This document shows, one piece after another, positions 1 through 64,000 of a DNA stretch of 64,000 nt. Numbering within the stretch: position 1 is the first letter of the stretch; each line of letters begins with the position of its first letter. Below the pieces are notes generated by a model. That model was given only the letters and a program-made list of their open reading frames with translations. It did not search any database and was not told the DNA's origin. Source of the DNA: Catenovulum sediminis (GTDB taxonomy: Bacteria > Pseudomonadota > Gammaproteobacteria > Enterobacterales > Alteromonadaceae); assembly GCF_007289895.1 (NCBI RefSeq), contig NZ_CP041661.1, positions 186,001 to 250,000 of the forward strand. Direction: 5' to 3'. The position numbers and the translations under genes are program-made.

Positions 1-1591
<1,591 letters not shown>

Positions 1592-1702
1592 TTATTGCTG
1601 AACGAGTTTATAAACTTCACTGCCCGCGGCCAAAAATGCGCCCATCCCTAAGTGTAAAATGCAGTTTCACGGGGTTTACGCGTCGGATATAAACTGTCCG
1701 CT

Positions 1703-2986
1703 CTATTGAGGCGAAATGCCTTCTAGTGTTGGCATTACTTGAATAATATTACCGCTTGCATCAAAGCTGAGTTTATCGATACTCACTTCCCGATGGTAAC
1801 CGGCTGAACGCCCCATGCTTATGCCATGCGGACGCGTAAATCTGTGATAAACGATAAACCATTCATCTGTACCTAGTATGTTAATCACCGAGTTGTGGCC
1901 TGTGGCAAAAATGGCTTGCTCTGGATCTTTAGTGATGACCCAGTTTTGTTCAGGAATAGTAAGTGGCCCCAAAGGTGAGTCTGCCATCGCCCAACGTACA
2001 CGGTAATTTTCGTCTCGCGTATCATTTTCAGACCATAAAAAATAGTACTTCCCATTGCGGTAAAATATCTCAACACCTTCCATAAAACTTGCATCCGGTG
2101 TCATCACTTTTATCGTCGTTTTATCTAGCGTTACCATGTCTGAATGTAGTTCGGCGACGGCTAAATAACTGTTGCCCCAATACAGATAACTCTTGCCGGA
2201 AACCGGATCGATAAAAACGTCCGGATCAATTTCCTGCCCACCCTGAATACCTTCCGGCTTAAAGTCGATTAATGGTTTACCTGAATCAACAAATGGCCCT
2301 TGTGGATTATCAGCGATTGCGACGCCTATTTTTTGTGCCGCGGTGAAATAATAAAAGTATTTGTATTGACCATTTATTTTCTTTTCAATTCCGCTCGGTG
2401 CCCACGCATTTCTATCTGCCCAGCTAACGTCTTTATGTAAATCTAAAATCGTACCTTCATTTGTCCAATTAATCAGATCTGTGCTGGAGAAAGTTTCAAA
2501 ATAAGTACCTGACCAGTTAAGATAGCCATCACTTGTCGGATAGAGATAATATTTTTTATCTCGTTGTGAATAGATAATTTCAGGGTCCGCATAATAACCC
2601 TCAATAACCGGGTTATTATTAACCGCTGCAGAAACTCGATACGTTTTGCTTTTGCCGTTAACAGAAACATGGTATGCAATTGCGCCTTGGCTAAAGTCTT
2701 GTTTACCTGTTGGTGTCACTTTCACCCCAGAAGCTGTGATAAGCAGAGGGTCAAATGCAGTTAAATTTGTACCCTGCTTGACGGGTAAGTAAACGGTCTG
2801 ATTTTCGTCATCAATCACGATATTCAATTTTTTCACTTTAGCTGAAGCGGATGACGCGATTGCCCCGTTAAAACCATCCTGACTCTGTGTATGGTGAATT
2901 GGTTTCTCTGAAGATCCACTACACCCACATAAATAAACAAATATCATTAGATACAACACTTGCTTTAAAAAACGTAATCTATCCAT
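1703..2986 (-). CDS. GH43 lipoprotein glycosidase (arabinanase/xylosidase type) with N-terminal DUF5018-like module
   Basis: 427 residues. The N-terminus is a lipoprotein signal with Cys22 in LCGC. Residues about 50-120 form a small beta-rich module (KLNIVIDDENQ to KTYRVSA) like the DUF5018 domains placed before some surface glycosidases. Residues about 127-427 are a five-bladed GH43 propeller. The expected catalytic carboxylates are visible: the Asp base in YADPEI (about 134), the pKa-tuning Asp in EIDPDVF (about 254) and the Glu acid in FMEGVEIF (about 303). GH43 covers arabinanase, arabinofuranosidase and xylosidase activities, and the sequence alone does not choose between them. The start has an AAGGG sequence just upstream. 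It reads towards the GH2 beta-galactosidase. Confidence 0.85.
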   Translation of the reverse strand: MDRLRFLKQVLYLMIFVYLCGCSGSSEKPIHHTQSQDGFNGAIASSASAKVKKLNIVIDDENQTVYLPVKQGTNLTAFDPLLITASGVKVTPTGKQDFSQGAIAYHVSVNGKSKTYRVSAAVNNNPVIEGYYADPEIIYSQRDKKYYLYPTSDGYLNWSGTYFETFSSTDLINWTNEGTILDLHKDVSWADRNAWAPSGIEKKINGQYKYFYYFTAAQKIGVAIADNPQGPFVDSGKPLIDFKPEGIQGGQEIDPDVFIDPVSGKSYLYWGNSYLAVAELHSDMVTLDKTTIKVMTPDASFMEGVEIFYRNGKYYFLWSENDTRDENYRVRWAMADSPLGPLTIPEQNWVITKDPEQAIFATGHNSVINILGTDEWFIVYHRFTRPHGISMGRSAGYHREVSIDKLSFDASGNIIQVMPTLEGISPQ

Positions 2987-3301
2987 ACCCTTGAGACCTT
3001 AACTTGTCGAACCGATTTTAAACTTGGGCAAACTTTTGAAAGTGATAACTTCAAAGCAGCCAAAGGTGAAACGTTTACACCAAAACTTATATTCTTGCTA
3101 AAGTTAAACAACTGAAAACAAGATTCTGCAAAAACGTTAAGCAATCCAAATAGTGCTACGATACCACATTATAAAAATATGCAAGACATAGCAACATAAT
3201 TGATGTAATAAATCGATAATAAAATTTTATAAAATGTAGTAACCTCATACTACTGTATTGATTTAAGCTATCGATAAATAAGAAAAAAGAGTAATTTCAA
3301 C
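2987..3301. promoter_or_regulatory. Divergent intergenic region with a LacI-operator-like sequence at 3065-3081
   Basis: 315 bases, A+T rich, lie between the leftward GH43 gene and the rightward GT39 gene, so promoters for both must be here. At 3065-3081 the core AAACGTTT is flanked by GGTG and ACACC. This is an imperfect palindrome similar to LacI-family operators and sits about 80 bases before the GH43 start. It does not match the motif found before the xylan genes further right. No open frame is supported. Confidence 0.35.
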
Positions 3302-4657
3302 GTGCAAACCCGGACGGCCCAATTTTTATATCTACTGATTGCGATGAGTGCATTATTTCTGCGCTTCTATCAGTTGGGTGATATCAATAAACCTGTTTTT
3401 GATGAAGTATATTTTCCCAATTTTGCGTATCACTATATTCAGCAAGAATCTTTTTTCCACTCGCACCCGCCACTGGCTAAATATGTCATGATGGCTGGCA
3501 TGCATATTTACCATATGTTGCCATGGGTCAACGAACCAACTTTAGGCAGTGTGCCATTTAACGAGCTTAACCCAGTCAGTTATCGTTGGGTCAATGCGTT
3601 GTTGGGTTTTCTAAGTTGCTGTTTATTTGCGCTATCGGCCTATCGGCTGAAAAAATCACATTTATTTTCGTTGTTAGTTTTTGCGTTTGTTAGCTTTGAC
3701 GGTGCTTTGTTAGTTGCCTCACGCTTTGGTCTAAGCAATGTACACATTTTATTTTGGGGCGCGTTAAGCTTGTATTTAACCTTATTAACACTGCAAAAAA
3801 ATAACGGTTATTTACCGCTATTGCTCGGCTGCAGTTTAGCAGCGGTTATCAGTGTTAAATGGAGTGGGTTAAGTTATTGGGCGATCACAATGGCGGTTTT
3901 GGTTATTGTCGTTTTACTTAAATCTATTCGCTTTAAATTTAAGAGGTTTACTCATAACAACTGGCCGACAATAGATAAAAAAGGGCTGAAAATACTATCA
4001 GCCATTACCCTTGTCCCAGCCATTTTGTACTATTTAATTTGGATACCCGATTTACAGTTAAATACCAAATACGACTTTACTGAAACGCACAGACAGTTTT
4101 TTACCTATCACAAAAACCGAGTTTCAGAAGATGCCCATCCTTATTGTTCAAAATGGTACAGCTGGCCTTTAATGCAGCGCCCGATTAGTTATCATTTCGA
4201 AAAAATTCCGGCAACCGATAATCAACCCAGATGTTTTAAAAACGTTCATTCTTTTGGCAACCCAGTGTTGTATTGGATGGCCAGTTTAGCGATGCTAACA
4301 ATGTTAATCATGACGATTAAACAGATAGCTTATATGGTGAAAAACAAAACATTTAATTCCAACCAGTTTACCCTGCTGTTTATAACAGGCGGGTATCTCG
4401 CGTCTTGGTTGCCCTGGAGTTTGGTTTCGCGTTGTACTTTTTTATACCACTATCAATCTGCTTCTGTCTTCTCATTTATTGCGTTGGCATGGTTATTAAC
4501 GACTTTGCTACAGGGTTCTAAAACCCACAAATATGCTGCCTATACTTGTCTGTTTATTTTAACTTTTGCATTTGTATATTGGTTACCATTTCAACTCGGA
4601 CTTCCGCTTTCTGTCGACGGTTTTTATCAAAGGATGTGGTTTAAAAGCTGGATATAA
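3302..4657 (+). CDS. GT39 (protein mannosyltransferase/ArnT superfamily) membrane glycosyltransferase
   Basis: 451 residues with many hydrophobic spans, starting at GTG with an AAAGAG about 10 bases upstream. The first periplasmic loop has the family signature: an acidic DEVYFPNFAYHY stretch followed by SHPPLAKYVM, matching the Asp-Glu and HPPL motifs of Pmt/GT39 proteins that use a polyprenyl-phosphate-linked sugar. A second long loop with several Cys (HPYCSKWYSW, QPRCFKN) lies near residues 270-305. The protein is somewhat short for the family. The expected role is transfer of a lipid-linked sugar at the outer face of the inner membrane, but the acceptor (protein or lipid) cannot be told. 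It is followed 92 bases later by the DoxX gene. Confidence 0.75.
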   Translation: MQTRTAQFLYLLIAMSALFLRFYQLGDINKPVFDEVYFPNFAYHYIQQESFFHSHPPLAKYVMMAGMHIYHMLPWVNEPTLGSVPFNELNPVSYRWVNALLGFLSCCLFALSAYRLKKSHLFSLLVFAFVSFDGALLVASRFGLSNVHILFWGALSLYLTLLTLQKNNGYLPLLLGCSLAAVISVKWSGLSYWAITMAVLVIVVLLKSIRFKFKRFTHNNWPTIDKKGLKILSAITLVPAILYYLIWIPDLQLNTKYDFTETHRQFFTYHKNRVSEDAHPYCSKWYSWPLMQRPISYHFEKIPATDNQPRCFKNVHSFGNPVLYWMASLAMLTMLIMTIKQIAYMVKNKTFNSNQFTLLFITGGYLASWLPWSLVSRCTFLYHYQSASVFSFIALAWLLTTLLQGSKTHKYAAYTCLFILTFAFVYWLPFQLGLPLSVDGFYQRMWFKSWI

Positions 4658-4749
4658 TTGTTGTGAAAGCAGAAACATTGAAAGAAAAATGTATTTTCGA
4701 CTGTCTTTTTGTTTATAAACCCGATTAGAAACCTGCAGAGTACCTTTAT

Positions 4750-5388
4750 ATGTTAGCTATTATCCAGTCGATTCAATGTTTGTATCAAACGAGTGTCAAA
4801 AAGTTAAGTATATTGGACGGAATTCCACCCTTGTTATTTCGTCTTTATCTTGCGCCGATAATGATTCAAGCCGGATGGAATAAATACACCAATTTTAGTG
4901 ATATTGTCAGTTGGTTTGGCAATAGTGACTGGGGACTGGGTTTGCCTTTTCCGATTTTATTGGCTGCTCTAGCAACTGCAGCTGAGCTGATTGGCGGGAT
5001 CTTGTTATTGCTGGGGTTATTAACCCGTCTGGTGAGTATTCCGCTGATGATCACTATGTTGGTTGCTATTTTTACCGTGCACTTACCCAATGGTTGGCTT
5101 GCCATTGCAGACAGCGCTAGTTGGCTGGCCGATGGCACGATTTTCTATAATGAAAGCATCATGCAAGCGGATGAAAAGCTGGCGGCCGCTAATTCATTAT
5201 TACAAGAATATGGCCACTACAATTGGTTAACAGCCAGTGGAAAGTTTGTCATTTTAAACAATGGTATCGAGTTTGCTGCAACCTATTTTATTATCTTATT
5301 GAGTTTGTTGTTCACTGGCGGAGGCCGTTTTACCAGCCTAGATTATTGGCTTAAAGCTCGTTTTTGCCAGAGCAATCGCATAAACTGA
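4750..5388 (+). CDS. DoxX family inner-membrane protein
   Basis: 212 residues with four or more membrane spans. The DoxX pattern is clear: a first helix with LFRLYLAPIMIQAGWNKY, then a helix with AAELIGGILLLLGLLTR and an LPNGWLA loop, then a C-terminal span before GGGRFTSLDYWL. DoxX proteins are small quinone-type or redox-linked membrane proteins of mostly unknown function. No HvfA/B/C-like copper-peptide genes are next to it, so that association is not supported here. Its stop (TGA at 5386-5388) lies 17 bases before the preferred start of the next gene, which suggests an operon. Confidence 0.8.
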   Translation: MLAIIQSIQCLYQTSVKKLSILDGIPPLLFRLYLAPIMIQAGWNKYTNFSDIVSWFGNSDWGLGLPFPILLAALATAAELIGGILLLLGLLTRLVSIPLMITMLVAIFTVHLPNGWLAIADSASWLADGTIFYNESIMQADEKLAAANSLLQEYGHYNWLTASGKFVILNNGIEFAATYFIILLSLLFTGGGRFTSLDYWLKARFCQSNRIN

Positions 5389-5405
5389 ACTCAAGAAAAT
5401 ACTTG

Positions 5406-7178
5406 ATGTTAAATGAAATGCCTCAGAAAACAAATAACTTATCTTTGTTAAAACTGCTGCCTGAGCCGCATTCAGCTTGGCATAAAATATTTGGAAAATT
5501 AGCAGATAAACTGCTTGGGATACGGCACTTAGACTATTTGTATCAGCAGCATCAATTTGCTGGCTTAAGCGCCGAGGCATTTTGTGAAAAATTTATTGAG
5601 GTATTTAAGTTAACAAGCGAGTTTACAACCCCGCTTAACCTGCCTAAAGATAAACCACTGGTTATTGTTGCCAATCATCCATTTGGTGGTTTAGAAGGTG
5701 TATTGTTAACTTATTTTTTAGCCCAACAAAGGCCTGATTTAAAAGTACTGGCCAATCAAGGGCTCAGTATTTTTTCAGAGCTGCATGAGAAGTTTATTTT
5801 TACGAACCCGCTCAAAGCATCTGCGAAAGGCAATGTGACCTCATTAAAAAAATGCCACCAGCATTTAAAATCTGGCGGCGCATTACTCTTATTTCCGGCC
5901 GGACGCGTCAGTTATTATCAACAATCAACACAAGCAATTAGCGATCACAGATGGCACCGCAGCGCGGCTCAACTGATAGAAAATAATCAAGCAGATGTCC
6001 TGCCTTTGTATATTGCGGGCCAAAACCGAGCTATATTTTATCGATTAGGCCGCATTTATTTTCGCTTTCGGCTACTGATGCTCATTCGTGAAATGATTGC
6101 CGCAAAAGGTAAAACCATTCGTTTTTATGCAGGGAAAATCATGCAACACCAAGATTTAAATGCTTTGTCAAAATATAACCCACAACAAATAAGCGATAGA
6201 TTGCAACTGCTCACCTATTTGCAAAACCCGGCGTATAACTACCCTTGGCCTGTGCAATCAACACCCGATCTCCAACCACTTGCCGAGCCGAGTCGTAAAG
6301 CTGATATGCACGCTGAAGTTTTAGCTTTAAGCAAACAAAACCAGAACCTTATCAACTTTAAAAACTTTGTCGTATGTTATGCTCAGGGCAATCAAATACC
6401 GGCCTGTTTAGCGCAAATCAGAAGACTACGCGAAGCAACGTTTCGCAGTTGGGATGAAGGTAGCGGTGCACCACAAGACGGTGATGATTTTGACTACAGC
6501 TACACCCATTTGTTTATCTTTGATAGTGCATCAGAAGATATTGTCGGCGCATACCGCATGGGCCAAACAGACAAGATTGATACCTTATATTTAGCCAACA
6601 TGTTTAACTTCAGTGCCCAGTTTATTAACCAACAAGCGCCCTGTTTGGAAATGGGGCGTTCTTTTGTCGTCGCAAACCAGCAAAAAAGCTATCACGCACT
6701 GTTGTTGCTGTTTAAAGGCATTGGCCGCTTTGTTTGCCGGTTTCCCCAGTATAAAACCTTATATGGTACGGTTTCGCTCAGCACGCAATATCAACCGCTG
6801 AGTATCAAACTGATAGAATCTTTTTTAATTGAAGGACCAAACCGCAGCGCAACTGCAATTTGCCCGTTTGAGCACCCTGCCCCAAAAGCGCTTGAGCAGT
6901 TTTTTTTGGTCAATGACAAAGATATAAACACCTTGGAATGGTTAGTCAAACAAATTGAGCCCGACGGCAAAGGCCTGCCAGTGTTATTAAAACAGTACCA
7001 TCAACTCGGTGCTAAATTTCATGCGTTAGGCTTAGATCCCAACTTTGCGACAACGCCCGGTTTATTATTAAGCGTTTATTTACCGGACGCACCACAAAAA
7101 CTGTTAAAACTTTATTTAGGCGATGATTATACAAGATACTGTCATGGTGTTACGGACGTTCATGCGAATCAGCAATAA
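5406..7178 (+). CDS. Two-domain acyltransferase (PlsC-like plus GNAT/hemolysin-like), OlsF-type ornithine lipid synthase candidate
   Basis: About 590 residues from ATG 5406. The frame extends back to a TTG at 5364 inside the DoxX gene, but the ATG has AAGAAA upstream and follows the DoxX stop, so it was preferred. The N-terminal half is a PlsC/OlsA-like lysophospholipid acyltransferase (NHPFGG, a variant of the H-x4-D/E motif, and FPAGRVSYY). The C-terminal half is an OlsB-like GNAT N-acyltransferase (RLREATFR, YRMGQTD, CLEMGRSFV, LYGTVSLS). This order matches OlsF of Serratia, where the C-terminal domain makes lyso-ornithine lipid and the N-terminal domain adds the second acyl chain (established for that protein). 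The acceptor amino acid cannot be read from sequence. The gene ends at a hairpin shared with the convergent gene. Confidence 0.72.
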   Translation: MLNEMPQKTNNLSLLKLLPEPHSAWHKIFGKLADKLLGIRHLDYLYQQHQFAGLSAEAFCEKFIEVFKLTSEFTTPLNLPKDKPLVIVANHPFGGLEGVLLTYFLAQQRPDLKVLANQGLSIFSELHEKFIFTNPLKASAKGNVTSLKKCHQHLKSGGALLLFPAGRVSYYQQSTQAISDHRWHRSAAQLIENNQADVLPLYIAGQNRAIFYRLGRIYFRFRLLMLIREMIAAKGKTIRFYAGKIMQHQDLNALSKYNPQQISDRLQLLTYLQNPAYNYPWPVQSTPDLQPLAEPSRKADMHAEVLALSKQNQNLINFKNFVVCYAQGNQIPACLAQIRRLREATFRSWDEGSGAPQDGDDFDYSYTHLFIFDSASEDIVGAYRMGQTDKIDTLYLANMFNFSAQFINQQAPCLEMGRSFVVANQQKSYHALLLLFKGIGRFVCRFPQYKTLYGTVSLSTQYQPLSIKLIESFLIEGPNRSATAICPFEHPAPKALEQFFLVNDKDINTLEWLVKQIEPDGKGLPVLLKQYHQLGAKFHALGLDPNFATTPGLLLSVYLPDAPQKLLKLYLGDDYTRYCHGVTDVHANQQ

Positions 7179-7180
7179 CA

Positions 7181-7221
7181 ATAGCAATAGCAATAACTTT
7201 AACGTTATTGCTAATTGCTAT
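7181..7221. terminator. Hairpin between convergent genes
   Basis: Arms at 7181-7197 and 7204-7221 (ATAGCAATAGCAATAAC and its complement with one bulged base) enclose a TTTAAC loop. They sit between the stop of the rightward acyltransferase (7178) and the stop of the leftward operon (7240). No clear T-run follows on either strand, so this is a stable 3'-end structure rather than a textbook terminator. The arm is part of a short CAATAR repeat tract starting near 7172. Confidence 0.5.
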
Positions 7222-7239
7222 TGGCCGTCCTTCATTTCA

Positions 7240-8598
7240 TCATTTTACACTTATCACAATTCTGCGATGAGCATATAAATTAGGTTCTCCATCATCCACA
7301 ATGGTCAAAATAATATGTATGTCTTTCCCTTTAGCATCAGTTGGGATCATTAACTGGGTGTTAACATTAGACGGTTGTAGAATCGCTACGTCTGAATTGT
7401 CACTGCTGGCTTCTTTATATAGTTCCCATGAGTATTGAATTTTATCGCCATCAGGATCAGAGCTTCCACTGGCAGACAATAAAATGGAATCTCCCGCCTT
7501 TGCTGTCAAATAGACAACTTTTTCAGATTTTATACCATTCACAACCGCGTGCGGATGGTGGTTTGCATCTTCATACTGAGGTGTGATTGTCCAGTCCATA
7601 CGTGCTTGGAAATCGTTGTTGTATGCAGTTTGCCAACGGCTAATTGCTTTGCCACCTTCAGATGCATCACCATACATATAATAAGGGTCATATAATTCAT
7701 CTTCGCCTTTCATGCATTTCATACCGCGAATAGCGGGCTGCTTTTTCTCAGCAAAACGTCCGCCCCAACCACCTTGCGCCACTTTATCAGGGTCATTTAA
7801 AGCCGGGTTTATTAAATGCATAAATGCCGGTGTATCACCTTCAGTTGCCCACTGACGATTTGGATAAGCGCTCCCTAACGCCCCATGGCTTTGAATATGT
7901 TCAACTAAATATTCATCAGAGGGTTGCCAGCTATAAACAGCTAGGCTTCGAATATACAAAAGCTCAGGGAATGTTTTAGCAATCCAAGTGCCAGCATCAT
8001 CTTGCCCTAATACATCATATACGCGAATTCGTTTAATAATCTCAGCCAGTTCAGTAGCTGAACGATTATTTTTTAAATCCCATAACGATTGAGCTATCGT
8101 ATTGCAACCGCCCCAACAAGTTAACCACAGGGGCCTAGGATCTTTTTTATCTATTGCAGCAATGATTAAGTCGGAGCCAGCAGAATTTTTGCCTGTTCCA
8201 ACATCACTCATCCCATAACCAGTTTGTCCCATTACTGAAACTGACTGTAAAAATTCAGGTGTCGGAAAACCTTGCGCATGTTGAGTTAGGTTTGGATACA
8301 CTTGACTATATACTTGTAAAATTTTATCTACGTAAGTGGTATCTTGTTGTGATTTTTTCCAACAACCGGTTGAAGTAATAATCCCCTCAATATCAATTTC
8401 GTTCGCCATCACTAATTGTCGAATTAATGATTGCTGATCATCTGGATCGGCGCCCATATCCGTGGTGTGAATCACTCGCGCTTTAAAAGCTTGAGCATGA
8501 TCACTTTCTGTTTTTCTCATGTTCGAACTACAACTGGCCACTGCTAACGACAATATGAACAGGCCAATAAAATGCATCATTTTTTTGTTACTTGACAT
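7240..8598 (-). CDS. Sde182-like lipoprotein (DUF1593, nucleoside-hydrolase-like fold)
   Basis: 452 residues from ATG 8598, chosen because AGGA lies 7 bases upstream; the longer reading would use a TTG at 8619. The N-terminus is a lipoprotein signal ending in LAVASC. Residues about 30-300 carry the nucleoside-hydrolase-like domain of the cellulose-binding Sde182 family: HTTDMGADPDDQQSL is the metal-site-like Asp cluster, followed by WLTCWGGCNT. The C-terminal 90 residues are a beta-sandwich (LSASGSSDPDGDKIQYSWEL). Family members are reported to bind polysaccharide, but the reaction is not established. It is the last gene of the xylan operon, 26 bases after the GH115 stop, so a role in binding or trimming xylan fragments is inferred. 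Confidence 0.8.
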   Translation of the reverse strand: MSSNKKMMHFIGLFILSLAVASCSSNMRKTESDHAQAFKARVIHTTDMGADPDDQQSLIRQLVMANEIDIEGIITSTGCWKKSQQDTTYVDKILQVYSQVYPNLTQHAQGFPTPEFLQSVSVMGQTGYGMSDVGTGKNSAGSDLIIAAIDKKDPRPLWLTCWGGCNTIAQSLWDLKNNRSATELAEIIKRIRVYDVLGQDDAGTWIAKTFPELLYIRSLAVYSWQPSDEYLVEHIQSHGALGSAYPNRQWATEGDTPAFMHLINPALNDPDKVAQGGWGGRFAEKKQPAIRGMKCMKGEDELYDPYYMYGDASEGGKAISRWQTAYNNDFQARMDWTITPQYEDANHHPHAVVNGIKSEKVVYLTAKAGDSILLSASGSSDPDGDKIQYSWELYKEASSDNSDVAILQPSNVNTQLMIPTDAKGKDIHIILTIVDDGEPNLYAHRRIVISVK

Positions 8599-8624
8599 AA
8601 ATTTTCCTATTAAATTCAATTACT

Positions 8625-11600
8625 CTAGTGAAGAGGAGTGGGTATCGCACTTTCGTCAAATTTCACTGTAAACTTATCTAATACTACACCGGGATCAACC
8701 ATCCAGATTTTGATATTTTGGATACCAGTTTGGTTTATTTGATGTTCAGATATACCAATTGATGCGGCCCTTAAAGTATTAACATTCCACAATTTTGAGT
8801 ACTCGTTTGAATGTAAACCGATGATTTGTGGTTTATCTCCATTAACTGATATCGCATATCGAACCCCCGGGTGATCTGCTGTTATCTTATGAGTAGGTAA
8901 AGCTTGGCTATAAATTTTAACTTTACCCGTGCTAACGGCATAAAACTGATAACTTAACGATGGGCTGCGAGTTTGCAATTGAGGTAATTCAATGCTTGCT
9001 GCCGTGAAAGGCTGCACTGTCATAGCGTGCTCTGACGCTGCAGCGTTATTAAACTGCTGCCAGCCCACACCATTATCAGCGTCTGTTTTAGCAATATAGT
9101 TTTCAGCTTCTATTTCAACAGAAGCTTTATTTTCTACCGCTGCGGGCAAACTACCAAACGCTAAATTGGCAGGGTTGAACACCTTTAGTTGAATATCAAA
9201 TTTACGATCATTGTCGGATATAGTAACAACTGCCGGAATTTCAGTGCCATTAGGCGCAGAATCCCAGTCGATACTAAGCGTAATTCTCGCATCTGTTTTC
9301 CCACTTGTTTGGCTTATTTTAACCCAAGGGCGATTTGCGCTTGCCGTCCAATTGGATGCCTGCTTGCCTTGGTTAAATACATCAATAAAATAGCGCGTAT
9401 CGGCAGCTCGATTAAACAAAGGCAATATACCAATGTCGGTAGGTATTAAAGGATTTTCAGAACCTTCAAGCGCAACGGCAAGTTGCTTTTTATCTGGTGC
9501 TTGATAACGACCTAACTCCGCTTTGCGCCATGGGTTTTGCGTATCATAGGCCCACTTTGGCAGTTCGCTTAATGGCATGGGGCTTATCATATGCTGCCAT
9601 TTCCCATTAGCATTTATGTCATTATAAAATTGCGTTTCAGCCAATAATGCTTGATGCGCTTGGATAGACTGTTCAGCCAATAAATGCGTTGCCGCTCGTT
9701 TTTGTTTGGCCCATAAACGACTTCGCTCTGCTAACAGTTCTTTTTTATTAATTAAGTACGAGGCCCGTAATGGATATAATACCATTTGGTAAAATGCACT
9801 CTTATATTTCTCCGGTAAGTTTTGATAAACCTGATTTGCAAGTTGAGTTGCTTGCTCAAATTTATTTAACCTGACAGCGGCTTCATCCCCTTTTGCTATC
9901 ATGCTAAAAGTATTTGTACCACTGACATGCATATGCTCTGGACGTTTGACTATGTTTAAGCTGAAATAACTTTGCATCACATCTGCAATATCTTCTGCAT
10001 ATTTTTGGCCAAAAGTGCGTTCAGTCCATTGTTTAAAATATTGGCGTTGGTCAAAATTTCTAAATGCTTCTGGATTTCGCGCCAAGCGCAAGAAAAATTC
10101 AGTACCAAATTCATGTGGTTTAATATCACCCACATTAACAATCCAAATTTTATTGGCGTTAAACTCCCAAGCTTTAATCATCTCAGCATAAGTCATACCA
10201 GGTGGTGTGCTATTTAACCATAGGTAGCTACTGGGTACCCCCCAATATGACAGGTGATAATAAACACCAGAGCCACCACTTCGTTTTTGTTCTTCGGGTG
10301 TCGACAATTGACGAATATACCCGTGGTTATCGTCTGGCCATACAATAATCACATCGTCAGGCAACTCTAAACCTGATTGGTATTGCACTAAAGTTTCTTT
10401 GTACGGGATAAAGATTTGTGGGATTTGCGTAGGGTTTTGATGAACGTGCTGAGCAATCATTTGACGCTGATCTGGGATAATATCATTTTGAATCTTTTTA
10501 GCTTTACCCGCTTCAGTTGTACCTTCTGGCGCGAGCATGCCAACATCCGTTCGACCTCGCATACCAATTGTATAGATATTTTCATAGTCAGCAGTTTCTT
10601 TTACTCTGCTTTCCCAGAATTTATATATTGTCTCTTTATTGCTCCAATAATTATATTCACCATGTACATCCTCTTTAAACTCATGGCTATTGGTTAACAT
10701 TGGCTCATGATGTGAGGTACTGATGACGATTGCGTATTTATCAGCCATCTCTTTATTACCCGGCATTAAATAAAACGGTGTCGTCTCTCGCGGAAATTCG
10801 TGCATACCCGGCCAAATCATATTGGCATGTAACCTTAACAATAACTGATATATAGTCGCATAAGTTTTAGGGCCGATATTACCCGTTTCTGGCTCAAACG
10901 TTTTACTTGCCCAGGGTAATAATCCCCAATCTTCATCATTGATAAAAATGCCACGATATTTAACAGCCGGAGAGTGTTGAATATGCTGACCCGCAATGTA
11001 AAGTGCGGGTTTGGATGGAGCCGGTACATCCCCCCAGAAATGCCAAGGAGAAACCCCCATTGCTTCAGATAATGCAAACACGCCATACGCTGTACCACGT
11101 CTATCACTGCCTGCAATCACCAGTGCTTGTTCAACATCTTTAAGCGGATTTTTAATCACTTGTGCTGTATAAGCTTCCCATTTGCCAACAATAGATGACA
11201 CCTTTAGTTGATTATTAGCGATCAATTCATCAATTAGTGGACTGTTACCTATAGTGCCGATCAAGATTGTACTTTTACCTTTAGGTTTGCTTGCTAAGGC
11301 CTGCGCTTTACGACCGGTAACCGACTGTATATCCAAAGCCAGTGCTTTAGCGGCTATTTCGACAACTTGCGCATCAGATTGGCTATAATAAATGCCCGCT
11401 GCGGTTAAATGATCAGCAATTTTCATTGAGTTGGGTGTGGCCGATACAGTCACTGGCATAAATGGAATCGCAAAATAATCTTTGTTAGATACTTGCTCAA
11501 CTTGCATACCATCATAAGGTTGCCATGTATTATCAGAAGCATATTTAGAAATCGCTTCTATTGGGTTCTTGTCTGAAACGCCACATCCGCTCACCACACA

Positions 11601-11687
11601 AATAAAAATGTAGCATGCGAAAACTTTTAGTTTTTTAGTGGTGAAATGATTAAATAAGGTATCCATATTTATCATCGCCCTATTCAT
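8625..11687 (-). CDS. GH115 xylan alpha-1,2-glucuronidase, lipoprotein
   Basis: About 1020 residues from ATG 11687. The frame extends to a GTG at 11738, but that would run through a 13-bp inverted repeat and gives no signal peptide. ATGs at 11675 and 11666 are also possible. The signal peptide ends at a lipobox (VVSGC). The GH115 order is clear: N-terminal domain (LIGTIGNSPLIDELI), barrel (YRGIFINDEDWGLLPWA, ANMIWPGMHEFP, STSHHEPMLTNSHEF, IYTIGMRGRTD, VIIVWPDDNHGYIRQL), a helical domain, and a C-terminal beta-sandwich (VEIEAENYIA). GH115 enzymes remove (4-O-methyl)glucuronic acid from xylan, including internal residues. It is a distant paralogue of the GH115 gene at 43986. Confidence 0.92.
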   Translation of the reverse strand: MNRAMINMDTLFNHFTTKKLKVFACYIFICVVSGCGVSDKNPIEAISKYASDNTWQPYDGMQVEQVSNKDYFAIPFMPVTVSATPNSMKIADHLTAAGIYYSQSDAQVVEIAAKALALDIQSVTGRKAQALASKPKGKSTILIGTIGNSPLIDELIANNQLKVSSIVGKWEAYTAQVIKNPLKDVEQALVIAGSDRRGTAYGVFALSEAMGVSPWHFWGDVPAPSKPALYIAGQHIQHSPAVKYRGIFINDEDWGLLPWASKTFEPETGNIGPKTYATIYQLLLRLHANMIWPGMHEFPRETTPFYLMPGNKEMADKYAIVISTSHHEPMLTNSHEFKEDVHGEYNYWSNKETIYKFWESRVKETADYENIYTIGMRGRTDVGMLAPEGTTEAGKAKKIQNDIIPDQRQMIAQHVHQNPTQIPQIFIPYKETLVQYQSGLELPDDVIIVWPDDNHGYIRQLSTPEEQKRSGGSGVYYHLSYWGVPSSYLWLNSTPPGMTYAEMIKAWEFNANKIWIVNVGDIKPHEFGTEFFLRLARNPEAFRNFDQRQYFKQWTERTFGQKYAEDIADVMQSYFSLNIVKRPEHMHVSGTNTFSMIAKGDEAAVRLNKFEQATQLANQVYQNLPEKYKSAFYQMVLYPLRASYLINKKELLAERSRLWAKQKRAATHLLAEQSIQAHQALLAETQFYNDINANGKWQHMISPMPLSELPKWAYDTQNPWRKAELGRYQAPDKKQLAVALEGSENPLIPTDIGILPLFNRAADTRYFIDVFNQGKQASNWTASANRPWVKISQTSGKTDARITLSIDWDSAPNGTEIPAVVTISDNDRKFDIQLKVFNPANLAFGSLPAAVENKASVEIEAENYIAKTDADNGVGWQQFNNAAASEHAMTVQPFTAASIELPQLQTRSPSLSYQFYAVSTGKVKIYSQALPTHKITADHPGVRYAISVNGDKPQIIGLHSNEYSKLWNVNTLRAASIGISEHQINQTGIQNIKIWMVDPGVVLDKFTVKFDESAIPTPLH

Positions 11688-11705
11688 TAAATCTATCGAT
11701 GTAAA

Positions 11706-11750
11706 GTTCTTTAACTTGCTCAAATGCGGGTGCAGCACAAGTTAAAGAAC
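11706..11750 (-). promoter_or_regulatory. 13-bp perfect inverted repeat between GH43 and GH115 genes
   Basis: GTTCTTTAACTTG at 11706-11718 is exactly repeated in inverse at 11738-11750 with 19 bases between. It starts 13 bases after the GH43 stop and ends 19 bases before the preferred GH115 start. No T-run follows, so an mRNA-stabilising or processing hairpin, or an operator, is more likely than a terminator. Confidence 0.55.
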
Positions 11751-11762
11751 CAGCCTCCAGTT

Positions 11763-13466
11763 TTAAAATTTCCTAGCATGTAAGCCCAGCATAGATCCGA
11801 CAAATCCACCGGCTTTTGCTGTACTTAAAATAGTTGCATCTGCGTTGGTTAAGACTGGTTTGATAGCTTCACTTTGACGATAGCTAAAACTAATCTTGTC
11901 TTTATCGGCAGAGACTATCAGCTCAATCGCATCCCCCCCACTATCCAAATCAACGCTTGCAAGCATGCGCCGTTGACCTTTAACCACAGATTCAACAAAC
12001 AAGCGGTAGGCTGTATCTGTTTTTTCTAATGCAAAAAAGTAATGAAACTTTTCATTTTGATACGCAGTAATGCCCAGCTGTAAACCAGAATATTGAGGTA
12101 GTAAAACTTGAGTGCTGGCTTGATAAGTTTGATGTTGCACCCGTCTTGCTAAATAAACGGGCTGCTCTAAACTGCTTAACTGTCGTTTAGCCGCTTTTAA
12201 TTGTGCAAAACCATTATTTAACGTTAACCAGTTGGTATTATTGTGACGACCCAACCAACTCCAGTGTAAATCAAGTTGTTCACTTTCAAATTCATCCAGC
12301 CAACTAAAATTACCCGTTGTTTGCTCCGTATTAGCAATTTTTTCACCACCTGCTGGCTTTTTAAGGCGATAAGGAATTGTTTCACCCGGCGGTAAAATTT
12401 CAGGCCAGCCTTCGTTTGTCCAATCAACGGGTAGTAAAAAGGTTTCGCGCCCTGTGTTGTACAAGGTTTTGTTATATGAACGCGTTGCTAAAAATACCGC
12501 CCACCACTCACCTTGTGGTGTTTTAATTAAATCAGCATGGCCTGCTGTTGTAATTGGGTTGACGCGTTCAATATCCAGATCGCGCTGAGTTAAAATTGGA
12601 TTTGCGTGATAAGGAATAAAAGGCTCGCTTAAATCTCGGGTTCTAAAAACAACTGCTGAATGGTTATAACCAGTGCCACCTTCGGCGCAGACCAGATAAT
12701 ACCAACCATTAACCTTATAAATATGCGGGGCTTCTATCCAAATCGGTTTCTTGCTTATATCAGTACCACCATCAACGAGTAGCTTTCGTGATTCTGGTTT
12801 AACTTGCTGAGCAATAGGGTCATATTCCCATAGCCAAATCGCCCTATGTCCGTCATATAGCGGTTTGCCAGGTGGCGCATCATTATGTGCAATATAAATT
12901 CGACCATCATCGTCAAAAAAGATATCTGGGTCGATGCCACCGACTTCAGGTAACAGGATGGGTTGTGACCATGGCCCTGCGGGATCTTCGGCAGTAATAA
13001 TAAAATTCCCGCCCGAATAGACAGCGGTCGTAATAATATAAAATAAGCCATCATGATATCGAATAGTGGGTGCATAGATACCACTGGATATATCAATGCC
13101 AGACAATTCGATTTGCTCATCTCGCGTTAATCCATGGCCTATCAATGCCCAATTTACAAGATCCCTACTGTGAAAAATGGGCAGGCCGTTGTTATAAGCG
13201 AACGACGACGTAGCAATATAATAATCTTTTCCTTTGCGAGTGATACTCGGGTCAGGATAAAAACCGGAGATAACTGGATTTTGAAACTCGTCGTCGGCCA
13301 GAGTGTGATTAAAAACATCATCATGACCCTGATATTTAAACCAGTCAAAATATGCGGTTCCAGTCTGTTGCTGAATATTTGCTTTATGCTCTTTTTGCAT
13401 TTGTGAGCAGCTTGCCAGCGCTATAACAGCACTGGCAGCTAAAACTCTAAATAACTTTACCGACAA
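11763..13466 (-). CDS. GH43 beta-xylosidase/alpha-L-arabinofuranosidase-like lipoprotein with C-terminal beta-sandwich
   Basis: About 567 residues from a TTG at 13466. AAGGAG, lying inside the last codons of the GH67 gene, sits 6 bases before this TTG; an in-frame ATG at 13490 is the alternative. The signal peptide ends at a lipobox (VIALASC). The propeller domain has the three carboxylates in YPDPSI, GIDPDIF and WIEAPHI. A C-terminal beta-sandwich (FSWLDEFESEQLDLHWSWLG to the end) matches the second domain of two-domain GH43 xylosidases. It is expected to release xylose or arabinose from xylo-oligosaccharides at the membrane surface. The start abuts the GH67 stop, so translation is probably coupled. 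Confidence 0.88.
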   Translation of the reverse strand: MSVKLFRVLAASAVIALASCSQMQKEHKANIQQQTGTAYFDWFKYQGHDDVFNHTLADDEFQNPVISGFYPDPSITRKGKDYYIATSSFAYNNGLPIFHSRDLVNWALIGHGLTRDEQIELSGIDISSGIYAPTIRYHDGLFYIITTAVYSGGNFIITAEDPAGPWSQPILLPEVGGIDPDIFFDDDGRIYIAHNDAPPGKPLYDGHRAIWLWEYDPIAQQVKPESRKLLVDGGTDISKKPIWIEAPHIYKVNGWYYLVCAEGGTGYNHSAVVFRTRDLSEPFIPYHANPILTQRDLDIERVNPITTAGHADLIKTPQGEWWAVFLATRSYNKTLYNTGRETFLLPVDWTNEGWPEILPPGETIPYRLKKPAGGEKIANTEQTTGNFSWLDEFESEQLDLHWSWLGRHNNTNWLTLNNGFAQLKAAKRQLSSLEQPVYLARRVQHQTYQASTQVLLPQYSGLQLGITAYQNEKFHYFFALEKTDTAYRLFVESVVKGQRRMLASVDLDSGGDAIELIVSADKDKISFSYRQSEAIKPVLTNADATILSTAKAGGFVGSMLGLHARKF

Positions 13467-13467
13467 A

Positions 13468-15642
13468 TTATTCTCCTTGTCCCGGCGCATACGGGAATTC
13501 CATCGCCTTATAAGTATCTAGAGTGCCTTGCGGCTTATCCAAACCTGGTGGTATCGGTCTTTGCGAAAACGTTTGGAAGTACAATACGCATGCGTTGCGC
13601 CACCATATTGCTTCCTTTAAATGGATGGTATTTGCCATTTGCACTTGCTTAAATTGCAATGGATCTATTTGACCTTGCAAGCTGTCCCAGCTTTGGCTAA
13701 TTTGCGCAACTTGGTCAACCCCCAAATAATAGCGGTGGACAATTTCATCCCATAAAGTTCTACCAGAAGACTTCACTTTATAGTCCCAAGGTAAATGGTG
13801 GAACCATAATAAATATTTTTCAGGGGTTGATTTAGGATCAGCCAATTGCTCTTTCAACGGTGAAAAATATTGCTCAACTGCATTAACCCCGCTCGGGGAG
13901 CGATCAAAGCCTATGCCACCTTTTGTTGCTCTGTGATAATAAACCGGATTCCAGTCAGCTCGGCCTAAATCATCTACCCAAGGCGCCGGACCATAGTGAT
14001 GCCCTGTCCCCATAATATGATGTAAACCCAGGGGCGTCATGTAGTTAACCGTTGCCTCATGCGATAACATCATCATCTCAGTGACCTTTTTAACAACCGC
14101 TGATTTATTGCTCAGCGTCATTCTGGTCCACTCTTCGGCAACCTGCTCTGCACTGATATTATAATCCCACGCCATCCGGCCAAATACATACCAGTTAGAT
14201 TGTAAAATGATATGTCCCGTCCAGTTTCTGTCAGAGCCTATATTAGAAACTCCAGCCATACCGGTAAGCGGGTAATCATAAACTTCACCGGCCACGACTT
14301 TACCAACGGTAGAGCCTTTGCCTTTTGCATAAGTATCTGTTTTTAAGACCTCTTCATACATGGGCCCTAAATAGACAAAGTGGGTACTAAATCCTAAATA
14401 CTCCATAGTGATTTGAAATTCCATCATCATTGGAGTTTCTTGAGTTGCACCAAATAATGGACTAATCGGCTCTCGCGGCTGAAAATCAATTGGCCCATTT
14501 TTAACCTGTACCATTACGTTTTCACGGAATTTGCCATCTAAAGGTTTAAACTCAGAATATGCTTGTTTAGAGCGCTCTTCATTTTTTTCATTGGCGTAAA
14601 CAAATGCTCTCCACATCACAATACCGCCATGTGGTTTAAGAGCATCGGCTAACATATTGGCACCTTGCGCATGCGTGCGACCATAATCGCCCGGTCCCGG
14701 TTGTCCTTCTGAATTTGCTTTAACTAAAAAGCCACCAAAATCAGGAATAAGCTGATAAATTTCAGCGATTTTTTTATCCCACCATTTTGCGACTTGTGGA
14801 TTTAACGGATCTGAATTTTTTAATCCGCCCAGTGTTGCAGGTGAATTAAACTTGATGGATAAATAAACTTTTAATCCATACGGACGGAACAAATCAGCCA
14901 GCGCTTTGACTTTTTCAAGATAAGCAGGCGTCAGCATAATGGGATCAGCATTAACATTGTTTAACACTGTGCCATTAATCCCGATAGAAGCATTTGCGCG
15001 CGCATAATCTGTATATTTTTGATACTTGTAATGCGGTAATTTATGCCAGTCCCAAATGGATTCTCCAGCAAAACCCCGTTCAACATGTCTGTCTGGATTA
15101 TCCCAATGGTTTAATACCCGCACTTTGGTTTTAGGCGCTGAGCTAATATCCACAGCGTCAAGAGGGGTTTGCGTTTGAACTAAACGCAGTAGATTAAAGG
15201 TACCATAAAGCGCGCCGATATCCGTATTCGCAGTAACCACAATAACCGACTTGTTATTATGTTCAACTTGTCGAATGATATAGCCTTCATCTCCCAATTT
15301 GCTTAGCTCGTCGCCAAGATCCGGTATCCACCTTGTTGCCAAACGTCCGGTTACCACCACTAAGTTGGCTGATCGATAACCAGCAGGCTCAGACTGCCCC
15401 AACAGACCGCTTAATGCGTAGTCCAGCTCATCTCGAATAATTTGACTGGTTTCTGACTGACCAACAACCGACCATTTAGTCAGTTGCTTTTGATAAGCTT
15501 TTCGCAATGACTTGTTTTGCAATAAATCATATTTCATCCATAAACGATAACCGTCTTCCCCCGTGACGATACTAGAAGCCTGAGTGATAGGGCTAGTTAA
15601 CCCTATCACCAATAATAAAAACGAAACAATAAACGATTTCAT
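13468..15642 (-). CDS. aguA: GH67 alpha-glucuronidase, exported
   Basis: 724 residues with a cleavable signal peptide (MKSFIVSFLLLVIGLTSPITQAS). The barrel shows GH67 hallmarks: VLNHWDNPDRHVERGFAG, then FLVKANSEGQPGPGDYGRTH with the catalytic-acid Glu near residue 311, and MWRAFVYAN. The length is typical for the family. GH67 enzymes remove 4-O-methylglucuronic acid from the non-reducing end of short aldouronic acids, so it would act after the GH10 xylanase of the same operon. The signal peptide places it in the periplasm or on the membrane. The last codons contain the ribosome-binding site of the downstream GH43 gene. Confidence 0.95.
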   Translation of the reverse strand: MKSFIVSFLLLVIGLTSPITQASSIVTGEDGYRLWMKYDLLQNKSLRKAYQKQLTKWSVVGQSETSQIIRDELDYALSGLLGQSEPAGYRSANLVVVTGRLATRWIPDLGDELSKLGDEGYIIRQVEHNNKSVIVVTANTDIGALYGTFNLLRLVQTQTPLDAVDISSAPKTKVRVLNHWDNPDRHVERGFAGESIWDWHKLPHYKYQKYTDYARANASIGINGTVLNNVNADPIMLTPAYLEKVKALADLFRPYGLKVYLSIKFNSPATLGGLKNSDPLNPQVAKWWDKKIAEIYQLIPDFGGFLVKANSEGQPGPGDYGRTHAQGANMLADALKPHGGIVMWRAFVYANEKNEERSKQAYSEFKPLDGKFRENVMVQVKNGPIDFQPREPISPLFGATQETPMMMEFQITMEYLGFSTHFVYLGPMYEEVLKTDTYAKGKGSTVGKVVAGEVYDYPLTGMAGVSNIGSDRNWTGHIILQSNWYVFGRMAWDYNISAEQVAEEWTRMTLSNKSAVVKKVTEMMMLSHEATVNYMTPLGLHHIMGTGHHYGPAPWVDDLGRADWNPVYYHRATKGGIGFDRSPSGVNAVEQYFSPLKEQLADPKSTPEKYLLWFHHLPWDYKVKSSGRTLWDEIVHRYYLGVDQVAQISQSWDSLQGQIDPLQFKQVQMANTIHLKEAIWWRNACVLYFQTFSQRPIPPGLDKPQGTLDTYKAMEFPYAPGQGE

Positions 15643-15660
15643 TAAATTCTCACTTTGTAA

Positions 15661-18414
15661 TTAATTAACTTTGATCATCACGCTGGCTGCTTTTAAGCCG
15701 TCAGCATCGGCTTTAACGGTAAATTGACCTTTGCTACCCATTTTTGCTTTTACAATGACTAAAGCATATCCATGGTATGCATTACGGCTTGGCGAAGGGA
15801 AAGGGGTAAAATCTGAATGTTTACCATTATCTGTCGCAACAATTTCAGCATCGCCTTCCACACTAAAATCAATCCAATGATTTGCATCTGGTATCACTAA
15901 GCCATTTTCGTCCTCAACTTTTAATGTGATAAATGCTAAATCTTCACCATCAGAGTGAATTGTGGATCTGTCGGCGGTAAGTGATAACTGAGCAGGGAGG
16001 CCAGTCGTCTTAACTTCATTTTCTGACCATTTTTTCCCATTTTTATATGCTACCGCCTTTAATATGCCGGGTTGGTAAACAACATCATCATATCTTAATC
16101 TGTATTCAAATTTGCCTTTTTGCTTGCGACCCAAGGATTTACCATTTAAAAATAGTTCAACCTCATCACCTGATGTGATGACATGCACTGGCGTAACCTT
16201 GCCAACTCGATCCGGCCAGTTCCAGTGCGGTAAAATATGCACCATTGGAAAATCAGGGCGCCAATGCGCTTGATATAAATAGAAACGGTTTTTCTTGAAG
16301 CCCGCTAAATCGACAATACCATTGTAGGAACTACGTGCTGAATAATAAGGGGTTGGTTCGCCTAAATAATCAAAGCCAGTCCAGACAAATTCCCCAGCCA
16401 CAAATGGATGGCTCTCTACCGCTTTAAATACTTTATCTGGCGATGAACCAAAATCAACGGCATATAACTCGTAGCTGCTCACTTGCTCAGCTTTTGAGTC
16501 GCCCCCCATGCCATCTCTGGCAGGTGAGCTGATTTTCTCTGTCACAGGGAAAGTATAAAAGCCCCTGCTACTCAATGCAGATGCCGTTTCACTGCCAATA
16601 ATTACTTTATCTGGATGCGCGGCATGATATAAATCATATTGTGGTGGCGTTTTAATTCGATCCGTTACATTGTCAAATAGTGGATCTTGACGAATACCTT
16701 CACCTTGATAGTTTAAGCTAATGCTATCCATGCCGTTCGCAAAAGGCATGTCAGGCTTCGCCCAATTTTTAGATGCGGTGGTGGGACGATAGGGATCTTC
16801 GCTTTTCACAATATCCGTTAAGTGCTGAGCTAATTGATAACCTGCATGACCTTCGTATTGCTCACCGACTTCATTACCAATACTCCACATAAAAACAGAA
16901 GGATGGTTATAGTCACGGCGAACCAAAGCGCGCAAATCCTGCTCATGCCAGTCATCAAAAATTAAATGAAAATCATGTGGTGTTTTTTTCTTTTGCCAAA
17001 CATCAAACGATTCATTCATCACTAAAAAACCCATGCGATCGGTTAATTCAAGTAGTTCAGGATCGGGTGGGTTATGTGCCATACGTATCGCATTAACACC
17101 CATTTCATGCAGAATTTCTAATTGACGCTCTGCTGCTCTGCGATTGAAAGCCGCACCAAGTGCACCTAGATCGTGATGTTGATTAACCCCTTTTAGCTTA
17201 ATTAGCTCACCATTCACATAAACACCTGATTTTGGGTCAAATGTCAGTGTTCGAATACCAAACTCGGAAGTATATTGATCAATGGGTTTACCATCTTTCC
17301 AAACCGTAGTAACAGCTGCATACATATTAGGAGTCTGCTGAGGCTTCGGCCCCCACAGTTTAGGATTGTTCACTAAGAGTTGGCTGCTGCTTGAAACCGA
17401 AGAGGTGGGCTGTAACATAAGGGTTTGTTTAACCGAATTAGCAACAACAGTTTCCGCTAATTGACCATTTTCGTTCATTTCGAAAACTTCAGTGCTGACC
17501 TCAACAACTTGTTCAGTCTGAGTCGTATTGTCCACTTTTACCTCAAGTGCCACCACTGCTTGGTTATTCGCAACGGACTCAGTTCTAATCTTAGTCCCCC
17601 ACTGCGCAATATGAACCGGATTGGTTTTAACCAGCCAAACATCACGATATATTCCACCACCAGGATACCAACGTGATGAATGATTTGGGTTATCTAACCG
17701 GATCGCAATTTGATTTTCACCACCAAAATTAATATAAGGCGTTAAATCTAATCGATAGCTGGAATAACCAAATGGCCAGCCGCCAACTAAGTTGCCATTT
17801 AACCAAACCATTGAATATGACATGGCACCTTCAATATCTAGATAAATCTTTTTATTTAAATCTGATTTATTAATGGTTAAATCTTTGCGATACCAAGCTA
17901 TCCCTGGGCTGGGCAGACGCCCCATACCACCGCCAACTTCTGGATTTTCACCCTGATAAAATGGCCCGCTTATTGCCCAGTCATGTGGTAAATTAACTTG
18001 TTGCCATGCGCTGTCATTAAAATCGTGTTGAACAAATTTAAAATCACCACCTGGATTACCGGCAGGACGTTTATGTCGCTTGGCAGGATCCGCTAAAAAT
18101 GCATTTCCTGTTGGTAGAATCCAGGGCTTCAATATCGCTTTATCTGCTTTTACCTTAACGGCATCAGTGGGTTTACTATCTGCATCTTTATCATCTTTAA
18201 AATGCTTAACCTTAGGTCGAACGTCATAAATCAGTTCATCCGCAGATGCAGTATCATCATATTTATAAAATCGCCAGTTCTGATTTAGCGATATGATCTC
18301 TCGTTTTGATGCAGATTGCGTTTTAATTTGAGTGATATCAACTGGATTATCGGGCGCTTTTGAGCAAGCACTGACTGCAAGTGTCGCCAAAATTGCCGTG
18401 ACTAAATTTTTCAT
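15661..18414 (-). CDS. GH2 glycosidase with DUF4982 module, lipoprotein
   Basis: 917 residues, lipoprotein signal (LAVSAC). Domain order: N-terminal jelly roll (NLPHDWAISGPF, AWYRKDLTI, YPGGGIYRDVWL), an immunoglobulin-like domain, a TIM barrel with acid/base Glu in WSIGNEVGEQ (about 514) and nucleophile Glu in GSETAS (about 607), a DUF4982-type module from about 735 (PVHVITSGDEVELFLNGKSL), and a last Ig-like domain. Residues about 40-120 carry a Lys/Asp-rich insertion. Proteins of this plan are usually annotated beta-galactosidases, but other GH2 activities cannot be excluded, and the position between GH10 and GH67 suggests a xylan side chain as substrate. It lies 18 bases before GH67 in the same operon. 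Confidence 0.87.
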   Translation of the reverse strand: MKNLVTAILATLAVSACSKAPDNPVDITQIKTQSASKREIISLNQNWRFYKYDDTASADELIYDVRPKVKHFKDDKDADSKPTDAVKVKADKAILKPWILPTGNAFLADPAKRHKRPAGNPGGDFKFVQHDFNDSAWQQVNLPHDWAISGPFYQGENPEVGGGMGRLPSPGIAWYRKDLTINKSDLNKKIYLDIEGAMSYSMVWLNGNLVGGWPFGYSSYRLDLTPYINFGGENQIAIRLDNPNHSSRWYPGGGIYRDVWLVKTNPVHIAQWGTKIRTESVANNQAVVALEVKVDNTTQTEQVVEVSTEVFEMNENGQLAETVVANSVKQTLMLQPTSSVSSSSQLLVNNPKLWGPKPQQTPNMYAAVTTVWKDGKPIDQYTSEFGIRTLTFDPKSGVYVNGELIKLKGVNQHHDLGALGAAFNRRAAERQLEILHEMGVNAIRMAHNPPDPELLELTDRMGFLVMNESFDVWQKKKTPHDFHLIFDDWHEQDLRALVRRDYNHPSVFMWSIGNEVGEQYEGHAGYQLAQHLTDIVKSEDPYRPTTASKNWAKPDMPFANGMDSISLNYQGEGIRQDPLFDNVTDRIKTPPQYDLYHAAHPDKVIIGSETASALSSRGFYTFPVTEKISSPARDGMGGDSKAEQVSSYELYAVDFGSSPDKVFKAVESHPFVAGEFVWTGFDYLGEPTPYYSARSSYNGIVDLAGFKKNRFYLYQAHWRPDFPMVHILPHWNWPDRVGKVTPVHVITSGDEVELFLNGKSLGRKQKGKFEYRLRYDDVVYQPGILKAVAYKNGKKWSENEVKTTGLPAQLSLTADRSTIHSDGEDLAFITLKVEDENGLVIPDANHWIDFSVEGDAEIVATDNGKHSDFTPFPSPSRNAYHGYALVIVKAKMGSKGQFTVKADADGLKAASVMIKVN

Positions 18415-18435
18415 TACCTAATACCTGTCGCTCGA

Positions 18436-18454
18436 AAGCCAATAAAATTGGCTT
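18436..18454 (-). promoter_or_regulatory. Intercistronic hairpin (8-bp stem, 3-base loop)
   Basis: AAGCCAAT-AAA-ATTGGCTT lies between the GH10 stop (18482) and the GH2 start (18414). It is followed on the leftward transcript by only a short TTTC. It may partly attenuate transcription or protect the 3' end of the xylanase message. Confidence 0.4.
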
Positions 18455-18481
18455 ATTTAATTGCGTTAAACTGACTAACCA

Positions 18482-19636
18482 TTAAAAATGTGTTTTACTT
18501 AATTCAATCAATGCGTTAACTGCTGGCTTTGGTTGATTCTGACGATCAAACAATAGTGGGTAGTCTGTACGCCCTTCGATTGGCCAGCCATTTCGCCAAG
18601 TTTGGCTATCGTTTACCCCCCAAAATGTCACTCGGGAAATGGATTCCTGATGGCGAGCAATAATTTTGAACATATCAACTAAAAGTTGGGTAAATTCTGC
18701 TGAAACAGAATCTGGTAAGCCTTTGCTATAAGGATTAAATTTTTCTTGAAGTTCATAATTTATAGAAATATCCGCGCCTTGATTTGCCGCACCAGGAAAG
18801 CGAATAACCGTCACATCGACCTCGGTTAACATGACTTCTATGCCTAGATTTTTATAGGCAACAATTGAAGCTTCGAACTCAGTTAAATCTGGGTTAGTGA
18901 CCAATGAAGGGATACTATAATGCGCCTGCATGCCAATTGCGGTAATTGGGATATTTTTATCTAACAAAGACTGAACGATTCTAACCGCACCCTGACGTTT
19001 TTTCGGCATCCATAAATTATAATCATTGTAATAAAGCTCAGCGTTTGGATCAGCAGCATGCGCAAACTCAAAGGCTTTAGCAATATAGTCCTCACCCAAA
19101 ATCTTATACCATTTAGATTGGCGCATAGTGCCGTCTTCATTTAAAGCTTCATTGACTACGTCCCATGCCTGAATACGCCCTTTATAGCGGCCAACGATAG
19201 TATCAATGTGATTTTTTAGACGATTTAACAATAACTCTCGACTTGCCGGATTACCATTTTGATCTTCAAATACCCAATCGGGTGTTTGCGAATGCCACAA
19301 TAAGGTATGACCAATTATAAATTGGTCATTTTGTTCAGCTAACTCGACGAGTTTGTCTGCCACCTTAAAATTAAATGTGCCTGGGGTTGGATGTATCTCT
19401 TCCCATTTCATCGAGTTTTCTGCTGTCACAGCTGAAAATTGTTTATTTGACACCTGTTGACTTTCTCTATCGTATTCGCTGTATCCCATTATTTGAGATT
19501 CACTTAACGCCGTCCCAACTAAAAAGATATCTTTATACGCATCTCTTAAACTCAGTTCTTTATGATCAGTAGCAGTGGTATGTACGCAAGCCGTTAATGC
19601 TAAACTGGCACAAGCTGCAACCCAGAATTTTTTCAT
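18482..19636 (-). CDS. GH10 endo-1,4-beta-xylanase, lipoprotein
   Basis: 384 residues with a lipoprotein signal (LALTAC). The GH10 barrel is complete: NSMKWEEIHP, GHTLLWHSQTPDW, AWDVVNEALNEDG with the acid/base Glu near 163, YYNDYNLWMPKKR, IGMQAHYSIP, and VMLTEVDVT with the nucleophile Glu near 272. It cuts the xylan backbone. It is the first gene of the leftward operon. The start has GAGG 5 bases upstream, and a copy of the shared regulatory motif lies 55 bases upstream. It is paralogous to the GH10 gene at 39316. Confidence 0.95.
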   Translation of the reverse strand: MKKFWVAACASLALTACVHTTATDHKELSLRDAYKDIFLVGTALSESQIMGYSEYDRESQQVSNKQFSAVTAENSMKWEEIHPTPGTFNFKVADKLVELAEQNDQFIIGHTLLWHSQTPDWVFEDQNGNPASRELLLNRLKNHIDTIVGRYKGRIQAWDVVNEALNEDGTMRQSKWYKILGEDYIAKAFEFAHAADPNAELYYNDYNLWMPKKRQGAVRIVQSLLDKNIPITAIGMQAHYSIPSLVTNPDLTEFEASIVAYKNLGIEVMLTEVDVTVIRFPGAANQGADISINYELQEKFNPYSKGLPDSVSAEFTQLLVDMFKIIARHQESISRVTFWGVNDSQTWRNGWPIEGRTDYPLLFDRQNQPKPAVNALIELSKTHF

Positions 19637-19690
19637 TTTTACCTCAACACGTAATTAAGCTGAATTTTTACTTATGTTAAACAACAAACA

Positions 19691-19712
19691 TAATGGTCAT
19701 ATAAACTATATG
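19691..19712. promoter_or_regulatory. Shared regulatory motif, copy A (GH10 operon promoter)
   Basis: TAATGGTCATATAAACTATA at 19691-19710 matches the 20-base consensus TWATnGTYAYAWRAACnATA at every position. A 19-base stretch (19693-19711) recurs in inverse at 19849-19867 on the other side of this divergent promoter region. The two sites face each other about 156 bases apart. Confidence 0.65.
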
Positions 19713-19842
19713 AAATTAATTTGTAAAAATCCAGTCAATTCTCACATCTATTTACAACTTAAAAACAATTAGAACAGATAAAATTCCAATAATTGCCATT
19801 GTTTGGTATCTTTTTTAAATAAAAACTGTTTACATTAACCCA

Positions 19843-19884
19843 CGCTTTATATAGTTTATATGACCATATAAACTATATAAAGCG
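19843..19884. promoter_or_regulatory. 42-bp perfect palindrome upstream of the GPH symporter; shared motif, copy B
   Basis: Two 20-base arms (19843-19862 and 19865-19884, beginning CGCTTTATATAG) are exact inverse copies around a central AC. The palindrome ends 17 bases before the ATG of the symporter gene. A TTTACA at 19829-19834 and a TATAGT at 19850-19855 could be promoter boxes (15-base spacing), in which case a bound protein would cover the -10 box and start site. The arms contain the shared motif on both strands (one mismatch to the consensus). Confidence 0.7.
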
Positions 19885-19901
19885 TAACAAAGGTAATAAA
19901 A

Positions 19902-21239
19902 ATGTCGCAACAACGCCTTTCTATAAAAGAGAAACTGGGCTATGGGTTGGGAGATACGGCGAGTAACATTGTTTTTCAGATACTGGCCAATTTCATGCTG
20001 ATTTTTTACACAGATGTTTTTGGCATTAGTGCTGCCGCTGCCGGAACTTTAATGCTGGTTGTGCGACTATTTGATGGTATAACTGACCCAATTATGGGCG
20101 GCATTGCAGATAGAACGCGTACACGTTTTGGTACTTATCGGCCTTATTTATTAATCATGTGTATTCCGTACGGTATGCTCGCCGTTGTGGCTTTTACCAC
20201 CCCTGATATAGCACAAGATAGCAAGTTGGTATATGCCTATGTATCTTACGCGCTATTAATGACCTGCTATACCGCAATCAATATACCTTATTCAGCACTA
20301 GGCGGCGTTATGACCAGCGATCCTCGCGAACGCGCTTCATTACAATCATTTCGTTTTGCCATGGCAATGAGTGGGGGGGTCATTGTCGTTTGGGCATTAC
20401 CACAATTAGTAGATGCGTTTGCAGAATATGGCCAGCAAACAGGTTATCAGTACGCAATGGCAATTTTAGCATTGTTAGCGGTTGTCTGCTTTTTAACCTG
20501 CTTTTTATTAACTGAAGAGCGAGAACAAGTAAAAGTCAGCAAACAATCAAGTATCATAAAAGATTTCGCTAGCCTATTTAAAAATGACCAATGGGTTTTA
20601 ATGGTCGTCATCACGGTATTTGTTTTAACATTAATTGGTCTGCGTTCCGCCATTGCCCCTCATTATGTTAAATATTATGTAGGTGATGAATCACTTACCA
20701 GTAACTTTTTAACTATGGGTATGATAGCTTCTGTTTTAGGTGCACTGGCCACTCACTTCTTGTCACAGAAGTTTGGAAAAAAACCACTCTTTCAATTTGG
20801 TCTGATCATCGGTGTTATTGCGCATGCCGCTTTGTTTGTGTTGCCAGCATCACAGATTGTATTCATCTTCTTCGTATTTTTTGTTGCTAACTTTGTGCAC
20901 ATGATAGTAACGCCGCTGATGTTCTCAATGATCGCAGATACAGTAGATTATGGACATCTCAAAACCGGTAAAAAAATTATGGCAATGACATTTTCAGGTC
21001 ATTTGCTCGCTATTAAATTAGGTTTTGCCATTGGCGGGGCGACAGCCGGTTGGTTGTTAAGTATTTATAACTATGTACCCAATCAGGCACAAACCAAAGA
21101 AGCGTTAAGTGGAATAATGTTAGGATTTGCGGCCGTCCCTGCAGTGTTACTGGCAGCCGCTTACTTTGTCATGAACAAATACAAATTAACTGAGGGTAAG
21201 CTCTACAAAGTACAGGAAAAACTGAGCATATCTGAATAG
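19902..21239 (+). CDS. GPH-family sugar:cation symporter (MFS superfamily)
   Basis: 445 residues, about 12 hydrophobic spans. The glycoside-pentoside-hexuronide family signature is plain: KLGYGLGDTASNIVFQ at the start, then VRLFDGITDPIMGGIADRT and TRFGTYRPYLL, and DTVDYGHLKTGKK near residue 350. Family members bring xylosides, hexuronides or galactosides across the inner membrane with a proton or sodium ion. It diverges from the xylan operon and shares its regulatory motif, so xylo-oligosaccharides or aldouronic acids are the likely cargo (inference). The ATG is preceded by AAGG. Confidence 0.92.
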   Translation: MSQQRLSIKEKLGYGLGDTASNIVFQILANFMLIFYTDVFGISAAAAGTLMLVVRLFDGITDPIMGGIADRTRTRFGTYRPYLLIMCIPYGMLAVVAFTTPDIAQDSKLVYAYVSYALLMTCYTAINIPYSALGGVMTSDPRERASLQSFRFAMAMSGGVIVVWALPQLVDAFAEYGQQTGYQYAMAILALLAVVCFLTCFLLTEEREQVKVSKQSSIIKDFASLFKNDQWVLMVVITVFVLTLIGLRSAIAPHYVKYYVGDESLTSNFLTMGMIASVLGALATHFLSQKFGKKPLFQFGLIIGVIAHAALFVLPASQIVFIFFVFFVANFVHMIVTPLMFSMIADTVDYGHLKTGKKIMAMTFSGHLLAIKLGFAIGGATAGWLLSIYNYVPNQAQTKEALSGIMLGFAAVPAVLLAAAYFVMNKYKLTEGKLYKVQEKLSISE

Positions 21240-21262
21240 CTGTGATCACCAAGACACATCTT

Positions 21263-21303
21263 GCCCAAAAATAGCGACATTCATCTGTTGTTGTATTTTG
21301 GGC
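21263..21303. terminator. Weak hairpin between convergent genes
   Basis: GCCCAAAA (21263-21270) pairs with TTTTGGGC (21296-21303) across a 25-base loop, followed by TTT. It lies between the symporter stop and the 3' end of the leftward binding-protein gene. Confidence 0.35.
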
Positions 21304-21362
21304 TTTGACGTCAGCAGATCAATAAAGCGCTAAAAAAACTAGCTAAAAACTGCCCCGTTGGG

Positions 21363-22222
21363 TTAAAAATCCTCATTAATCGGATCGAACCACAAGGCTT
21401 TGCGTCCAATCGGAGTTTGTGGAGTCAACCCCGGGTTATTTAGCTCTATCACGATACGCTGCTTAACATTGGCTTGCTTTAAGGCTTGTTTGACCTGTGT
21501 GTCATTAAAAAATAATGTTTCAAATGTGCCATCCGCAATCATATTTTCCAAACCATTTTTTAAATAATCGTGTAATTCGGTATTCCCTTTGCGTACAAAA
21601 AAATAAAACGGGGCTGTGTATTTAAGCAAGAGATAGGGTTCGACAGCCAGATTATATTTGGCTTCACGTTCAATTTCACTAAAGGGTTCGGGTAACCCCG
21701 CGGAAAATAATCAAACCGGCCACCTTCCAGCATTGGAAATAAATTCAAGTACTTTAATTCTTTAACAACTTTCAATTGGTTACTTTCCAGAATTTTGGTA
21801 TCCGCCCACATTAAACCCTGCCCGGCTTTAAATTGTTGTAAATCCTGTAAACTTGATACATTTTTAAATAAATTTAGGTTCTGCGCTTTTACAAGAGCAA
21901 TTCGCATGCCAATAAGCCCTCGATATAAGGGTATATATACTGCTTGAAACTTTTCTTCGTGTGCTTTGCTCGTTAGCGTCCACATCAAATCACGTTCACC
22001 GGATAAAATCTCGGAATGTAACTTGGGCTCTGATGTTTCAATGCCACTCTTGTCATCTGGGTAAACGATTGTGTACCCACCTTCGCGAGCAATCAAAGCT
22101 TCCAGTATGCGGTTGGGTAGCTTACCTTCGCTACTGAGTCCCTGCACGGTTAAATTCGGTTCAGCATAACAATTCACTGTGACCACACAAACAGCAAAAA
22201 TTGAACAAAAAAATCTCAACAT
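21363..22222 (-). pseudogene. Periplasmic substrate-binding (SBP_bac_3-like) protein, interrupted by a frameshift
   Basis: Two overlapping leftward frames (22222 to 21560, and another reaching 21363) make one protein. The first has a signal peptide (AVCVVTVNCYA) and runs to GGRFDYFPRG. It then continues out of frame as YPNPLVKLN, whereas the alternative frame reads EPFSEIEREAKYNLAVEP and carries on to the natural C-terminus. One missing T near 21694 (GGTTACCC instead of GGTTTACCC) restores the continuous reading PRGLPEPFSEIE. Stand-alone periplasmic binding proteins of this kind are common in Alteromonadales and no transporter genes adjoin it. A real mutation and a sequencing error are both possible. 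The start has GAGG upstream. Confidence 0.8.
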
Positions 22223-22545
22223 TTTTTAACATCCTCATTTGCATCAAAATGATTAATTTGACTAAAACACAAACATAATAGTCACAAAAACCATAATGTT
22301 TCAATATGAAAAACGTGCAAATTCAACACAAACACAAAGATTTAAAAGTTCATAAACAGTGTTAAACAATAAATTACAATTTAAAAACCACAAAAAACCG
22401 AACATTTGTTTAATAAAAAGTAAATAAATATTTATAGCAGAGTTGACCAAATAGTAATAGTCAAATAAACTACCTACAACATAAGATATAACTATTTTTT
22501 TAGTCGGCAACAACACATTCATTACAAATAAACAACAGGTGTAAA
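22223..22545. promoter_or_regulatory. Divergent promoter region with shared regulatory motif, copy C (22274-22298)
   Basis: 323 bases without a gene. TAATAGTCACAAAAACCATA at 22276-22295 matches the shared consensus completely. With flanking bases it has arms CATAATAGT and ACCATAATG. The same 21 bases recur in front of the CBM lipoprotein gene at 41681. Here the site is 52 bases upstream of the leftward binding-protein gene and 248 bases upstream of the rightward TonB receptor, so either could be the target. Confidence 0.6.
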
Positions 22546-25500
22546 ATGGCACATACAATAAAAAATATGAAAAGCTTCAAAAAAAGCTTGATTAGCCTAG
22601 CAGTTTTGGGGTTGTTACAACCGGTTTATGCAGCAGAGGACAGTCAACAAGAAACTGAGACAATCGAAGTAAAGGGCATTCGCGGTAGCGTTATATCCGC
22701 TCAGGCGATAAAGCGCGATGCAGATACTTTCGTTGATTCAATTACGGCAACGGATATTGGCGCCTTGCCAGATTCAAGTGTACTGGAATCTTTAGCACGT
22801 GTGCCGGGTGTATCAATCGACCAGTTTGCTTCACCGAATGATCCTGACCATTTTTCTGCGCAGGGCTCAGGTGCTGTTGTAAGGGGGATGAGCCAAACCC
22901 GCAGTGAATTTAACGGTCGCGATTCGTTTTCTGCAACGTCGGGCCGAGGGTTAAGTTTCTCCGACGTATCTTCAACCATGATGGCCGGTGTGGATGTATA
23001 CAAAAACCAAACAGCCGATATGATTGAAGGTGGTATTGCCGGCACCATCAGTTTACGTACCCGTAAGCCTTTTGACAGTCAAGGACGTAAAGTAGCCCTG
23101 ACTCTAGAAGCCAACTATGGTGACATGGCAAGCGAAGTCACGCCAACAATTGCTGGCTTGTACAGTGACCGATGGGAAACTCAATCTGGTCACTGGGGGA
23201 TTTTAGTGAATGCTTCGCGCTCTGAAATAGCCACTGAATCACATGGTATTCAGTCAAAACGTTTCGAATTTAGACCCTTAGAGCAAATGATTGAAGCTGG
23301 TGCTGTGGCCGAAGATGCACCTTACTATACCTATAATGGCACTTTTGCAAATATTCCAGAGGGCGTTGAAGTAGGCGACCGCGGTATTTTAATGCCGGCG
23401 GGTTCTAATTTAACGATGAAAAACGATACTCACATTCGTTCAGGTTTAGCGGGCGCGCTCCAATGGAAAAGCTTAGATGGCGATATTGAAGCTTCATTGC
23501 AGTTCATGCGTTCAAAATCAGATTCTTCTTGGAAAGAAAATGCGTTAAAAAGTGATGTAGGATATGCGTCACGAACGGATGAACAATTTACTTACCCGGC
23601 GCCAGATGATCAGTGGGATATCACACCAGAAGGCACATTCCAAAGCGGTACGATTTCTGATAGAAGAAGTGGTTGGCGAGGTGATGGCGAGCGCTGGTCA
23701 AATATGAATGAAGTACATAACTTCGGTCTACAAATCGGCGCGGATACCCGATACCATGAAGATATATCTGTCGTCGATGATTTATCATTCAATGTGCGCT
23801 GGATGGCCAATGACAACTGGGAATTAGAAGCTGATATTCAACATATTGAAGCGGCTCGTGATACCTATGATATGCAACTTATTTACGCTGTGCGCGGTGT
23901 TCAAAATTATGATCTGATGGGGGGAGATGACTACCCAACTTTGCATCTTGGTAATCCGTTTGCCCATATGACAAATGAGCAGCTAACCGCACATTATGAA
24001 CAATACGGGGTTGACTACACAGGTGATGACTATTTCACTCAGCCAAGCTCTTATTTGATGCATGCAGGTATGGACCACTTTGGTGATAGTGAAGGCACTT
24101 CTGATGCCATTCGATTGGATGCAAAATATTTCCTTGACGACAATGTATTCTCATCAGTTAAATTTGGTGTGCGCTATCGTAAACGTGATCAAACAATTCG
24201 CTTAACTCAGTATGACTGGGGCAAATTAGCGCCTATGTGGAAAGATCGCGGTTGGTTAGATTCAGAGCTTATGATTGATGCGGGTCTTGCAGACGAATAC
24301 GATGTTATTAACTGGGGTGATTTTTATCGTGGCGATGCGCTCAATATTCTGGGCGGCAATCAAATGTTCCACCCATCTGAAGCATTAGTTAAAGATAGAT
24401 ACAATTTAGGTGACCGACTTGCGCCCTTAGCAGCCGATGACTGTCTAGACTTTGTTATGGCAGATGATAGGGTATCTGAAGATGACTGCTCTGAAATCAA
24501 CTTAAATGGATATTTCAAAGATAACGAAATCAGCCATACATCAGAAGAAAATAAAGCTGTTTATGTCCGTATTGACTATGATACCGATATTGCCGATCAC
24601 CGAGTTTCAGGTAATTTTGGTGTGCGTTTAGTTGAAATTGTCAGTGAAACCGATGGTTTTATGATATTTCCTGAAATGAACACAACCACTCCAGCACCTG
24701 AAGGTTGGGACCCATACAATTATAATATTGAAGCGTATGATTTATTTGCTGAAGAATCTGAATTCTTGGGTGATGCCTACAACTACTTACCACAAGAGAT
24801 AAAAGGGTTTGCCAGCGGTGCTTACACCAAAAACTTTGCGAAAAATAAAACACGCCGAGTACTGCCAAGTTTTAACCTTAAAATTGAACTTACCGATGAC
24901 TTATTGGCACGATTTGCGTTATCAAAAGCCATAGCATTGCCGGATATAGGCGATTTACGCAATTATACCCGATTAGGCCCAATTGCTTACACCACGTCGG
25001 TCAGTTACAAAGACCCTTACTATCACGCTGAAAATCCGCATCCAGATGCACCTGCAGATTCTACAACTGGGATGCCGGTCGATGAATTTGGTGAAGATTT
25101 AGAGCAACAAAGAGTCATTAATCCTGACTCAGTTATATTTGAAGGTTGGAGTGGTAGTGCAGGCAATCCATTCTTAAAACCAATGGAATCAAACCAACTG
25201 GACTTATCACTTGAATGGTATTTTGCAGACGACGGTTCAATTGTCTCTTCTTTCTTCTATAAAGACTTAAGTAACTTCTTTATTAAAGGGGGTTACAATG
25301 TCGATTATACGAATCCAGATACAGGGGTTACTCAAACCGCTATTATTGACGGCCCAACCAATGGCGGCAAAGGCGAAATGAAAGGGGTGGAATTAAGCTA
25401 TAATCAATTCTATCAATTCTTACCTTCTCCTTTTGACGGCTTAGGTTTACAAGCAAACTACTCGTACATTAAAGCTGAAGGGGTCCCTAACTCAAATTTG

Positions 25501-25899
25501 GATAGTTCTGATGTGGCTAACGAAGGTGGGGGTGAAGCACTGGATATATTTAAAGGCCAGTTACCATTGCGTGGTCAGTCTGAGCATACGGCTAATTTAA
25601 TTGGTATGTATGAAAAAGATGGCTGGTCTGCAAGGATAGCCTACAAATGGCGTTCAAAATTCTTGTTAACGTCTAAAGACGTTATTACTGAACTACCTAT
25701 TTTCAATGATGACGAAGGTCAGTTAGATGCTTCATTATTCTATCAATTAACTGACAGTATCAAAGTTGGTGTGCAAGGCGTAAATCTAACAGCGGAACAA
25801 ACGAAAACATTCCAGCAAGTCGACAATAATTTACAACTCGGCCGCTCATGGTTTACCAAAGATCGACGATATCAGTTGATTATTCGCGCAAACTTTTAA
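22546..25899 (+). CDS. TonB-dependent receptor (outer-membrane oligosaccharide importer), 1117 aa
   Basis: The start is an ATG with AGGTG upstream; an internal Met (MKSFKKSLIS) begins a good signal peptide ending in VYA-AED. A TonB-box-like stretch (ETIEVKGIRGS) precedes the plug domain (DSITATDIGALPDSSVLESLARVPGVSID, VVRGMSQTR, GVDVYKNQTADMIEGGIAGTISLRTRKPF). A long 22-strand-type barrel follows, ending in an aromatic terminus (YQLIIRANF). This plan is typical of the large Alteromonadales/Xanthomonadales receptors for plant or algal oligosaccharides. It is followed by a terminator-like hairpin, a MITE and three halogenase-family genes. The substrate is probably a xylan fragment, from context only. 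Confidence 0.9.
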   Translation: MAHTIKNMKSFKKSLISLAVLGLLQPVYAAEDSQQETETIEVKGIRGSVISAQAIKRDADTFVDSITATDIGALPDSSVLESLARVPGVSIDQFASPNDPDHFSAQGSGAVVRGMSQTRSEFNGRDSFSATSGRGLSFSDVSSTMMAGVDVYKNQTADMIEGGIAGTISLRTRKPFDSQGRKVALTLEANYGDMASEVTPTIAGLYSDRWETQSGHWGILVNASRSEIATESHGIQSKRFEFRPLEQMIEAGAVAEDAPYYTYNGTFANIPEGVEVGDRGILMPAGSNLTMKNDTHIRSGLAGALQWKSLDGDIEASLQFMRSKSDSSWKENALKSDVGYASRTDEQFTYPAPDDQWDITPEGTFQSGTISDRRSGWRGDGERWSNMNEVHNFGLQIGADTRYHEDISVVDDLSFNVRWMANDNWELEADIQHIEAARDTYDMQLIYAVRGVQNYDLMGGDDYPTLHLGNPFAHMTNEQLTAHYEQYGVDYTGDDYFTQPSSYLMHAGMDHFGDSEGTSDAIRLDAKYFLDDNVFSSVKFGVRYRKRDQTIRLTQYDWGKLAPMWKDRGWLDSELMIDAGLADEYDVINWGDFYRGDALNILGGNQMFHPSEALVKDRYNLGDRLAPLAADDCLDFVMADDRVSEDDCSEINLNGYFKDNEISHTSEENKAVYVRIDYDTDIADHRVSGNFGVRLVEIVSETDGFMIFPEMNTTTPAPEGWDPYNYNIEAYDLFAEESEFLGDAYNYLPQEIKGFASGAYTKNFAKNKTRRVLPSFNLKIELTDDLLARFALSKAIALPDIGDLRNYTRLGPIAYTTSVSYKDPYYHAENPHPDAPADSTTGMPVDEFGEDLEQQRVINPDSVIFEGWSGSAGNPFLKPMESNQLDLSLEWYFADDGSIVSSFFYKDLSNFFIKGGYNVDYTNPDTGVTQTAIIDGPTNGGKGEMKGVELSYNQFYQFLPSPFDGLGLQANYSYIKAEGVPNSNLDSSDVANEGGGEALDIFKGQLPLRGQSEHTANLIGMYEKDGWSARIAYKWRSKFLLTSKDVITELPIFNDDEGQLDASLFYQLTDSIKVGVQGVNLTAEQTKTFQQVDNNLQLGRSWFTKDRRYQLIIRANF

Positions 25900-25947
25900 T
25901 TAATGCAATATTGTATTAATTGAAGGGTATTTGGATGACATTTTGGG

Positions 25948-25984
25948 GTGTGATGGCGACAATTAGACGCGGTCTAAATCACAC
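25948..25984 (+). terminator. Two-level hairpin after the TonB receptor gene
   Basis: Outer arms GTGTGAT (25948-25954) and ATCACAC (25978-25984) enclose an inner stem TTAGAC-GCG-GTCTAA (25963-25977). TCGTTTTA follows. It lies 49 bases past the receptor stop. A 24-base imperfect palindrome at 25898-25921 overlaps the stop codon itself, and a further small hairpin (TAACCTG/CAGGTTA) lies at 26010-26027. Confidence 0.55.
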
Positions 25985-26047
25985 TCGTTTTATACCATCT
26001 GGGTATCGATAACCTGTATTCAGGTTAAAATCAGCAGGCTAAACTTA

Positions 26048-26311
26048 GGGCGTGTTTATCTTTGTATTATTTTTGAGCAATAGGCTATTTTAATCATTAA
26101 CAAAGCAGAATGAGTGGGGTTTAGTCATTCTAAATAAACGAATTCTAATGCCGTTAAGGGTTAAAATAGCCATTGCCCTTCGGGCTGAGGACAAAATGAT
26201 CTTATGCAGCGTTAGAAATAACTTATTTAGATGACTAAACTTCATTATTTCTGCCTTGCCTAAGACCATTTTTTCTCTCAGCTCAAATTATAAACAAAGA
26301 TAAACACGCCC
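26048..26311. mobile_element. MITE-like element, 264 bp, no coding capacity
   Basis: The 18-base terminal repeat GGGCGTGTTTATCTTTGT (26048-26065) is exactly inverted at 26294-26311. TA flanks both ends (26046-26047 and 26312-26313), as expected for a TA target duplication of the IS630/Tc1 type. The two halves form a long imperfect hairpin with GGCTATTTTAA (26083-26093) opposite TTAAAATAGCC (26161-26171), a shared GTTTAGTCAT block in both arms, and a small GCCC-TTC-GGGC hairpin (26175-26185). No open frame is present. The flanking bases GCAGGCTAAAC (left) and GTTTCGCCTGC (right) are also near-complementary, so the insertion site was itself a hairpin loop. Confidence 0.75.
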
Positions 26312-26351
26312 TAGGTTTCGCCTGCTTTCTCGTAGAGAATATAATTAGGTA

Positions 26352-27878
26352 ATGATGATGCAATCAGTTTCTCGACCTAAGTTAATAAAAAATATTGTTA
26401 TATTAGGCGGAGGAACGGCAGGCTGGATGACAGCCGCAGCCCTTTCCAAAGCACTTAAACCTGACAATATTCAAATAAAACTGGTTGAGTCTGAGCAAAT
26501 TGGTACTGTCGGCGTCGGCGAAGCAACCATCCCCCATATCCGTACTTTTAACAGTTTGTTAGGCATCAGTGAAAGCGAATTTATGCAGGCCACTGAGGCT
26601 ACATTCAAATTAGGTATTCAGTTTAAAGGCTGGGGCAACAAAGATTCTGATTATTTTCATCCATTCTCAGATTTTGGCGAGGCATATCAACAAATTAATT
26701 TCCAAAATTTATACCTTAAAGCCAAGCAAGCCGGATTGAAGCTACCTTTTGACAACTTCTCAACCGCTATTGCAGCTTCACGAGAAAAAAAGTTTTGTTT
26801 TGCGCAAAACCTACCGCCACCACTTTTGAACAATTATTCCTATGCCTATCATTTAAATGCCACTGCTTATGCCCGTTTTTTACGGCAATACAGTGAACAA
26901 AGAGGGGTTAAACGCGTTGAGGGCAAGGTTACAGCGATTAAGACTAAATTACCTGACGGCGATATTTGCTCGCTAACCTTAGACAATGGAAAAACGGTAG
27001 CAGGTGAATTATTTATTGATTGTTCTGGATTTCGAGCACTGCTTATCGGTCAACTTTTAAAATCTGACTATCAAGACTGGTCACACTGGCTCAAATGCGA
27101 CAGTGCCATCGCAATTCAAAGCCCGCTGCATTCCAGCCCGCATCCCTATACTCAAGCAATTGCCCATCAAGCTGGCTGGTATTGGCATATTCCACTGCAA
27201 ACGCGCTGTGGTAACGGCATCGTTTACAGCAGCCAGTACCTATCCGATCAGCAGGCGCTGGTTCAATTGCAAGCAAAAATTGGTTTATCTAAAAACGCGC
27301 GCATAAATGGTCCAATACGCTTTCGACCGGGAGTGCGCCAGCGCGCTTGGGTTAAAAACTGTATTGCAATTGGCCTTTCAAGCGGCTTTTTAGAACCACT
27401 GGAATCTACCAGTATTCACCTGATTCAGGCCAGTATTTTTAAACTCATCGAGCTTATGCCGGCTGATAATCAGTTTGCTCTAGCGCGCGCAGAATATAAC
27501 CGGCTAATCAATTATGAATACAATACCGTTCGCGACTTTATTATTTTGCATTATTACTTAAATCAGCGCAAAGAAGCATTCTGGCAAGATTGTCAAAGTA
27601 TCGATATACCCGACAGTTTAAAGCACAAAATAGAAACTTTTAAACTAACAGGTATTTTAACTGAGAACCAACAAGGTTTATTTTTTAAGCCCAGTTGGCA
27701 ATCCGTATTATTCGGACAAGGTTTAACACCGAAGCAAACCGATCCCAGAGCGGATTTGATGACCAATCAGCAAGCATTAGATTTTGTTTTGCGTTATCTT
27801 GACAAGCAAGATGAGACCGTTCGTCAAATGCCGGGACATGACTGTTGGCTTAATCAAATCGGAGTCATGCGTCAATGA
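26352..27878 (+). CDS. Flavin-dependent tryptophan-halogenase family protein (first of three)
   Basis: 508 residues. Three ATGs follow one another (26352, 26355, 26358) after AGG; the third has the best spacing. The protein keeps the family motifs: FAD-binding GGGTAGWMTA near residue 19, GVGEATIP near 54, the Lys in ATFKLGIQF (about 86, matching the catalytic Lys79 of PrnA/RebH by position), the Trp motif GWYWHIP near 276 (WxWxIP), and FLEPLESTSIHL. This class uses reduced FAD to form hypohalous acid. Relatives near TonB receptors are mostly uncharacterised, and some halogenate free indole in vitro. No NRPS, PKS or flavin reductase lies nearby. The next gene overlaps its stop by 4 bases. Confidence 0.9.
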   Translation: MMMQSVSRPKLIKNIVILGGGTAGWMTAAALSKALKPDNIQIKLVESEQIGTVGVGEATIPHIRTFNSLLGISESEFMQATEATFKLGIQFKGWGNKDSDYFHPFSDFGEAYQQINFQNLYLKAKQAGLKLPFDNFSTAIAASREKKFCFAQNLPPPLLNNYSYAYHLNATAYARFLRQYSEQRGVKRVEGKVTAIKTKLPDGDICSLTLDNGKTVAGELFIDCSGFRALLIGQLLKSDYQDWSHWLKCDSAIAIQSPLHSSPHPYTQAIAHQAGWYWHIPLQTRCGNGIVYSSQYLSDQQALVQLQAKIGLSKNARINGPIRFRPGVRQRAWVKNCIAIGLSSGFLEPLESTSIHLIQASIFKLIELMPADNQFALARAEYNRLINYEYNTVRDFIILHYYLNQRKEAFWQDCQSIDIPDSLKHKIETFKLTGILTENQQGLFFKPSWQSVLFGQGLTPKQTDPRADLMTNQQALDFVLRYLDKQDETVRQMPGHDCWLNQIGVMRQ

Positions 27879-29188
27879 AAATTTTAATCTTAGGTAATAA
27901 TTTGGCTGCCTGGATGACTGCTAAGGCTTTATCAGTCTATTCCCATTTTGAAGTTACTATAGCGGGAAAAAAATCTTCAAATAATCTACCAGCCATTCAA
28001 TCCGCACTCCCCTATTTTGACGAATATTTAAAACTCGCTCAGATCCCCAAAAACGAGTTTACTCAACAAGTAATCAATCAGCCTTTGTTAGCTCATCAGG
28101 TGATGACTAATATTAATAACGCGTCACAACAACATTGGTTTGCATTTAGTGAATATGGCGCACCGTTGGGACCACTTGAATTTCATCAAGCTTTTGCCCG
28201 GCTCAAGCACAATAGATGGGTAAAAGATGATTTCTGCAACTATTCTTTGGCTGTTTTACAAGCCAAACATGGCAAATATCAAGTCAGTTCAAAGAATCCG
28301 AATTCTGCTTATTCCACTTATGTGAATGGCTACATCATAGATACTGCATCTTTTATTCATTATCTACAAATGAGCTGTCCAAAGGTTAAACAGTTGGATG
28401 CGATTCCGCCCTTAACAGCGGCTCATGATCTCATCATAAATTGCAGTATTGCACCTAGCAAAATGCCGCTCACAGCCAACTCTATTAGTTGGCTTGAACC
28501 GTCCTGCCAAAAGTTTACGGGTCAGTATCATAAAACCATTGAAATGACTGCGCATGGCTTGCTCAGTAAACTTGCATTGCCCGATAACAAAAACATGAGT
28601 CAATGTCAGCTCACATTAAACCACTTGCCAGATGCACTCAGCGATGATCAGACTGCGATCAATCGAATTGTTGCGCAATACACTCAACAGGCAAGTGACA
28701 TTCGAGTGAGCAAACAGTTGACCCCAGCTGAAAATCAGGCGTTTTATCGTGCTAGTCACATTGCTTTTGATGTTCAGTGGCAACAATTAAAAAGCTGGTC
28801 TTATTCAGCAATCGATACAATCAGTGTATTTATCGTCAACCTATTTGAGCATTTCCCGCGAAGAAACGACAATCAAAAATTAAACTCTATTTTTACTGAA
28901 CACTACACTAAACAGATACAGTCTCTTCAGCGTTATGATCAACTTCTCCATGCTATTTTTTCAAAAGAGACGAACAATAACAGTATTAATTTATTTAAAG
29001 AATCCGGCAGAATTCTGCAGTTAGACCCAGACTTAATAAAACCAGATTGGATCATTGGATTATTGATGTCATTTGATATTATCCCTGCAAAATGCAGCCC
29101 ATACGCCAACCAGCTAACCGAAGCACAATTGGTCAGTCACTGCGAAAAAATCAAGTCGGTTTTCAACCAGAAAGTAAAGAATATCTAA
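27875..29188 (+). CDS. Degenerate tryptophan-halogenase paralogue (probable pseudoenzyme)
   Basis: 437 residues, ATG overlapping the previous TGA (ATGA). By eye it aligns along its whole length with the flanking halogenases: NNLAAWMTAKAL for GGGTAGWMTAAAL, IPKNEFTQQ for ISESEFMQA, DLIINCS for ELFIDCS, and DWIIGLLMSFDIIPAKCSPYA for the GQGLTPKQTDPRA region. The function-defining residues are gone. There is no glycine-rich FAD motif, no GVGEAT, the catalytic Lys position is Leu in NQPLLAHQV, WxWxIP is replaced by GLLSKLALP, and LEPLEST is lost. The frame is intact and coding-like, so it is retained rather than decaying. Possible roles are partner or scaffold for the active halogenases, or a substrate-binding protein. 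Confidence 0.75.
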   Translation: MKILILGNNLAAWMTAKALSVYSHFEVTIAGKKSSNNLPAIQSALPYFDEYLKLAQIPKNEFTQQVINQPLLAHQVMTNINNASQQHWFAFSEYGAPLGPLEFHQAFARLKHNRWVKDDFCNYSLAVLQAKHGKYQVSSKNPNSAYSTYVNGYIIDTASFIHYLQMSCPKVKQLDAIPPLTAAHDLIINCSIAPSKMPLTANSISWLEPSCQKFTGQYHKTIEMTAHGLLSKLALPDNKNMSQCQLTLNHLPDALSDDQTAINRIVAQYTQQASDIRVSKQLTPAENQAFYRASHIAFDVQWQQLKSWSYSAIDTISVFIVNLFEHFPRRNDNQKLNSIFTEHYTKQIQSLQRYDQLLHAIFSKETNNNSINLFKESGRILQLDPDLIKPDWIIGLLMSFDIIPAKCSPYANQLTEAQLVSHCEKIKSVFNQKVKNI

Positions 29189-29206
29189 CAATTTTCAGAG
29201 GCAAAA

Positions 29207-30706
29207 ATGACTGATAATAATATAACAAGCATTTTAATTGTAGGCGGTGGAACCGCTGGTTGGATGACAGCTGCTGGGCTCAGTCGCTTTATAGCTAAGG
29301 GATGTCAGATCACTTTGGTTGAGTCGGCTCATATCGGCAGTATCGGTGTGGGAGAAGCCACAATCCCACAAATTCAGGTATTTAACAAAACACTCGGCAT
29401 CAATGAAAATGACTTTATAAAAAAAACTCAGGGTACTTTTAAGCTGGGTATTGAGTTTGTTAACTGGGGTCAATTAAATGATTCATATATTCATGGCTTT
29501 GGCCATTTAGGGCAAGACATGAGCGCTTTGCCTTTTCATCACTATTGGTGGAAAATGCGCAAACAAAATAAAGCTGAACCTTTAAAAGACTACGCGCTTA
29601 ATTGCTGTGCGGCCTATCAGAATAAATTTATGCGCTCTATTGATGCGGGCAACTCTCCGCTTTCCAATATTGTATATGCGTATCAGTTTGACGCTGGGTT
29701 ATACGCACAATATTTAAAAGACTATGCCATTGGACTGGGTGTTCAGCATCTAATTGCAGATATAGATTCAGCATCTGTCAACGCGCAAACTGGCGCTATT
29801 GAATCCGTCTCGCTTAAAGACAGTACACCTTTATCAGCAGATTTATTTATTGACTGCTCTGGTATGCGTGCGTTGCTGCTAGAAAAAACACTCAATATCG
29901 GTTACGAAAACTGGCAACATTGGCTGCCAACCGACTCGGCCTGGGCCGTACCCAGTGAAAAACTGAATCCACTACCGCCTTATACCCGCTCTACAGCGCA
30001 CTCTGCTGGCTGGCAATGGCGTATTCCTCTACAGCATAGAACCGGAAACGGTCATGTATTTAGTAGTGCTTATATGGCTGAAAACACGGCACGCGATATT
30101 TTATTAAGCAACCTAGACACACCTGCAATCAATGATCCCAAACTCATTAAATTCACCACAGGTAAACGCAAATCTTTCTGGCATAAAAACTGTGTCGCAA
30201 TTGGTTTATCTAGCGGGTTTATGGAGCCGCTAGAATCTACCAGTATTCATTTAGTACAGTCTGCTATCGCGCGTTTAATGGCGTTATTCCCAGACAAAAA
30301 TTTTAATCAAGCCAATATCGACGAATTTAATCGTCAAACCCATTTTGAATACGACAGTATTCGCGATTTTATTATTCTGCACTATAAAGCAACGCAACGT
30401 GAGGATTCAAAATTCTGGCGTTACTGCAAAAATATGTCGGTGCCAGATAGTCTTGCCGAAAAGCTTGAGTTATTTAAAGCGAGCGCACATGTAATGCGTT
30501 ATAACAATGAGCTTTTCAATGAAAATAGCTGGATTGAAGTGTTATTTGGTCAAAATATTGAACCCGAAAGCTATCATCCCCTCACCAATATGATGAGCGA
30601 GCAAGAGATCCAGCAAAACCTGCTCAACATTCGTAATGTTGTCCAGCAATGTGTCGATTATATGCCGTCACACAATGAGTTTATACATCATCATTGCAAA
30701 GCCTGA
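29207..30706 (+). CDS. Flavin-dependent tryptophan-halogenase family protein (third of three)
   Basis: 499 residues, start preceded by AGAGG 5 bases upstream. It has all family motifs: GGGTAGWMTAAG near residue 12, SIGVGEATIPQI, the catalytic-type Lys in GTFKLGIEFVNW, GWQWRIPLQHR (WxWxIP), and IGLSSGFMEPLESTSIHL. It is closer to the first halogenase (26352) than to the one at 32913, suggesting a local tandem duplication that also produced the degenerate middle copy. The substrate is unknown. It is the last gene before a strong bidirectional terminator. Confidence 0.9.
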   Translation: MTDNNITSILIVGGGTAGWMTAAGLSRFIAKGCQITLVESAHIGSIGVGEATIPQIQVFNKTLGINENDFIKKTQGTFKLGIEFVNWGQLNDSYIHGFGHLGQDMSALPFHHYWWKMRKQNKAEPLKDYALNCCAAYQNKFMRSIDAGNSPLSNIVYAYQFDAGLYAQYLKDYAIGLGVQHLIADIDSASVNAQTGAIESVSLKDSTPLSADLFIDCSGMRALLLEKTLNIGYENWQHWLPTDSAWAVPSEKLNPLPPYTRSTAHSAGWQWRIPLQHRTGNGHVFSSAYMAENTARDILLSNLDTPAINDPKLIKFTTGKRKSFWHKNCVAIGLSSGFMEPLESTSIHLVQSAIARLMALFPDKNFNQANIDEFNRQTHFEYDSIRDFIILHYKATQREDSKFWRYCKNMSVPDSLAEKLELFKASAHVMRYNNELFNENSWIEVLFGQNIEPESYHPLTNMMSEQEIQQNLLNIRNVVQQCVDYMPSHNEFIHHHCKA

Positions 30707-30759
30707 TGATCAACAATTAACTGATGTCTCCTTTTCTAGACGCTTAACGACCAAAAAAA

Positions 30760-30780
30760 CCGGCTTTAATACAAAGCCGG
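30760..30780. terminator. Bidirectional rho-independent terminator
   Basis: CCGGCTTT-AATAC-AAAGCCGG lies between the convergent halogenase and GH11 genes. A run of seven A (30753-30759) precedes it, giving a T-run for the leftward GH11 transcript. Confidence 0.8.
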
Positions 30781-30830
30781 CTTGAGGCTAAACTACTTAA
30801 ATGGCAAGCAGTATATTCTATCTGTGTGCT

Positions 30831-32216
<1,386 letters not shown>

Positions 32217-32912
32217 TCACAGCCGCTGATTCTTTTTATCGATAAGTGCCTGTAAATGTTGTAATGAATGCATTACGAGAAAACAGGGTTGCAGTAAGTT
32301 TTGTTTGTGAAGGTTAATCATAGCTTGCTCTGCCAATCCTGCTAAACGCTCTGAAGCTATGGTATATAAGCCGTCAATAGATTGCTGAGACTGATTAGCA
32401 AATGTGATATCCAACTTAACCGGCTCTAACAAGTTATATTCTTGCAACAACTTAATAAACTGTTGCGTCGGTTCTGCACCATTATAAATGGCTTCGAGTA
32501 CAGAGATTTTGCGCTGTAAGTAAGCACTCGCCTCACCTGTATCGTCAAAAATTCGTTCACCTTCGGTAGTACTGACAGCTGGGCTCTGCATATCAATAAA
32601 AATACTCCCGTCAGTTTGTTCAATTAAAAACGGGTGTCGCTCAAACGCCAGAGGAATCGAGCTGGACTGCCATTGTCCGTCTGCTAAAAACAGATTTTCA
32701 TTGTCGCTAAAGCCTAACAATGCCACCAGCACAAAATCACCCGTTTGACTATTTTTCGAAAAAAATAGTGAAAACTCGGCTGCCAGCCTGTCTACCTCGG
32801 TAATTAGCACTGGTGCGATTTGTGTAGCAACTTGCAAATCATGGAGCTTACTTTCACAAACTCTTAAATTTTTATGCGCTGTTTTACTCAACATCTGATA
32901 ATCGTTAGTCAT
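32217..32912 (-). CDS. SapC family protein
   Basis: 231 residues, no signal peptide or membrane span. The SapC features are LFFSKNSQTGDFVLVALLGFSDNENLFL, the substrate-like loop WQSSSIPLAFERHPFLI and the Glu/Asp-rich FIDMQSPAVSTTEGERIFDD, followed by helices. SapC-like proteins occur repeatedly beside tryptophan-halogenase genes and TonB receptors in polysaccharide loci of Gammaproteobacteria and Alphaproteobacteria, but their biochemical role is not known. The ATG directly follows the halogenase stop (TAAATG), so the two are translationally coupled and probably work together in the cytoplasm. Confidence 0.8.
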   Translation of the reverse strand: MTNDYQMLSKTAHKNLRVCESKLHDLQVATQIAPVLITEVDRLAAEFSLFFSKNSQTGDFVLVALLGFSDNENLFLADGQWQSSSIPLAFERHPFLIEQTDGSIFIDMQSPAVSTTEGERIFDDTGEASAYLQRKISVLEAIYNGAEPTQQFIKLLQEYNLLEPVKLDITFANQSQQSIDGLYTIASERLAGLAEQAMINLHKQNLLQPCFLVMHSLQHLQALIDKKNQRL

Positions 32913-34442
32913 TTAGATCGCCTTCATGCCAAAAGTTTTAATTTTATTCAATAGCGTGCGGTTGTCCGGCAAACTGTTTAGCGCTTTTTGCTTAATCTGT
33001 TTGTTTTCATTTATACTTTGCGCATATCTTTGCCGTTGCTGCGAGCTCATTGCCAGTGCTGCTTGAGTATCAAAGCCCATACCATATAAGACATACTGAT
33101 AGCTTGCCGCAGGAAACACCTCTTCTTTATATAAAAAGTCATGCATATAAGGGCTTTGATACTGCCAAAGCTGCAATAACTCTTGTAAAGAATCAGGAAT
33201 AGTCTGCGGATCTCGGTTATCACACCAAAACTGACTGTCTGTTCTTTTACTCAATACATAATGTAATTTTAAGAAATCAACTATGCTGTTCCATCTGTGC
33301 GTATTTAACTGATTGAAGCGCTTAGCAATAATCGGCATAATCGCTTTATTTTCAGGTAATTGATCGCGAATATAATTAGCGCTGAGTTCAACTAATACTA
33401 AAGCTGAAGCTTCAAGAGGCTCAAGGAAACCAGCAGCCATGCCGACAGCCACGCAGTTATGCTTCCAAAATTCTTTACGGTGTCCGCATGGAATTTTAAT
33501 TTCTTTGACGGTTGTTTCTTTAAGCGGTTTACCCAAATAATCAGAAAATTGCTTGAGTGCCTGATCATCACTCATATGGCGTGATGAATATACATGCCCT
33601 GTCCCACGTCGACTAGTTAAGCCTATATCCCAAATCCAACCAGCGCTCTGCGCAGTCGATAAAGTATAAGGTAAAATAGGAGAATCTTCTGATTCATACG
33701 GCACTTGGGTTGCTATCGCTCTGTCGATAAACAAAACATCACTTTTATCAACAAACTCGGTGTTCAATGCCTTGCCCAACAGTAATGAAGACATGCCAGT
33801 ACAATCAATAAATAAGTCAGCTTGATAACTTTGTCCATCCTGCGTTTTTACGCTATTAATATCTCCCTGCTCCGAAACCAATACTTCATCCACTGTGCCG
33901 ATAATATGCTGCACATTCAACTTTTGCTGACAATGCTGTGATAAAAACTCTGTCAATTTACCCGCATCCAGATGATAGGCATAATTTGCCGCAGCAGCAT
34001 ATTCTGGCATTAACAAGGTTTTGGGTGCTAAATTTTTTTCACAAATAGCTTCCTGAAAGCTGACTGAGTTTGAGAAAGAATCACTCGGATTTTCTAGCCA
34101 AAACGGTGCAAGGTTTATATCAAGAAAGTCTTTGGGCAAAGTGAGCGGGTGATAGTAAAAATCGTCTTTTTTACCTGTTACCCACTGACAAAATTTCGCA
34201 CCCTGTTTAAAAGAGACGTCACAATAGCGAAAGAACTCGGTTTCTGAAATCCCCATTTTTTGCAACGTGGTTTTCATTGTAGGCCAAGTCCCCTCACCAA
34301 CACCAATAGTTGGCAGTGTGCTGGATTCTAACAAACTAATTTTTACACTCTGACCGTGCCGTGCAGCAATAATCCCAGCAGTCAACCAACCTGCAGAACC
34401 ACCACCCACAATCAAAATCGAACTAATTTTGCTGTTTGTCAT
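32913..34442 (-). CDS. Flavin-dependent tryptophan-halogenase family protein (second cassette)
   Basis: 509 residues, start with AGGTGAG upstream. Motifs: FAD site GGGSAGWLTAG, GVGEGTWPTM, the catalytic-type Lys in VSFKQGAKFCQW, the Trp motif GWIWDIGLTSRRG (WxWxIG rather than WxWxIP), and FLEPLEASAL. It differs clearly from the three halogenase-family genes at 26352-30706 and belongs to a separate branch. It lies between a TonB receptor and the SapC gene in one leftward operon, with an attenuator-like hairpin before it. The substrate is unknown. Confidence 0.9.
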   Translation of the reverse strand: MTNSKISSILIVGGGSAGWLTAGIIAARHGQSVKISLLESSTLPTIGVGEGTWPTMKTTLQKMGISETEFFRYCDVSFKQGAKFCQWVTGKKDDFYYHPLTLPKDFLDINLAPFWLENPSDSFSNSVSFQEAICEKNLAPKTLLMPEYAAAANYAYHLDAGKLTEFLSQHCQQKLNVQHIIGTVDEVLVSEQGDINSVKTQDGQSYQADLFIDCTGMSSLLLGKALNTEFVDKSDVLFIDRAIATQVPYESEDSPILPYTLSTAQSAGWIWDIGLTSRRGTGHVYSSRHMSDDQALKQFSDYLGKPLKETTVKEIKIPCGHRKEFWKHNCVAVGMAAGFLEPLEASALVLVELSANYIRDQLPENKAIMPIIAKRFNQLNTHRWNSIVDFLKLHYVLSKRTDSQFWCDNRDPQTIPDSLQELLQLWQYQSPYMHDFLYKEEVFPAASYQYVLYGMGFDTQAALAMSSQQRQRYAQSINENKQIKQKALNSLPDNRTLLNKIKTFGMKAI

Positions 34443-34462
34443 TTCTCACCTGCCAAAATCGT

Positions 34463-34483
34463 AAAAGGCCACAATAAGTGGCC
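34463..34483 (-). terminator. Attenuator-like terminator between receptor and halogenase
   Basis: On the leftward strand GGCCAC-TTATT-GTGGCC (34467-34483) is followed by TTTT. It sits after the TonB receptor stop (34515) and before the halogenase start (34442), so it should end most transcripts after the receptor and let some continue. Confidence 0.65.
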
Positions 34484-34514
34484 CATAAAGAGCCTAATTT
34501 AATTGAGTGCTCAA

Positions 34515-37226
34515 TTAAAAGCTACCTCGAATGCCTACAGAATAGCGAGCACCTACATCAGTTGCCTCAACCAACTGATTTGCATATCGACCGTGTGAAC
34601 GATAAGCTTCATCTGTAATATTAATCCCTTCAAGGAATACAGACAGCTCGTCATTTAAGTCATAACTCACCGTTAAATCTAACTGAGAATAGGCATCGAC
34701 TATGGTTGGTTCTGTCGTTGATAAAGTATTTTGACCAAATCTTTGTAGAAATTCATCACGCCAGTTATACGCTAAACGAGCTTGGAAACCATCTTTCTCA
34801 TAATAACCAACCAAGTTCGCTGAATGACTTAGGCCGGTAACCGCAAAGGTTTGGCCGACGTTTTCGCGGTCAAAATCACTATCGGTAAATACTAAGGTCA
34901 CGTTAGCAACGGTCCCAAAACCCGTATCTCCAAAAGCATACTGGCCTGCGATTTCATAACCATAAACTTGTGCATCTTCACCATTCGCGGGTCGACTTAC
35001 ATTAAATATTGCCACTTTGTCTTGAGCATCCGGCCCAGTTGGATCAGTACCGGTTGACGGGTCGGTTACACCATTAATGTCTTCTTCAAACACTCGAGTC
35101 ACAATAAAGTTACTCACGTTTTTAACAAACGCCCCTACCGAAACATAATCGACATCACTAAAATACCACTCAGCAGACAAATCCAAGTTATCAGATACAA
35201 AAGGGCGTAACCCTGGATTACCGGCCGAAGCATCTAATAATCCAGGACGCGTACCGCGAATAGAGCGTACAGAAGTCATATCATTTAAAGACGGACGAGT
35301 AATCGAGCGAGATGCGGCAAATCGCATTATAAGTTCATCAGTTGCTTCATATTTAACCGACAAACTAGGCAATAAAATATTGTAATCTGATTCATCGGTA
35401 TACTTAATAAAGTCAGATTGAATGCGATTCATATCCTCTTCTGGATCGGTAAACTCCAACTCAAGCAAAGTTTGCTCATTACCGGTTGAAGCAATTTTAG
35501 TGTCTTCATAGCGCGCACCAACTACTATCGTTAACGGCTCACCCGCTAGCTCAGTAAATGAAGTTAATTCAAGATACGCTGACGTTGTTTTCTCGTTAAT
35601 TGTATATGAACTTGTTTGATATTCTGGATAGAAATAATCTAACGGTAGATTATCATCAATATCCTCCAACCAATGATTTCGCACAACAATTGGATCAAAG
35701 TTAAACCAGCCTAAATTGACATCCGCAAATCCGCCAGCCCCTCCAAAAGCATCCATAAAGCCACCAACAGGGTTCCAGTTATAATCTTCATCTCTTACAT
35801 CCTGACTACCATAAACATCCCACGCAAAATCATCCCAAGTTTGGTCGTTTTGCGCGTTGCGAATATCTTTAGTTTGGTCGGTATACATTAAACCGGCTTT
35901 AACCTTGGTATTACCACCATCATCAAAGCTATAATCAAAACGTGTTTGATCAATTTGATCTTCACGATTGTCCTGATACATCTCGTTTACCCAGGTACGT
36001 AACCCTGCGCTGCCATTAGCTGCCATGTCTTGTGTATCAAATGTAAAATATGCCAACTCATCTGACACTTCAAAACCCCACGGCGTATCAAACTGGACAT
36101 CTGATTGATTAATATTAAACTCACCGTCTGGGTTAGACTCTGACTTCGCAGTGCTATATTCAACCTCTATTGTAGACGAGTCTGTTAACTTCCACTCAGC
36201 GCCTAGTGCTGCTGATTTATTGAGTGTACGGGAAACTTCTTTACCTGCAAAAAAGTCAACTGCACTCGAGCCTTGATCGTAAGCGATTGTAGTGCCGTTA
36301 TTATCAAAGGTGATCGACTGTGCTGTATTTTGCGAGAACCAGGTCGCAGCTTCTTGTTTGTACCGATCAACTTCTTCATCTGCATACATTATATCCAGCG
36401 TTGTGCTTAAGTTATCAGATGGCTTATATTGCAAAACTAGGTTACCGTTAATACGGGTACGTTCATCCTGACGTCTGCTATACATAGATTGCTGAGGGAC
36501 AAAATAATTATCACTGGTTAACCCTTGAACGTTTTCAACGCCGCTGATATTCGGGTTTGTATTCCAGCGCGTTACCGCCAGTCTATCTTCTTCTGTTTTG
36601 CGCTGTTGGTAAGCACCCGCAAATAAAATGCCAAAGTTATCCGTTATTTCACGGCTGATTAAACCTGAAATTTGTGGCGTGATTTCCCCAGCTTTAACAT
36701 CAGATGACATTTTAGCACTGGCTGAAATTTTATCTCCTAACGCCAGTGGCCTTGCGGTTGTGATATTAATTAATGCACCTATACCACCAGATTGCATTGC
36801 AGCAGACGAAGTTTTATAAACTTCAACACCGCTCACCATTTCAGAAGCGATATCACTAAAATCAAATGCCCGACCTTCACCACTATTTGGCATTTGACGA
36901 CCGTTTAACGTCACTAAATTAAACGAAGGTCCCATACCACGTACAGTTACCTGCTGCCCTTCACCACTGCTGCGGTCGATCGATACACCGGTAATTCGTT
37001 GTAATGACTCAGCCAAATTTGTATCTGGAAATTTACCTATATCTTCTGCTGATATTGCGTCAACAACGCCGTTGCCATCCTGTTTCACACTCATAGACGA
37101 TATCAGACTTCCTCTGATACCGGACACTTTGATAACCTCAGTTGATGCGCCTTCCTCAGCGGCTAAAACGGGTGTCGCCGCTAACGCAGATAAAATTGAA
37201 ACTGATAGTAATGTTTGTTTAAACAT
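34515..37226 (-). CDS. TonB-dependent receptor, 903 aa (second halogenase cassette)
   Basis: Signal peptide MFKQTLLSVSILSALAATPVLA, a TonB-box-like EVIKVSGIRGS, plug motifs (DAISAEDIGKFPDTNLAESLQRITGVSIDRSSGEG split across residues 55-90, VTVRGMGPSFNLVTLNGRQMP, SGVEVYKTSSAAMQSGGIGALINI) and a barrel ending in ARYSVGIRGSF. This is the common sugar-transporting receptor type of Alteromonadales. The start has a purine-rich AGAGGGG just upstream, and a variant of the shared regulatory motif lies 67 bases further up. It leads an operon with the halogenase and SapC genes. Given its setting between GH11 and GH51 genes, arabinoxylan oligosaccharides are a likely cargo (inference). Confidence 0.92.
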   Translation of the reverse strand: MFKQTLLSVSILSALAATPVLAAEEGASTEVIKVSGIRGSLISSMSVKQDGNGVVDAISAEDIGKFPDTNLAESLQRITGVSIDRSSGEGQQVTVRGMGPSFNLVTLNGRQMPNSGEGRAFDFSDIASEMVSGVEVYKTSSAAMQSGGIGALINITTARPLALGDKISASAKMSSDVKAGEITPQISGLISREITDNFGILFAGAYQQRKTEEDRLAVTRWNTNPNISGVENVQGLTSDNYFVPQQSMYSRRQDERTRINGNLVLQYKPSDNLSTTLDIMYADEEVDRYKQEAATWFSQNTAQSITFDNNGTTIAYDQGSSAVDFFAGKEVSRTLNKSAALGAEWKLTDSSTIEVEYSTAKSESNPDGEFNINQSDVQFDTPWGFEVSDELAYFTFDTQDMAANGSAGLRTWVNEMYQDNREDQIDQTRFDYSFDDGGNTKVKAGLMYTDQTKDIRNAQNDQTWDDFAWDVYGSQDVRDEDYNWNPVGGFMDAFGGAGGFADVNLGWFNFDPIVVRNHWLEDIDDNLPLDYFYPEYQTSSYTINEKTTSAYLELTSFTELAGEPLTIVVGARYEDTKIASTGNEQTLLELEFTDPEEDMNRIQSDFIKYTDESDYNILLPSLSVKYEATDELIMRFAASRSITRPSLNDMTSVRSIRGTRPGLLDASAGNPGLRPFVSDNLDLSAEWYFSDVDYVSVGAFVKNVSNFIVTRVFEEDINGVTDPSTGTDPTGPDAQDKVAIFNVSRPANGEDAQVYGYEIAGQYAFGDTGFGTVANVTLVFTDSDFDRENVGQTFAVTGLSHSANLVGYYEKDGFQARLAYNWRDEFLQRFGQNTLSTTEPTIVDAYSQLDLTVSYDLNDELSVFLEGINITDEAYRSHGRYANQLVEATDVGARYSVGIRGSF

Positions 37227-37292
37227 AGCCCCTCTCTCTCTAATTTGAATTCGTGCTTAATAACGTATGTGTCGCTCATCCCATACGGCCAG

Positions 37293-37312
37293 TAGTTGTC
37301 ATTTAGACCATA
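37293..37312. promoter_or_regulatory. Shared regulatory motif, copy F (variant), before TonB receptor 34515-37226
   Basis: TAGTTGTCATTTAGACCATA agrees with the consensus TWATnGTYAYAWRAACnATA at 17 of 20 positions and keeps both GT and AC cores. It is 67 bases upstream of the receptor start. This is the weakest of the six copies. Confidence 0.45.
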
Positions 37313-37517
37313 TAGTATATAGATATATCATACACGCACCACAACCGCAATCTAATTAATACAATTATTTTACATTAACCACGATAAAAAATATAAACCG
37401 CTGATTATAAATGCTTTTTATACAGACCCTTTCTCTCTAATTTTAATAAGATGTCTAAAAATAATTAAGCCATAATACAACACAGCACATTAACATTATA
37501 GTTCAAAGGACTTTTAC

Positions 37518-37580
37518 ATAAGGGAGATAGGAAGGGAAATAGGAGAGAAAATAAGGGTAAAAAGAGGACTAAAAAAGAGT
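37518..37580 (-). other. C/T-rich, G-poor tract downstream of GH51 (rut-like)
   Basis: The rightward strand is nearly all A and G; the leftward transcript leaving the GH51 gene would therefore be a G-poor run of C and U for about 60 bases. That composition is what Rho loading sites look like. The remainder of the 448-base gap (37227-37674) holds the receptor promoter and the hairpin at 37609-37655. Confidence 0.3.
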
Positions 37581-37608
37581 AAGCCAGGAAAATCGACACG
37601 GACTCGCC

Positions 37609-37655
37609 AGCTCAATTGGCTCGCCTGTTTGAGGTAAGCCAACTGAGCTAACAGG
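37609..37655 (-). terminator. Hairpin downstream of GH51 with two competing pairings
   Basis: AGCTCAATTGGCT (37609-37621) pairs with AGCCAACTGAGCT (37637-37649) with one mismatch. CCTGTT (37624-37629) can instead pair with AACAGG (37650-37655), which crosses the first stem. No leftward T-run follows, so it may cooperate with the adjacent C/T-rich tract. Confidence 0.4.
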
Positions 37656-37674
37656 TTTTAACTTAATCGATCAG

Positions 37675-39246
37675 CTAACGAAGCTTAACCACAAGCACTG
37701 AATGCTGAGGCAAGGCCACAGATAACCTACCTCGCTTGATTGCATACCCTACTTTTTCTGGTTTAACGCGCTCAGGTTGAGAAAAAGAATTGAAACTATT
37801 CATTTTTTCGGAGGTCAGTAACTCTCCCTCTGCTCGTGTAAAAACCTTGTTTGTAAGTTTTAATTTTACATCAGCCAGATTTTTTGAAGATAAATTAACA
37901 AGCGATAAATAAATATAACCATCTTTAGCTTTAGCTGCTGACACACTTACGGCTGGGTAACTATCATCCCCGGAGCTTTCGTAGTCCATCGTGTCTATCT
38001 CGAGCGGAATAAATTGCGCATCCTGAAACGGCGCATACATCTTAAACGTATGATAGGTCGGCGTCAGTATCATTTTTTCTTTGTCCGTCAGTATCATCGC
38101 CTGTAATACATTGACCATTTGAGCAATATTTGTCATCTGTACGCGCTCAGCATATTGATGGAATATATTTAGATTTGCAGCGGCTACCACAGCGTCACGG
38201 ATAGTATTTTGCTGATACAAAAACCCAGGGTTGTGCTCGGGTTCAACATCGTACCAAGTTCCCCATTCGTCGACATAAAAACCGATATTCCCTTCAGGAT
38301 CATGAGTATCCAATACTTTTAAATTATCCCGAATAAACTTTTCAATCTTGAGTGTATTCACCATAGTTGAGTCCCACTCAGATTGCGGAAAATAGATGGC
38401 CTTACCCTTTTTATTCCAGTCGTTGGTCGGTAGCGTATAATAGTGAAAAGAAATCGCATCCATTTTAGCGCGTTTATTTTGACTTAAAACTTCAGTCCAC
38501 TTGGTATCGTCTCCGGTACCGCCACTTGCAACAAACACCGGTGGCTTACCACTATATGTTTTGGCGAAAGTTGCATATTGATTATATAAATCGGCGTAAT
38601 ATTCAGGCGTCATGTTACCACCACAACCCCAAGCCTCGTTACCAATCGTCAAATAATCAATTTTAAACGGTTTATGTCGGCCATTCGCACGTCGCTCTTG
38701 AGCTAGGCTTGAATTATTCGTCGCTGTCATATATTCGAGCCACTGTGCCATCTCCTTTGCGGTACCTGTACCTAGATTAACATTCAAGTAAGTCTCTGCG
38801 CCGATCATTTCGGCAAACTCAAAAAATTCATGTGTGCCAAACTGGTTACTTTCTTCAACCCCACCCCAGTTTGAATTAACCCGGGTTGGACGTGACGCTC
38901 GATTACCAATGCCGTCTCGCCAGTGATATTCATCGGCAAAACAGCCTCCAGGCCACCTGACGACAGGCACTGGTAAATTTTTCAATGCGTTAATCACATC
39001 ATTGCGATAACCTCGGGTATTGGGAATATCTGAATCTTCCCCTACCCATATTCCTTCATATATACCTCTGCCTAAATGCTCAGTAAATTGGCCATAAATA
39101 TTTTTGTTGATCGTAAAAGTTGTATTATCCGTGTCCACTGAAATCACAGCCTGATTTTCAGCTAGAACAGAAAACGCACTTAATGTACACGTAAGCAAGA
39201 CACTGGACAGTAATTTATTTGGCAATTGAAAAGCGAATTGAATCAT
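37675..39246 (-). CDS. GH51 alpha-L-arabinofuranosidase, exported
   Basis: 523 residues with a signal peptide ending in SVLA. GH51 motifs: IYGQFTEHLGRGIYEGIW, VVRWPGGCFADEYHWRDGIG, DYLTIGNEAWGCGGNM with the acid/base Glu near 204, FHYYTLP, and FYVDEWGTWYD with the nucleophile Glu near 326. A C-terminal beta domain follows. It removes arabinose from arabinoxylan or arabinan; the signal peptide is notable because many GH51 enzymes are cytoplasmic. The start has AAAGG 7 bases upstream. It follows the GH10 gene by 69 bases with a terminator between, so its expression may be lower or partly independent. Confidence 0.93.
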   Translation of the reverse strand: MIQFAFQLPNKLLSSVLLTCTLSAFSVLAENQAVISVDTDNTTFTINKNIYGQFTEHLGRGIYEGIWVGEDSDIPNTRGYRNDVINALKNLPVPVVRWPGGCFADEYHWRDGIGNRASRPTRVNSNWGGVEESNQFGTHEFFEFAEMIGAETYLNVNLGTGTAKEMAQWLEYMTATNNSSLAQERRANGRHKPFKIDYLTIGNEAWGCGGNMTPEYYADLYNQYATFAKTYSGKPPVFVASGGTGDDTKWTEVLSQNKRAKMDAISFHYYTLPTNDWNKKGKAIYFPQSEWDSTMVNTLKIEKFIRDNLKVLDTHDPEGNIGFYVDEWGTWYDVEPEHNPGFLYQQNTIRDAVVAAANLNIFHQYAERVQMTNIAQMVNVLQAMILTDKEKMILTPTYHTFKMYAPFQDAQFIPLEIDTMDYESSGDDSYPAVSVSAAKAKDGYIYLSLVNLSSKNLADVKLKLTNKVFTRAEGELLTSEKMNSFNSFSQPERVKPEKVGYAIKRGRLSVALPQHSVLVVKLR

Positions 39247-39276
39247 TTAATACCTTTAGCGTGTAAGTTATAAAAG

Positions 39277-39305
39277 AGAAAAAGCCGGTGAAAACGAAAA
39301 CCGGC
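39277..39305 (-). terminator. Rho-independent terminator between GH10 and GH51
   Basis: On the leftward strand GCCGGT (39300-39305) pairs with ACCGGC (39284-39289) over a 10-base loop and is followed by a T-rich run (39277-39283). It lies 11 bases after the GH10 stop. Confidence 0.75.
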
Positions 39306-39315
39306 ATTTTACTAA

Positions 39316-40458
39316 CTATTGATTATCAGCAATTGCATCTGCCACACCTTGTAATGCGGGCTTAGCTTCTAATTCGCTGTTAAACAGTAATGGCCAGTCG
39401 GGCTGGTCGTATAAATTAATAATCCAGCTATCCGCATCCGTTATACCCCAAATAGTAATCCCGCCTCTTTGCGCTGCTGGTACGGTTTCAAGGTAAGCAG
39501 AAACAACTTCGTAGTAACGTTCTTTTTGACGTTCCGCGATATCCGGTGTTAACGCGTCGTCATTGTTTGCTGCATTCATACGAATGTCTAATTCGGTAAT
39601 TTTAACTTTAATACCTAAATCAACGACCTTTTGAAAATGTGCTTTTATGGTATCAGCGCTGGGTGAATCTGCTCCAATATGCATTTGAAAACCGACCCCA
39701 TCAATTGGAATATTACGCGCCTGAAAATCTTTTACCATTGCCACTACAGCGTCAATTTTAGGCTCACTGCTTGAAAGGTTATAATCATTGTAATATAGCT
39801 CGGCATTGGCATCTGCGGATCGGGCTGTGGTAAATGCACGTTCGATAAACTCTGCACCAATATTCTGATACCAAATTGAGCCATCATCCCGATATTCTCC
39901 ATTTTCTAAAAAGGCTTCGTTTACGACATCCCAACTTTGCAAACGCCCTGAAAAATGTGTCGCTATCTGTGTTACATGATTTTCCATCATGTCGATCCAC
40001 TCAACTTTACTGCCACTGAATGATTCCATCCAACCAGCAGTTTGACTATGCCACACTAAAACATGACCGTGCACACTCAAACCATTGTTCGCCGCAAAAT
40101 TAACCAGCTCATCCGCAGCATCAAAATTAAAGTTGCCTTGTGACGGGTGCAATGCATCCATCTTCATTATATTTTCAGCCGAAACCTGGCTAAAATGCTG
40201 AAGTACAATATTTTTTCTTTCTTCACTGACAAAAATACTGTTTGAGGCACCGCCCGCTGGAACCGCGACGCCAATCGGTAAATCAGCCCCTTCTTTTAGA
40301 CTAGTCACAGTTACCTGTGAATATTCAGTCAAAGGTTCATCAAGTTGAAGTCCGTCGTTAGAATAATGCGCTTCAGGAATGTTGGTATTGCCTGAGCCAC
40401 ATGCGACCAAACCAATCAAAGTGCAACTCGTAACAAGTGCTTTTAATATCTTATTCAT
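39316..40458 (-). CDS. GH10 endo-1,4-beta-xylanase, lipoprotein (second copy)
   Basis: 380 residues, lipoprotein signal (LIGLVAC). GH10 barrel motifs: ENIMKMDALHPSQG, GHVLVWHSQTAGWM, SWDVVNEAFLENG with acid/base Glu near 181, YYNDYNLS, GVGFQMHIG, KITELDIRM with nucleophile Glu near 288, and ITIWGITDADSWI. It differs well beyond a recent duplicate from the GH10 at 18482. It lies 63 bases after the CBM lipoprotein gene, which may tether it or present substrate to it at the cell surface. Confidence 0.95.
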   Translation of the reverse strand: MNKILKALVTSCTLIGLVACGSGNTNIPEAHYSNDGLQLDEPLTEYSQVTVTSLKEGADLPIGVAVPAGGASNSIFVSEERKNIVLQHFSQVSAENIMKMDALHPSQGNFNFDAADELVNFAANNGLSVHGHVLVWHSQTAGWMESFSGSKVEWIDMMENHVTQIATHFSGRLQSWDVVNEAFLENGEYRDDGSIWYQNIGAEFIERAFTTARSADANAELYYNDYNLSSSEPKIDAVVAMVKDFQARNIPIDGVGFQMHIGADSPSADTIKAHFQKVVDLGIKVKITELDIRMNAANNDDALTPDIAERQKERYYEVVSAYLETVPAAQRGGITIWGITDADSWIINLYDQPDWPLLFNSELEAKPALQGVADAIADNQ

Positions 40459-40521
40459 AAATTAACCGTGTCGTTTATATTGTTTTTTTAAATGAGGGAT
40501 AGATAAAGTGTTAGCTTCCAG

Positions 40522-41664
40522 CTAATCCGTTTCCGGTGAAGCTGGATTAATTGTAAAGTTATCAATTAAGTAGCTAGCCTCAGCATCACTGCTTTCGATA
40601 TAAACAAAAATGCCCGTTGGAGCCTCAGATTCCCCCATAGCATCTACCGTATATTGACCGGTTAATTGTACCCAGTCTGCATTGCTAGCATCGGTTAAAG
40701 GCAAAACTTCACCGTATTGGTCGTTTGCAGTACCGAAACTATATTTTATCGAAGCTTTAACCTGAGCGGCTTCCTTATCTAATAATTTCAGCCAAAAACT
40801 GAACTCATATGTGTTACCAACCACTAAGGTTTCAACCAATTCAACACCTGGCGCATTCCAGCCAGCGGTTCTTCCTGTCGCACTTAATGCATGTGATCCT
40901 ACTTTTGCATTTTCAACCGCTTCAATGGTGATCCCACCTTGTTGCGACCAATCACCCACTGTACCGTCGTCAAAATTAGCAGAATACAAATCACTCTGAG
41001 TTTCTTCTTCCGATGCAGCCTGCACTTGTTCAACCACAAAATTATCAATCAAATAATCCACGCCAGCTTCTGGACCTTCAACATACAAAAAAGCTTCCGT
41101 GACTGTCCCTTCCGCTGTAAATGTATAAGTTCCTTTAACTTCCACCCAATCAGAGTCGCTCGCTGCAACGGCTTCAGTCACACCGTTATATGTTGTTTCT
41201 TGTCCTTCTACACTGGTTTTTAACGTCATTTTAATGTTTGCAGCGTCGCTGCCTGACAGTTTAACCCAAGCTGAAAACTGATATGTTTTACCCACCTCTA
41301 ATTGTTCAGTCAGGACAACCCCTGGTGCATTCCAGTTCTCGGCACGGCCACTTGCTTCAAGCGCATAGACACCATCTTGCGCATCCTGCACCGTTGCCAT
41401 CCCAACCGAGCCTTGTGCAATCCAGTCTCCGACTGTGCCATCTTCAAAACTGGTTTGATAAACAATAGCAGCATTTTGATCACTACCTTCACCGCTATCG
41501 TCATTCGTGTCGCTATCGTCATTAGTGTCGCCACCTTCATCCTCAGAATTTTGGGGTTGCTCAACTTCAACTGTCCAAGCGCTTTCTTCATCGGTTTCCC
41601 AGCTACAAGCTGTAATGCTACCTGTTGCAAGTATTAATACTAATATATGGTTCAACTTAAACAT
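40522..41664 (-). CDS. Lipoprotein with two carbohydrate-binding (CBM4/9/22-like) modules, no catalytic domain
   Basis: 380 residues from ATG 41664, chosen because AAAGG lies upstream and a lipoprotein signal follows (ATGSITAC); the frame runs back to 41733 through the regulatory motif and that part is not coding. An acidic Asp/Asn/Ser linker (DTNDDSDTNDDSGEG) leads to two repeats of about 150 residues. Each begins with a YxxxFEDGTVGDW or ANFDDGTVGDW motif, has GRAENWNAPGV or GRTAGWNAPGV, and ends in YLIDNFVVE or YLIDNFTIN. This is the jelly-roll pattern of CBM4/9/16/22. It probably binds xylan at the surface. It is first in an operon with GH10 and GH51. Confidence 0.85.
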   Translation of the reverse strand: MFKLNHILVLILATGSITACSWETDEESAWTVEVEQPQNSEDEGGDTNDDSDTNDDSGEGSDQNAAIVYQTSFEDGTVGDWIAQGSVGMATVQDAQDGVYALEASGRAENWNAPGVVLTEQLEVGKTYQFSAWVKLSGSDAANIKMTLKTSVEGQETTYNGVTEAVAASDSDWVEVKGTYTFTAEGTVTEAFLYVEGPEAGVDYLIDNFVVEQVQAASEEETQSDLYSANFDDGTVGDWSQQGGITIEAVENAKVGSHALSATGRTAGWNAPGVELVETLVVGNTYEFSFWLKLLDKEAAQVKASIKYSFGTANDQYGEVLPLTDASNADWVQLTGQYTVDAMGESEAPTGIFVYIESSDAEASYLIDNFTINPASPETD

Positions 41665-41680
41665 GATGGTACCTTTACCG

Positions 41681-41701
41681 TAATAGTCACAAAAACCATA
41701 A
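41681..41701. promoter_or_regulatory. Shared regulatory motif, copy D (CBM/GH10/GH51 operon)
   Basis: TAATAGTCACAAAAACCATA matches the consensus fully. The whole 21-base stretch is identical to copy C at 22276-22296. It ends 17 bases upstream of the lipoprotein start codon, a position suited to repression. Confidence 0.65.
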
Positions 41702-41979
41702 AGAGTATACAAATGAGTTATCAAATTTGTCAATGCATTGTTATATTTATTTTAACTATATTGAGCTAACTCTTAAAGTTAGCCATCAATAACCAAAATA
41801 TTTAATAACAAACATATACTTAAAATCATCCAACCAGAACTCAAACACTGACTAAACCGCACACATTAAGCCAGTTAACACCTATAAAAACGGGTTTATT
41901 TCCCTATTCTCAGCAAAACACACGCTAGTCGAGTTAAAAATTGATATTGAAATGTTATATATTTTTAGTTAGATTAACC

Positions 41980-42000
41980 TTATTGTTATATGAACAATAA
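41980..42000. promoter_or_regulatory. Shared regulatory motif, copy E (acetylesterase/GH115 operon)
   Basis: TTATTGTTATATGAACAATA (41980-41999) matches the consensus fully and carries the exact arms TTATTGTT and AACAATAA around ATATG. It ends 9 bases before the ATG at 42010, overlapping the expected ribosome-binding region. The rest of the 345-base gap (41665-42009) contains the divergent promoters and no gene. Confidence 0.6.
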
Positions 42001-42009
42001 TAAACCAAG

Positions 42010-43959
42010 ATGAAAAAACAGATAGTTAAGCCGTTAGTCCTTTTAAGTTTGATGAGTTTGTCTACTTTGGCACAGGCAAAAATCAAACTCGCTCCACAAT
42101 TCGCCGATTCAATGATCTTACAGCGAAACACTGCTAACGTAATCAGCGGTTACTCAGATCAAGATGAGACTTTGCTCATTCAGTTGGATGGAAAAACCAT
42201 AGATAGAACAACCATTCAAGCGGGTTACTGGCAAACAAAGTTACCCAAAATGTCCGCCGGTGGGCCTCACAGGTTGACATTTATAACAGCAAATCAGCAA
42301 CTGGAACTCAAGGACGTATTATTTGGTGACGTCTGGTTTGTATCTGGCCAATCCAATATGGAGTTGCCGATGCAGCGCGTTGGATTGACCTATAAAAACG
42401 AACTTAAGCAAGATCACTTTCCACAAATCCGCCAGTTAAAAATAGACAAACACTCAGCCTATAATGGACCACTCAAGCAAGTAAAATCTGCCAACTGGCT
42501 TAAAGCGGAATCAGGCAATATAGGCTCTTTTTCAGCGGTCGGTTATTTTTTTGCGAAAAAAATCCACCAACAAACGGGTGTGCCGGTAGCTATCATCAAT
42601 AATGCATATGGCGGCTCTCGCGCTCAGGGTTGGATGAGCGAAGCTGCTTTAAAAGCATTTCCGGAAGATTATCAAACGGTGCAAAATAATCAGCAAGACG
42701 GTTATTTAGAAAAAATACAACAACAAGATAAAACTAACAGCAATAATTGGTGGCAAAAACTAAATCAAAGTGATTTAGGCAAACAATATAACTGGCAAAA
42801 TCCAGACTATGACGACAGTTACTGGCGTACTATGTCGGTTCCGGGTTATTGGGGCGATCAGGGCACCGAGGATTTTAGTGGTGCAGCCTGGTATAGAACC
42901 ACTTTTAACCTCACGCCCGCTCAGGCGCAGCAAAACGGATTTTTAGAACTGGGGAGAATTATTGACTCTGATACAACCTATGTGAACGGGGTAGAAGTTG
43001 GTCATGTTAGTTATCAATACCCACCGCGCCGTTACACTATTGATAGCAGCCTTCTAAAAGCTGGGGTAAATTCTCTGGTTGTACGCATTGTTGCGCCTGC
43101 CGGACAAGGTGGTTTTATTCCAGATAAACCTTATCAAATCAGTTTTGCTGATAGTAAAATTAATCTAGCGGGTATCTGGAAATTCCGTTTTGGCGCGAAA
43201 ATGGACAATGCACCATCGACTCAATTTTGGCCACATATGCAACCAAATGCAATGTATAACGCGATGTTTGCGCCACTTAAAAACATGCAAGTTAAAGGCG
43301 TAATTTGGTATCAGGGCGAATCTAACGCTGGTCATCCAGAAAAGTATGCCAAAGTGTTTCCGGCAATGATCCAAAACTGGCGAGAGACACTTAACAACCC
43401 GCGTCTACCATTTATTTTTACTCAACTTGCCAATTATATGAGTGCGGATAAAGACCCTTCCAACGCTGGTTGGGCACAAACTCGAGCAGCGCAGGCGGCG
43501 GCTCTTAAACTGGCTAATACAGCGATGATCACAGCTATTGATGTAGGCGAATGGAATGATATTCATCCACTCAATAAAAAAACGGTCGGGGATAGATTTG
43601 CATTGGCTGCGCTGAACACTGTATATGGCCAACACAATGTCGTTTATCAAGGGCCAATTTTAAGCTGCGCCCTGCAAACAGACAATCAAATTGTTATTAA
43701 AATTGAAAACCCACAAAACGGCTTATTCATCAAAGGCGAAAAGCTAGACGGTTTTGCAATTTCTAACGATGGCACAAGCTATCAGTGGGTAGATGCCAAA
43801 ATTAAAGACGCGAATATTATTATCAATACAGCGGATGCCAGCCAAGTTAAGTTTGTCCGCTATGCATGGCAAAGCAATCCTGAACGCGCAAACTTAACCA
43901 ATAACAAAGCGTTACCAGCTTATCCGGCAGAGTTGCCGGTATCAACAACTTGTCATTAA
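42010..43959 (+). CDS. SGNH-type acetylesterase (sialate O-acetylesterase-like; CE20-like acetylxylan esterase candidate)
   Basis: 649 residues with a signal peptide ending in LAQA. The catalytic domain is split: FVSGQSNMELPM carries the nucleophile Ser near 115, GVIWYQGESNAGHPEKY is the block-III region, and AIDVGEWNDIHPLNK provides the Asp-His pair near 516-519. A jelly-roll insert (DYDDSYWRTMSVPGYWGD to SLVVRIVAPAG) interrupts it, as in the long 9-O-acetylesterase/CE20 proteins, some of which deacetylate xylan. Sialate is an unlikely substrate here. It is followed 26 bases later by GH115, so removal of acetyl groups from glucuronoxylan is the best guess. The ribosome-binding site is weak. 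Confidence 0.8.
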   Translation: MKKQIVKPLVLLSLMSLSTLAQAKIKLAPQFADSMILQRNTANVISGYSDQDETLLIQLDGKTIDRTTIQAGYWQTKLPKMSAGGPHRLTFITANQQLELKDVLFGDVWFVSGQSNMELPMQRVGLTYKNELKQDHFPQIRQLKIDKHSAYNGPLKQVKSANWLKAESGNIGSFSAVGYFFAKKIHQQTGVPVAIINNAYGGSRAQGWMSEAALKAFPEDYQTVQNNQQDGYLEKIQQQDKTNSNNWWQKLNQSDLGKQYNWQNPDYDDSYWRTMSVPGYWGDQGTEDFSGAAWYRTTFNLTPAQAQQNGFLELGRIIDSDTTYVNGVEVGHVSYQYPPRRYTIDSSLLKAGVNSLVVRIVAPAGQGGFIPDKPYQISFADSKINLAGIWKFRFGAKMDNAPSTQFWPHMQPNAMYNAMFAPLKNMQVKGVIWYQGESNAGHPEKYAKVFPAMIQNWRETLNNPRLPFIFTQLANYMSADKDPSNAGWAQTRAAQAAALKLANTAMITAIDVGEWNDIHPLNKKTVGDRFALAALNTVYGQHNVVYQGPILSCALQTDNQIVIKIENPQNGLFIKGEKLDGFAISNDGTSYQWVDAKIKDANIIINTADASQVKFVRYAWQSNPERANLTNNKALPAYPAELPVSTTCH

Positions 43960-43985
43960 ATTGTCATTAATTGTTAGGTGATATT

Positions 43986-46865
43986 TTGAACTTATCTAAA
44001 CTAAAACAACAAATCTGCCTGCTGGCAGCTTTGTTATGCAGTCTGCTCCAGCCGGTTTTTGCATTTGGTGTACAGCAGTTTATCTATGCCGACCAATCAG
44101 CCACAGATACCAAACAAAGCATGGTGATTGTTGGCCAGTCTAATGCCAGTATTTTTGTTGCAGCGAATGAAAGCAAAGGTGTTTTGAGAGCGGCTCAAGA
44201 CTTACAAGACGATCTACAGGCGGTTACCGGTCAAAAATTACCGCTCATAAATGACTTAACAACCGCCAGCGGTAATGTCATTGTTATAGCCACTATCGGC
44301 CAATCTCAATTACTAAAACAGCTTGAACAAGCGGCAAAAATCAATTTAACAGCCATTGACAATCAATGGGATGCGTATCAGATCCAATTGGCTAATGATA
44401 TATCCCCCAAGATAAAAAAAGCTTTAATCATTGCGGGCAGTAATAAGCGCGGCGCTATTTATGGCACGTATGATATTAGTGAACAAGCGGGTGTTTCTCC
44501 TTGGTATTACTGGGCGGATATACCGGTCAAAAAATCTAAAACCTTATTCAGCCAATTACACAAGCCCATTGTAGAAATCCCTAAAGTCAAGTATCGCGGT
44601 ATCTTTTTAAATGATGAAGCACCGGCTCTGACTAACTGGGTAAATAAAAACTTTGGTGGTTACAATCATCAGTTTTATGTCAATGTATTTGAGTTAATGC
44701 TACGCCTTAAAGCCAATTATCTCTGGCCGGCAATGTGGAATAATGCGTTTGCAGACGATGACAGACAAAACATGGTGCTGGCTGATGAATATGGCATCGT
44801 CATGGGCACATCACACCACGAACCTATGATGCGAGCCGATAAAGAGTGGGATAGAGACGGCGAAGGAGAATGGCAATATTCAACCAACCGTCAAAACTTA
44901 TATCAGTTCTGGCAACGCGGAGTAAAACGCAATGCGCCATACGAAAGCCTATATACACTCGGCATGCGTGGTCGCGAAGACAGCGCAATGCAAGAAGGTG
45001 AAAACATCAAATTGTTGGAACAAATTGTTGCCGACCAACGCCGAATTTTAGCCAAGCAAATTAAAGACAAAAACTTGCAGGATATTCCACAGGTCTGGTG
45101 TTTATATAAAGAAGTTCAGGCATTTTACGAAAAAGGCATGCGTGTACCAGACGATGTGATTTTGCTTTGGGCAGATGATAACTGGGGCAATATTCGCCGC
45201 TTACCGACACAGGCAGAGCAAGCCAGAAGCGGTGGTGCTGGGGTGTATTATCATTTTGATTATGTCGGCGGACCACGCTCATACCGCTGGATCAATGTTA
45301 CCCCTATTGCAAAGATTTGGGAGCAAATGAATCAAGCTTATATATTTAATGCGAATCAAATCTGGATAACCAATGTAGGCGATTTAAAACCTATGGAATA
45401 CCCAACCGAGTTTTTTTTAAAAATGGCTTGGGATCCAACTGATTTTAATCAAAATAATCTCGATGCATACGGTATTGACTGGGCAACCAGATACTTTGGC
45501 TCACAATACGCAGAGCAAATCAATCAACTTGTCAAAACCTATACTCGTCACAACCAACGCAGAAAACCAGAGTTAATGTCTGCCGATGTTTATAGCCAAA
45601 TCCATTATAATGAAGCAGATCGAATCGAACAGGAACTAAATGAAGCAGTGGCGCTAGCTGAATCCCTTTATCATAAAATAGATAAAACGAGACAGGATGC
45701 GTTTTTCCAGCTCGTCCTGCACCCAGTTAAAGCCACCGCCATTGTCAGTAAGCTATATTTTGCAACTGCGAAAAACCGATTATATGCAATGCAAGGGCGA
45801 GTGAATGCGAATAAATATGCCACCTTAGCTCGAACCTTATTTGCAAAAGATGCAGCCCTTAAAGCTGAGTATGATTCTATTAACCAAGGTAAATGGCAGC
45901 ATTTTATGGATCAACCCCATATAGGCTATAACAACTGGAATAACCCAGCGGCCGATACGCTACCCGTTTTATATGAGTACCAACCTCACCCAAGTGCTGA
46001 AATGGGATTAACAGTAGAAGGCAGTGCCGCCAGTTTCCCGGATACCGGCAGTTTCAACCTTGAATTTGACTCTATGGGGCTAGCAAAACGCGGCATTGAA
46101 CTTTATAACCGGGGCTTAACGCCCTACAAGTTTAATGTTCAAACATCCGCTGACTGGATCAAACTCAACCACCTAAATGGCGAGGTTACCGACCATTTAC
46201 AACTGCAAGTTTCGATTGACTGGCGTAAATTACCAGCCGGGCAACATAAAGGCAGCATTAGTATTAAAGGGACTAGCTGGCAAGCAGCTCAAATCCACAT
46301 AACAGCTAACAAGGCGCCGCAAAAGCTAACCCAAAAAGCAACCGGTTTTGTCGAAGCCGATGGTTATGTAGCAATAAACGCAGCGAACTTTAGCCAAGCC
46401 AATACTGTTGAGGGTTATCGCTGGCAAGTGATTAAGGGTTTAGGCAGAACGGCGGATACCATCTCTGTCTTTCCTAAAAGTTACCGAACCTTTGACATCC
46501 GTGATGATCATCCGGTTGTTGAATACCCAGTTAGCTTTTTCTCAACCGGCCAGTTTGCCGTTGAAATACAGGCTCTGCCAACGCTCAGTTACTTTCCTGA
46601 TAGAACACCCAAATTAGGGATCTCAGTGAATAATGGTCCGGTTAGGGTAATTGAATTGGATTTATCCACTAAAAAACCAGCGTGGGGTGCAGCGGTTAGT
46701 GAAGGCATTCGTAAAATTAAAACGAATATTGTTATTGATAAAGCAGGCCAGCATACAATTCAATTGCACAATCTGGATTTATCCGTTGGGGTTGAGCGTA
46801 TTTTGATTGACACCGGCGGTTTAAAACCCAGTTACCTTGGCCCACCAGAGAGCCAATTTAAATAA
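43986..46865 (+). CDS. GH115 xylan alpha-1,2-glucuronidase (second copy), secreted
   Basis: 959 residues from a TTG at 43986, chosen because AGGTG lies 5 bases upstream and a clean signal peptide follows (ending LLQPVFA); the frame reaches back to another TTG at 43971. The domain order matches the GH115 at 8625: VIVIATIGQSQLLKQL, KYRGIFLNDEAPALTNW, ANYLWPAMWNNAF, GTSHHEPMMRADKEW, YTLGMRGREDSAM, VILLWADDNWGNIRRLP, YHFDYVGGPRSY, then a helical domain and a C-terminal sandwich (VEADGYVAI). It lacks the lipobox of the first copy, so the two differ in location, and probably in substrate (decorated polymer versus oligomer). Acetylesterase is its operon partner. Confidence 0.92.
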   Translation: MNLSKLKQQICLLAALLCSLLQPVFAFGVQQFIYADQSATDTKQSMVIVGQSNASIFVAANESKGVLRAAQDLQDDLQAVTGQKLPLINDLTTASGNVIVIATIGQSQLLKQLEQAAKINLTAIDNQWDAYQIQLANDISPKIKKALIIAGSNKRGAIYGTYDISEQAGVSPWYYWADIPVKKSKTLFSQLHKPIVEIPKVKYRGIFLNDEAPALTNWVNKNFGGYNHQFYVNVFELMLRLKANYLWPAMWNNAFADDDRQNMVLADEYGIVMGTSHHEPMMRADKEWDRDGEGEWQYSTNRQNLYQFWQRGVKRNAPYESLYTLGMRGREDSAMQEGENIKLLEQIVADQRRILAKQIKDKNLQDIPQVWCLYKEVQAFYEKGMRVPDDVILLWADDNWGNIRRLPTQAEQARSGGAGVYYHFDYVGGPRSYRWINVTPIAKIWEQMNQAYIFNANQIWITNVGDLKPMEYPTEFFLKMAWDPTDFNQNNLDAYGIDWATRYFGSQYAEQINQLVKTYTRHNQRRKPELMSADVYSQIHYNEADRIEQELNEAVALAESLYHKIDKTRQDAFFQLVLHPVKATAIVSKLYFATAKNRLYAMQGRVNANKYATLARTLFAKDAALKAEYDSINQGKWQHFMDQPHIGYNNWNNPAADTLPVLYEYQPHPSAEMGLTVEGSAASFPDTGSFNLEFDSMGLAKRGIELYNRGLTPYKFNVQTSADWIKLNHLNGEVTDHLQLQVSIDWRKLPAGQHKGSISIKGTSWQAAQIHITANKAPQKLTQKATGFVEADGYVAINAANFSQANTVEGYRWQVIKGLGRTADTISVFPKSYRTFDIRDDHPVVEYPVSFFSTGQFAVEIQALPTLSYFPDRTPKLGISVNNGPVRVIELDLSTKKPAWGAAVSEGIRKIKTNIVIDKAGQHTIQLHNLDLSVGVERILIDTGGLKPSYLGPPESQFK

Positions 46866-46882
46866 CTATCGGATTGCAAATA

Positions 46883-47065
46883 ATGACTAAACTAAAAGCA
46901 TCAATAGGCAGCGTTGTGCTTTTAGTTTTGCTTGCATTAGCCGACTCAAGCGACAAACTTTGTCGGCTAATAAAGGACTGCTCCTGTAAACCTTTCAAAA
47001 TATATTTGTTGAAGTTATGTGTAAGGTTTAATCGACTTCCCCCAGCAGCAAAAGCTTCTTCTTAA
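46883..47065 (+). pseudogene. Short ORF with signal-peptide-like start, possible gene remnant
   Basis: 60 residues. MTKLKASIGSVVLLVLLALA looks like a secretion signal, but the rest (Cys- and Lys-rich, ending PPAAKASS) matches nothing I recognise. A hairpin-forming pair TTAGCCGAC/GTCGGCTAA lies inside it at about 46938-46973 and may simply be the 3' structure of the GH115 transcript. It could be the start of a gene whose body was deleted, or chance. Confidence 0.25.
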
Positions 47066-47477
47066 GCTTTGCTTATTATCTAATCAAAAACGCATGATAT
47101 GCACAGCCCCATAATAGTAATAAAAACAATAAGATTATACCATCGAACCCTTTATCCAATGAAAAATGAGTAGTAAGCCTATATAGTGATTTGATTTCAG
47201 ACTAAAACTCATGCTCTGATGCAAGTTAAGAAATACAAAAACCTGATTAAAAAAAATAAAATTTATTAAATAATTACAATAATTTAAACCAACCAAACAG
47301 ATTATTACCGGGCAACTTTAAAAACTGGCATGTCAACCCGTCAAGCACAATATGATACGATTATATGTGTTAAGATTGTTAAACAAAAACAATGGTTTTC
47401 ATTGCCTATCGACGGCTTTTCACTTAACATAGTCAAATGATATTTAAGCCAGATATATAACAACACTAAAGAAATAG
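47066..47477. other. Intergenic region upstream of the NUDIX-type regulator
   Basis: 412 A+T-rich bases with no supported gene and no copy of the shared 20-base motif. The promoter of the regulator gene must lie here; no convincing box was picked out. Confidence 0.4.
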
Positions 47478-48209
47478 ATGATAGAACCCAATAAACTACG
47501 CGCGCCAGAAATGGATAAAGAAGAATACTTGCCAGATGATTGCATGAAAAACATCACGGTAGACAACCTGATATTTGCAATGGAAGCCGGCAAACTAAAG
47601 CTGTTGTTAGCTAAATATAAGCATGGTATCGCCGCAAATAAATGGGGGTTAATTGGTCACTGGGTAAAACTTGATGAAGATTTAGAAACGGCCGCTTATC
47701 GAGTGGTTACACAATCAACCGGAGTTAAAAACTTTCATCTAGACCAACTGGCCGCTTTTGGTAAAGTAAACCGTTATCCGCTTAGACGTATCGTAACCGT
47801 TGTGTATTACTCACTCGTTAGAATGGAAGAAGTGAATATTGTACAAGGTAAAAATACACTAGAGGTTGCGTGGTTCGATGTGAAGTCTCTGCCCGAACTC
47901 ATCTTTGATCACAACGAAATTGTTGAGTCTTGCTTAAACCACCTGAAATACAAAGTCCGCCATGAGCCAATAGGCTTTAGCTTATTACCCGAAAAATTTA
48001 CTTTGTTGCAATTACAAGAGATTTACGAAGCTATTTTAGATGTAAAATTGGATAAACCCAATTTCCGCCGTAAAATTCAAAAAATGAATTTACTAATAAA
48101 TTGCAAAGAAAAACAAAAAGATGTGGCACATCGCGCTGCCAGTTTATACAGATTTGATATCAATGTTTATGAGAAATTGAAAGATTTTGGATTTAACTTT
48201 GAGTATTAA
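47478..48209 (+). CDS. NrtR-like transcriptional regulator (degenerate NUDIX domain plus winged helix)
   Basis: 243 residues, cytoplasmic. Residues about 28-150 have the NUDIX fold (VDNLIFAMEAGKLKLLLAKY, then WGLIGHWVKLDEDLETAAYRV). The catalytic REuxEE part of the NUDIX box is replaced by YRVVTQ, so hydrolysis is unlikely. Residues about 155-243 form a winged-helix DNA-binding domain (FTLLQLQEIYEAIL, NFRRKIQKMNLL, RAASLYRFD). NrtR-family proteins include ligand-sensing regulators of sugar catabolism that bind palindromes of about 20 bases. Its position next to the acetylesterase/GH115 operon makes it the main local candidate to bind the shared 20-base motif (inference). Confidence 0.8.
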   Translation: MIEPNKLRAPEMDKEEYLPDDCMKNITVDNLIFAMEAGKLKLLLAKYKHGIAANKWGLIGHWVKLDEDLETAAYRVVTQSTGVKNFHLDQLAAFGKVNRYPLRRIVTVVYYSLVRMEEVNIVQGKNTLEVAWFDVKSLPELIFDHNEIVESCLNHLKYKVRHEPIGFSLLPEKFTLLQLQEIYEAILDVKLDKPNFRRKIQKMNLLINCKEKQKDVAHRAASLYRFDINVYEKLKDFGFNFEY

Positions 48210-48330
48210 TTTTGTAATGCTTTAACTCTCACATTAATATCGTCAAGCGTCCCACTCAGCCCTAGTAGTTACTCGTTACTCTGGGTACAATTGAATTTTA
48301 AATTTTAAAATTTAATCAGGGAGTTATCGT

Positions 48331-49185
48331 TTGCCAAATTCATCAAATTGGAATGCAGAGTTTGTCTATCAGACCGCCTGTAAACTCGCAGAAACCGCGG
48401 TTACGGAACAACAAAAGCTCACAACCGAAATAAAGCCAGACAATTCTATTGTCACGCAAGCTGATAAGCTGGTGGAAAACATGGCAATTCAGGCCTTATC
48501 TGATGCAACTAAAAATATCAGTGTCATTGGTGAAGAAACCATTAAAGAGCTCAGCGAAAACGAACTGAACGACGCGCTGGCCGGCAATTGTTATATCATT
48601 GACCCGATTGACGGCACTGTACCTTACGCCTCGTTAATACCGCTTTGGGGCATTTCAATTGGTTATGCCGAAAACGGTGAGATTTGTGAAGGATGTATCG
48701 TATTGCCCGGTACATTTGAAGCGGTTATTACAAAAAATGGCAAAACATATTACGCCAAAGGAAAGGGTCAATTACCTGCATTTAATGAGTTAACCGAAGT
48801 TTCACCGCACCTTAAAGATAATTGTGAGCATCCATCACGTGTTTTAGTGATCAACCAGCTAACAGCTAAAACAAAAACCATCACGGGTTTAACCCGCGGC
48901 GTGACAACCTATTACAGCATTGTATTTCCGTTTATATATCTAACGCTGGGTCGCATGGCCGGTATTTATGCCAGTTTACATGTTTGGGATGCAGCAGCTG
49001 GCATGGCGATTTTACGCAATCTAGGCTTTTATGCCGGTTTTGCAGATGGTCAGCCAGCGATCTATAAACTGACTGAAGATTTCGATTTTTCACAGTATAA
49101 AAAGGGGCATGCCCGCTCGCGTGAGATTATGGTTTATGCCAACCATAAAAGCTTTTGCGATAGCTGGATTGAATGTATTCACTAA
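48331..49185 (+). CDS. Inositol-monophosphatase family phosphatase
   Basis: 284 residues from a TTG, with GGGAG 7 bases upstream. Motifs of the Li-sensitive phosphatase family are intact: VIGEETIKE near residue 66, YIIDPIDGTVPYA near 88-100 with the metal-binding DPIDGT, and HVWDAAAGMAIL near 217. The family covers inositol-1-phosphatase, PAP phosphatase, histidinol-phosphatase and fructose-bisphosphatase activities. The Val-Pro after DGT, instead of the usual Thr/Arg-Asn, is unusual and prevents a finer call. The preceding NUDIX regulator ends 121 bases upstream. Confidence 0.82.
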   Translation: MPNSSNWNAEFVYQTACKLAETAVTEQQKLTTEIKPDNSIVTQADKLVENMAIQALSDATKNISVIGEETIKELSENELNDALAGNCYIIDPIDGTVPYASLIPLWGISIGYAENGEICEGCIVLPGTFEAVITKNGKTYYAKGKGQLPAFNELTEVSPHLKDNCEHPSRVLVINQLTAKTKTITGLTRGVTTYYSIVFPFIYLTLGRMAGIYASLHVWDAAAGMAILRNLGFYAGFADGQPAIYKLTEDFDFSQYKKGHARSREIMVYANHKSFCDSWIECIH

Positions 49186-49217
49186 AACTAATTACTTAAA
49201 AGACAGTTTGCAATAGC

Positions 49218-49250
49218 CCCTGCCAATGAAATTCAGATCAATTGGCAGGG
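49218..49250. terminator. Bidirectional hairpin terminator
   Basis: CCCTGCCAAT (49218-49227) pairs exactly with ATTGGCAGGG (49241-49250) between the convergent phosphatase and dehydrogenase-like genes. TCAGTTTT follows on the rightward strand. Confidence 0.7.
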
Positions 49251-49264
49251 TCAGTTTTGCCAGT

Positions 49265-51844
49265 TTAGTTGGCGGGGCTGCCGTAAATATCTATTTCAGT
49301 GACAGACCAAGTTTGTTGCGAACTACCGTTTTGCAAAACAAAACGGATAAACTTAGCTTTTTGACCTAACGTTTCGCTTGTACGTTGCGGACTTTTTTCA
49401 ATGTTAGAATCCACTTTTTGCCAGTTTTCGCCATCAATCGAAAATTCTAAATCAAACGCTTTAGCACAGCGCCATGACCATTTACGACAGTCCATATAAA
49501 CTTGACTGATCTGATAAACCTGCGGTAATTCTACCTGCAACCACATGCCAATTTGTTGTAAATCTTCACTATCCCATTTTGCCCAATCTGCTTTGCCATC
49601 AATTAACGCAGCAAAATTTTTCGGGTTATGGCTGGCGCTAAATTTCCACGCTTTTTTATTTGTTAACTTTTGTCCATATTTTTGTTCAAGCGCATCGAGC
49701 GTCCAAGGTGAAGACTGAGCATCCAGCGTTCTTAGTTTTGCAATCTGCTGTGCGCTGACCATAGATGCCTGATTAGCAAAATTATTGCGCAGATAAGTCA
49801 ACACATCAGCAATCCACTGATCGTCGTTACTGGCAATCGATGCCATCATACCACCGGCATAAGTTTCACCTTCAATCGGCCCCATTAAACCATCCAATAC
49901 AATTCTGCCTAAAATCGCTAAATTGCCGTTAACACGTGGGTTTTTCTCAAATGAGGGCGCTAATAAACCATTGCCAGCTGGCGCACCCTGCCCCTCTTTA
50001 CCGTGACAAGTAGCACACAGCGAATCAAAATGGTTTTTACCTCGCGCCAGCGCATCCGCTAAGGCTTTATTATTTTTAGCCAAAGCTTGCTGAGCTTCCC
50101 GTTCTTTTATCTGGTATTGCATCGCGGTATCAATGGCTAATAAGCCTTTCTTCAGCGGAAAACGGGCTAATAAGTCGCTGCGAATTTGCGCACGCTGTTT
50201 ATCTTCTATCTCAACATAAAATGCAGACAACATAATTTGCTGCGCTAACTCTATATCGGCATTTTTAATCAGCTTCTGCCAGTGTTTAACCATTTTACTG
50301 TCTTGTTTGCTGACGAATTGCTCTGAAACTCGAACAGCCGATGTGCGAACATTAGAGTCAGCATCTTTGAAAGCCTCAAGCAATAAATCCGCCTCAATTG
50401 CACCTAAACCTTCCAACGTCCACAACGCATGCAATCTTGCATGTGGGTTCTTATCTGCTTTAAGGATTTTTTTAAGCTTAGGGACAACAGATAAATCTTT
50501 TTCTAACACCAGTAATTTTTGTGCATTGATTCGCCACCAAAAATTTGGATGTGACAAATGCGCAACTAACTGCTCAGCAGACTCATTATACATTTTGGGT
50601 TTTGCACCCAATTCAACACCTGGCTTTGTGACCCTGAATATACGGCCACGACCAATAATTTTATCCAGTTCAAACTCTTGGATGACTTTGCGCAAATATG
50701 AACCTTCTTTGGTCCAGTTGCCTTCTTGAATAATACCGCGATACATATCGACGATATATAAGGTGCCGTCTGGCCCGGTTTCGCTCCAAACCGGGCGAAA
50801 TGCAGAATCCGTCGAAGCAATAAACTCTTTGCGCTCTGATTGATACGGATGGCTGATCACAGAATAACCCTCATTGCGTTTAATTTCTGCGCGGCGGATT
50901 AAATTACCAACTGGCTCTGGCACAATATAGTTGCCGTAAAGCTCAGGTAATTTGTCGCCTAAATAAACGCTTTGTCCGGCTACCCCGGTAAAATGATTTA
51001 ACGTATTGTCGGCACGCAGTCTGGGTTTTCCGCCTTGTACATCGGGCACAGTCTCAATTGGAAAGACCTCATTAAAGCCCTCAGCCAACTCACCTTCTAC
51101 TGGCACAATGCCATAAACACTTGGAAACTGAAAACTAAACACGGGCTTTTCTGCACCCGCAGCAGAATAATATAAACGGCCGGCATCGTCCTGTCCTAAT
51201 CCCCACTGACCGCCGCCATACCGTATATTTTGCGCGATAATTTTACCGTCTTCAAAACGATATCGTTTATTGGTGTAAGTCACATACAACCAGTTATCCA
51301 ACCCCCAAATCAAACCACTAGGCTGGTGTTCTAAATTTCCACCGCGCGGCCCACCGGCAAAAATGGTCGTGCGCTTATCAGAAACGCCATCGCCATCTAA
51401 ATCTTCCAGCAACAATAAATCGAACGTATTGGTTTCCCGCACGATAATTTTGCCATCTTGCAATGGCAGAATCATTCTGGGCAACAGTAAGTTTTCAGCA
51501 AATACGGTGTAACTATCAACCACGCCGTCGTTATCTGTGTCTTCTAATCGTTTTATTCTGCTTACGGGTTCCATCTGTTTAGAACCATCTATATCCAACA
51601 TATAAGTCAGCATTTCTGCCACATACATTCTGCCATTGCCGTCAAACGACAATAAAACAGGCTCTTCGACATAGGGTTCATGGGTAACCAACTGCATTGC
51701 ATAACCGTCTTGCACCACCATAGTCGCTAACGATTCCTGCGGCGAGAGTGGCTTGATTTTTTTATCAACAGGTGCACTTTGCACAGCAGAAAAATGCAAG
51801 GTAAAGATACTACAAACAGAGAGTTTTATTAATTTTTTAATCAT
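49265..51844 (-). CDS. PVC-type haem c dehydrogenase-like protein with HEAT repeats, cytochrome c and F5/8-type C-terminal domain
   Basis: 859 residues from ATG 51844 (a GTG codon precedes it), signal peptide ending in VQSA. Order: a beta-propeller resembling PQQ/sugar dehydrogenases (residues about 40-400), with aspartate-rich calcium-type loops DTDNDGVVD and DLDGDGVSD and the signature RGIIQEGNWTKEGSYLR; HEAT-like repeats (about 415-560); a cytochrome c domain with CATCH at about 609-613; and an F5/8-type carbohydrate-binding-like domain from about 715. This architecture is best known from Planctomycetes and Verrucomicrobia. It suggests periplasmic oxidation of a sugar with electrons passed to haem. 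Substrate unknown. Its link to xylan is by position only. Confidence 0.82.
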   Translation of the reverse strand: MIKKLIKLSVCSIFTLHFSAVQSAPVDKKIKPLSPQESLATMVVQDGYAMQLVTHEPYVEEPVLLSFDGNGRMYVAEMLTYMLDIDGSKQMEPVSRIKRLEDTDNDGVVDSYTVFAENLLLPRMILPLQDGKIIVRETNTFDLLLLEDLDGDGVSDKRTTIFAGGPRGGNLEHQPSGLIWGLDNWLYVTYTNKRYRFEDGKIIAQNIRYGGGQWGLGQDDAGRLYYSAAGAEKPVFSFQFPSVYGIVPVEGELAEGFNEVFPIETVPDVQGGKPRLRADNTLNHFTGVAGQSVYLGDKLPELYGNYIVPEPVGNLIRRAEIKRNEGYSVISHPYQSERKEFIASTDSAFRPVWSETGPDGTLYIVDMYRGIIQEGNWTKEGSYLRKVIQEFELDKIIGRGRIFRVTKPGVELGAKPKMYNESAEQLVAHLSHPNFWWRINAQKLLVLEKDLSVVPKLKKILKADKNPHARLHALWTLEGLGAIEADLLLEAFKDADSNVRTSAVRVSEQFVSKQDSKMVKHWQKLIKNADIELAQQIMLSAFYVEIEDKQRAQIRSDLLARFPLKKGLLAIDTAMQYQIKEREAQQALAKNNKALADALARGKNHFDSLCATCHGKEGQGAPAGNGLLAPSFEKNPRVNGNLAILGRIVLDGLMGPIEGETYAGGMMASIASNDDQWIADVLTYLRNNFANQASMVSAQQIAKLRTLDAQSSPWTLDALEQKYGQKLTNKKAWKFSASHNPKNFAALIDGKADWAKWDSEDLQQIGMWLQVELPQVYQISQVYMDCRKWSWRCAKAFDLEFSIDGENWQKVDSNIEKSPQRTSETLGQKAKFIRFVLQNGSSQQTWSVTEIDIYGSPAN

Positions 51845-52170
51845 CACAGAGACTCACATACAAACGGCTAACAGGGCGAAAATAATATTTAACAAACCGC
51901 CCAACAATGTTAACAGTATACACTCATAAAGAATAAATTACAGTTATCCAGCTCGCTTTTATATGGCACTTATAAACAATCAAGATCGAAAAATTGCTGA
52001 CCAACAAATTCAAAGATTCATCACCAATGAACAGCTAGAGTGAGCTGGTTCCCCCAACTTTCTCGATCATTTAGATAAAGGCATAACAATAGCCCGATAA
52101 AATAGCCGGATATATTAGCCGACACGCCGATAACTGGAGAGTCGTTAAACTCTAATTCTCATATAAATGA
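51845..52170. other. Intergenic region between dehydrogenase-like gene and TonB receptor
   Basis: 326 bases with no supported gene, no strong hairpin and no copy of the shared motif. It must contain the leftward promoter of the dehydrogenase-like gene and the 3' end of the receptor transcript. Confidence 0.4.
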
Positions 52171-54618
52171 TCATTCAAATGAAAATTTCAGTGAAACGCC
52201 ATATGTTCTAGGCGGTGCATAATAGGCTGTTGAACCTAACATGCCCAGATCCAAATTATATTGTTTGTAAGTTTCATTCGTCAGGTTTTTCACCCATAAC
52301 ATCAGCTGTACTTGGGTGTTTGCCGTTGTATACGCAAGATGTGCATTGTTTACACCATAAGCTTTTTGATAAGCACCGCCGCCATTGCTCACTTCTAGGT
52401 ATTGATCATCATAATACACACCATCGAGTTGCATACTGAGCTCGCCACTCACTATAGTGGATGTTACAGGCCACACATAATTGAATAGATAATTAACCGA
52501 ATAGTCAGGCGCATTTGGAAGTTCCCGGTTTGTTAACACATCTAACGGAAAGTCGATAACGGTGTTGGCAACAGGAGAAATCCATTCATCAACAGCGCTA
52601 ACGTTTTCAACCTCCGATTGCATAAAGGACAAGCCAAGTTGTGCAAAAATGTGAATGTTAGGCTGCCAGCTCAGTTCTATTTCGCCACCATAAGCCGTCG
52701 CGTCTGAGTTATCTATTTGTGGCGCTAAACCAGACATTGAAAAAGCCTGATAATCACGATAGTCATAATAAAACGCCGTCGCGTTCAACTGTAGACTTTT
52801 ATCCTGTAAAAGCGCTTTGCTTCCCATTTCGTAAGCATGGAGTGTTTCAGGCTTGTGTTGCATATTCTCAACCGGCACACCAGCAGAAAATGCCCAATTG
52901 CCCACTTTTATACCTCGGTTATACGAAACAAAGTTCAAGATCTCGTTATTTAATTGCCAGTTAAGCTGGAGTCGCGCCGAATAATCTTGGTAATCAATTA
53001 CCGCTATATTTGAGCTGTCTGGATTAACGCTCACTTGCTCGATAAGTGCGATGTCTGCACTTTTATCTTCAAAACCACGTCGATAGTGTAATGACTTATC
53101 ATCTTCAGACCATCTCAAACCGGCAATAATGACTAAATCTGAGGTTAGTAAATACTCATATTGAGCAAATACCGAAAAATTTTCAGAATCTGTTCTATAG
53201 TCTTGTGTGGCTTGTGGTGAACCAATTAACGGGTCGTAATTGTCTGCAAGCAAGCCCTCATTTTTTAGTGTTGTAGCCAGCCGGATAACCGGGTTACCTA
53301 TTGTAGTTATTCGTCCTTCCTGCTGCATATCTAACCAGTAGCTCCCCAATTGCCATCGAGCGGATGCACCAATACCAGATAACCTTAGCTCTTGCGACCA
53401 TTGCTGATAATCTGTCTCAGTCTGAAAAGCAATGATTGGCGCTGCGATACCATCACCATCTTCTAAATAAATTTTATCTAAAAATTGAAGGTTAGAAATT
53501 GATATCAGCTCAACCTCATCTGCTAAATCAATGGTCAGTTTTGCCGTTGAATTTTGCACTTTGCGATTAAGAAATCCATTAATATTTGAAAAGTGTTTAT
53601 GCGGCATTGCATGATCACCTTGATAAAGCGTCAATCCGGCGCTATCGACAGGCGTAAATCCATCTTCGGTGTTAAAAAAGACAAGCTTGGTGAAGTCTTC
53701 TATTGTCATTTGATTGGGCGGCGCTTCTCCTTCTAAAATAACGTTTTGCGTAAAGTCGACTAATTCAGGCGGTAAATAGGTGTTCGCGATTTCCTTTTCG
53801 GTCCAGGGTAAAAACGCATAGCCCCCCGTTGGCACATCTTGATCTTTCGCATAGACATGACTGAAGTCCAACAATACGTTATCAAAAACTTCAGCCTGTA
53901 AGCTTAACCGAGCTGCTTGCGCATCCGCCCCACCTATTGCTCGTATATCCGTGCTGGCCGATTTTATATACCCATCTGCTTTTTCCTGCCTAAACGCCAA
54001 GCGCGCGCGTATAGTCTCGTTTAAACTTCCCCCGACAGCAGATTCAATAAATGTTCTGTCAAAGCGAGCTTTGCCTGCTTTCAAATAACCGTTGAATACC
54101 GCTTCACTGGCATCGTTAGAAACATAATGAATCATTCCACCTGTCGCATTGCGGCCAAATAACGTGCCTTGCGGCCCTCTTAATACTTCGACTCGTTTAG
54201 CGTCAAATAGCAAACCGGATACCGCATTCAAACTAGCGATATACGCATCATCTGCATACACTGCTACCGGAGATTCTAAATTATCGGTAAAACTATTTTG
54301 TGATACGCCACGCAAATTAAATAGTGCTAAATTAGGTGAAAAGCTAGTGAGCTGCAAATTAGGCACTTGCTGTGTAATTTCAACATTATCCGATATCGCT
54401 AAGCGCTCAATGGCTTTTGCTGACAGCGCAGTAATTGAAATTCCAACCTCCTGATTATCTTGTTTTCTTTTTTGTGCAGAGACTTGGATAACTTCAATTT
54501 TTGGCTCAGCATCGAATTTAGCAGGCATACTTTCGTTCGCAAAAACGGCCGATGCAAACAAGACAGGTGCCAAACCTAATATACTGATAAAACGTGCAGA
54601 AAATTTACGAATCTTCAA
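52171..54618 (-). CDS. TonB-dependent receptor, 815 aa (siderophore/vitamin-like subfamily)
   Basis: The start is a TTG with GGAG about 8 bases upstream. Signal peptide ending in ASAVFA, TonB-box-like IEVIQVSAQKRKQ, plug motifs (ITQQVPNLQL, FNLRGVSQNSF, VAVYADDAYIAS, AKRVEVLRGPQGTLFGRNATGG) and a barrel ending in YGVSLKFSFE. The RGPQGTLFGRNATGG form marks the subfamily often called FyuA/IroN-like in Alteromonadales and Sphingomonadales, which differs from the other four receptors in this window. Its cargo cannot be inferred. The hybrid kinase genes lie directly upstream in the same direction (26 bases), so the kinase may control it. Confidence 0.9.
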   Translation of the reverse strand: MKIRKFSARFISILGLAPVLFASAVFANESMPAKFDAEPKIEVIQVSAQKRKQDNQEVGISITALSAKAIERLAISDNVEITQQVPNLQLTSFSPNLALFNLRGVSQNSFTDNLESPVAVYADDAYIASLNAVSGLLFDAKRVEVLRGPQGTLFGRNATGGMIHYVSNDASEAVFNGYLKAGKARFDRTFIESAVGGSLNETIRARLAFRQEKADGYIKSASTDIRAIGGADAQAARLSLQAEVFDNVLLDFSHVYAKDQDVPTGGYAFLPWTEKEIANTYLPPELVDFTQNVILEGEAPPNQMTIEDFTKLVFFNTEDGFTPVDSAGLTLYQGDHAMPHKHFSNINGFLNRKVQNSTAKLTIDLADEVELISISNLQFLDKIYLEDGDGIAAPIIAFQTETDYQQWSQELRLSGIGASARWQLGSYWLDMQQEGRITTIGNPVIRLATTLKNEGLLADNYDPLIGSPQATQDYRTDSENFSVFAQYEYLLTSDLVIIAGLRWSEDDKSLHYRRGFEDKSADIALIEQVSVNPDSSNIAVIDYQDYSARLQLNWQLNNEILNFVSYNRGIKVGNWAFSAGVPVENMQHKPETLHAYEMGSKALLQDKSLQLNATAFYYDYRDYQAFSMSGLAPQIDNSDATAYGGEIELSWQPNIHIFAQLGLSFMQSEVENVSAVDEWISPVANTVIDFPLDVLTNRELPNAPDYSVNYLFNYVWPVTSTIVSGELSMQLDGVYYDDQYLEVSNGGGAYQKAYGVNNAHLAYTTANTQVQLMLWVKNLTNETYKQYNLDLGMLGSTAYYAPPRTYGVSLKFSFE

Positions 54619-54644
54619 AAGTTAAACTCCAATAACAAGCGCTG

Positions 54645-55502
54645 TTAGTCATCGCCAACGGTATGTGTGAGCGAAGCAATTGTATTTTTTAAGGTTTCAA
54701 GATGTATTGGTTTAGCAACATGTGCATTCATACCAATTGACAAATAATAGTCTATGTCGTCGGACATCACATTGGCGGTTAGTGCAACAATCGGAATCGC
54801 ACTTTTAGTACTATCTTTATATTTTCGAATGCGTTGTGTCGCTTCTACACCATCCATCGTTGGCATATGAATATCCATTAATATCATGTCGTAATGCCCT
54901 TCGATAAATGCCTCTATACATTGCAATCCGTTATCAACTATATCAACACAGGCTCCTTCAGAAGCGAGCAACTCACAAATGATTAATTGATTCACTTCGT
55001 TGTCTTCTGCAACTAAAAATTTCATTGCAGAGAAAGCTTGTGTGTTAACCATACCTTTTTCATATCCCCCTTTAGAGGTGACTGCTTTGAGCGTTTCAAA
55101 CAATACGCTTTCGGGTACAGGTTTACGGAGTACCGAAGAGATATTTAATTCTGCAGCGCAACTTTCAACGACATCCAGGTTATATGCTGTCAAAACAATT
55201 ACGGGTGTGTGCCAAGTTGTTTTAACAGCACGGAATTTGCGTATAAAAGCTTCACCATCGGTTACAGGCATCGTCCAATCCGAGATAATCACATCATAAG
55301 CAGTTGTGCGCGCATTAATTTTTTGCATTGCTTCGCGGGCAGAGATGGCTGTTTCAACCGATAAGTTAAATAGCATTAATTGCTGCTGCAAAACGTCAAT
55401 GGCTATTGGGTTGTCATCCACAATCAAAACCGACATTGCTTTATCAAACTTTAATTGTTTATCTTCATGCAAGACAACTTGGTCATTCAATTTTAAATGC
55501 AT
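54645..55502 (-). CDS. Double receiver (REC-REC) part of a hybrid histidine kinase, separated by frameshift
   Basis: 285 residues from ATG 55502. First receiver: VLIVDDNPIAIDVL, VIISDWTMPVTDGEAF with the phospho-acceptor Asp, VIVLTAY and LRKPVPE. Second receiver: FLVAEDNEVNQLII, MILMDIHMPTMDGVEATQ, PIVALTAN and VAKPIHLE. No output domain and no convincing ribosome-binding site. The same reading frame continues upstream into the coding frame of the kinase if one G is added to the G8 run at 55522-55529, giving ELGGGSTFTAVMHLKL. It is therefore most likely the C-terminal part of one hybrid kinase rather than a separate response regulator, although the ATG overlaps the kinase stop. Confidence 0.85.
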   Translation of the reverse strand: MHLKLNDQVVLHEDKQLKFDKAMSVLIVDDNPIAIDVLQQQLMLFNLSVETAISAREAMQKINARTTAYDVIISDWTMPVTDGEAFIRKFRAVKTTWHTPVIVLTAYNLDVVESCAAELNISSVLRKPVPESVLFETLKAVTSKGGYEKGMVNTQAFSAMKFLVAEDNEVNQLIICELLASEGACVDIVDNGLQCIEAFIEGHYDMILMDIHMPTMDGVEATQRIRKYKDSTKSAIPIVALTANVMSDDIDYYLSIGMNAHVAKPIHLETLKNTIASLTHTVGDD

Positions 55503-57394
55503 GACAGCGGTGAAAGTTGAGCCCCCCCCAACTCACTGTCTACCTGAATATCACCTTGCATTAACTGACATAATCGTTTACTGATACTCAAACCTAAACC
55601 TGTGCCACCAAATTTACGCGTTGTGGAGGTATCCGCTTGGGTAAATGCATCAAACAAAGAATTCAATTTGTCATTCTCGATACCAATTCCAGTGTCTGAA
55701 ACAGAAAACACAATCGGATAATTTTCAGTTGGTGCATCGACGTTGCCCTCTAACGGATAAATACGCACCCGTACCTGACCTTGGTGAGTAAATTTTAAAG
55801 CATTAGAGCACAGGTTAATTAACACCTGATTAATTCTGACAATGTCACCCACTAAGTCTGGGTGTAGTTTACTATCCAGTGAAACGACGAAATCAATCCC
55901 TTTTTCCTGGGCTACAGTGTCAAAAGTGGCTGTTAGATAGTCAGTAACTGTGTTGATCGAAAAAGGATGCGCTTCTAATTCGATATTGCCGGATTCAATT
56001 TTAGAAAAATCCAAAATATCATTAATTACCACTAATAATTGGTCGGCCGAATAGCCTATTTTATCTAGATATTGGCGCTGCTTATCAGATAATGGGGTCT
56101 GCTTTAATAAATTTGTTAAACCAATAACGCCGCCCATAGGTGTGCGGATTTCGTGGCTCATATTCGCTAAAAACTCTGATTTTGCTTTGGCCGAATTTTC
56201 AGCTTCATTTTTTGCTTTTTCCAAATCTTGCGTTCGAATTAATACCCTAGATTCAAGTAATTGGCGCTCGCTCTCTAATTCATTTAATAAATTTAGTCTT
56301 CTTGTGTTCAGTGAAACGACAAACACCAACAAGGATATAAGTACAACGAACGCAGCAAAAACAACAAAAATAATGCTTTTGTACTGTTCGTAAAACGAAG
56401 GTTTATAATATTCTAATATCGAGTTTTCTGGCAGCCTGCCAAAGTCAATGCCAAATTTTGTCAATTGCCGCCAATCATAATGAAAAGCACTTAAAGATGA
56501 TTGCTCAACATTGACAAAAGGCTGACCTTGTACATGCCGTATAATCGCCAAGGCGGTTTGTTGGCCCACCAATTCACCTGATAATAAATAACCGCCTACC
56601 ACACCAGACCCCATTAAAGGATACCAATATGTAAAAATAGGCACATTACTCTTTTCAGCTAATCTAATGGCGGTCTGATAAGGCGTCTGCGGAATCCCAT
56701 CTACTTGCCGAAAGATTGGGGTATACAGTGCAATTGAATTCCGTTGCGCAGTTTCTAACCTCTCGACTAATTGCTGAACCGGTAAATTACTTAAAGTTTC
56801 AATTTGTATTTTGCTATTTTGTAGTTGCAGCACCTTTACTAATGCATTGTGCGCTTCTAAAGATATTGAATTATTGGTATCTGCAATCACCAGCACCTTA
56901 TCCGGCTGCATCAGTTTAATAGCAGAATTACTCGCTTTTTGATAATTTACGGTCGTGTTTAATACAAGTCCTCTTTCACCCGCCAATAATTTAAAACCAG
57001 CCCCAGGCTCAACATAAACACGAGGAACAGATCGATGAAACTGAGGTAACTGACGTAATAATATCGCAGCCGCAGCATCTTGCGTTACAACAACATCTAC
57101 CTTTTTATCAGCATATTTATTGAGCAAATAGTATTTAAACAAAGCAAGTTGCTCCGCTTCGTCGAAGCGCCCTACATCCAGATTCTCAATAAACAAATTA
57201 AAAGGGATTGCCTGACTATCTAATATTTGTCGTAAACCAGATTCTACGCTTTGCTGCCAAGGCATATCCTGATTAAATGAGTTCAACAACAAAACCTGCA
57301 CGGGTTGCTGTGATGGCCTGTCTAACTCCTCAGTCACAACACTAAATGAGGTAAAAACAAGGAAAAATAATAAACCCAAGATGGATTTGAACAT
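55493..57394 (-). CDS. Hybrid histidine kinase, N-terminal part (periplasmic binding-protein sensor, HisKA, HATPase), frameshifted at its 3' end
   Basis: 633 residues from ATG 57394; the frame reaches a TTG at 57424 but the ATG begins a proper signal peptide (MFKSILGLLFFLVFTSFSVV). Residues about 25-310 form an ABC-binding-protein-like sensor domain (VQVLLLNSFNQDMPWQQSVE, PIFTYWYPLMGSGVVGGYL). One membrane span lies near 330-355, then a coiled coil, HisKA with phospho-His in FLANMSHEIRTPMGG, and HATPase motifs LINLCSNALKF, SDTGIGI and GGTGLGLSI. After DSELGG the frame leaves the family pattern (AQLSPLSCI, stop) because of the length of a G8 run. It probably senses a periplasmic ligand. Confidence 0.87.
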   Translation of the reverse strand: MFKSILGLLFFLVFTSFSVVTEELDRPSQQPVQVLLLNSFNQDMPWQQSVESGLRQILDSQAIPFNLFIENLDVGRFDEAEQLALFKYYLLNKYADKKVDVVVTQDAAAAILLRQLPQFHRSVPRVYVEPGAGFKLLAGERGLVLNTTVNYQKASNSAIKLMQPDKVLVIADTNNSISLEAHNALVKVLQLQNSKIQIETLSNLPVQQLVERLETAQRNSIALYTPIFRQVDGIPQTPYQTAIRLAEKSNVPIFTYWYPLMGSGVVGGYLLSGELVGQQTALAIIRHVQGQPFVNVEQSSLSAFHYDWRQLTKFGIDFGRLPENSILEYYKPSFYEQYKSIIFVVFAAFVVLISLLVFVVSLNTRRLNLLNELESERQLLESRVLIRTQDLEKAKNEAENSAKAKSEFLANMSHEIRTPMGGVIGLTNLLKQTPLSDKQRQYLDKIGYSADQLLVVINDILDFSKIESGNIELEAHPFSINTVTDYLTATFDTVAQEKGIDFVVSLDSKLHPDLVGDIVRINQVLINLCSNALKFTHQGQVRVRIYPLEGNVDAPTENYPIVFSVSDTGIGIENDKLNSLFDAFTQADTSTTRKFGGTGLGLSISKRLCQLMQGDIQVDSELGGAQLSPLSCI

Positions 57395-57562
57395 AAATGA
57401 CGGAGTATAAATTAGGCTATGCAATTATGATTTAAGGCTAGTCGCTGACCATTTATTTATCAATTTTTCTAAACAAATAAAACCGCCCCCAGCCCTAAGA
57501 TTTATCCTACGAATGCTTATTTCAGGAGGCTGGCCCATTTGGTAGCCATACGTTAACGATAA

Positions 57563-57584
57563 AAAGGTCTCGTGCGAGACCTTT
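57563..57584. terminator. Bidirectional rho-independent terminator
   Basis: AAAGGTCTC-GTGC-GAGACCTTT, with A-rich sequence on the left and GTTTTT on the right. It ends the leftward amylase transcript 46 bases after its stop. The rest of the 57395-57630 gap shows no gene. Confidence 0.8.
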
Positions 57585-57630
57585 GTTTTTAATTATGGCT
57601 CAAAATATCTAACCAAAACATTTAGCGAGA

Positions 57631-59781
57631 TTAGAACTGCCCGACTGAGCTAACCGATCCACTTGCCGGCGTATTAACACTATTGTTTGCGCCACTTTGC
57701 CATTCGACAGCGCCGACATCTCGTTTAATACATTTCCACTGAACATTTGTATTGGCTGGAAAATCGCTGATTGTTCCTGTCCAAGTAGGGTAAGCGCTCG
57801 CGTCGAGTTTAACCGCATTGGCCGCATTCCAGTTACCTATTTCTGGCTGATTGCCGACCACATAGACATTTTGTCCCCACACTGTTGTACCATTCTGACA
57901 GGTAAAATCTATGCTCGTGCTTGAAGAAACAGGATCGACTCGCTGCAGTACCACGGCACCATATGCTGGAATATGTACATTGCTGATCTGCGCTGCAACA
58001 CCTTCACCACGCGTTGCGCTTGGCACACCACCAAGATTGAATTGTGTCCAGCTGGTATTTGCAATTTCAGCATAATTGCCAGTGACTCCGATATCATAAT
58101 TTTGATAAGTATTGCCTTTAAAGTTCATAACAATTACGTATTCACCCGCATTTCGACTAAAGGCAGCCACCCCGTTAGCGTCATGTATATGGTGAATATA
58201 GCTGTCTCCTGAAGCAAACGCGGTTGTGTTTTTAGCTCTGATTGCATTTAACTCACTGTACCATGCAAGCACTTTTTTACGCCCAGCGTTGGTTTCATAA
58301 TCTGATAAATCGAGCCGGTCGTCCCACCAGTCAATATGAAATTGTCTCGTCTCACCACCTTCTTGCCCCATAAATGCCATTGGCGTACCCCGTGCCAAAA
58401 CAGTTCCGGCCAACGAAATTTGATTCATCTCCCAACCTTTGCCGTCTCGTGCGCGTTTAGCAATTCTATCGTCGGTATTACCCACTTCATCATGTGACTC
58501 AGTGTAAACAGTAGCATCTTGCCAACCATCCCCAAAGTGCCCGAAAACAGACCAAAGTAGATCTAAACTTCCACCCGTTAACACTGCTTTGAAATTATCA
58601 TGGAATGTATCAACCCACTGACTATCCATAGGCGCATGGCTGGTACCTTCTACAACTGTGCCAGTGTCGTCAGATGTAATACCCCACCAGTCTGGCAATT
58701 CTTCACCGGTAAACCAAATTGCACTGTCTTGTTGTTTAGTTTTACCATACATCTCACGCAGTAAATCCCAACCACCACCGTCGCCGGGCTGAGTCACAAA
58801 ACCACTGTTTGGATTATGGATGGTATTGGTGTGGTCAAAACGGAAACCATCAATTTTAAATTCTTGAGCTAGGTACAAAACATTTTGTATTAAAAAGTGC
58901 TTGGCAACCGGATCATTAAAGTTATATAGCGGCCCCCAAACCGTATCACCATCCATGTAGGTGGTATTGTCGACAGTCCAAAGAATATTATCGCCGCTGG
59001 CAACATGGTTGAACTCAAGATCCAATATTACAGCGATACCATTTTGGTGGGCCGTATCAACCAGTTTTTTAAGCTGATCAGGTCCACCATAAGAAGATTC
59101 AACGGCGTAAAAAAATGAAGGGTTGTAACCCCAACTTAAGTCACCGGCAAATTCATTAACTGGCAACAACTCGAGCGCTGTGACGTTCAGGTTATTTATA
59201 TAATCATTCGTGCCATCACCATCTAACTCTTCTGTTACCTGCTGAAATGGCGTGCCGCTATTTCGGTCGGTAAAACGTAACGGATGCACTTGATAAATAT
59301 TCAATTGTTCCTGTACAGGTCGCTGCCATCCAGTGCTTTGCCATTGGTAAGCATCAGACAAATAAATCTTAGACATGCCCGAGCCTAACTCAGAGCTGCT
59401 AACCCAGCGCGCTGCAGGATCTTGAAATGTCATTTCCTGCCCGTCACGTGTTAATTTAAATCGATATTCATCACCATGCTGTGGTACTTGAGCAAAACTT
59501 TGATCAGTACCCTTAAACCACCAAAAGTGACCATCTGGTGTTTTCGTCAGGGGTATTGCGCCACTTTCACCCTGGGTAAAATCGCCGTATATAGATACGT
59601 TTGAATCACCAGCCGCAGCGTGGAATATGACATACCAGCTATTGCCCTCTTTATAGACTCCGGGCGACATTTGCCAAATGGCATTTTCATCCCCATTTAA
59701 CCAAGCATCTGCTTGCACACAATTAGCACTTAAACTGAGTGCTAAAGCGGTTATTTTAATAATTGAATTTATTGTTTTCAT
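57631..59781 (-). CDS. Secreted GH13 alpha-amylase-family enzyme with CBM48-like and CBM20 domains
   Basis: 716 residues, signal peptide ending in NCVQA. An N-terminal CBM48-like sandwich (NSWYVIFHAAAGDSNVSIYG) is followed by a GH13 barrel: LELLPVNEF, DLEFNHV, DGFRFDHTN with the nucleophile Asp near 315, WFTGEELPD with the acid/base Glu near 357, and TESHDEVGN with the third Asp near 431. Residues about 623-716 are a CBM20 starch-binding domain (VYVVGNQPEIGNWN). The barrel resembles the branching-enzyme/trehalohydrolase side of GH13, so the exact bond made or cut is open; starch or glycogen is the expected substrate. It diverges from a TonB receptor, forming a small starch-use locus distinct from the xylan genes. 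Confidence 0.9.
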   Translation of the reverse strand: MKTINSIIKITALALSLSANCVQADAWLNGDENAIWQMSPGVYKEGNSWYVIFHAAAGDSNVSIYGDFTQGESGAIPLTKTPDGHFWWFKGTDQSFAQVPQHGDEYRFKLTRDGQEMTFQDPAARWVSSSELGSGMSKIYLSDAYQWQSTGWQRPVQEQLNIYQVHPLRFTDRNSGTPFQQVTEELDGDGTNDYINNLNVTALELLPVNEFAGDLSWGYNPSFFYAVESSYGGPDQLKKLVDTAHQNGIAVILDLEFNHVASGDNILWTVDNTTYMDGDTVWGPLYNFNDPVAKHFLIQNVLYLAQEFKIDGFRFDHTNTIHNPNSGFVTQPGDGGGWDLLREMYGKTKQQDSAIWFTGEELPDWWGITSDDTGTVVEGTSHAPMDSQWVDTFHDNFKAVLTGGSLDLLWSVFGHFGDGWQDATVYTESHDEVGNTDDRIAKRARDGKGWEMNQISLAGTVLARGTPMAFMGQEGGETRQFHIDWWDDRLDLSDYETNAGRKKVLAWYSELNAIRAKNTTAFASGDSYIHHIHDANGVAAFSRNAGEYVIVMNFKGNTYQNYDIGVTGNYAEIANTSWTQFNLGGVPSATRGEGVAAQISNVHIPAYGAVVLQRVDPVSSSTSIDFTCQNGTTVWGQNVYVVGNQPEIGNWNAANAVKLDASAYPTWTGTISDFPANTNVQWKCIKRDVGAVEWQSGANNSVNTPASGSVSSVGQF

Positions 59782-60165
59782 GCTTCATTCCAATGTGTGT
59801 GTAAGTTATTTTGCAATTCAAAATTGCACAATCAGCCTAGCGATGAGTGGAATATTTAACAACTCATTTTGTTTCATACATGTTTCCAAATTGTATAAAA
59901 AAACATAAAACAAAAACCTTCATTATGTCCGAGCCCCTAATAAATAAGGCATATCACAACTTTAAAGCGCCATACAGTAAGATTTCCGTGCTGAAATGAA
60001 TACGTATGCATCAAACTCCTATTCACATAAAAAAAACACTAAAACAACAAAAGCATACATTTTTTACGGCTTTTTTCTGCGCATTCGTCTAATAGCAAGC
60101 AGTTGTAAGGAAATTCCAAGACTGTTCTAACAACAATTATATCAACACACGTTATGGAGATTAGA
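59782..60165. promoter_or_regulatory. Divergent promoter region of the starch locus; inverted repeat at 59812-59828
   Basis: TGCAATT-CAA-AATTGCA at 59812-59828 is a 7-base inverted repeat centred about 39 bases before the amylase start and could be an operator. It differs from the shared xylan motif, no copy of which is present here. GGAG at 60156-60159 is the ribosome-binding site of the receptor gene. No gene is seen. Confidence 0.4.
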
Positions 60166-63024
60166 ATGCGCAATATTCCATTTGCACAGACCGCACTAAC
60201 ACTCGCACTAGCAACTGCGATTGCCCCCGCCTTTGCTGAACAAGCGGATGAAGATACCGAGGTACAAGCACAAAATGCAGAATCGTCAGCAGAAACCGCA
60301 GACGAAACCACCGAAATTATTCAGGTTAAAGGACTCCGCTCCAGCTTGATGAAAGCACAAGATATCAAAATGAACTCGGATTCATTTGTCGATGCCATTG
60401 TGGCTGAAGACATCGGAAAGCTACCTGACGTCACAGCAGCAGAAAGTATTGCTCGAATAGCTGGTGTACAAGTGACCCGTTACAACGACGAAGCTAATGC
60501 AATACTTATCCGGGGTTTACCTGATATCACGACGACATATAACGGTCGGGAATTTTTTACCGCTGAACTGCGCCGTGGCCAATTGCAAGATTTCCCATCG
60601 CAAGCACTCGCTGGTATAGAGGTTTATAAATCAGGGACAGCGGATTTAGTTGAGCCAGGATTAGCTGGTTTAGTAAATTTACGTACCCGTCGCCCATTTG
60701 ATTTTGAAGGTGAAAAATTTGCCGGCGGTTTACATTATGGCTACAACGATCAAAGCGAAAAAGCCAGCCCGGCAGGTAACCTGCTTTATTCAAACCGCTG
60801 GAACACCAGTATCGGGGAAGTTGGCTTTCTGGGGAATCTAACGTATGCGCAAAGTAAGTATTATAACGGGCTGCGCTACAATTCTACCTGGAATAGTATC
60901 GCTGTGCCTTGGTGGGAAATTGAAGCACCGCATCAAGAAGGTGGTTTTGTGATGCCGGCACAAGTTGGTATTTTTAGTGAAAATGGTAAACGCTCACGCC
61001 CTTCTGCTAACTTTGCCGTACAATGGAGACCTGATGATAAACTAGAGGTTTATGTCGACGGGATTTACCAAGGATTTAGAGGTGAAGGCAACACAGATAA
61101 TATAATTGTGCCCACGTCTGATTGGAACTGGCTACACGGAAACGGCGCAGATGTTCCGTTTGACGTCAAACTGACCAACCTAGAATTTGTTGAAGGTACG
61201 AATAACCTGCAAGTTGCCAGTATGACAAAATCGCAGGGCCTGCCACCGCATTTTTTCCGCTCAACAGGTAAGGATTATACCAATACATATCAGTTTGCAG
61301 CAGGTGCTAAATACATATCAGATGATGTGAAGCTCGAAACTGATTTGGCCTATACCGACAGTGAATATCATCATGATGCGTGGAGTTGGGATACAGGGTT
61401 ATCTTACTCGCCTACTTTTAATATTAACTTTATTGCAGATGACGGCGCTGCTGTTTTTGAGCCTTTAGATTGGGATCCAACCGACGAAAGTACATACGAA
61501 GCGAGAGGCTTTTTTAATAGTGTATATGATGTCGCCGGATCGGGCTGGCAATGGCGGACAGATCTTGAAGTGGCCACCGGTTTGGGAGACTGGTTACACA
61601 CGGTTAAAACCGGTGTGCGCTGGAGCGACCGTAGAGCAAGCAAAAAACAAGGTGCAAGATACGCCGGTTTCTGGGAACAAAGTATCAAGATTTCAGATAT
61701 AGAATATCTAGATATGGCGTTAACACATGATCCTTTCCGTTCTGATGTGCAAAAAACACGGCAATATTTAGCACCGACACGTGACAGCATTAGAAACAAT
61801 GCAGATAAATTGCGCGAAATGTCTTATAACATTTTGCTTGATAAAGGCGATAGCTACGGGGCCTCACTCTGGGAAAGCGATTTACAGCTTGATCCTGCGC
61901 TAAATTGGCAAGCAACAGAAACAACCTTTGCCGCCTATGTTCAAACAAAGTCATATTTTGACATTGGTGATGTTGGCGTGGATGTATTTTCGGGTCTGAG
62001 AGTGACGCAAACCATCAGTAAGAGCGAAGGTTTCTCGACCGTTGTCAATGAAGACGGAGAACGCATTGTTAGTCCAGCCATTGCTAAAAACACCTATACA
62101 GATGTACTACCTAATATTAGCTTTAGAGCGCAGTTGACAGATGATTTACAAATGCGTGGGGGATTTACCCAAACCCGCACTAAACCAAATTTTGGTGATT
62201 TAAACCCAGCGCTCAACATCACCCAACGACAAGACACAGTTGACAACCCTAACATCCCAGACGGTGAACAGGTTCAAATCGATGCTTTTGGTTCATCCGG
62301 CAATCCCGATTTGAAATCATTAACGTCTGATAATTACGATCTCAGCCTGGAATATTACTTCTCACAAACAGGCTATGTCAGTGGTGCACTCTTTTACAAA
62401 GAATTGGATGGTTTTATCAATTGGTATACCAGATTTATTGAATCTGATAGATATGGTTTAGTGCAATTACATCGGCCCGAAAATGCAGCCGAAGGAAAAC
62501 TGGAAGGCTGGGAAATTAACGCATCAACCTTTTTAGAATTTGATTTTATGCCAAAATTTATGCATGCCTTTGGTCTTTCTGCCAATGTTACCCAGTTAGA
62601 GGGCTACAATAAAACACCTAAAGGGGATGGAACATTTGAAGAAGATCGCAAAATACCTGGGTTGTCAAAAATGACTTACAATGCGGCTGTTTTTTACGAA
62701 AAAGATAATTTTTCAATGCGATTATCTTATAACAAACGTGATGCTTGGGTTAATTGGTATGGCTCTTCGCCAAGTCCTCAGCTAGACGGATTTCTTGGCA
62801 ACCAAACCAAATCCAGAAACAGATTGGATTTTGGTATGAGCTACAATATAAACGATAATTTCACCGTTTATTTTGACATGGCAAATATATTGGCCAAACC
62901 GTTTGAAAACTACACGGTCAATTCGTTTGGCCCATCCGATGAAGAACAGTACAGCGTAAGTTATGTCCAGGATTTACGTGAAGAAGGACGTTATTTTGGT
63001 GGCGGTGTGCGCTTTAGTTTTTAA
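60166..63024 (+). CDS. TonB-dependent receptor, starch locus, 952 aa
   Basis: ATG 60166 was chosen because GGAG lies 6 bases upstream and is lost inside the coding region if the in-frame ATG at 60154 is used. Signal peptide ending in APAFA, an acidic spacer, a TonB-box-like TEIIQVKGLRSS, plug motifs (DAIVAEDIGKLPDVTAAESI, ILIRGLPDITTTYNGREFF, GIEVYKSGTADLVEPGLAGLVNLRTRRPF), barrel ending in GRYFGGGVRFSF. The adjacent divergent amylase suggests maltodextrin as cargo (inference). Its C-terminal third is closely similar to the convergent partial receptor at 63106, for example NPDLKSLTSDNYDLSLEYY against NPNIKALTSKNYDLSLEYY. Confidence 0.92.
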   Translation: MRNIPFAQTALTLALATAIAPAFAEQADEDTEVQAQNAESSAETADETTEIIQVKGLRSSLMKAQDIKMNSDSFVDAIVAEDIGKLPDVTAAESIARIAGVQVTRYNDEANAILIRGLPDITTTYNGREFFTAELRRGQLQDFPSQALAGIEVYKSGTADLVEPGLAGLVNLRTRRPFDFEGEKFAGGLHYGYNDQSEKASPAGNLLYSNRWNTSIGEVGFLGNLTYAQSKYYNGLRYNSTWNSIAVPWWEIEAPHQEGGFVMPAQVGIFSENGKRSRPSANFAVQWRPDDKLEVYVDGIYQGFRGEGNTDNIIVPTSDWNWLHGNGADVPFDVKLTNLEFVEGTNNLQVASMTKSQGLPPHFFRSTGKDYTNTYQFAAGAKYISDDVKLETDLAYTDSEYHHDAWSWDTGLSYSPTFNINFIADDGAAVFEPLDWDPTDESTYEARGFFNSVYDVAGSGWQWRTDLEVATGLGDWLHTVKTGVRWSDRRASKKQGARYAGFWEQSIKISDIEYLDMALTHDPFRSDVQKTRQYLAPTRDSIRNNADKLREMSYNILLDKGDSYGASLWESDLQLDPALNWQATETTFAAYVQTKSYFDIGDVGVDVFSGLRVTQTISKSEGFSTVVNEDGERIVSPAIAKNTYTDVLPNISFRAQLTDDLQMRGGFTQTRTKPNFGDLNPALNITQRQDTVDNPNIPDGEQVQIDAFGSSGNPDLKSLTSDNYDLSLEYYFSQTGYVSGALFYKELDGFINWYTRFIESDRYGLVQLHRPENAAEGKLEGWEINASTFLEFDFMPKFMHAFGLSANVTQLEGYNKTPKGDGTFEEDRKIPGLSKMTYNAAVFYEKDNFSMRLSYNKRDAWVNWYGSSPSPQLDGFLGNQTKSRNRLDFGMSYNINDNFTVYFDMANILAKPFENYTVNSFGPSDEEQYSVSYVQDLREEGRYFGGGVRFSF

Positions 63025-63047
63025 TTAACAAGTTGAGCCTATGTTTT

Positions 63048-63082
63048 AATTAAACCGGCGTAAAATATACGCCGGTTTAATT
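63048..63082. terminator. Strong bidirectional terminator
   Basis: A 15-base perfect stem (AATTAAACCGGCGTA and its complement) with loop AAATA lies between the convergent receptor genes. The A+T ends of the stem serve as T-runs for both strands. Confidence 0.85.
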
Positions 63083-63105
63083 GAGCGGTCCGCCATACAC
63101 AGAGG

Positions 63106-64000
63106 TCAAAAATTAAAACGCATGCCCAGATTAAAATAACGACCTTCATCTCTTAAGTCGATATTATAGTATTGTGTGTCATTCAACTGGTTGTAATTTC
63201 TAAATGGGCGAGCGATTAAATTACTGATTTCGGCAAATACCGCATACTGTTTATTCAGTTGATAACTGGCAGACACATCTAACCTATCGCGCGCACGCGT
63301 TTTACGCCCCGTAAAACCACCACTTTCTGACAGACCCGTGTGCAAATTAATCCATGACGAACGATAGTTATAAGACAAGCGAATTGAAAATTTATCGGCT
63401 TCGTAAAACAAAACGGTGTTGTAGGTCCATTTTGATAAACCGGGGAATTCAGACAACTCAGTAAATTCACCTTGTTCATTGCGTTTATTCGACTGGCCCT
63501 GCAAATAGGTTAAGTTACAACTCAATCCCACGTTCTGGCCGATCACAGGGATAAAATCTAAAAAGGTTTGCCAATTCACTTCATACCCGTATATTCGCCC
63601 GTGCTGAGCATTTTCGGGTCTGAATATTTCGACCTGGCCATATTCCGGATCGTCAATGACACTGTGTAACCAGTGCGCAAAGCCATTTAAATCACGGTAA
63701 AAAAGTGCTCCACTTAAGTAACTCGAAAAACCATAATAATATTCTAAGCTGAGATCATAATTTTTAGAGGTGAGTGCTTTGATGTTCGGGTTCCCTCCAT
63801 AAGCTCGCGCGTTAATGCTACCATCCTGATGAATAGTCGGCGTGTCCAAGGATAACAATGAAATATTCATCGCCGGATTTAACAGCGCAAATCCCTGCCT
63901 ATTCATCGTTTTCGCATACCCTAAGCGTAGCTGTAGCGCGTCGCTATATTTAATCCGCATATTGAAACTGGGCAGATAATACATCTGGTTATGGTTAACG
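63106..64000 (-). CDS. TonB-dependent receptor, C-terminal part (5' end outside window)
   Basis: The frame is open to the window edge at 64000, giving about 297 residues of barrel. It includes ALLNPAMNISLL, NPNIKALTSKNYDLSLEYYY, SGALFYRDLNGFAHW, FRPENAQHGRIYGYEVNW, FPGLSKWTYNTVLFYEADKF and the aromatic end RYFNLGMRFNF. It is a clear paralogue of the receptor at 60166-63024, in convergent orientation, so the starch locus carries two receptors of one lineage. The plug domain and promoter cannot be seen. Confidence 0.88.
   Translation of the reverse strand, partial: VNHNQMYYLPSFNMRIKYSDALQLRLGYAKTMNRQGFALLNPAMNISLLSLDTPTIHQDGSINARAYGGNPNIKALTSKNYDLSLEYYYGFSSYLSGALFYRDLNGFAHWLHSVIDDPEYGQVEIFRPENAQHGRIYGYEVNWQTFLDFIPVIGQNVGLSCNLTYLQGQSNKRNEQGEFTELSEFPGLSKWTYNTVLFYEADKFSIRLSYNYRSSWINLHTGLSESGGFTGRKTRARDRLDVSASYQLNKQYAVFAEISNLIARPFRNYNQLNDTQYYNIDLRDEGRYFNLGMRFNF

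Follow-up and report, generated by a model that had tools for sequence, protein, structure and literature searches.

An NrtR-family regulator and its candidate near-palindromic operators across a xylan locus with halogenase cassettes in Catenovulum sediminis

About eight copies of a near-palindrome are spread across the xylan genes of a 64,000-nucleotide stretch of Catenovulum sediminis DNA (hereafter, the window), and these copies are very probably the operators of an NrtR-family regulator encoded at 47478 in the same stretch, which is predicted to repress the locus until a pentose arrives. Specifically, the xylan genes, the xyloside symporter, both TonB-receptor/halogenase cassettes and the regulator's own gene would each have a dimer of the 47478 protein bound at the promoter or a short distance downstream of it, and would be repressed while it is bound. 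Xylan breakdown would then bring a pentose, most likely D-xylose, into a degenerate Nudix pocket, upon which the two winged helices would move, the protein would leave the DNA, and the locus would be switched on.

The pattern TWATnGTYAYAWRAACnATA, whose near-palindromic 19-bp core is WATNGTYANNNTRACNATW, matches the window 14 times with up to three mismatches, compared with 2.94 matches expected, and 14 was reached in 0 of 100 shuffles. The candidate operators and the genes beneath them are collected in Table 1. An earlier sequence-only reading had listed six of these sites, and all six hold, but the list was incomplete: 47112-47131, 41741-41760 and, outside the window, C2:298797-298815 are added here. 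Its four exact matches and its three mismatches at 37293-37312 were recovered by the pattern search, and the claimed identity of two distant sites over 21 bases is correct (22276-22296 and 41681-41701). For the site before the GPH symporter the single mismatch stands, but the span given as 19843-19884 does not; the site occupies 19850-19869, on the minus strand, inside a larger inverted repeat. Likewise, three sites had been said to end within 20 bases of a start codon, but we count two, the second depending on the use of the ATG at 41664. The degenerate site at 37294 has a matrix score of 15.7, and the next lower score in the window is 10.6. The left half of the 41981 site is kept in Catenovulum 2E275, and the 47113 site lies in a block conserved in four Catenovulum-type sequences; with this site 346 bp before it, the regulator gene is predicted to be autoregulated.

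Table 1. Candidate operators and associated genes, in window positions
Feature	Position	Strand	Remarks
Candidate operator	19691-19710 (core 19692..19710)		Exact match; found by model R1; 54 bp upstream of GH10 gene
Candidate operator	19850-19869 (core 19850..19868)	- (match)	1 mismatch; R1; 32 bp upstream of GPH symporter
Candidate operator	22276-22295 (core 22277..22295)		Exact match; R1
Degenerate candidate operator	37293-37312 (core 37294..37312)		3 mismatches; 66 bp upstream of TBDR2-halogenase-SapC cassette
Candidate operator	41681-41700 (core 41682..41700)		Exact match; R1; 16 bp upstream of CBM lipoprotein ATG (41664)
Second, weaker candidate operator, CBM-GH10b-GH51 promoter	41741-41760 (core 41742..41760)		3 mismatches; matrix score 15.8
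Candidate operator	41980-41999 (core 41981..41999)		Exact match; R1; 10 bp upstream of SASA esterase/GH115 genes
Candidate operator	47112-47131 (core 47113..47131)		1 mismatch; R1; 346 bp upstream of regulator gene
GH115-GH43-GH67-GH2-GH10 (GH10a) genes	8625..19636	-	GH10 below NCBIfam cut-off
GPH symporter	19902..21239	+	TIGR00792 above cut-off
TBDR1 and three halogenase-family genes (26352, 27875, 29207)	22546..30706	+	Co-transcription predicted
TBDR2, halogenase-family gene, SapC	32217..37226	-	
CBM4/9 lipoprotein, GH10b, GH51	37675..41664	-	GH51 similarity below cut-off; GH10b from tblastn targets common to GH10a
SASA esterase and GH115	42010..46865	+	
NrtR-family regulator, Nudix effector domain and winged helix	47478..48209	+	Pfam profiles, PDB similarity

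At three targets the positions of the sites suit repression. The operators before the SASA and CBM genes end 10 and 16 bp from the starts; the 41682 site is immediately downstream of TTGACA-18-TATACT (the CBM promoter; 11/12 match) and the 19850 site overlaps a possible -10 element of the GPH gene (TTTACA-15-TATAGT, with a non-optimal spacer), although promoter-like matches in these regions show no clear excess over chance. Furthermore, the characterised Bacteroides regulator BtAraR loses affinity for DNA upon sugar binding, as stated in the excerpted text of PMC4666351. An activator or a dual regulator would fit the variation in site-to-start distance, from 10 to 346 bp, but we consider this improbable beside simple repression. 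The GH115-GH43-GH67-GH2-GH10 genes would form one regulated operon.

Across the whole genome there are 19 matches with up to two mismatches: all four exact and both one-mismatch matches lie inside the window, and the other 13, all with two mismatches, lie elsewhere. The total for the reversed-pattern control is also 19 (10+9 in each case), so that with two mismatches allowed the consensus does not exceed the control and only the class with zero or one mismatch is informative. In this class the good matches are not scattered but gathered at this locus, as the sequence-only reading would have it. Model R1, trained on sites from other genomes, gives six distinct sites in the 4.87-Mb genome, all of them in the window. 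This output comprises 11 matches under an E-value limit of 10, which allows up to 10 chance matches, and the individual E-values are weak (0.37 to 8). Scoring covered 150 of 4269 first-look candidates, and because a matrix derived from the window served to find R1's training sites in the first place, the scan is not fully independent. The 37294 and 41742 sites are absent from the R1 output, as is the distal site C2:298797-298815 (matrix score 18.0), which precedes GH43 genes adjoining a GPH-type transporter. Little was gained genome-wide from a looser, symmetric pattern, WATNGTYANNNWRACNATW: allowing one mismatch it has 71+68 matches vs 90+98 for its reversed control, and some exact match occurs in 99 of 118 family genomes. 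Its exact matches in the own genome (4+4 vs 1+1 for the reversed control) comprise four window sites, C2:298797, C1:550348, C1:511635 and C1:1604950; no clear promoter context was found on reading the surroundings of C1:550348, and the last two have matrix scores of 10.3 and 9.0.

The 47478 product matches the Pfam profiles NrtR_WHD (7.9e-28), AraR_C (1.7e-14) and NUDIX (2.6e-6), all above cut-off (accessions PF00293, PF21906 and PF19368), which gives an N-terminal Nudix-like domain and a C-terminal NrtR winged helix. Residues 60-83, GHWVKLDEDLETAAYRVVTQSTGV, do not fit the Nudix box GX5EX7REUXEEXGU when compared by eye, and the protein is best described, from its sequence, as an NrtR-family member that appears to be without a hydrolase-type Nudix box. 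Among solved proteins it matches BtAraR (BT0354) at 5.9e-45, and structures for that regulator and its operator are given in the part of PMC4666351 consulted (PDB 5BS6, 5DDG and 5DEQ). Both proteins combine a Nudix domain with a winged helix, and both regulons bring together polysaccharide and monosaccharide genes. Most of the DNA-contact residues of BtAraR are kept in the clade of the window regulator: positions 178, 179, 181, 183, 184, 204 and 205 are D, K, N, R, R, H and R in 23/23 clade rows. Aligned by its centre, the operator of the BtAraR crystal, AAGTGTTAC-T-TTTACACCC, agrees with WATNGTYAN-N-NTRACNATW at the GTYA core. In contrast, the half-site is WATNGTYA here and AAGTGTTA in BtAraR, the operator core is GTYA and not the AraR-type GTGT, the intercalating Arg180 is replaced by Pro or Ser in the clade (Pro194 in the 47478 product), and the host is a gammaproteobacterium.

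The protein also differs from the NrtR regulators of NAD metabolism, with which it shares the fold. Asn43, Lys76 and Arg98 of SoNrtR, which belong to the ADP-ribose site, are His49, Ser80 and Leu102 in the 47478 product; its neighbours are xylan genes and not NAD genes, and with 136.7 of 400 bits it stays below the cut-off of the NCBIfam NtrR equivalog. The streptococcal NrtR box, ATA-N-TTTA-N3-TAAAA-N2-ATA in the excerpt of PMC6800001, resembles the window motif in its left half and central spacing (ATA-N-TTTA-N3-TAAA), but its right flank, as printed, is two bases longer.

The sites recur with the regulator in two phyla, before homologous genes in related genomes. With a matrix built from four window sites, the regulator's own site being left out, 16 of 25 clade loci reach a score of at least 15.5 in the 450 bp before the regulator gene, compared with 0/7 for distant homologues (L055, L056, L058, L066, L072, L136, L137). 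The nine clade loci below this score are G113-C3, where a site lies about 520 bp from the regulator, G085, G060, L127, the own C1 paralog, L042, L043, L044 and L048. All six Bacteroidota loci (L049-L054, Cytophagales-type) reach at least 17.9, and shuffles of these loci average 0 to 0.03 matches of at least 15.5 per locus. Further upstream regions taken from these loci made a misleading control, because many of them are regulon candidates, and were replaced by shuffles and regulator-free genomes.

Model R2, trained on window sites only and scoring 150 first-look candidates per genome, finds 46 sites in nine regulator-bearing genomes, 24 of them within 50 kb of the regulator. The gene next to 19 of the 46 is a homologue of a gene of this locus (in three cases only the regulator itself), although weak homology (23-33% identity) underlies several of these labels, whereas in seven genomes without a regulator ortholog 0/14 sites precede such homologues (Fisher p 0.002). 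The other 27 are not directly before a recognised homologue, and six of the 46 lie inside ORFs; 10 of the 14 control sites are also outside ORFs, and in G054 neither of two sites is near its regulator. Some of the 46 mark LysR/dehydrogenase promoters (L198, L203) and are probably look-alikes, set aside as an explanation and kept within the 46. G001 (one R2 site) and G025 (seven), which have only 31-32% regulator homologues, were left out of the 14, and a GH43 gene near G085:C1:660330 was not counted as a target since the site is at its downstream end. Run on the same 18 genomes, again with 150 first-look candidates scored in each, R1 gave at least 4 to 29 matches per genome where the regulator is present (nine genomes) and 0 to 10 where an ortholog is lacking (seven), with 6 in G001 and 9 in G025 among the matches listed; this run is not a held-out test, and just two G113 sites are taken from it. 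R1 was trained without L129:14851 (score 16.1) because the target of that site is not clear; training also excluded L131:4651, L129:6828, L128:17271, the site of G113-C3, and those of L040-L042, L046, L050, L052-L054, L134 and L135.

It is worth considering whether another regulator owns the sites, with the NrtR-like gene a bystander. The genome encodes an AraC-type XylR beside the C1 paralog, an unseen LacI or GntR protein might act, and other xylan loci are placed under LacI, two-component or AraC-type XylR proteins in PMC12125979. We regard this as very unlikely. The 20-kb stretch around the AraC-type XylR has no site. In L049-L054 (at least five of these loci, all searched at 1e-15) the regulator is the only one of the 29 window proteins with a match, and still the palindrome is in its promoter. 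The layout of the site fits the AraR operator, and genomes without a regulator ortholog lack target-linked sites. The 47478 protein remains the predicted owner; counting against it, the C1 paralog has the same DNA-contact residues but no operator within 20 kb (best score 7.8).

In L049-L054 the genes for xylulokinase and xylose isomerase (xylB-xylA) are transcribed divergently from the regulator, with the palindrome in between in 6/6, an arrangement of xylA/xylB link and shared promoter operator that marks an NrtR-type XylR and that is not found in the 64-kb window, which has no xylA or xylB match. In genus g5, too, the regulator is near xylA/xylB in each of the three genomes that carry it; elsewhere in the clade xylA and xylB were not seen within the stretches examined. 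A regulator beside these genes in six relatives points to D-xylose as inducer, and the 47478 product is predicted to be a xylose-responsive repressor. L-Arabinose and D-xylose are C4 epimers. The pocket keeps two of three Bacteroides AraR ligand residues, Arg86 and His131, while Arg34 is Tyr or His in the clade (Tyr47 in the 47478 product); this arginine holds O4 of arabinose according to the BtAraR passages of PMC4666351. It is possible, though on the unlikely side, that the protein senses L-arabinose, a xylo-oligosaccharide or ADP-ribose instead: the Arg86/His131 pair is kept, the GH51- and GH43-type genes of the window suggest arabinoxylan, and oligomer-sensing regulators are frequent according to PMC12125979. 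The lost Arg34, the xylA/xylB association in 9/9 of loci L049-L054 and L133-L135, and the loss of the SoNrtR residues favour D-xylose.

The sequence-only reading proposed that the xylan regulon also covers the halogenases, and the recurrence of sites before homologous genes supports this. Receptor-promoter sites occur at cassettes in four other genomes (G085, G084, G046 and G113), and it is on this basis that co-regulation of the halogenases appears well supported for the TBDR1 cassette and moderately for that of TBDR2. In G085 the regulator lies collinear with the receptor and the halogenase-family genes, and a site stands about 90 bp upstream of the receptor; G113 has two weaker R1 sites at its cassette. 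Sites accompany TBDR1-homologous cassettes in L128 and L222, and those of the TBDR2-homologous cassettes in L129 and L131 are stronger than that in the window, which taken by itself is weak. These patterns argue against the view, which we find unlikely, that the cassettes are outside the regulon and the nearby sites serve neighbouring genes. Such a view could appeal to the three mismatches of the TBDR2 site, to the 452 bp between TBDR1 and the first halogenase gene, and to the 22276 site, which had been assigned to a TonB receptor or binding protein and which lies between the 21560-22222 gene and TBDR1, closer to the former (53 bp) than to the latter (250 bp). Against it also, R1 gave no site outside this locus despite some dozen further halogenase-family genes in the genome. 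Under the favoured reading, that the cassettes belong to the regulon, the halogenase-family genes would be co-transcribed with their receptors. Ranked by similarity to the products of 26352 and 29207, the top three solved proteins include the flavin-dependent halogenases BrvH and Xcc4156; unlike these, the halogenases of the window would stand under a xylan regulator.

The regulatory logic is already known from Bacteroides AraR and XylR, while a gammaproteobacterial xylan regulon with halogenases looks new. BtXylR (BT0791) is an NrtR-type regulator predicted for a xylose operon in Bacteroidetes in the excerpts of PMC3878776 and PMC4666351; it is similar by description, in family, in its xylose genes and in that Bacteroidota relatives of the window regulator adjoin xylBA, but the regulon proposed here would take in an entire xylan locus, receptors and halogenases included. 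The xylan systems in the consulted part of PMC12125979 (LacI-type, hybrid two-component and AraC-type XylRA) also control xylan genes by xylose or xylan products, with a different regulator family and operator. Among the literature matches listed there is no gammaproteobacterial NrtR-type xylan regulon and no halogenase in a xylan regulon; a word search found no 'halogenase' in PMC1790865, PMC12125979 or PMC10766802, and neither 'TonB' nor 'xylan' in PMC8269204.

These observations assign an unnamed motif to a named regulator by tests able to fail, and widen the range of sugar-sensing NrtR proteins beyond Bacteroidota, into a polysaccharide locus of a gammaproteobacterium. We hesitate to go much further, and offer only tentatively the idea that in marine Alteromonadaceae a Nudix-fold D-xylose sensor, shared with Bacteroidota through horizontal transfer, runs the entire xylan locus including flavin-dependent halogenases, which would then act on something encountered during xylan uptake and not in secondary-metabolite synthesis. 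If so, the halogenase substrates might be, for example, aromatic xylan decorations or indolic compounds at the cell surface. Growth on xylose or xylan is the condition in which the receptor-linked flavin-dependent halogenases should be made, and given that the native substrates of BrvH and the Xanthomonas halogenases are stated to be unknown in the portion of PMC7336383 consulted, this predicted growth condition would open the halogenase question to experiment.

The 20-base near-palindrome that the sequence-only reading had proposed as an operator is enriched in the window, with 14 matches (both strands, up to three mismatches) against 2.94 expected and none of 100 shuffles reaching that count. 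With at most two mismatches allowed, the whole 4.87-Mb genome holds 19 matches. Six of them, four exact and two with a single mismatch, all lie inside the window, and the remaining 13 carry two mismatches each. The reversed pattern, used as a control, likewise gave 19 matches, and therefore the informative class is restricted to matches with zero or one mismatch. By that measure the good matches are not scattered over the genome. The coordinates originally assigned to the sites are correct overall, the exception being the symporter site, first placed at 19843-19884; two sites, at distances of 10 and 16 bp, end no more than 20 bases from a start codon, where three had been named, and two further sites were absent from the original list. 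No variation is seen in either site alignment at eight of 19 motif columns (A2, T3, G5, T6 and their partners).

Features associated with the predicted operators, in the window unless a contig or locus is named
Feature	Position	Remarks
Operator facing the symporter operator	19692	Centre lies 158 bp, or about 15 helical turns, from that of the operator at 19850; would allow DNA looping
Perfect inverted repeat	19842-19885	21-bp arms, 2-bp spacer; upstream of the GPH gene; encloses the symporter operator
Symporter operator	19850-19869	
220-aa protein	21560-22222	Signal-like start; 53 bp from an operator; Pfam scan, no family; homologue in G085 adjoins GPH (L128:1010)
Degenerate halogenase-like protein	27875-29188	58 bits (Pfam); between two full-length ones
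CBM gene start, most likely	ATG 41664	Preceded by GGTAAAGG; mechanical call was TTG 41733
Further operator	41741-41760	CBM promoter
Further operator	47112-47131	346 bp upstream of the regulator
Conserved block AACATAGTCA	~47422-47450	Shared by four Catenovulum-type sequences, just 5′ of the regulator gene; suggested half-site or promoter element
NrtR-family regulator	47478-48209 (+)	
Regulator paralog, main contig	L120 9904-10635; G000:C1:850916	77% identical
Distal operator	C2:298797	Matrix score 18.0; 26 bp upstream of a pair of GH43 genes that lie behind a GPH-type transporter

The second contig (759 kb) of a Catenovulum-like member of the Alteromonadaceae contains the window, and the nearest named regulator records are from an uncultured Alteromonadaceae (95% identity) and Catenovulum sp. 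2E275 (88%). Pfam and NCBIfam identify GH115, GH43, GH67, GH2, GH11, CBM4/9 and SASA genes, a GPH symporter, two TonB receptors, SapC, and three full-length and one degenerate halogenase-family proteins; the GH10a and GH51 assignments are similarities below cut-off. Aligned with its counterpart in Catenovulum 2E275, the CBM-SASA intergenic region of the window shows drift; the longer identical runs lie at or beside the operators, and the right halves of two of these operators differ. Four regulator promoters retain an ATAGT...AACAATAA block.

Two motif models were applied genome-wide. The first, R1, was trained on 18 sites from other genomes, taken in both orientations; its scan of the whole own genome at E ≤10 gave 11 matches, which represent six different sites, every one inside the window (E 0.37 to 8; 150 of 4269 first-look candidates scored); C2:298797 was not returned among the candidates scored. 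The R1 training sites had themselves been located with a window-derived matrix. The second model, R2, was trained on six sites of the window and run on 18 other genomes, and is free of this circularity. Nine genomes with a close regulator ortholog yielded 46 distinct sites, 40 of them outside ORFs and 24 within 50 kb of a regulator (G113 3/6, G085 3/6, G038 2/5, G046 5/11, G084 6/10, G060 2/2, G054 0/2, G089 1/1, G117 2/3), and seven ortholog-free genomes yielded 14, ten outside ORFs (G050 2, G094 3, G112 2, G078 5, G109 2; none in G004 and G011). The expectation that sites recur before homologous genes is borne out: 19 of the 46 lie directly upstream of a homologue of this locus's genes (in three, the regulator itself only), as against 0 of 14 in ortholog-free genomes (p 0.002). 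Targets beyond the 19 include a GH98-type gene in G113 and, in G046 and G084, a ThuA/oxidoreductase-sugar transporter promoter, behind which lies a GH43 gene. A similar palindrome in LysR/zinc-dehydrogenase divergent promoters of two genera (L198, L203) is probably a LysR site.

Receptor/halogenase cassettes carry such sites in related genomes. G085 has, in series on one strand, a receptor, three halogenase-family genes (of which one matches weakly) and the regulator; a site there is centred 96 bp upstream of the receptor. G084 and G046 each have a site centred 41–50 bp upstream of a TBDR2-type receptor, with halogenase and SapC homologues following the receptor; a further G046 site separates a receptor from a halogenase gene. 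In G113, two weak R1 sites (E 2.6, 7.7) are flanked by a receptor-halogenase pair on one side and a GH10 gene on the other. The own genome encodes 16 matches to the 32913 halogenase-family protein, three in this cluster and one of those outside a gene in two pieces; R1 sites (150/4269 candidates scored) occur in this cluster only. The closest solved relatives of 26352 and 29207 are 9luq, Xcc4156 (6y1w) and BrvH (6frl), and that of 32913 is 2pyx. The 27875 product, a weak partial relative, is possibly a non-catalytic partner.

The 47478 product contains NrtR_WHD, AraR_C and NUDIX domains, all above the Pfam cut-off, and its best solved relative is BtAraR (E 5.9e-45), followed by SoNrtR (2.9e-19). 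Matches at 1e-20 occur in 18 of 118 family genomes, ten (own included) at ≥59% identity and eight at 30–33%. The main-contig paralog, surrounded by genes for a sugar transporter, AraC-type XylR, GH3, ThuA and an FGGY kinase, has the same DNA-contact residues; a matrix scan of 20 kb there found no operator, and both copies may share one operator set. When centre-aligned with the motif, the BtAraR operator of 5DDG, as given in a base table (PMC4666351), has the GTYA core and spacing in common with it, and the streptococcal NrtR box, in the form quoted in PMC6800001, agrees in its left half and centre, although the printed box extends two bases further on the right flank. At BtAraR positions 178, 179, 181, 183, 184, 204 and 205, 23 clade proteins have Asp, Lys, Asn, Arg, Arg, His and Arg, whereas 184 and 204 are both Lys in BtAraR; its intercalating Arg180 is replaced by Pro or Ser, and the base step that Arg180 enters corresponds to the free N4 of the motif. 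L-arabinose and D-xylose differ at C4; because of this, and because the O4-contacting Arg34 is replaced (by Tyr or His, with Phe49 becoming Trp and Arg86 and His131 retained), the pocket agrees with, and does not prove, D-xylose sensing. The contact between Arg34 and O4 of L-arabinose is that described for BtAraR (PMC4666351).

At the CBM gene the best promoter-like match, TTGACA-18-TATACT (11/12), is immediately followed by the operator, and at the GPH gene the operator covers part of a possible -10 whose spacer is short; promoter-like matches elsewhere in these regions are near chance level. Such placement is as a repressor's would be. Given this placement, and given that BtAraR loses DNA affinity upon sugar binding (PMC4666351), we favour a scheme in which the regulator would repress the locus and D-xylose would relieve repression. 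The inverted repeat at the GPH gene folds as RNA at -23.9 kcal/mol (z -8.0) and may be an added leader hairpin or a double operator.

Sugar-sensing NrtR proteins are already described for Bacteroidota (PMC4666351, PMC3878776). A literature search to which subscription papers contributed little showed, among the records listed, no NrtR-type xylan-locus regulator reported in Gammaproteobacteria and no halogenases among the targets of such a regulator, and the words NrtR, Nudix and halogenase are absent from the main text of a 2024 review of hemicellulase regulation (PMC10766802). The 450 bp upstream of each of 32 related regulators were scored with a matrix made from four window sites, the regulator's own omitted. 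Of 25 clade loci (≥50% identity), 16 scored at least 15.5; none of the seven distant loci did. All six Bacteroidota clade loci (L049-L054; record titles Cyclobacteriaceae ×3, Flammeovirgaceae, Cytophagales and Bacteroidetes ×1 each) carry a palindrome such as TATAGTCAAAATGACCATA, scoring 17.9–20.8, about 55 bp upstream of the aligned regulator start, and 40 shuffles of each averaged 0 to 0.03 matches at 15.5. All six regulators adjoin opposite-strand xylulokinase and xylose isomerase genes; three genus g5 loci also have xylA and xylB close by, and within the stretches examined the pair was not found near other clade regulators. Since these Bacteroidota regulators are 50–55% identical to the gammaproteobacterial one and have the same predicted operator, horizontal transfer of the regulator between phyla is likely.
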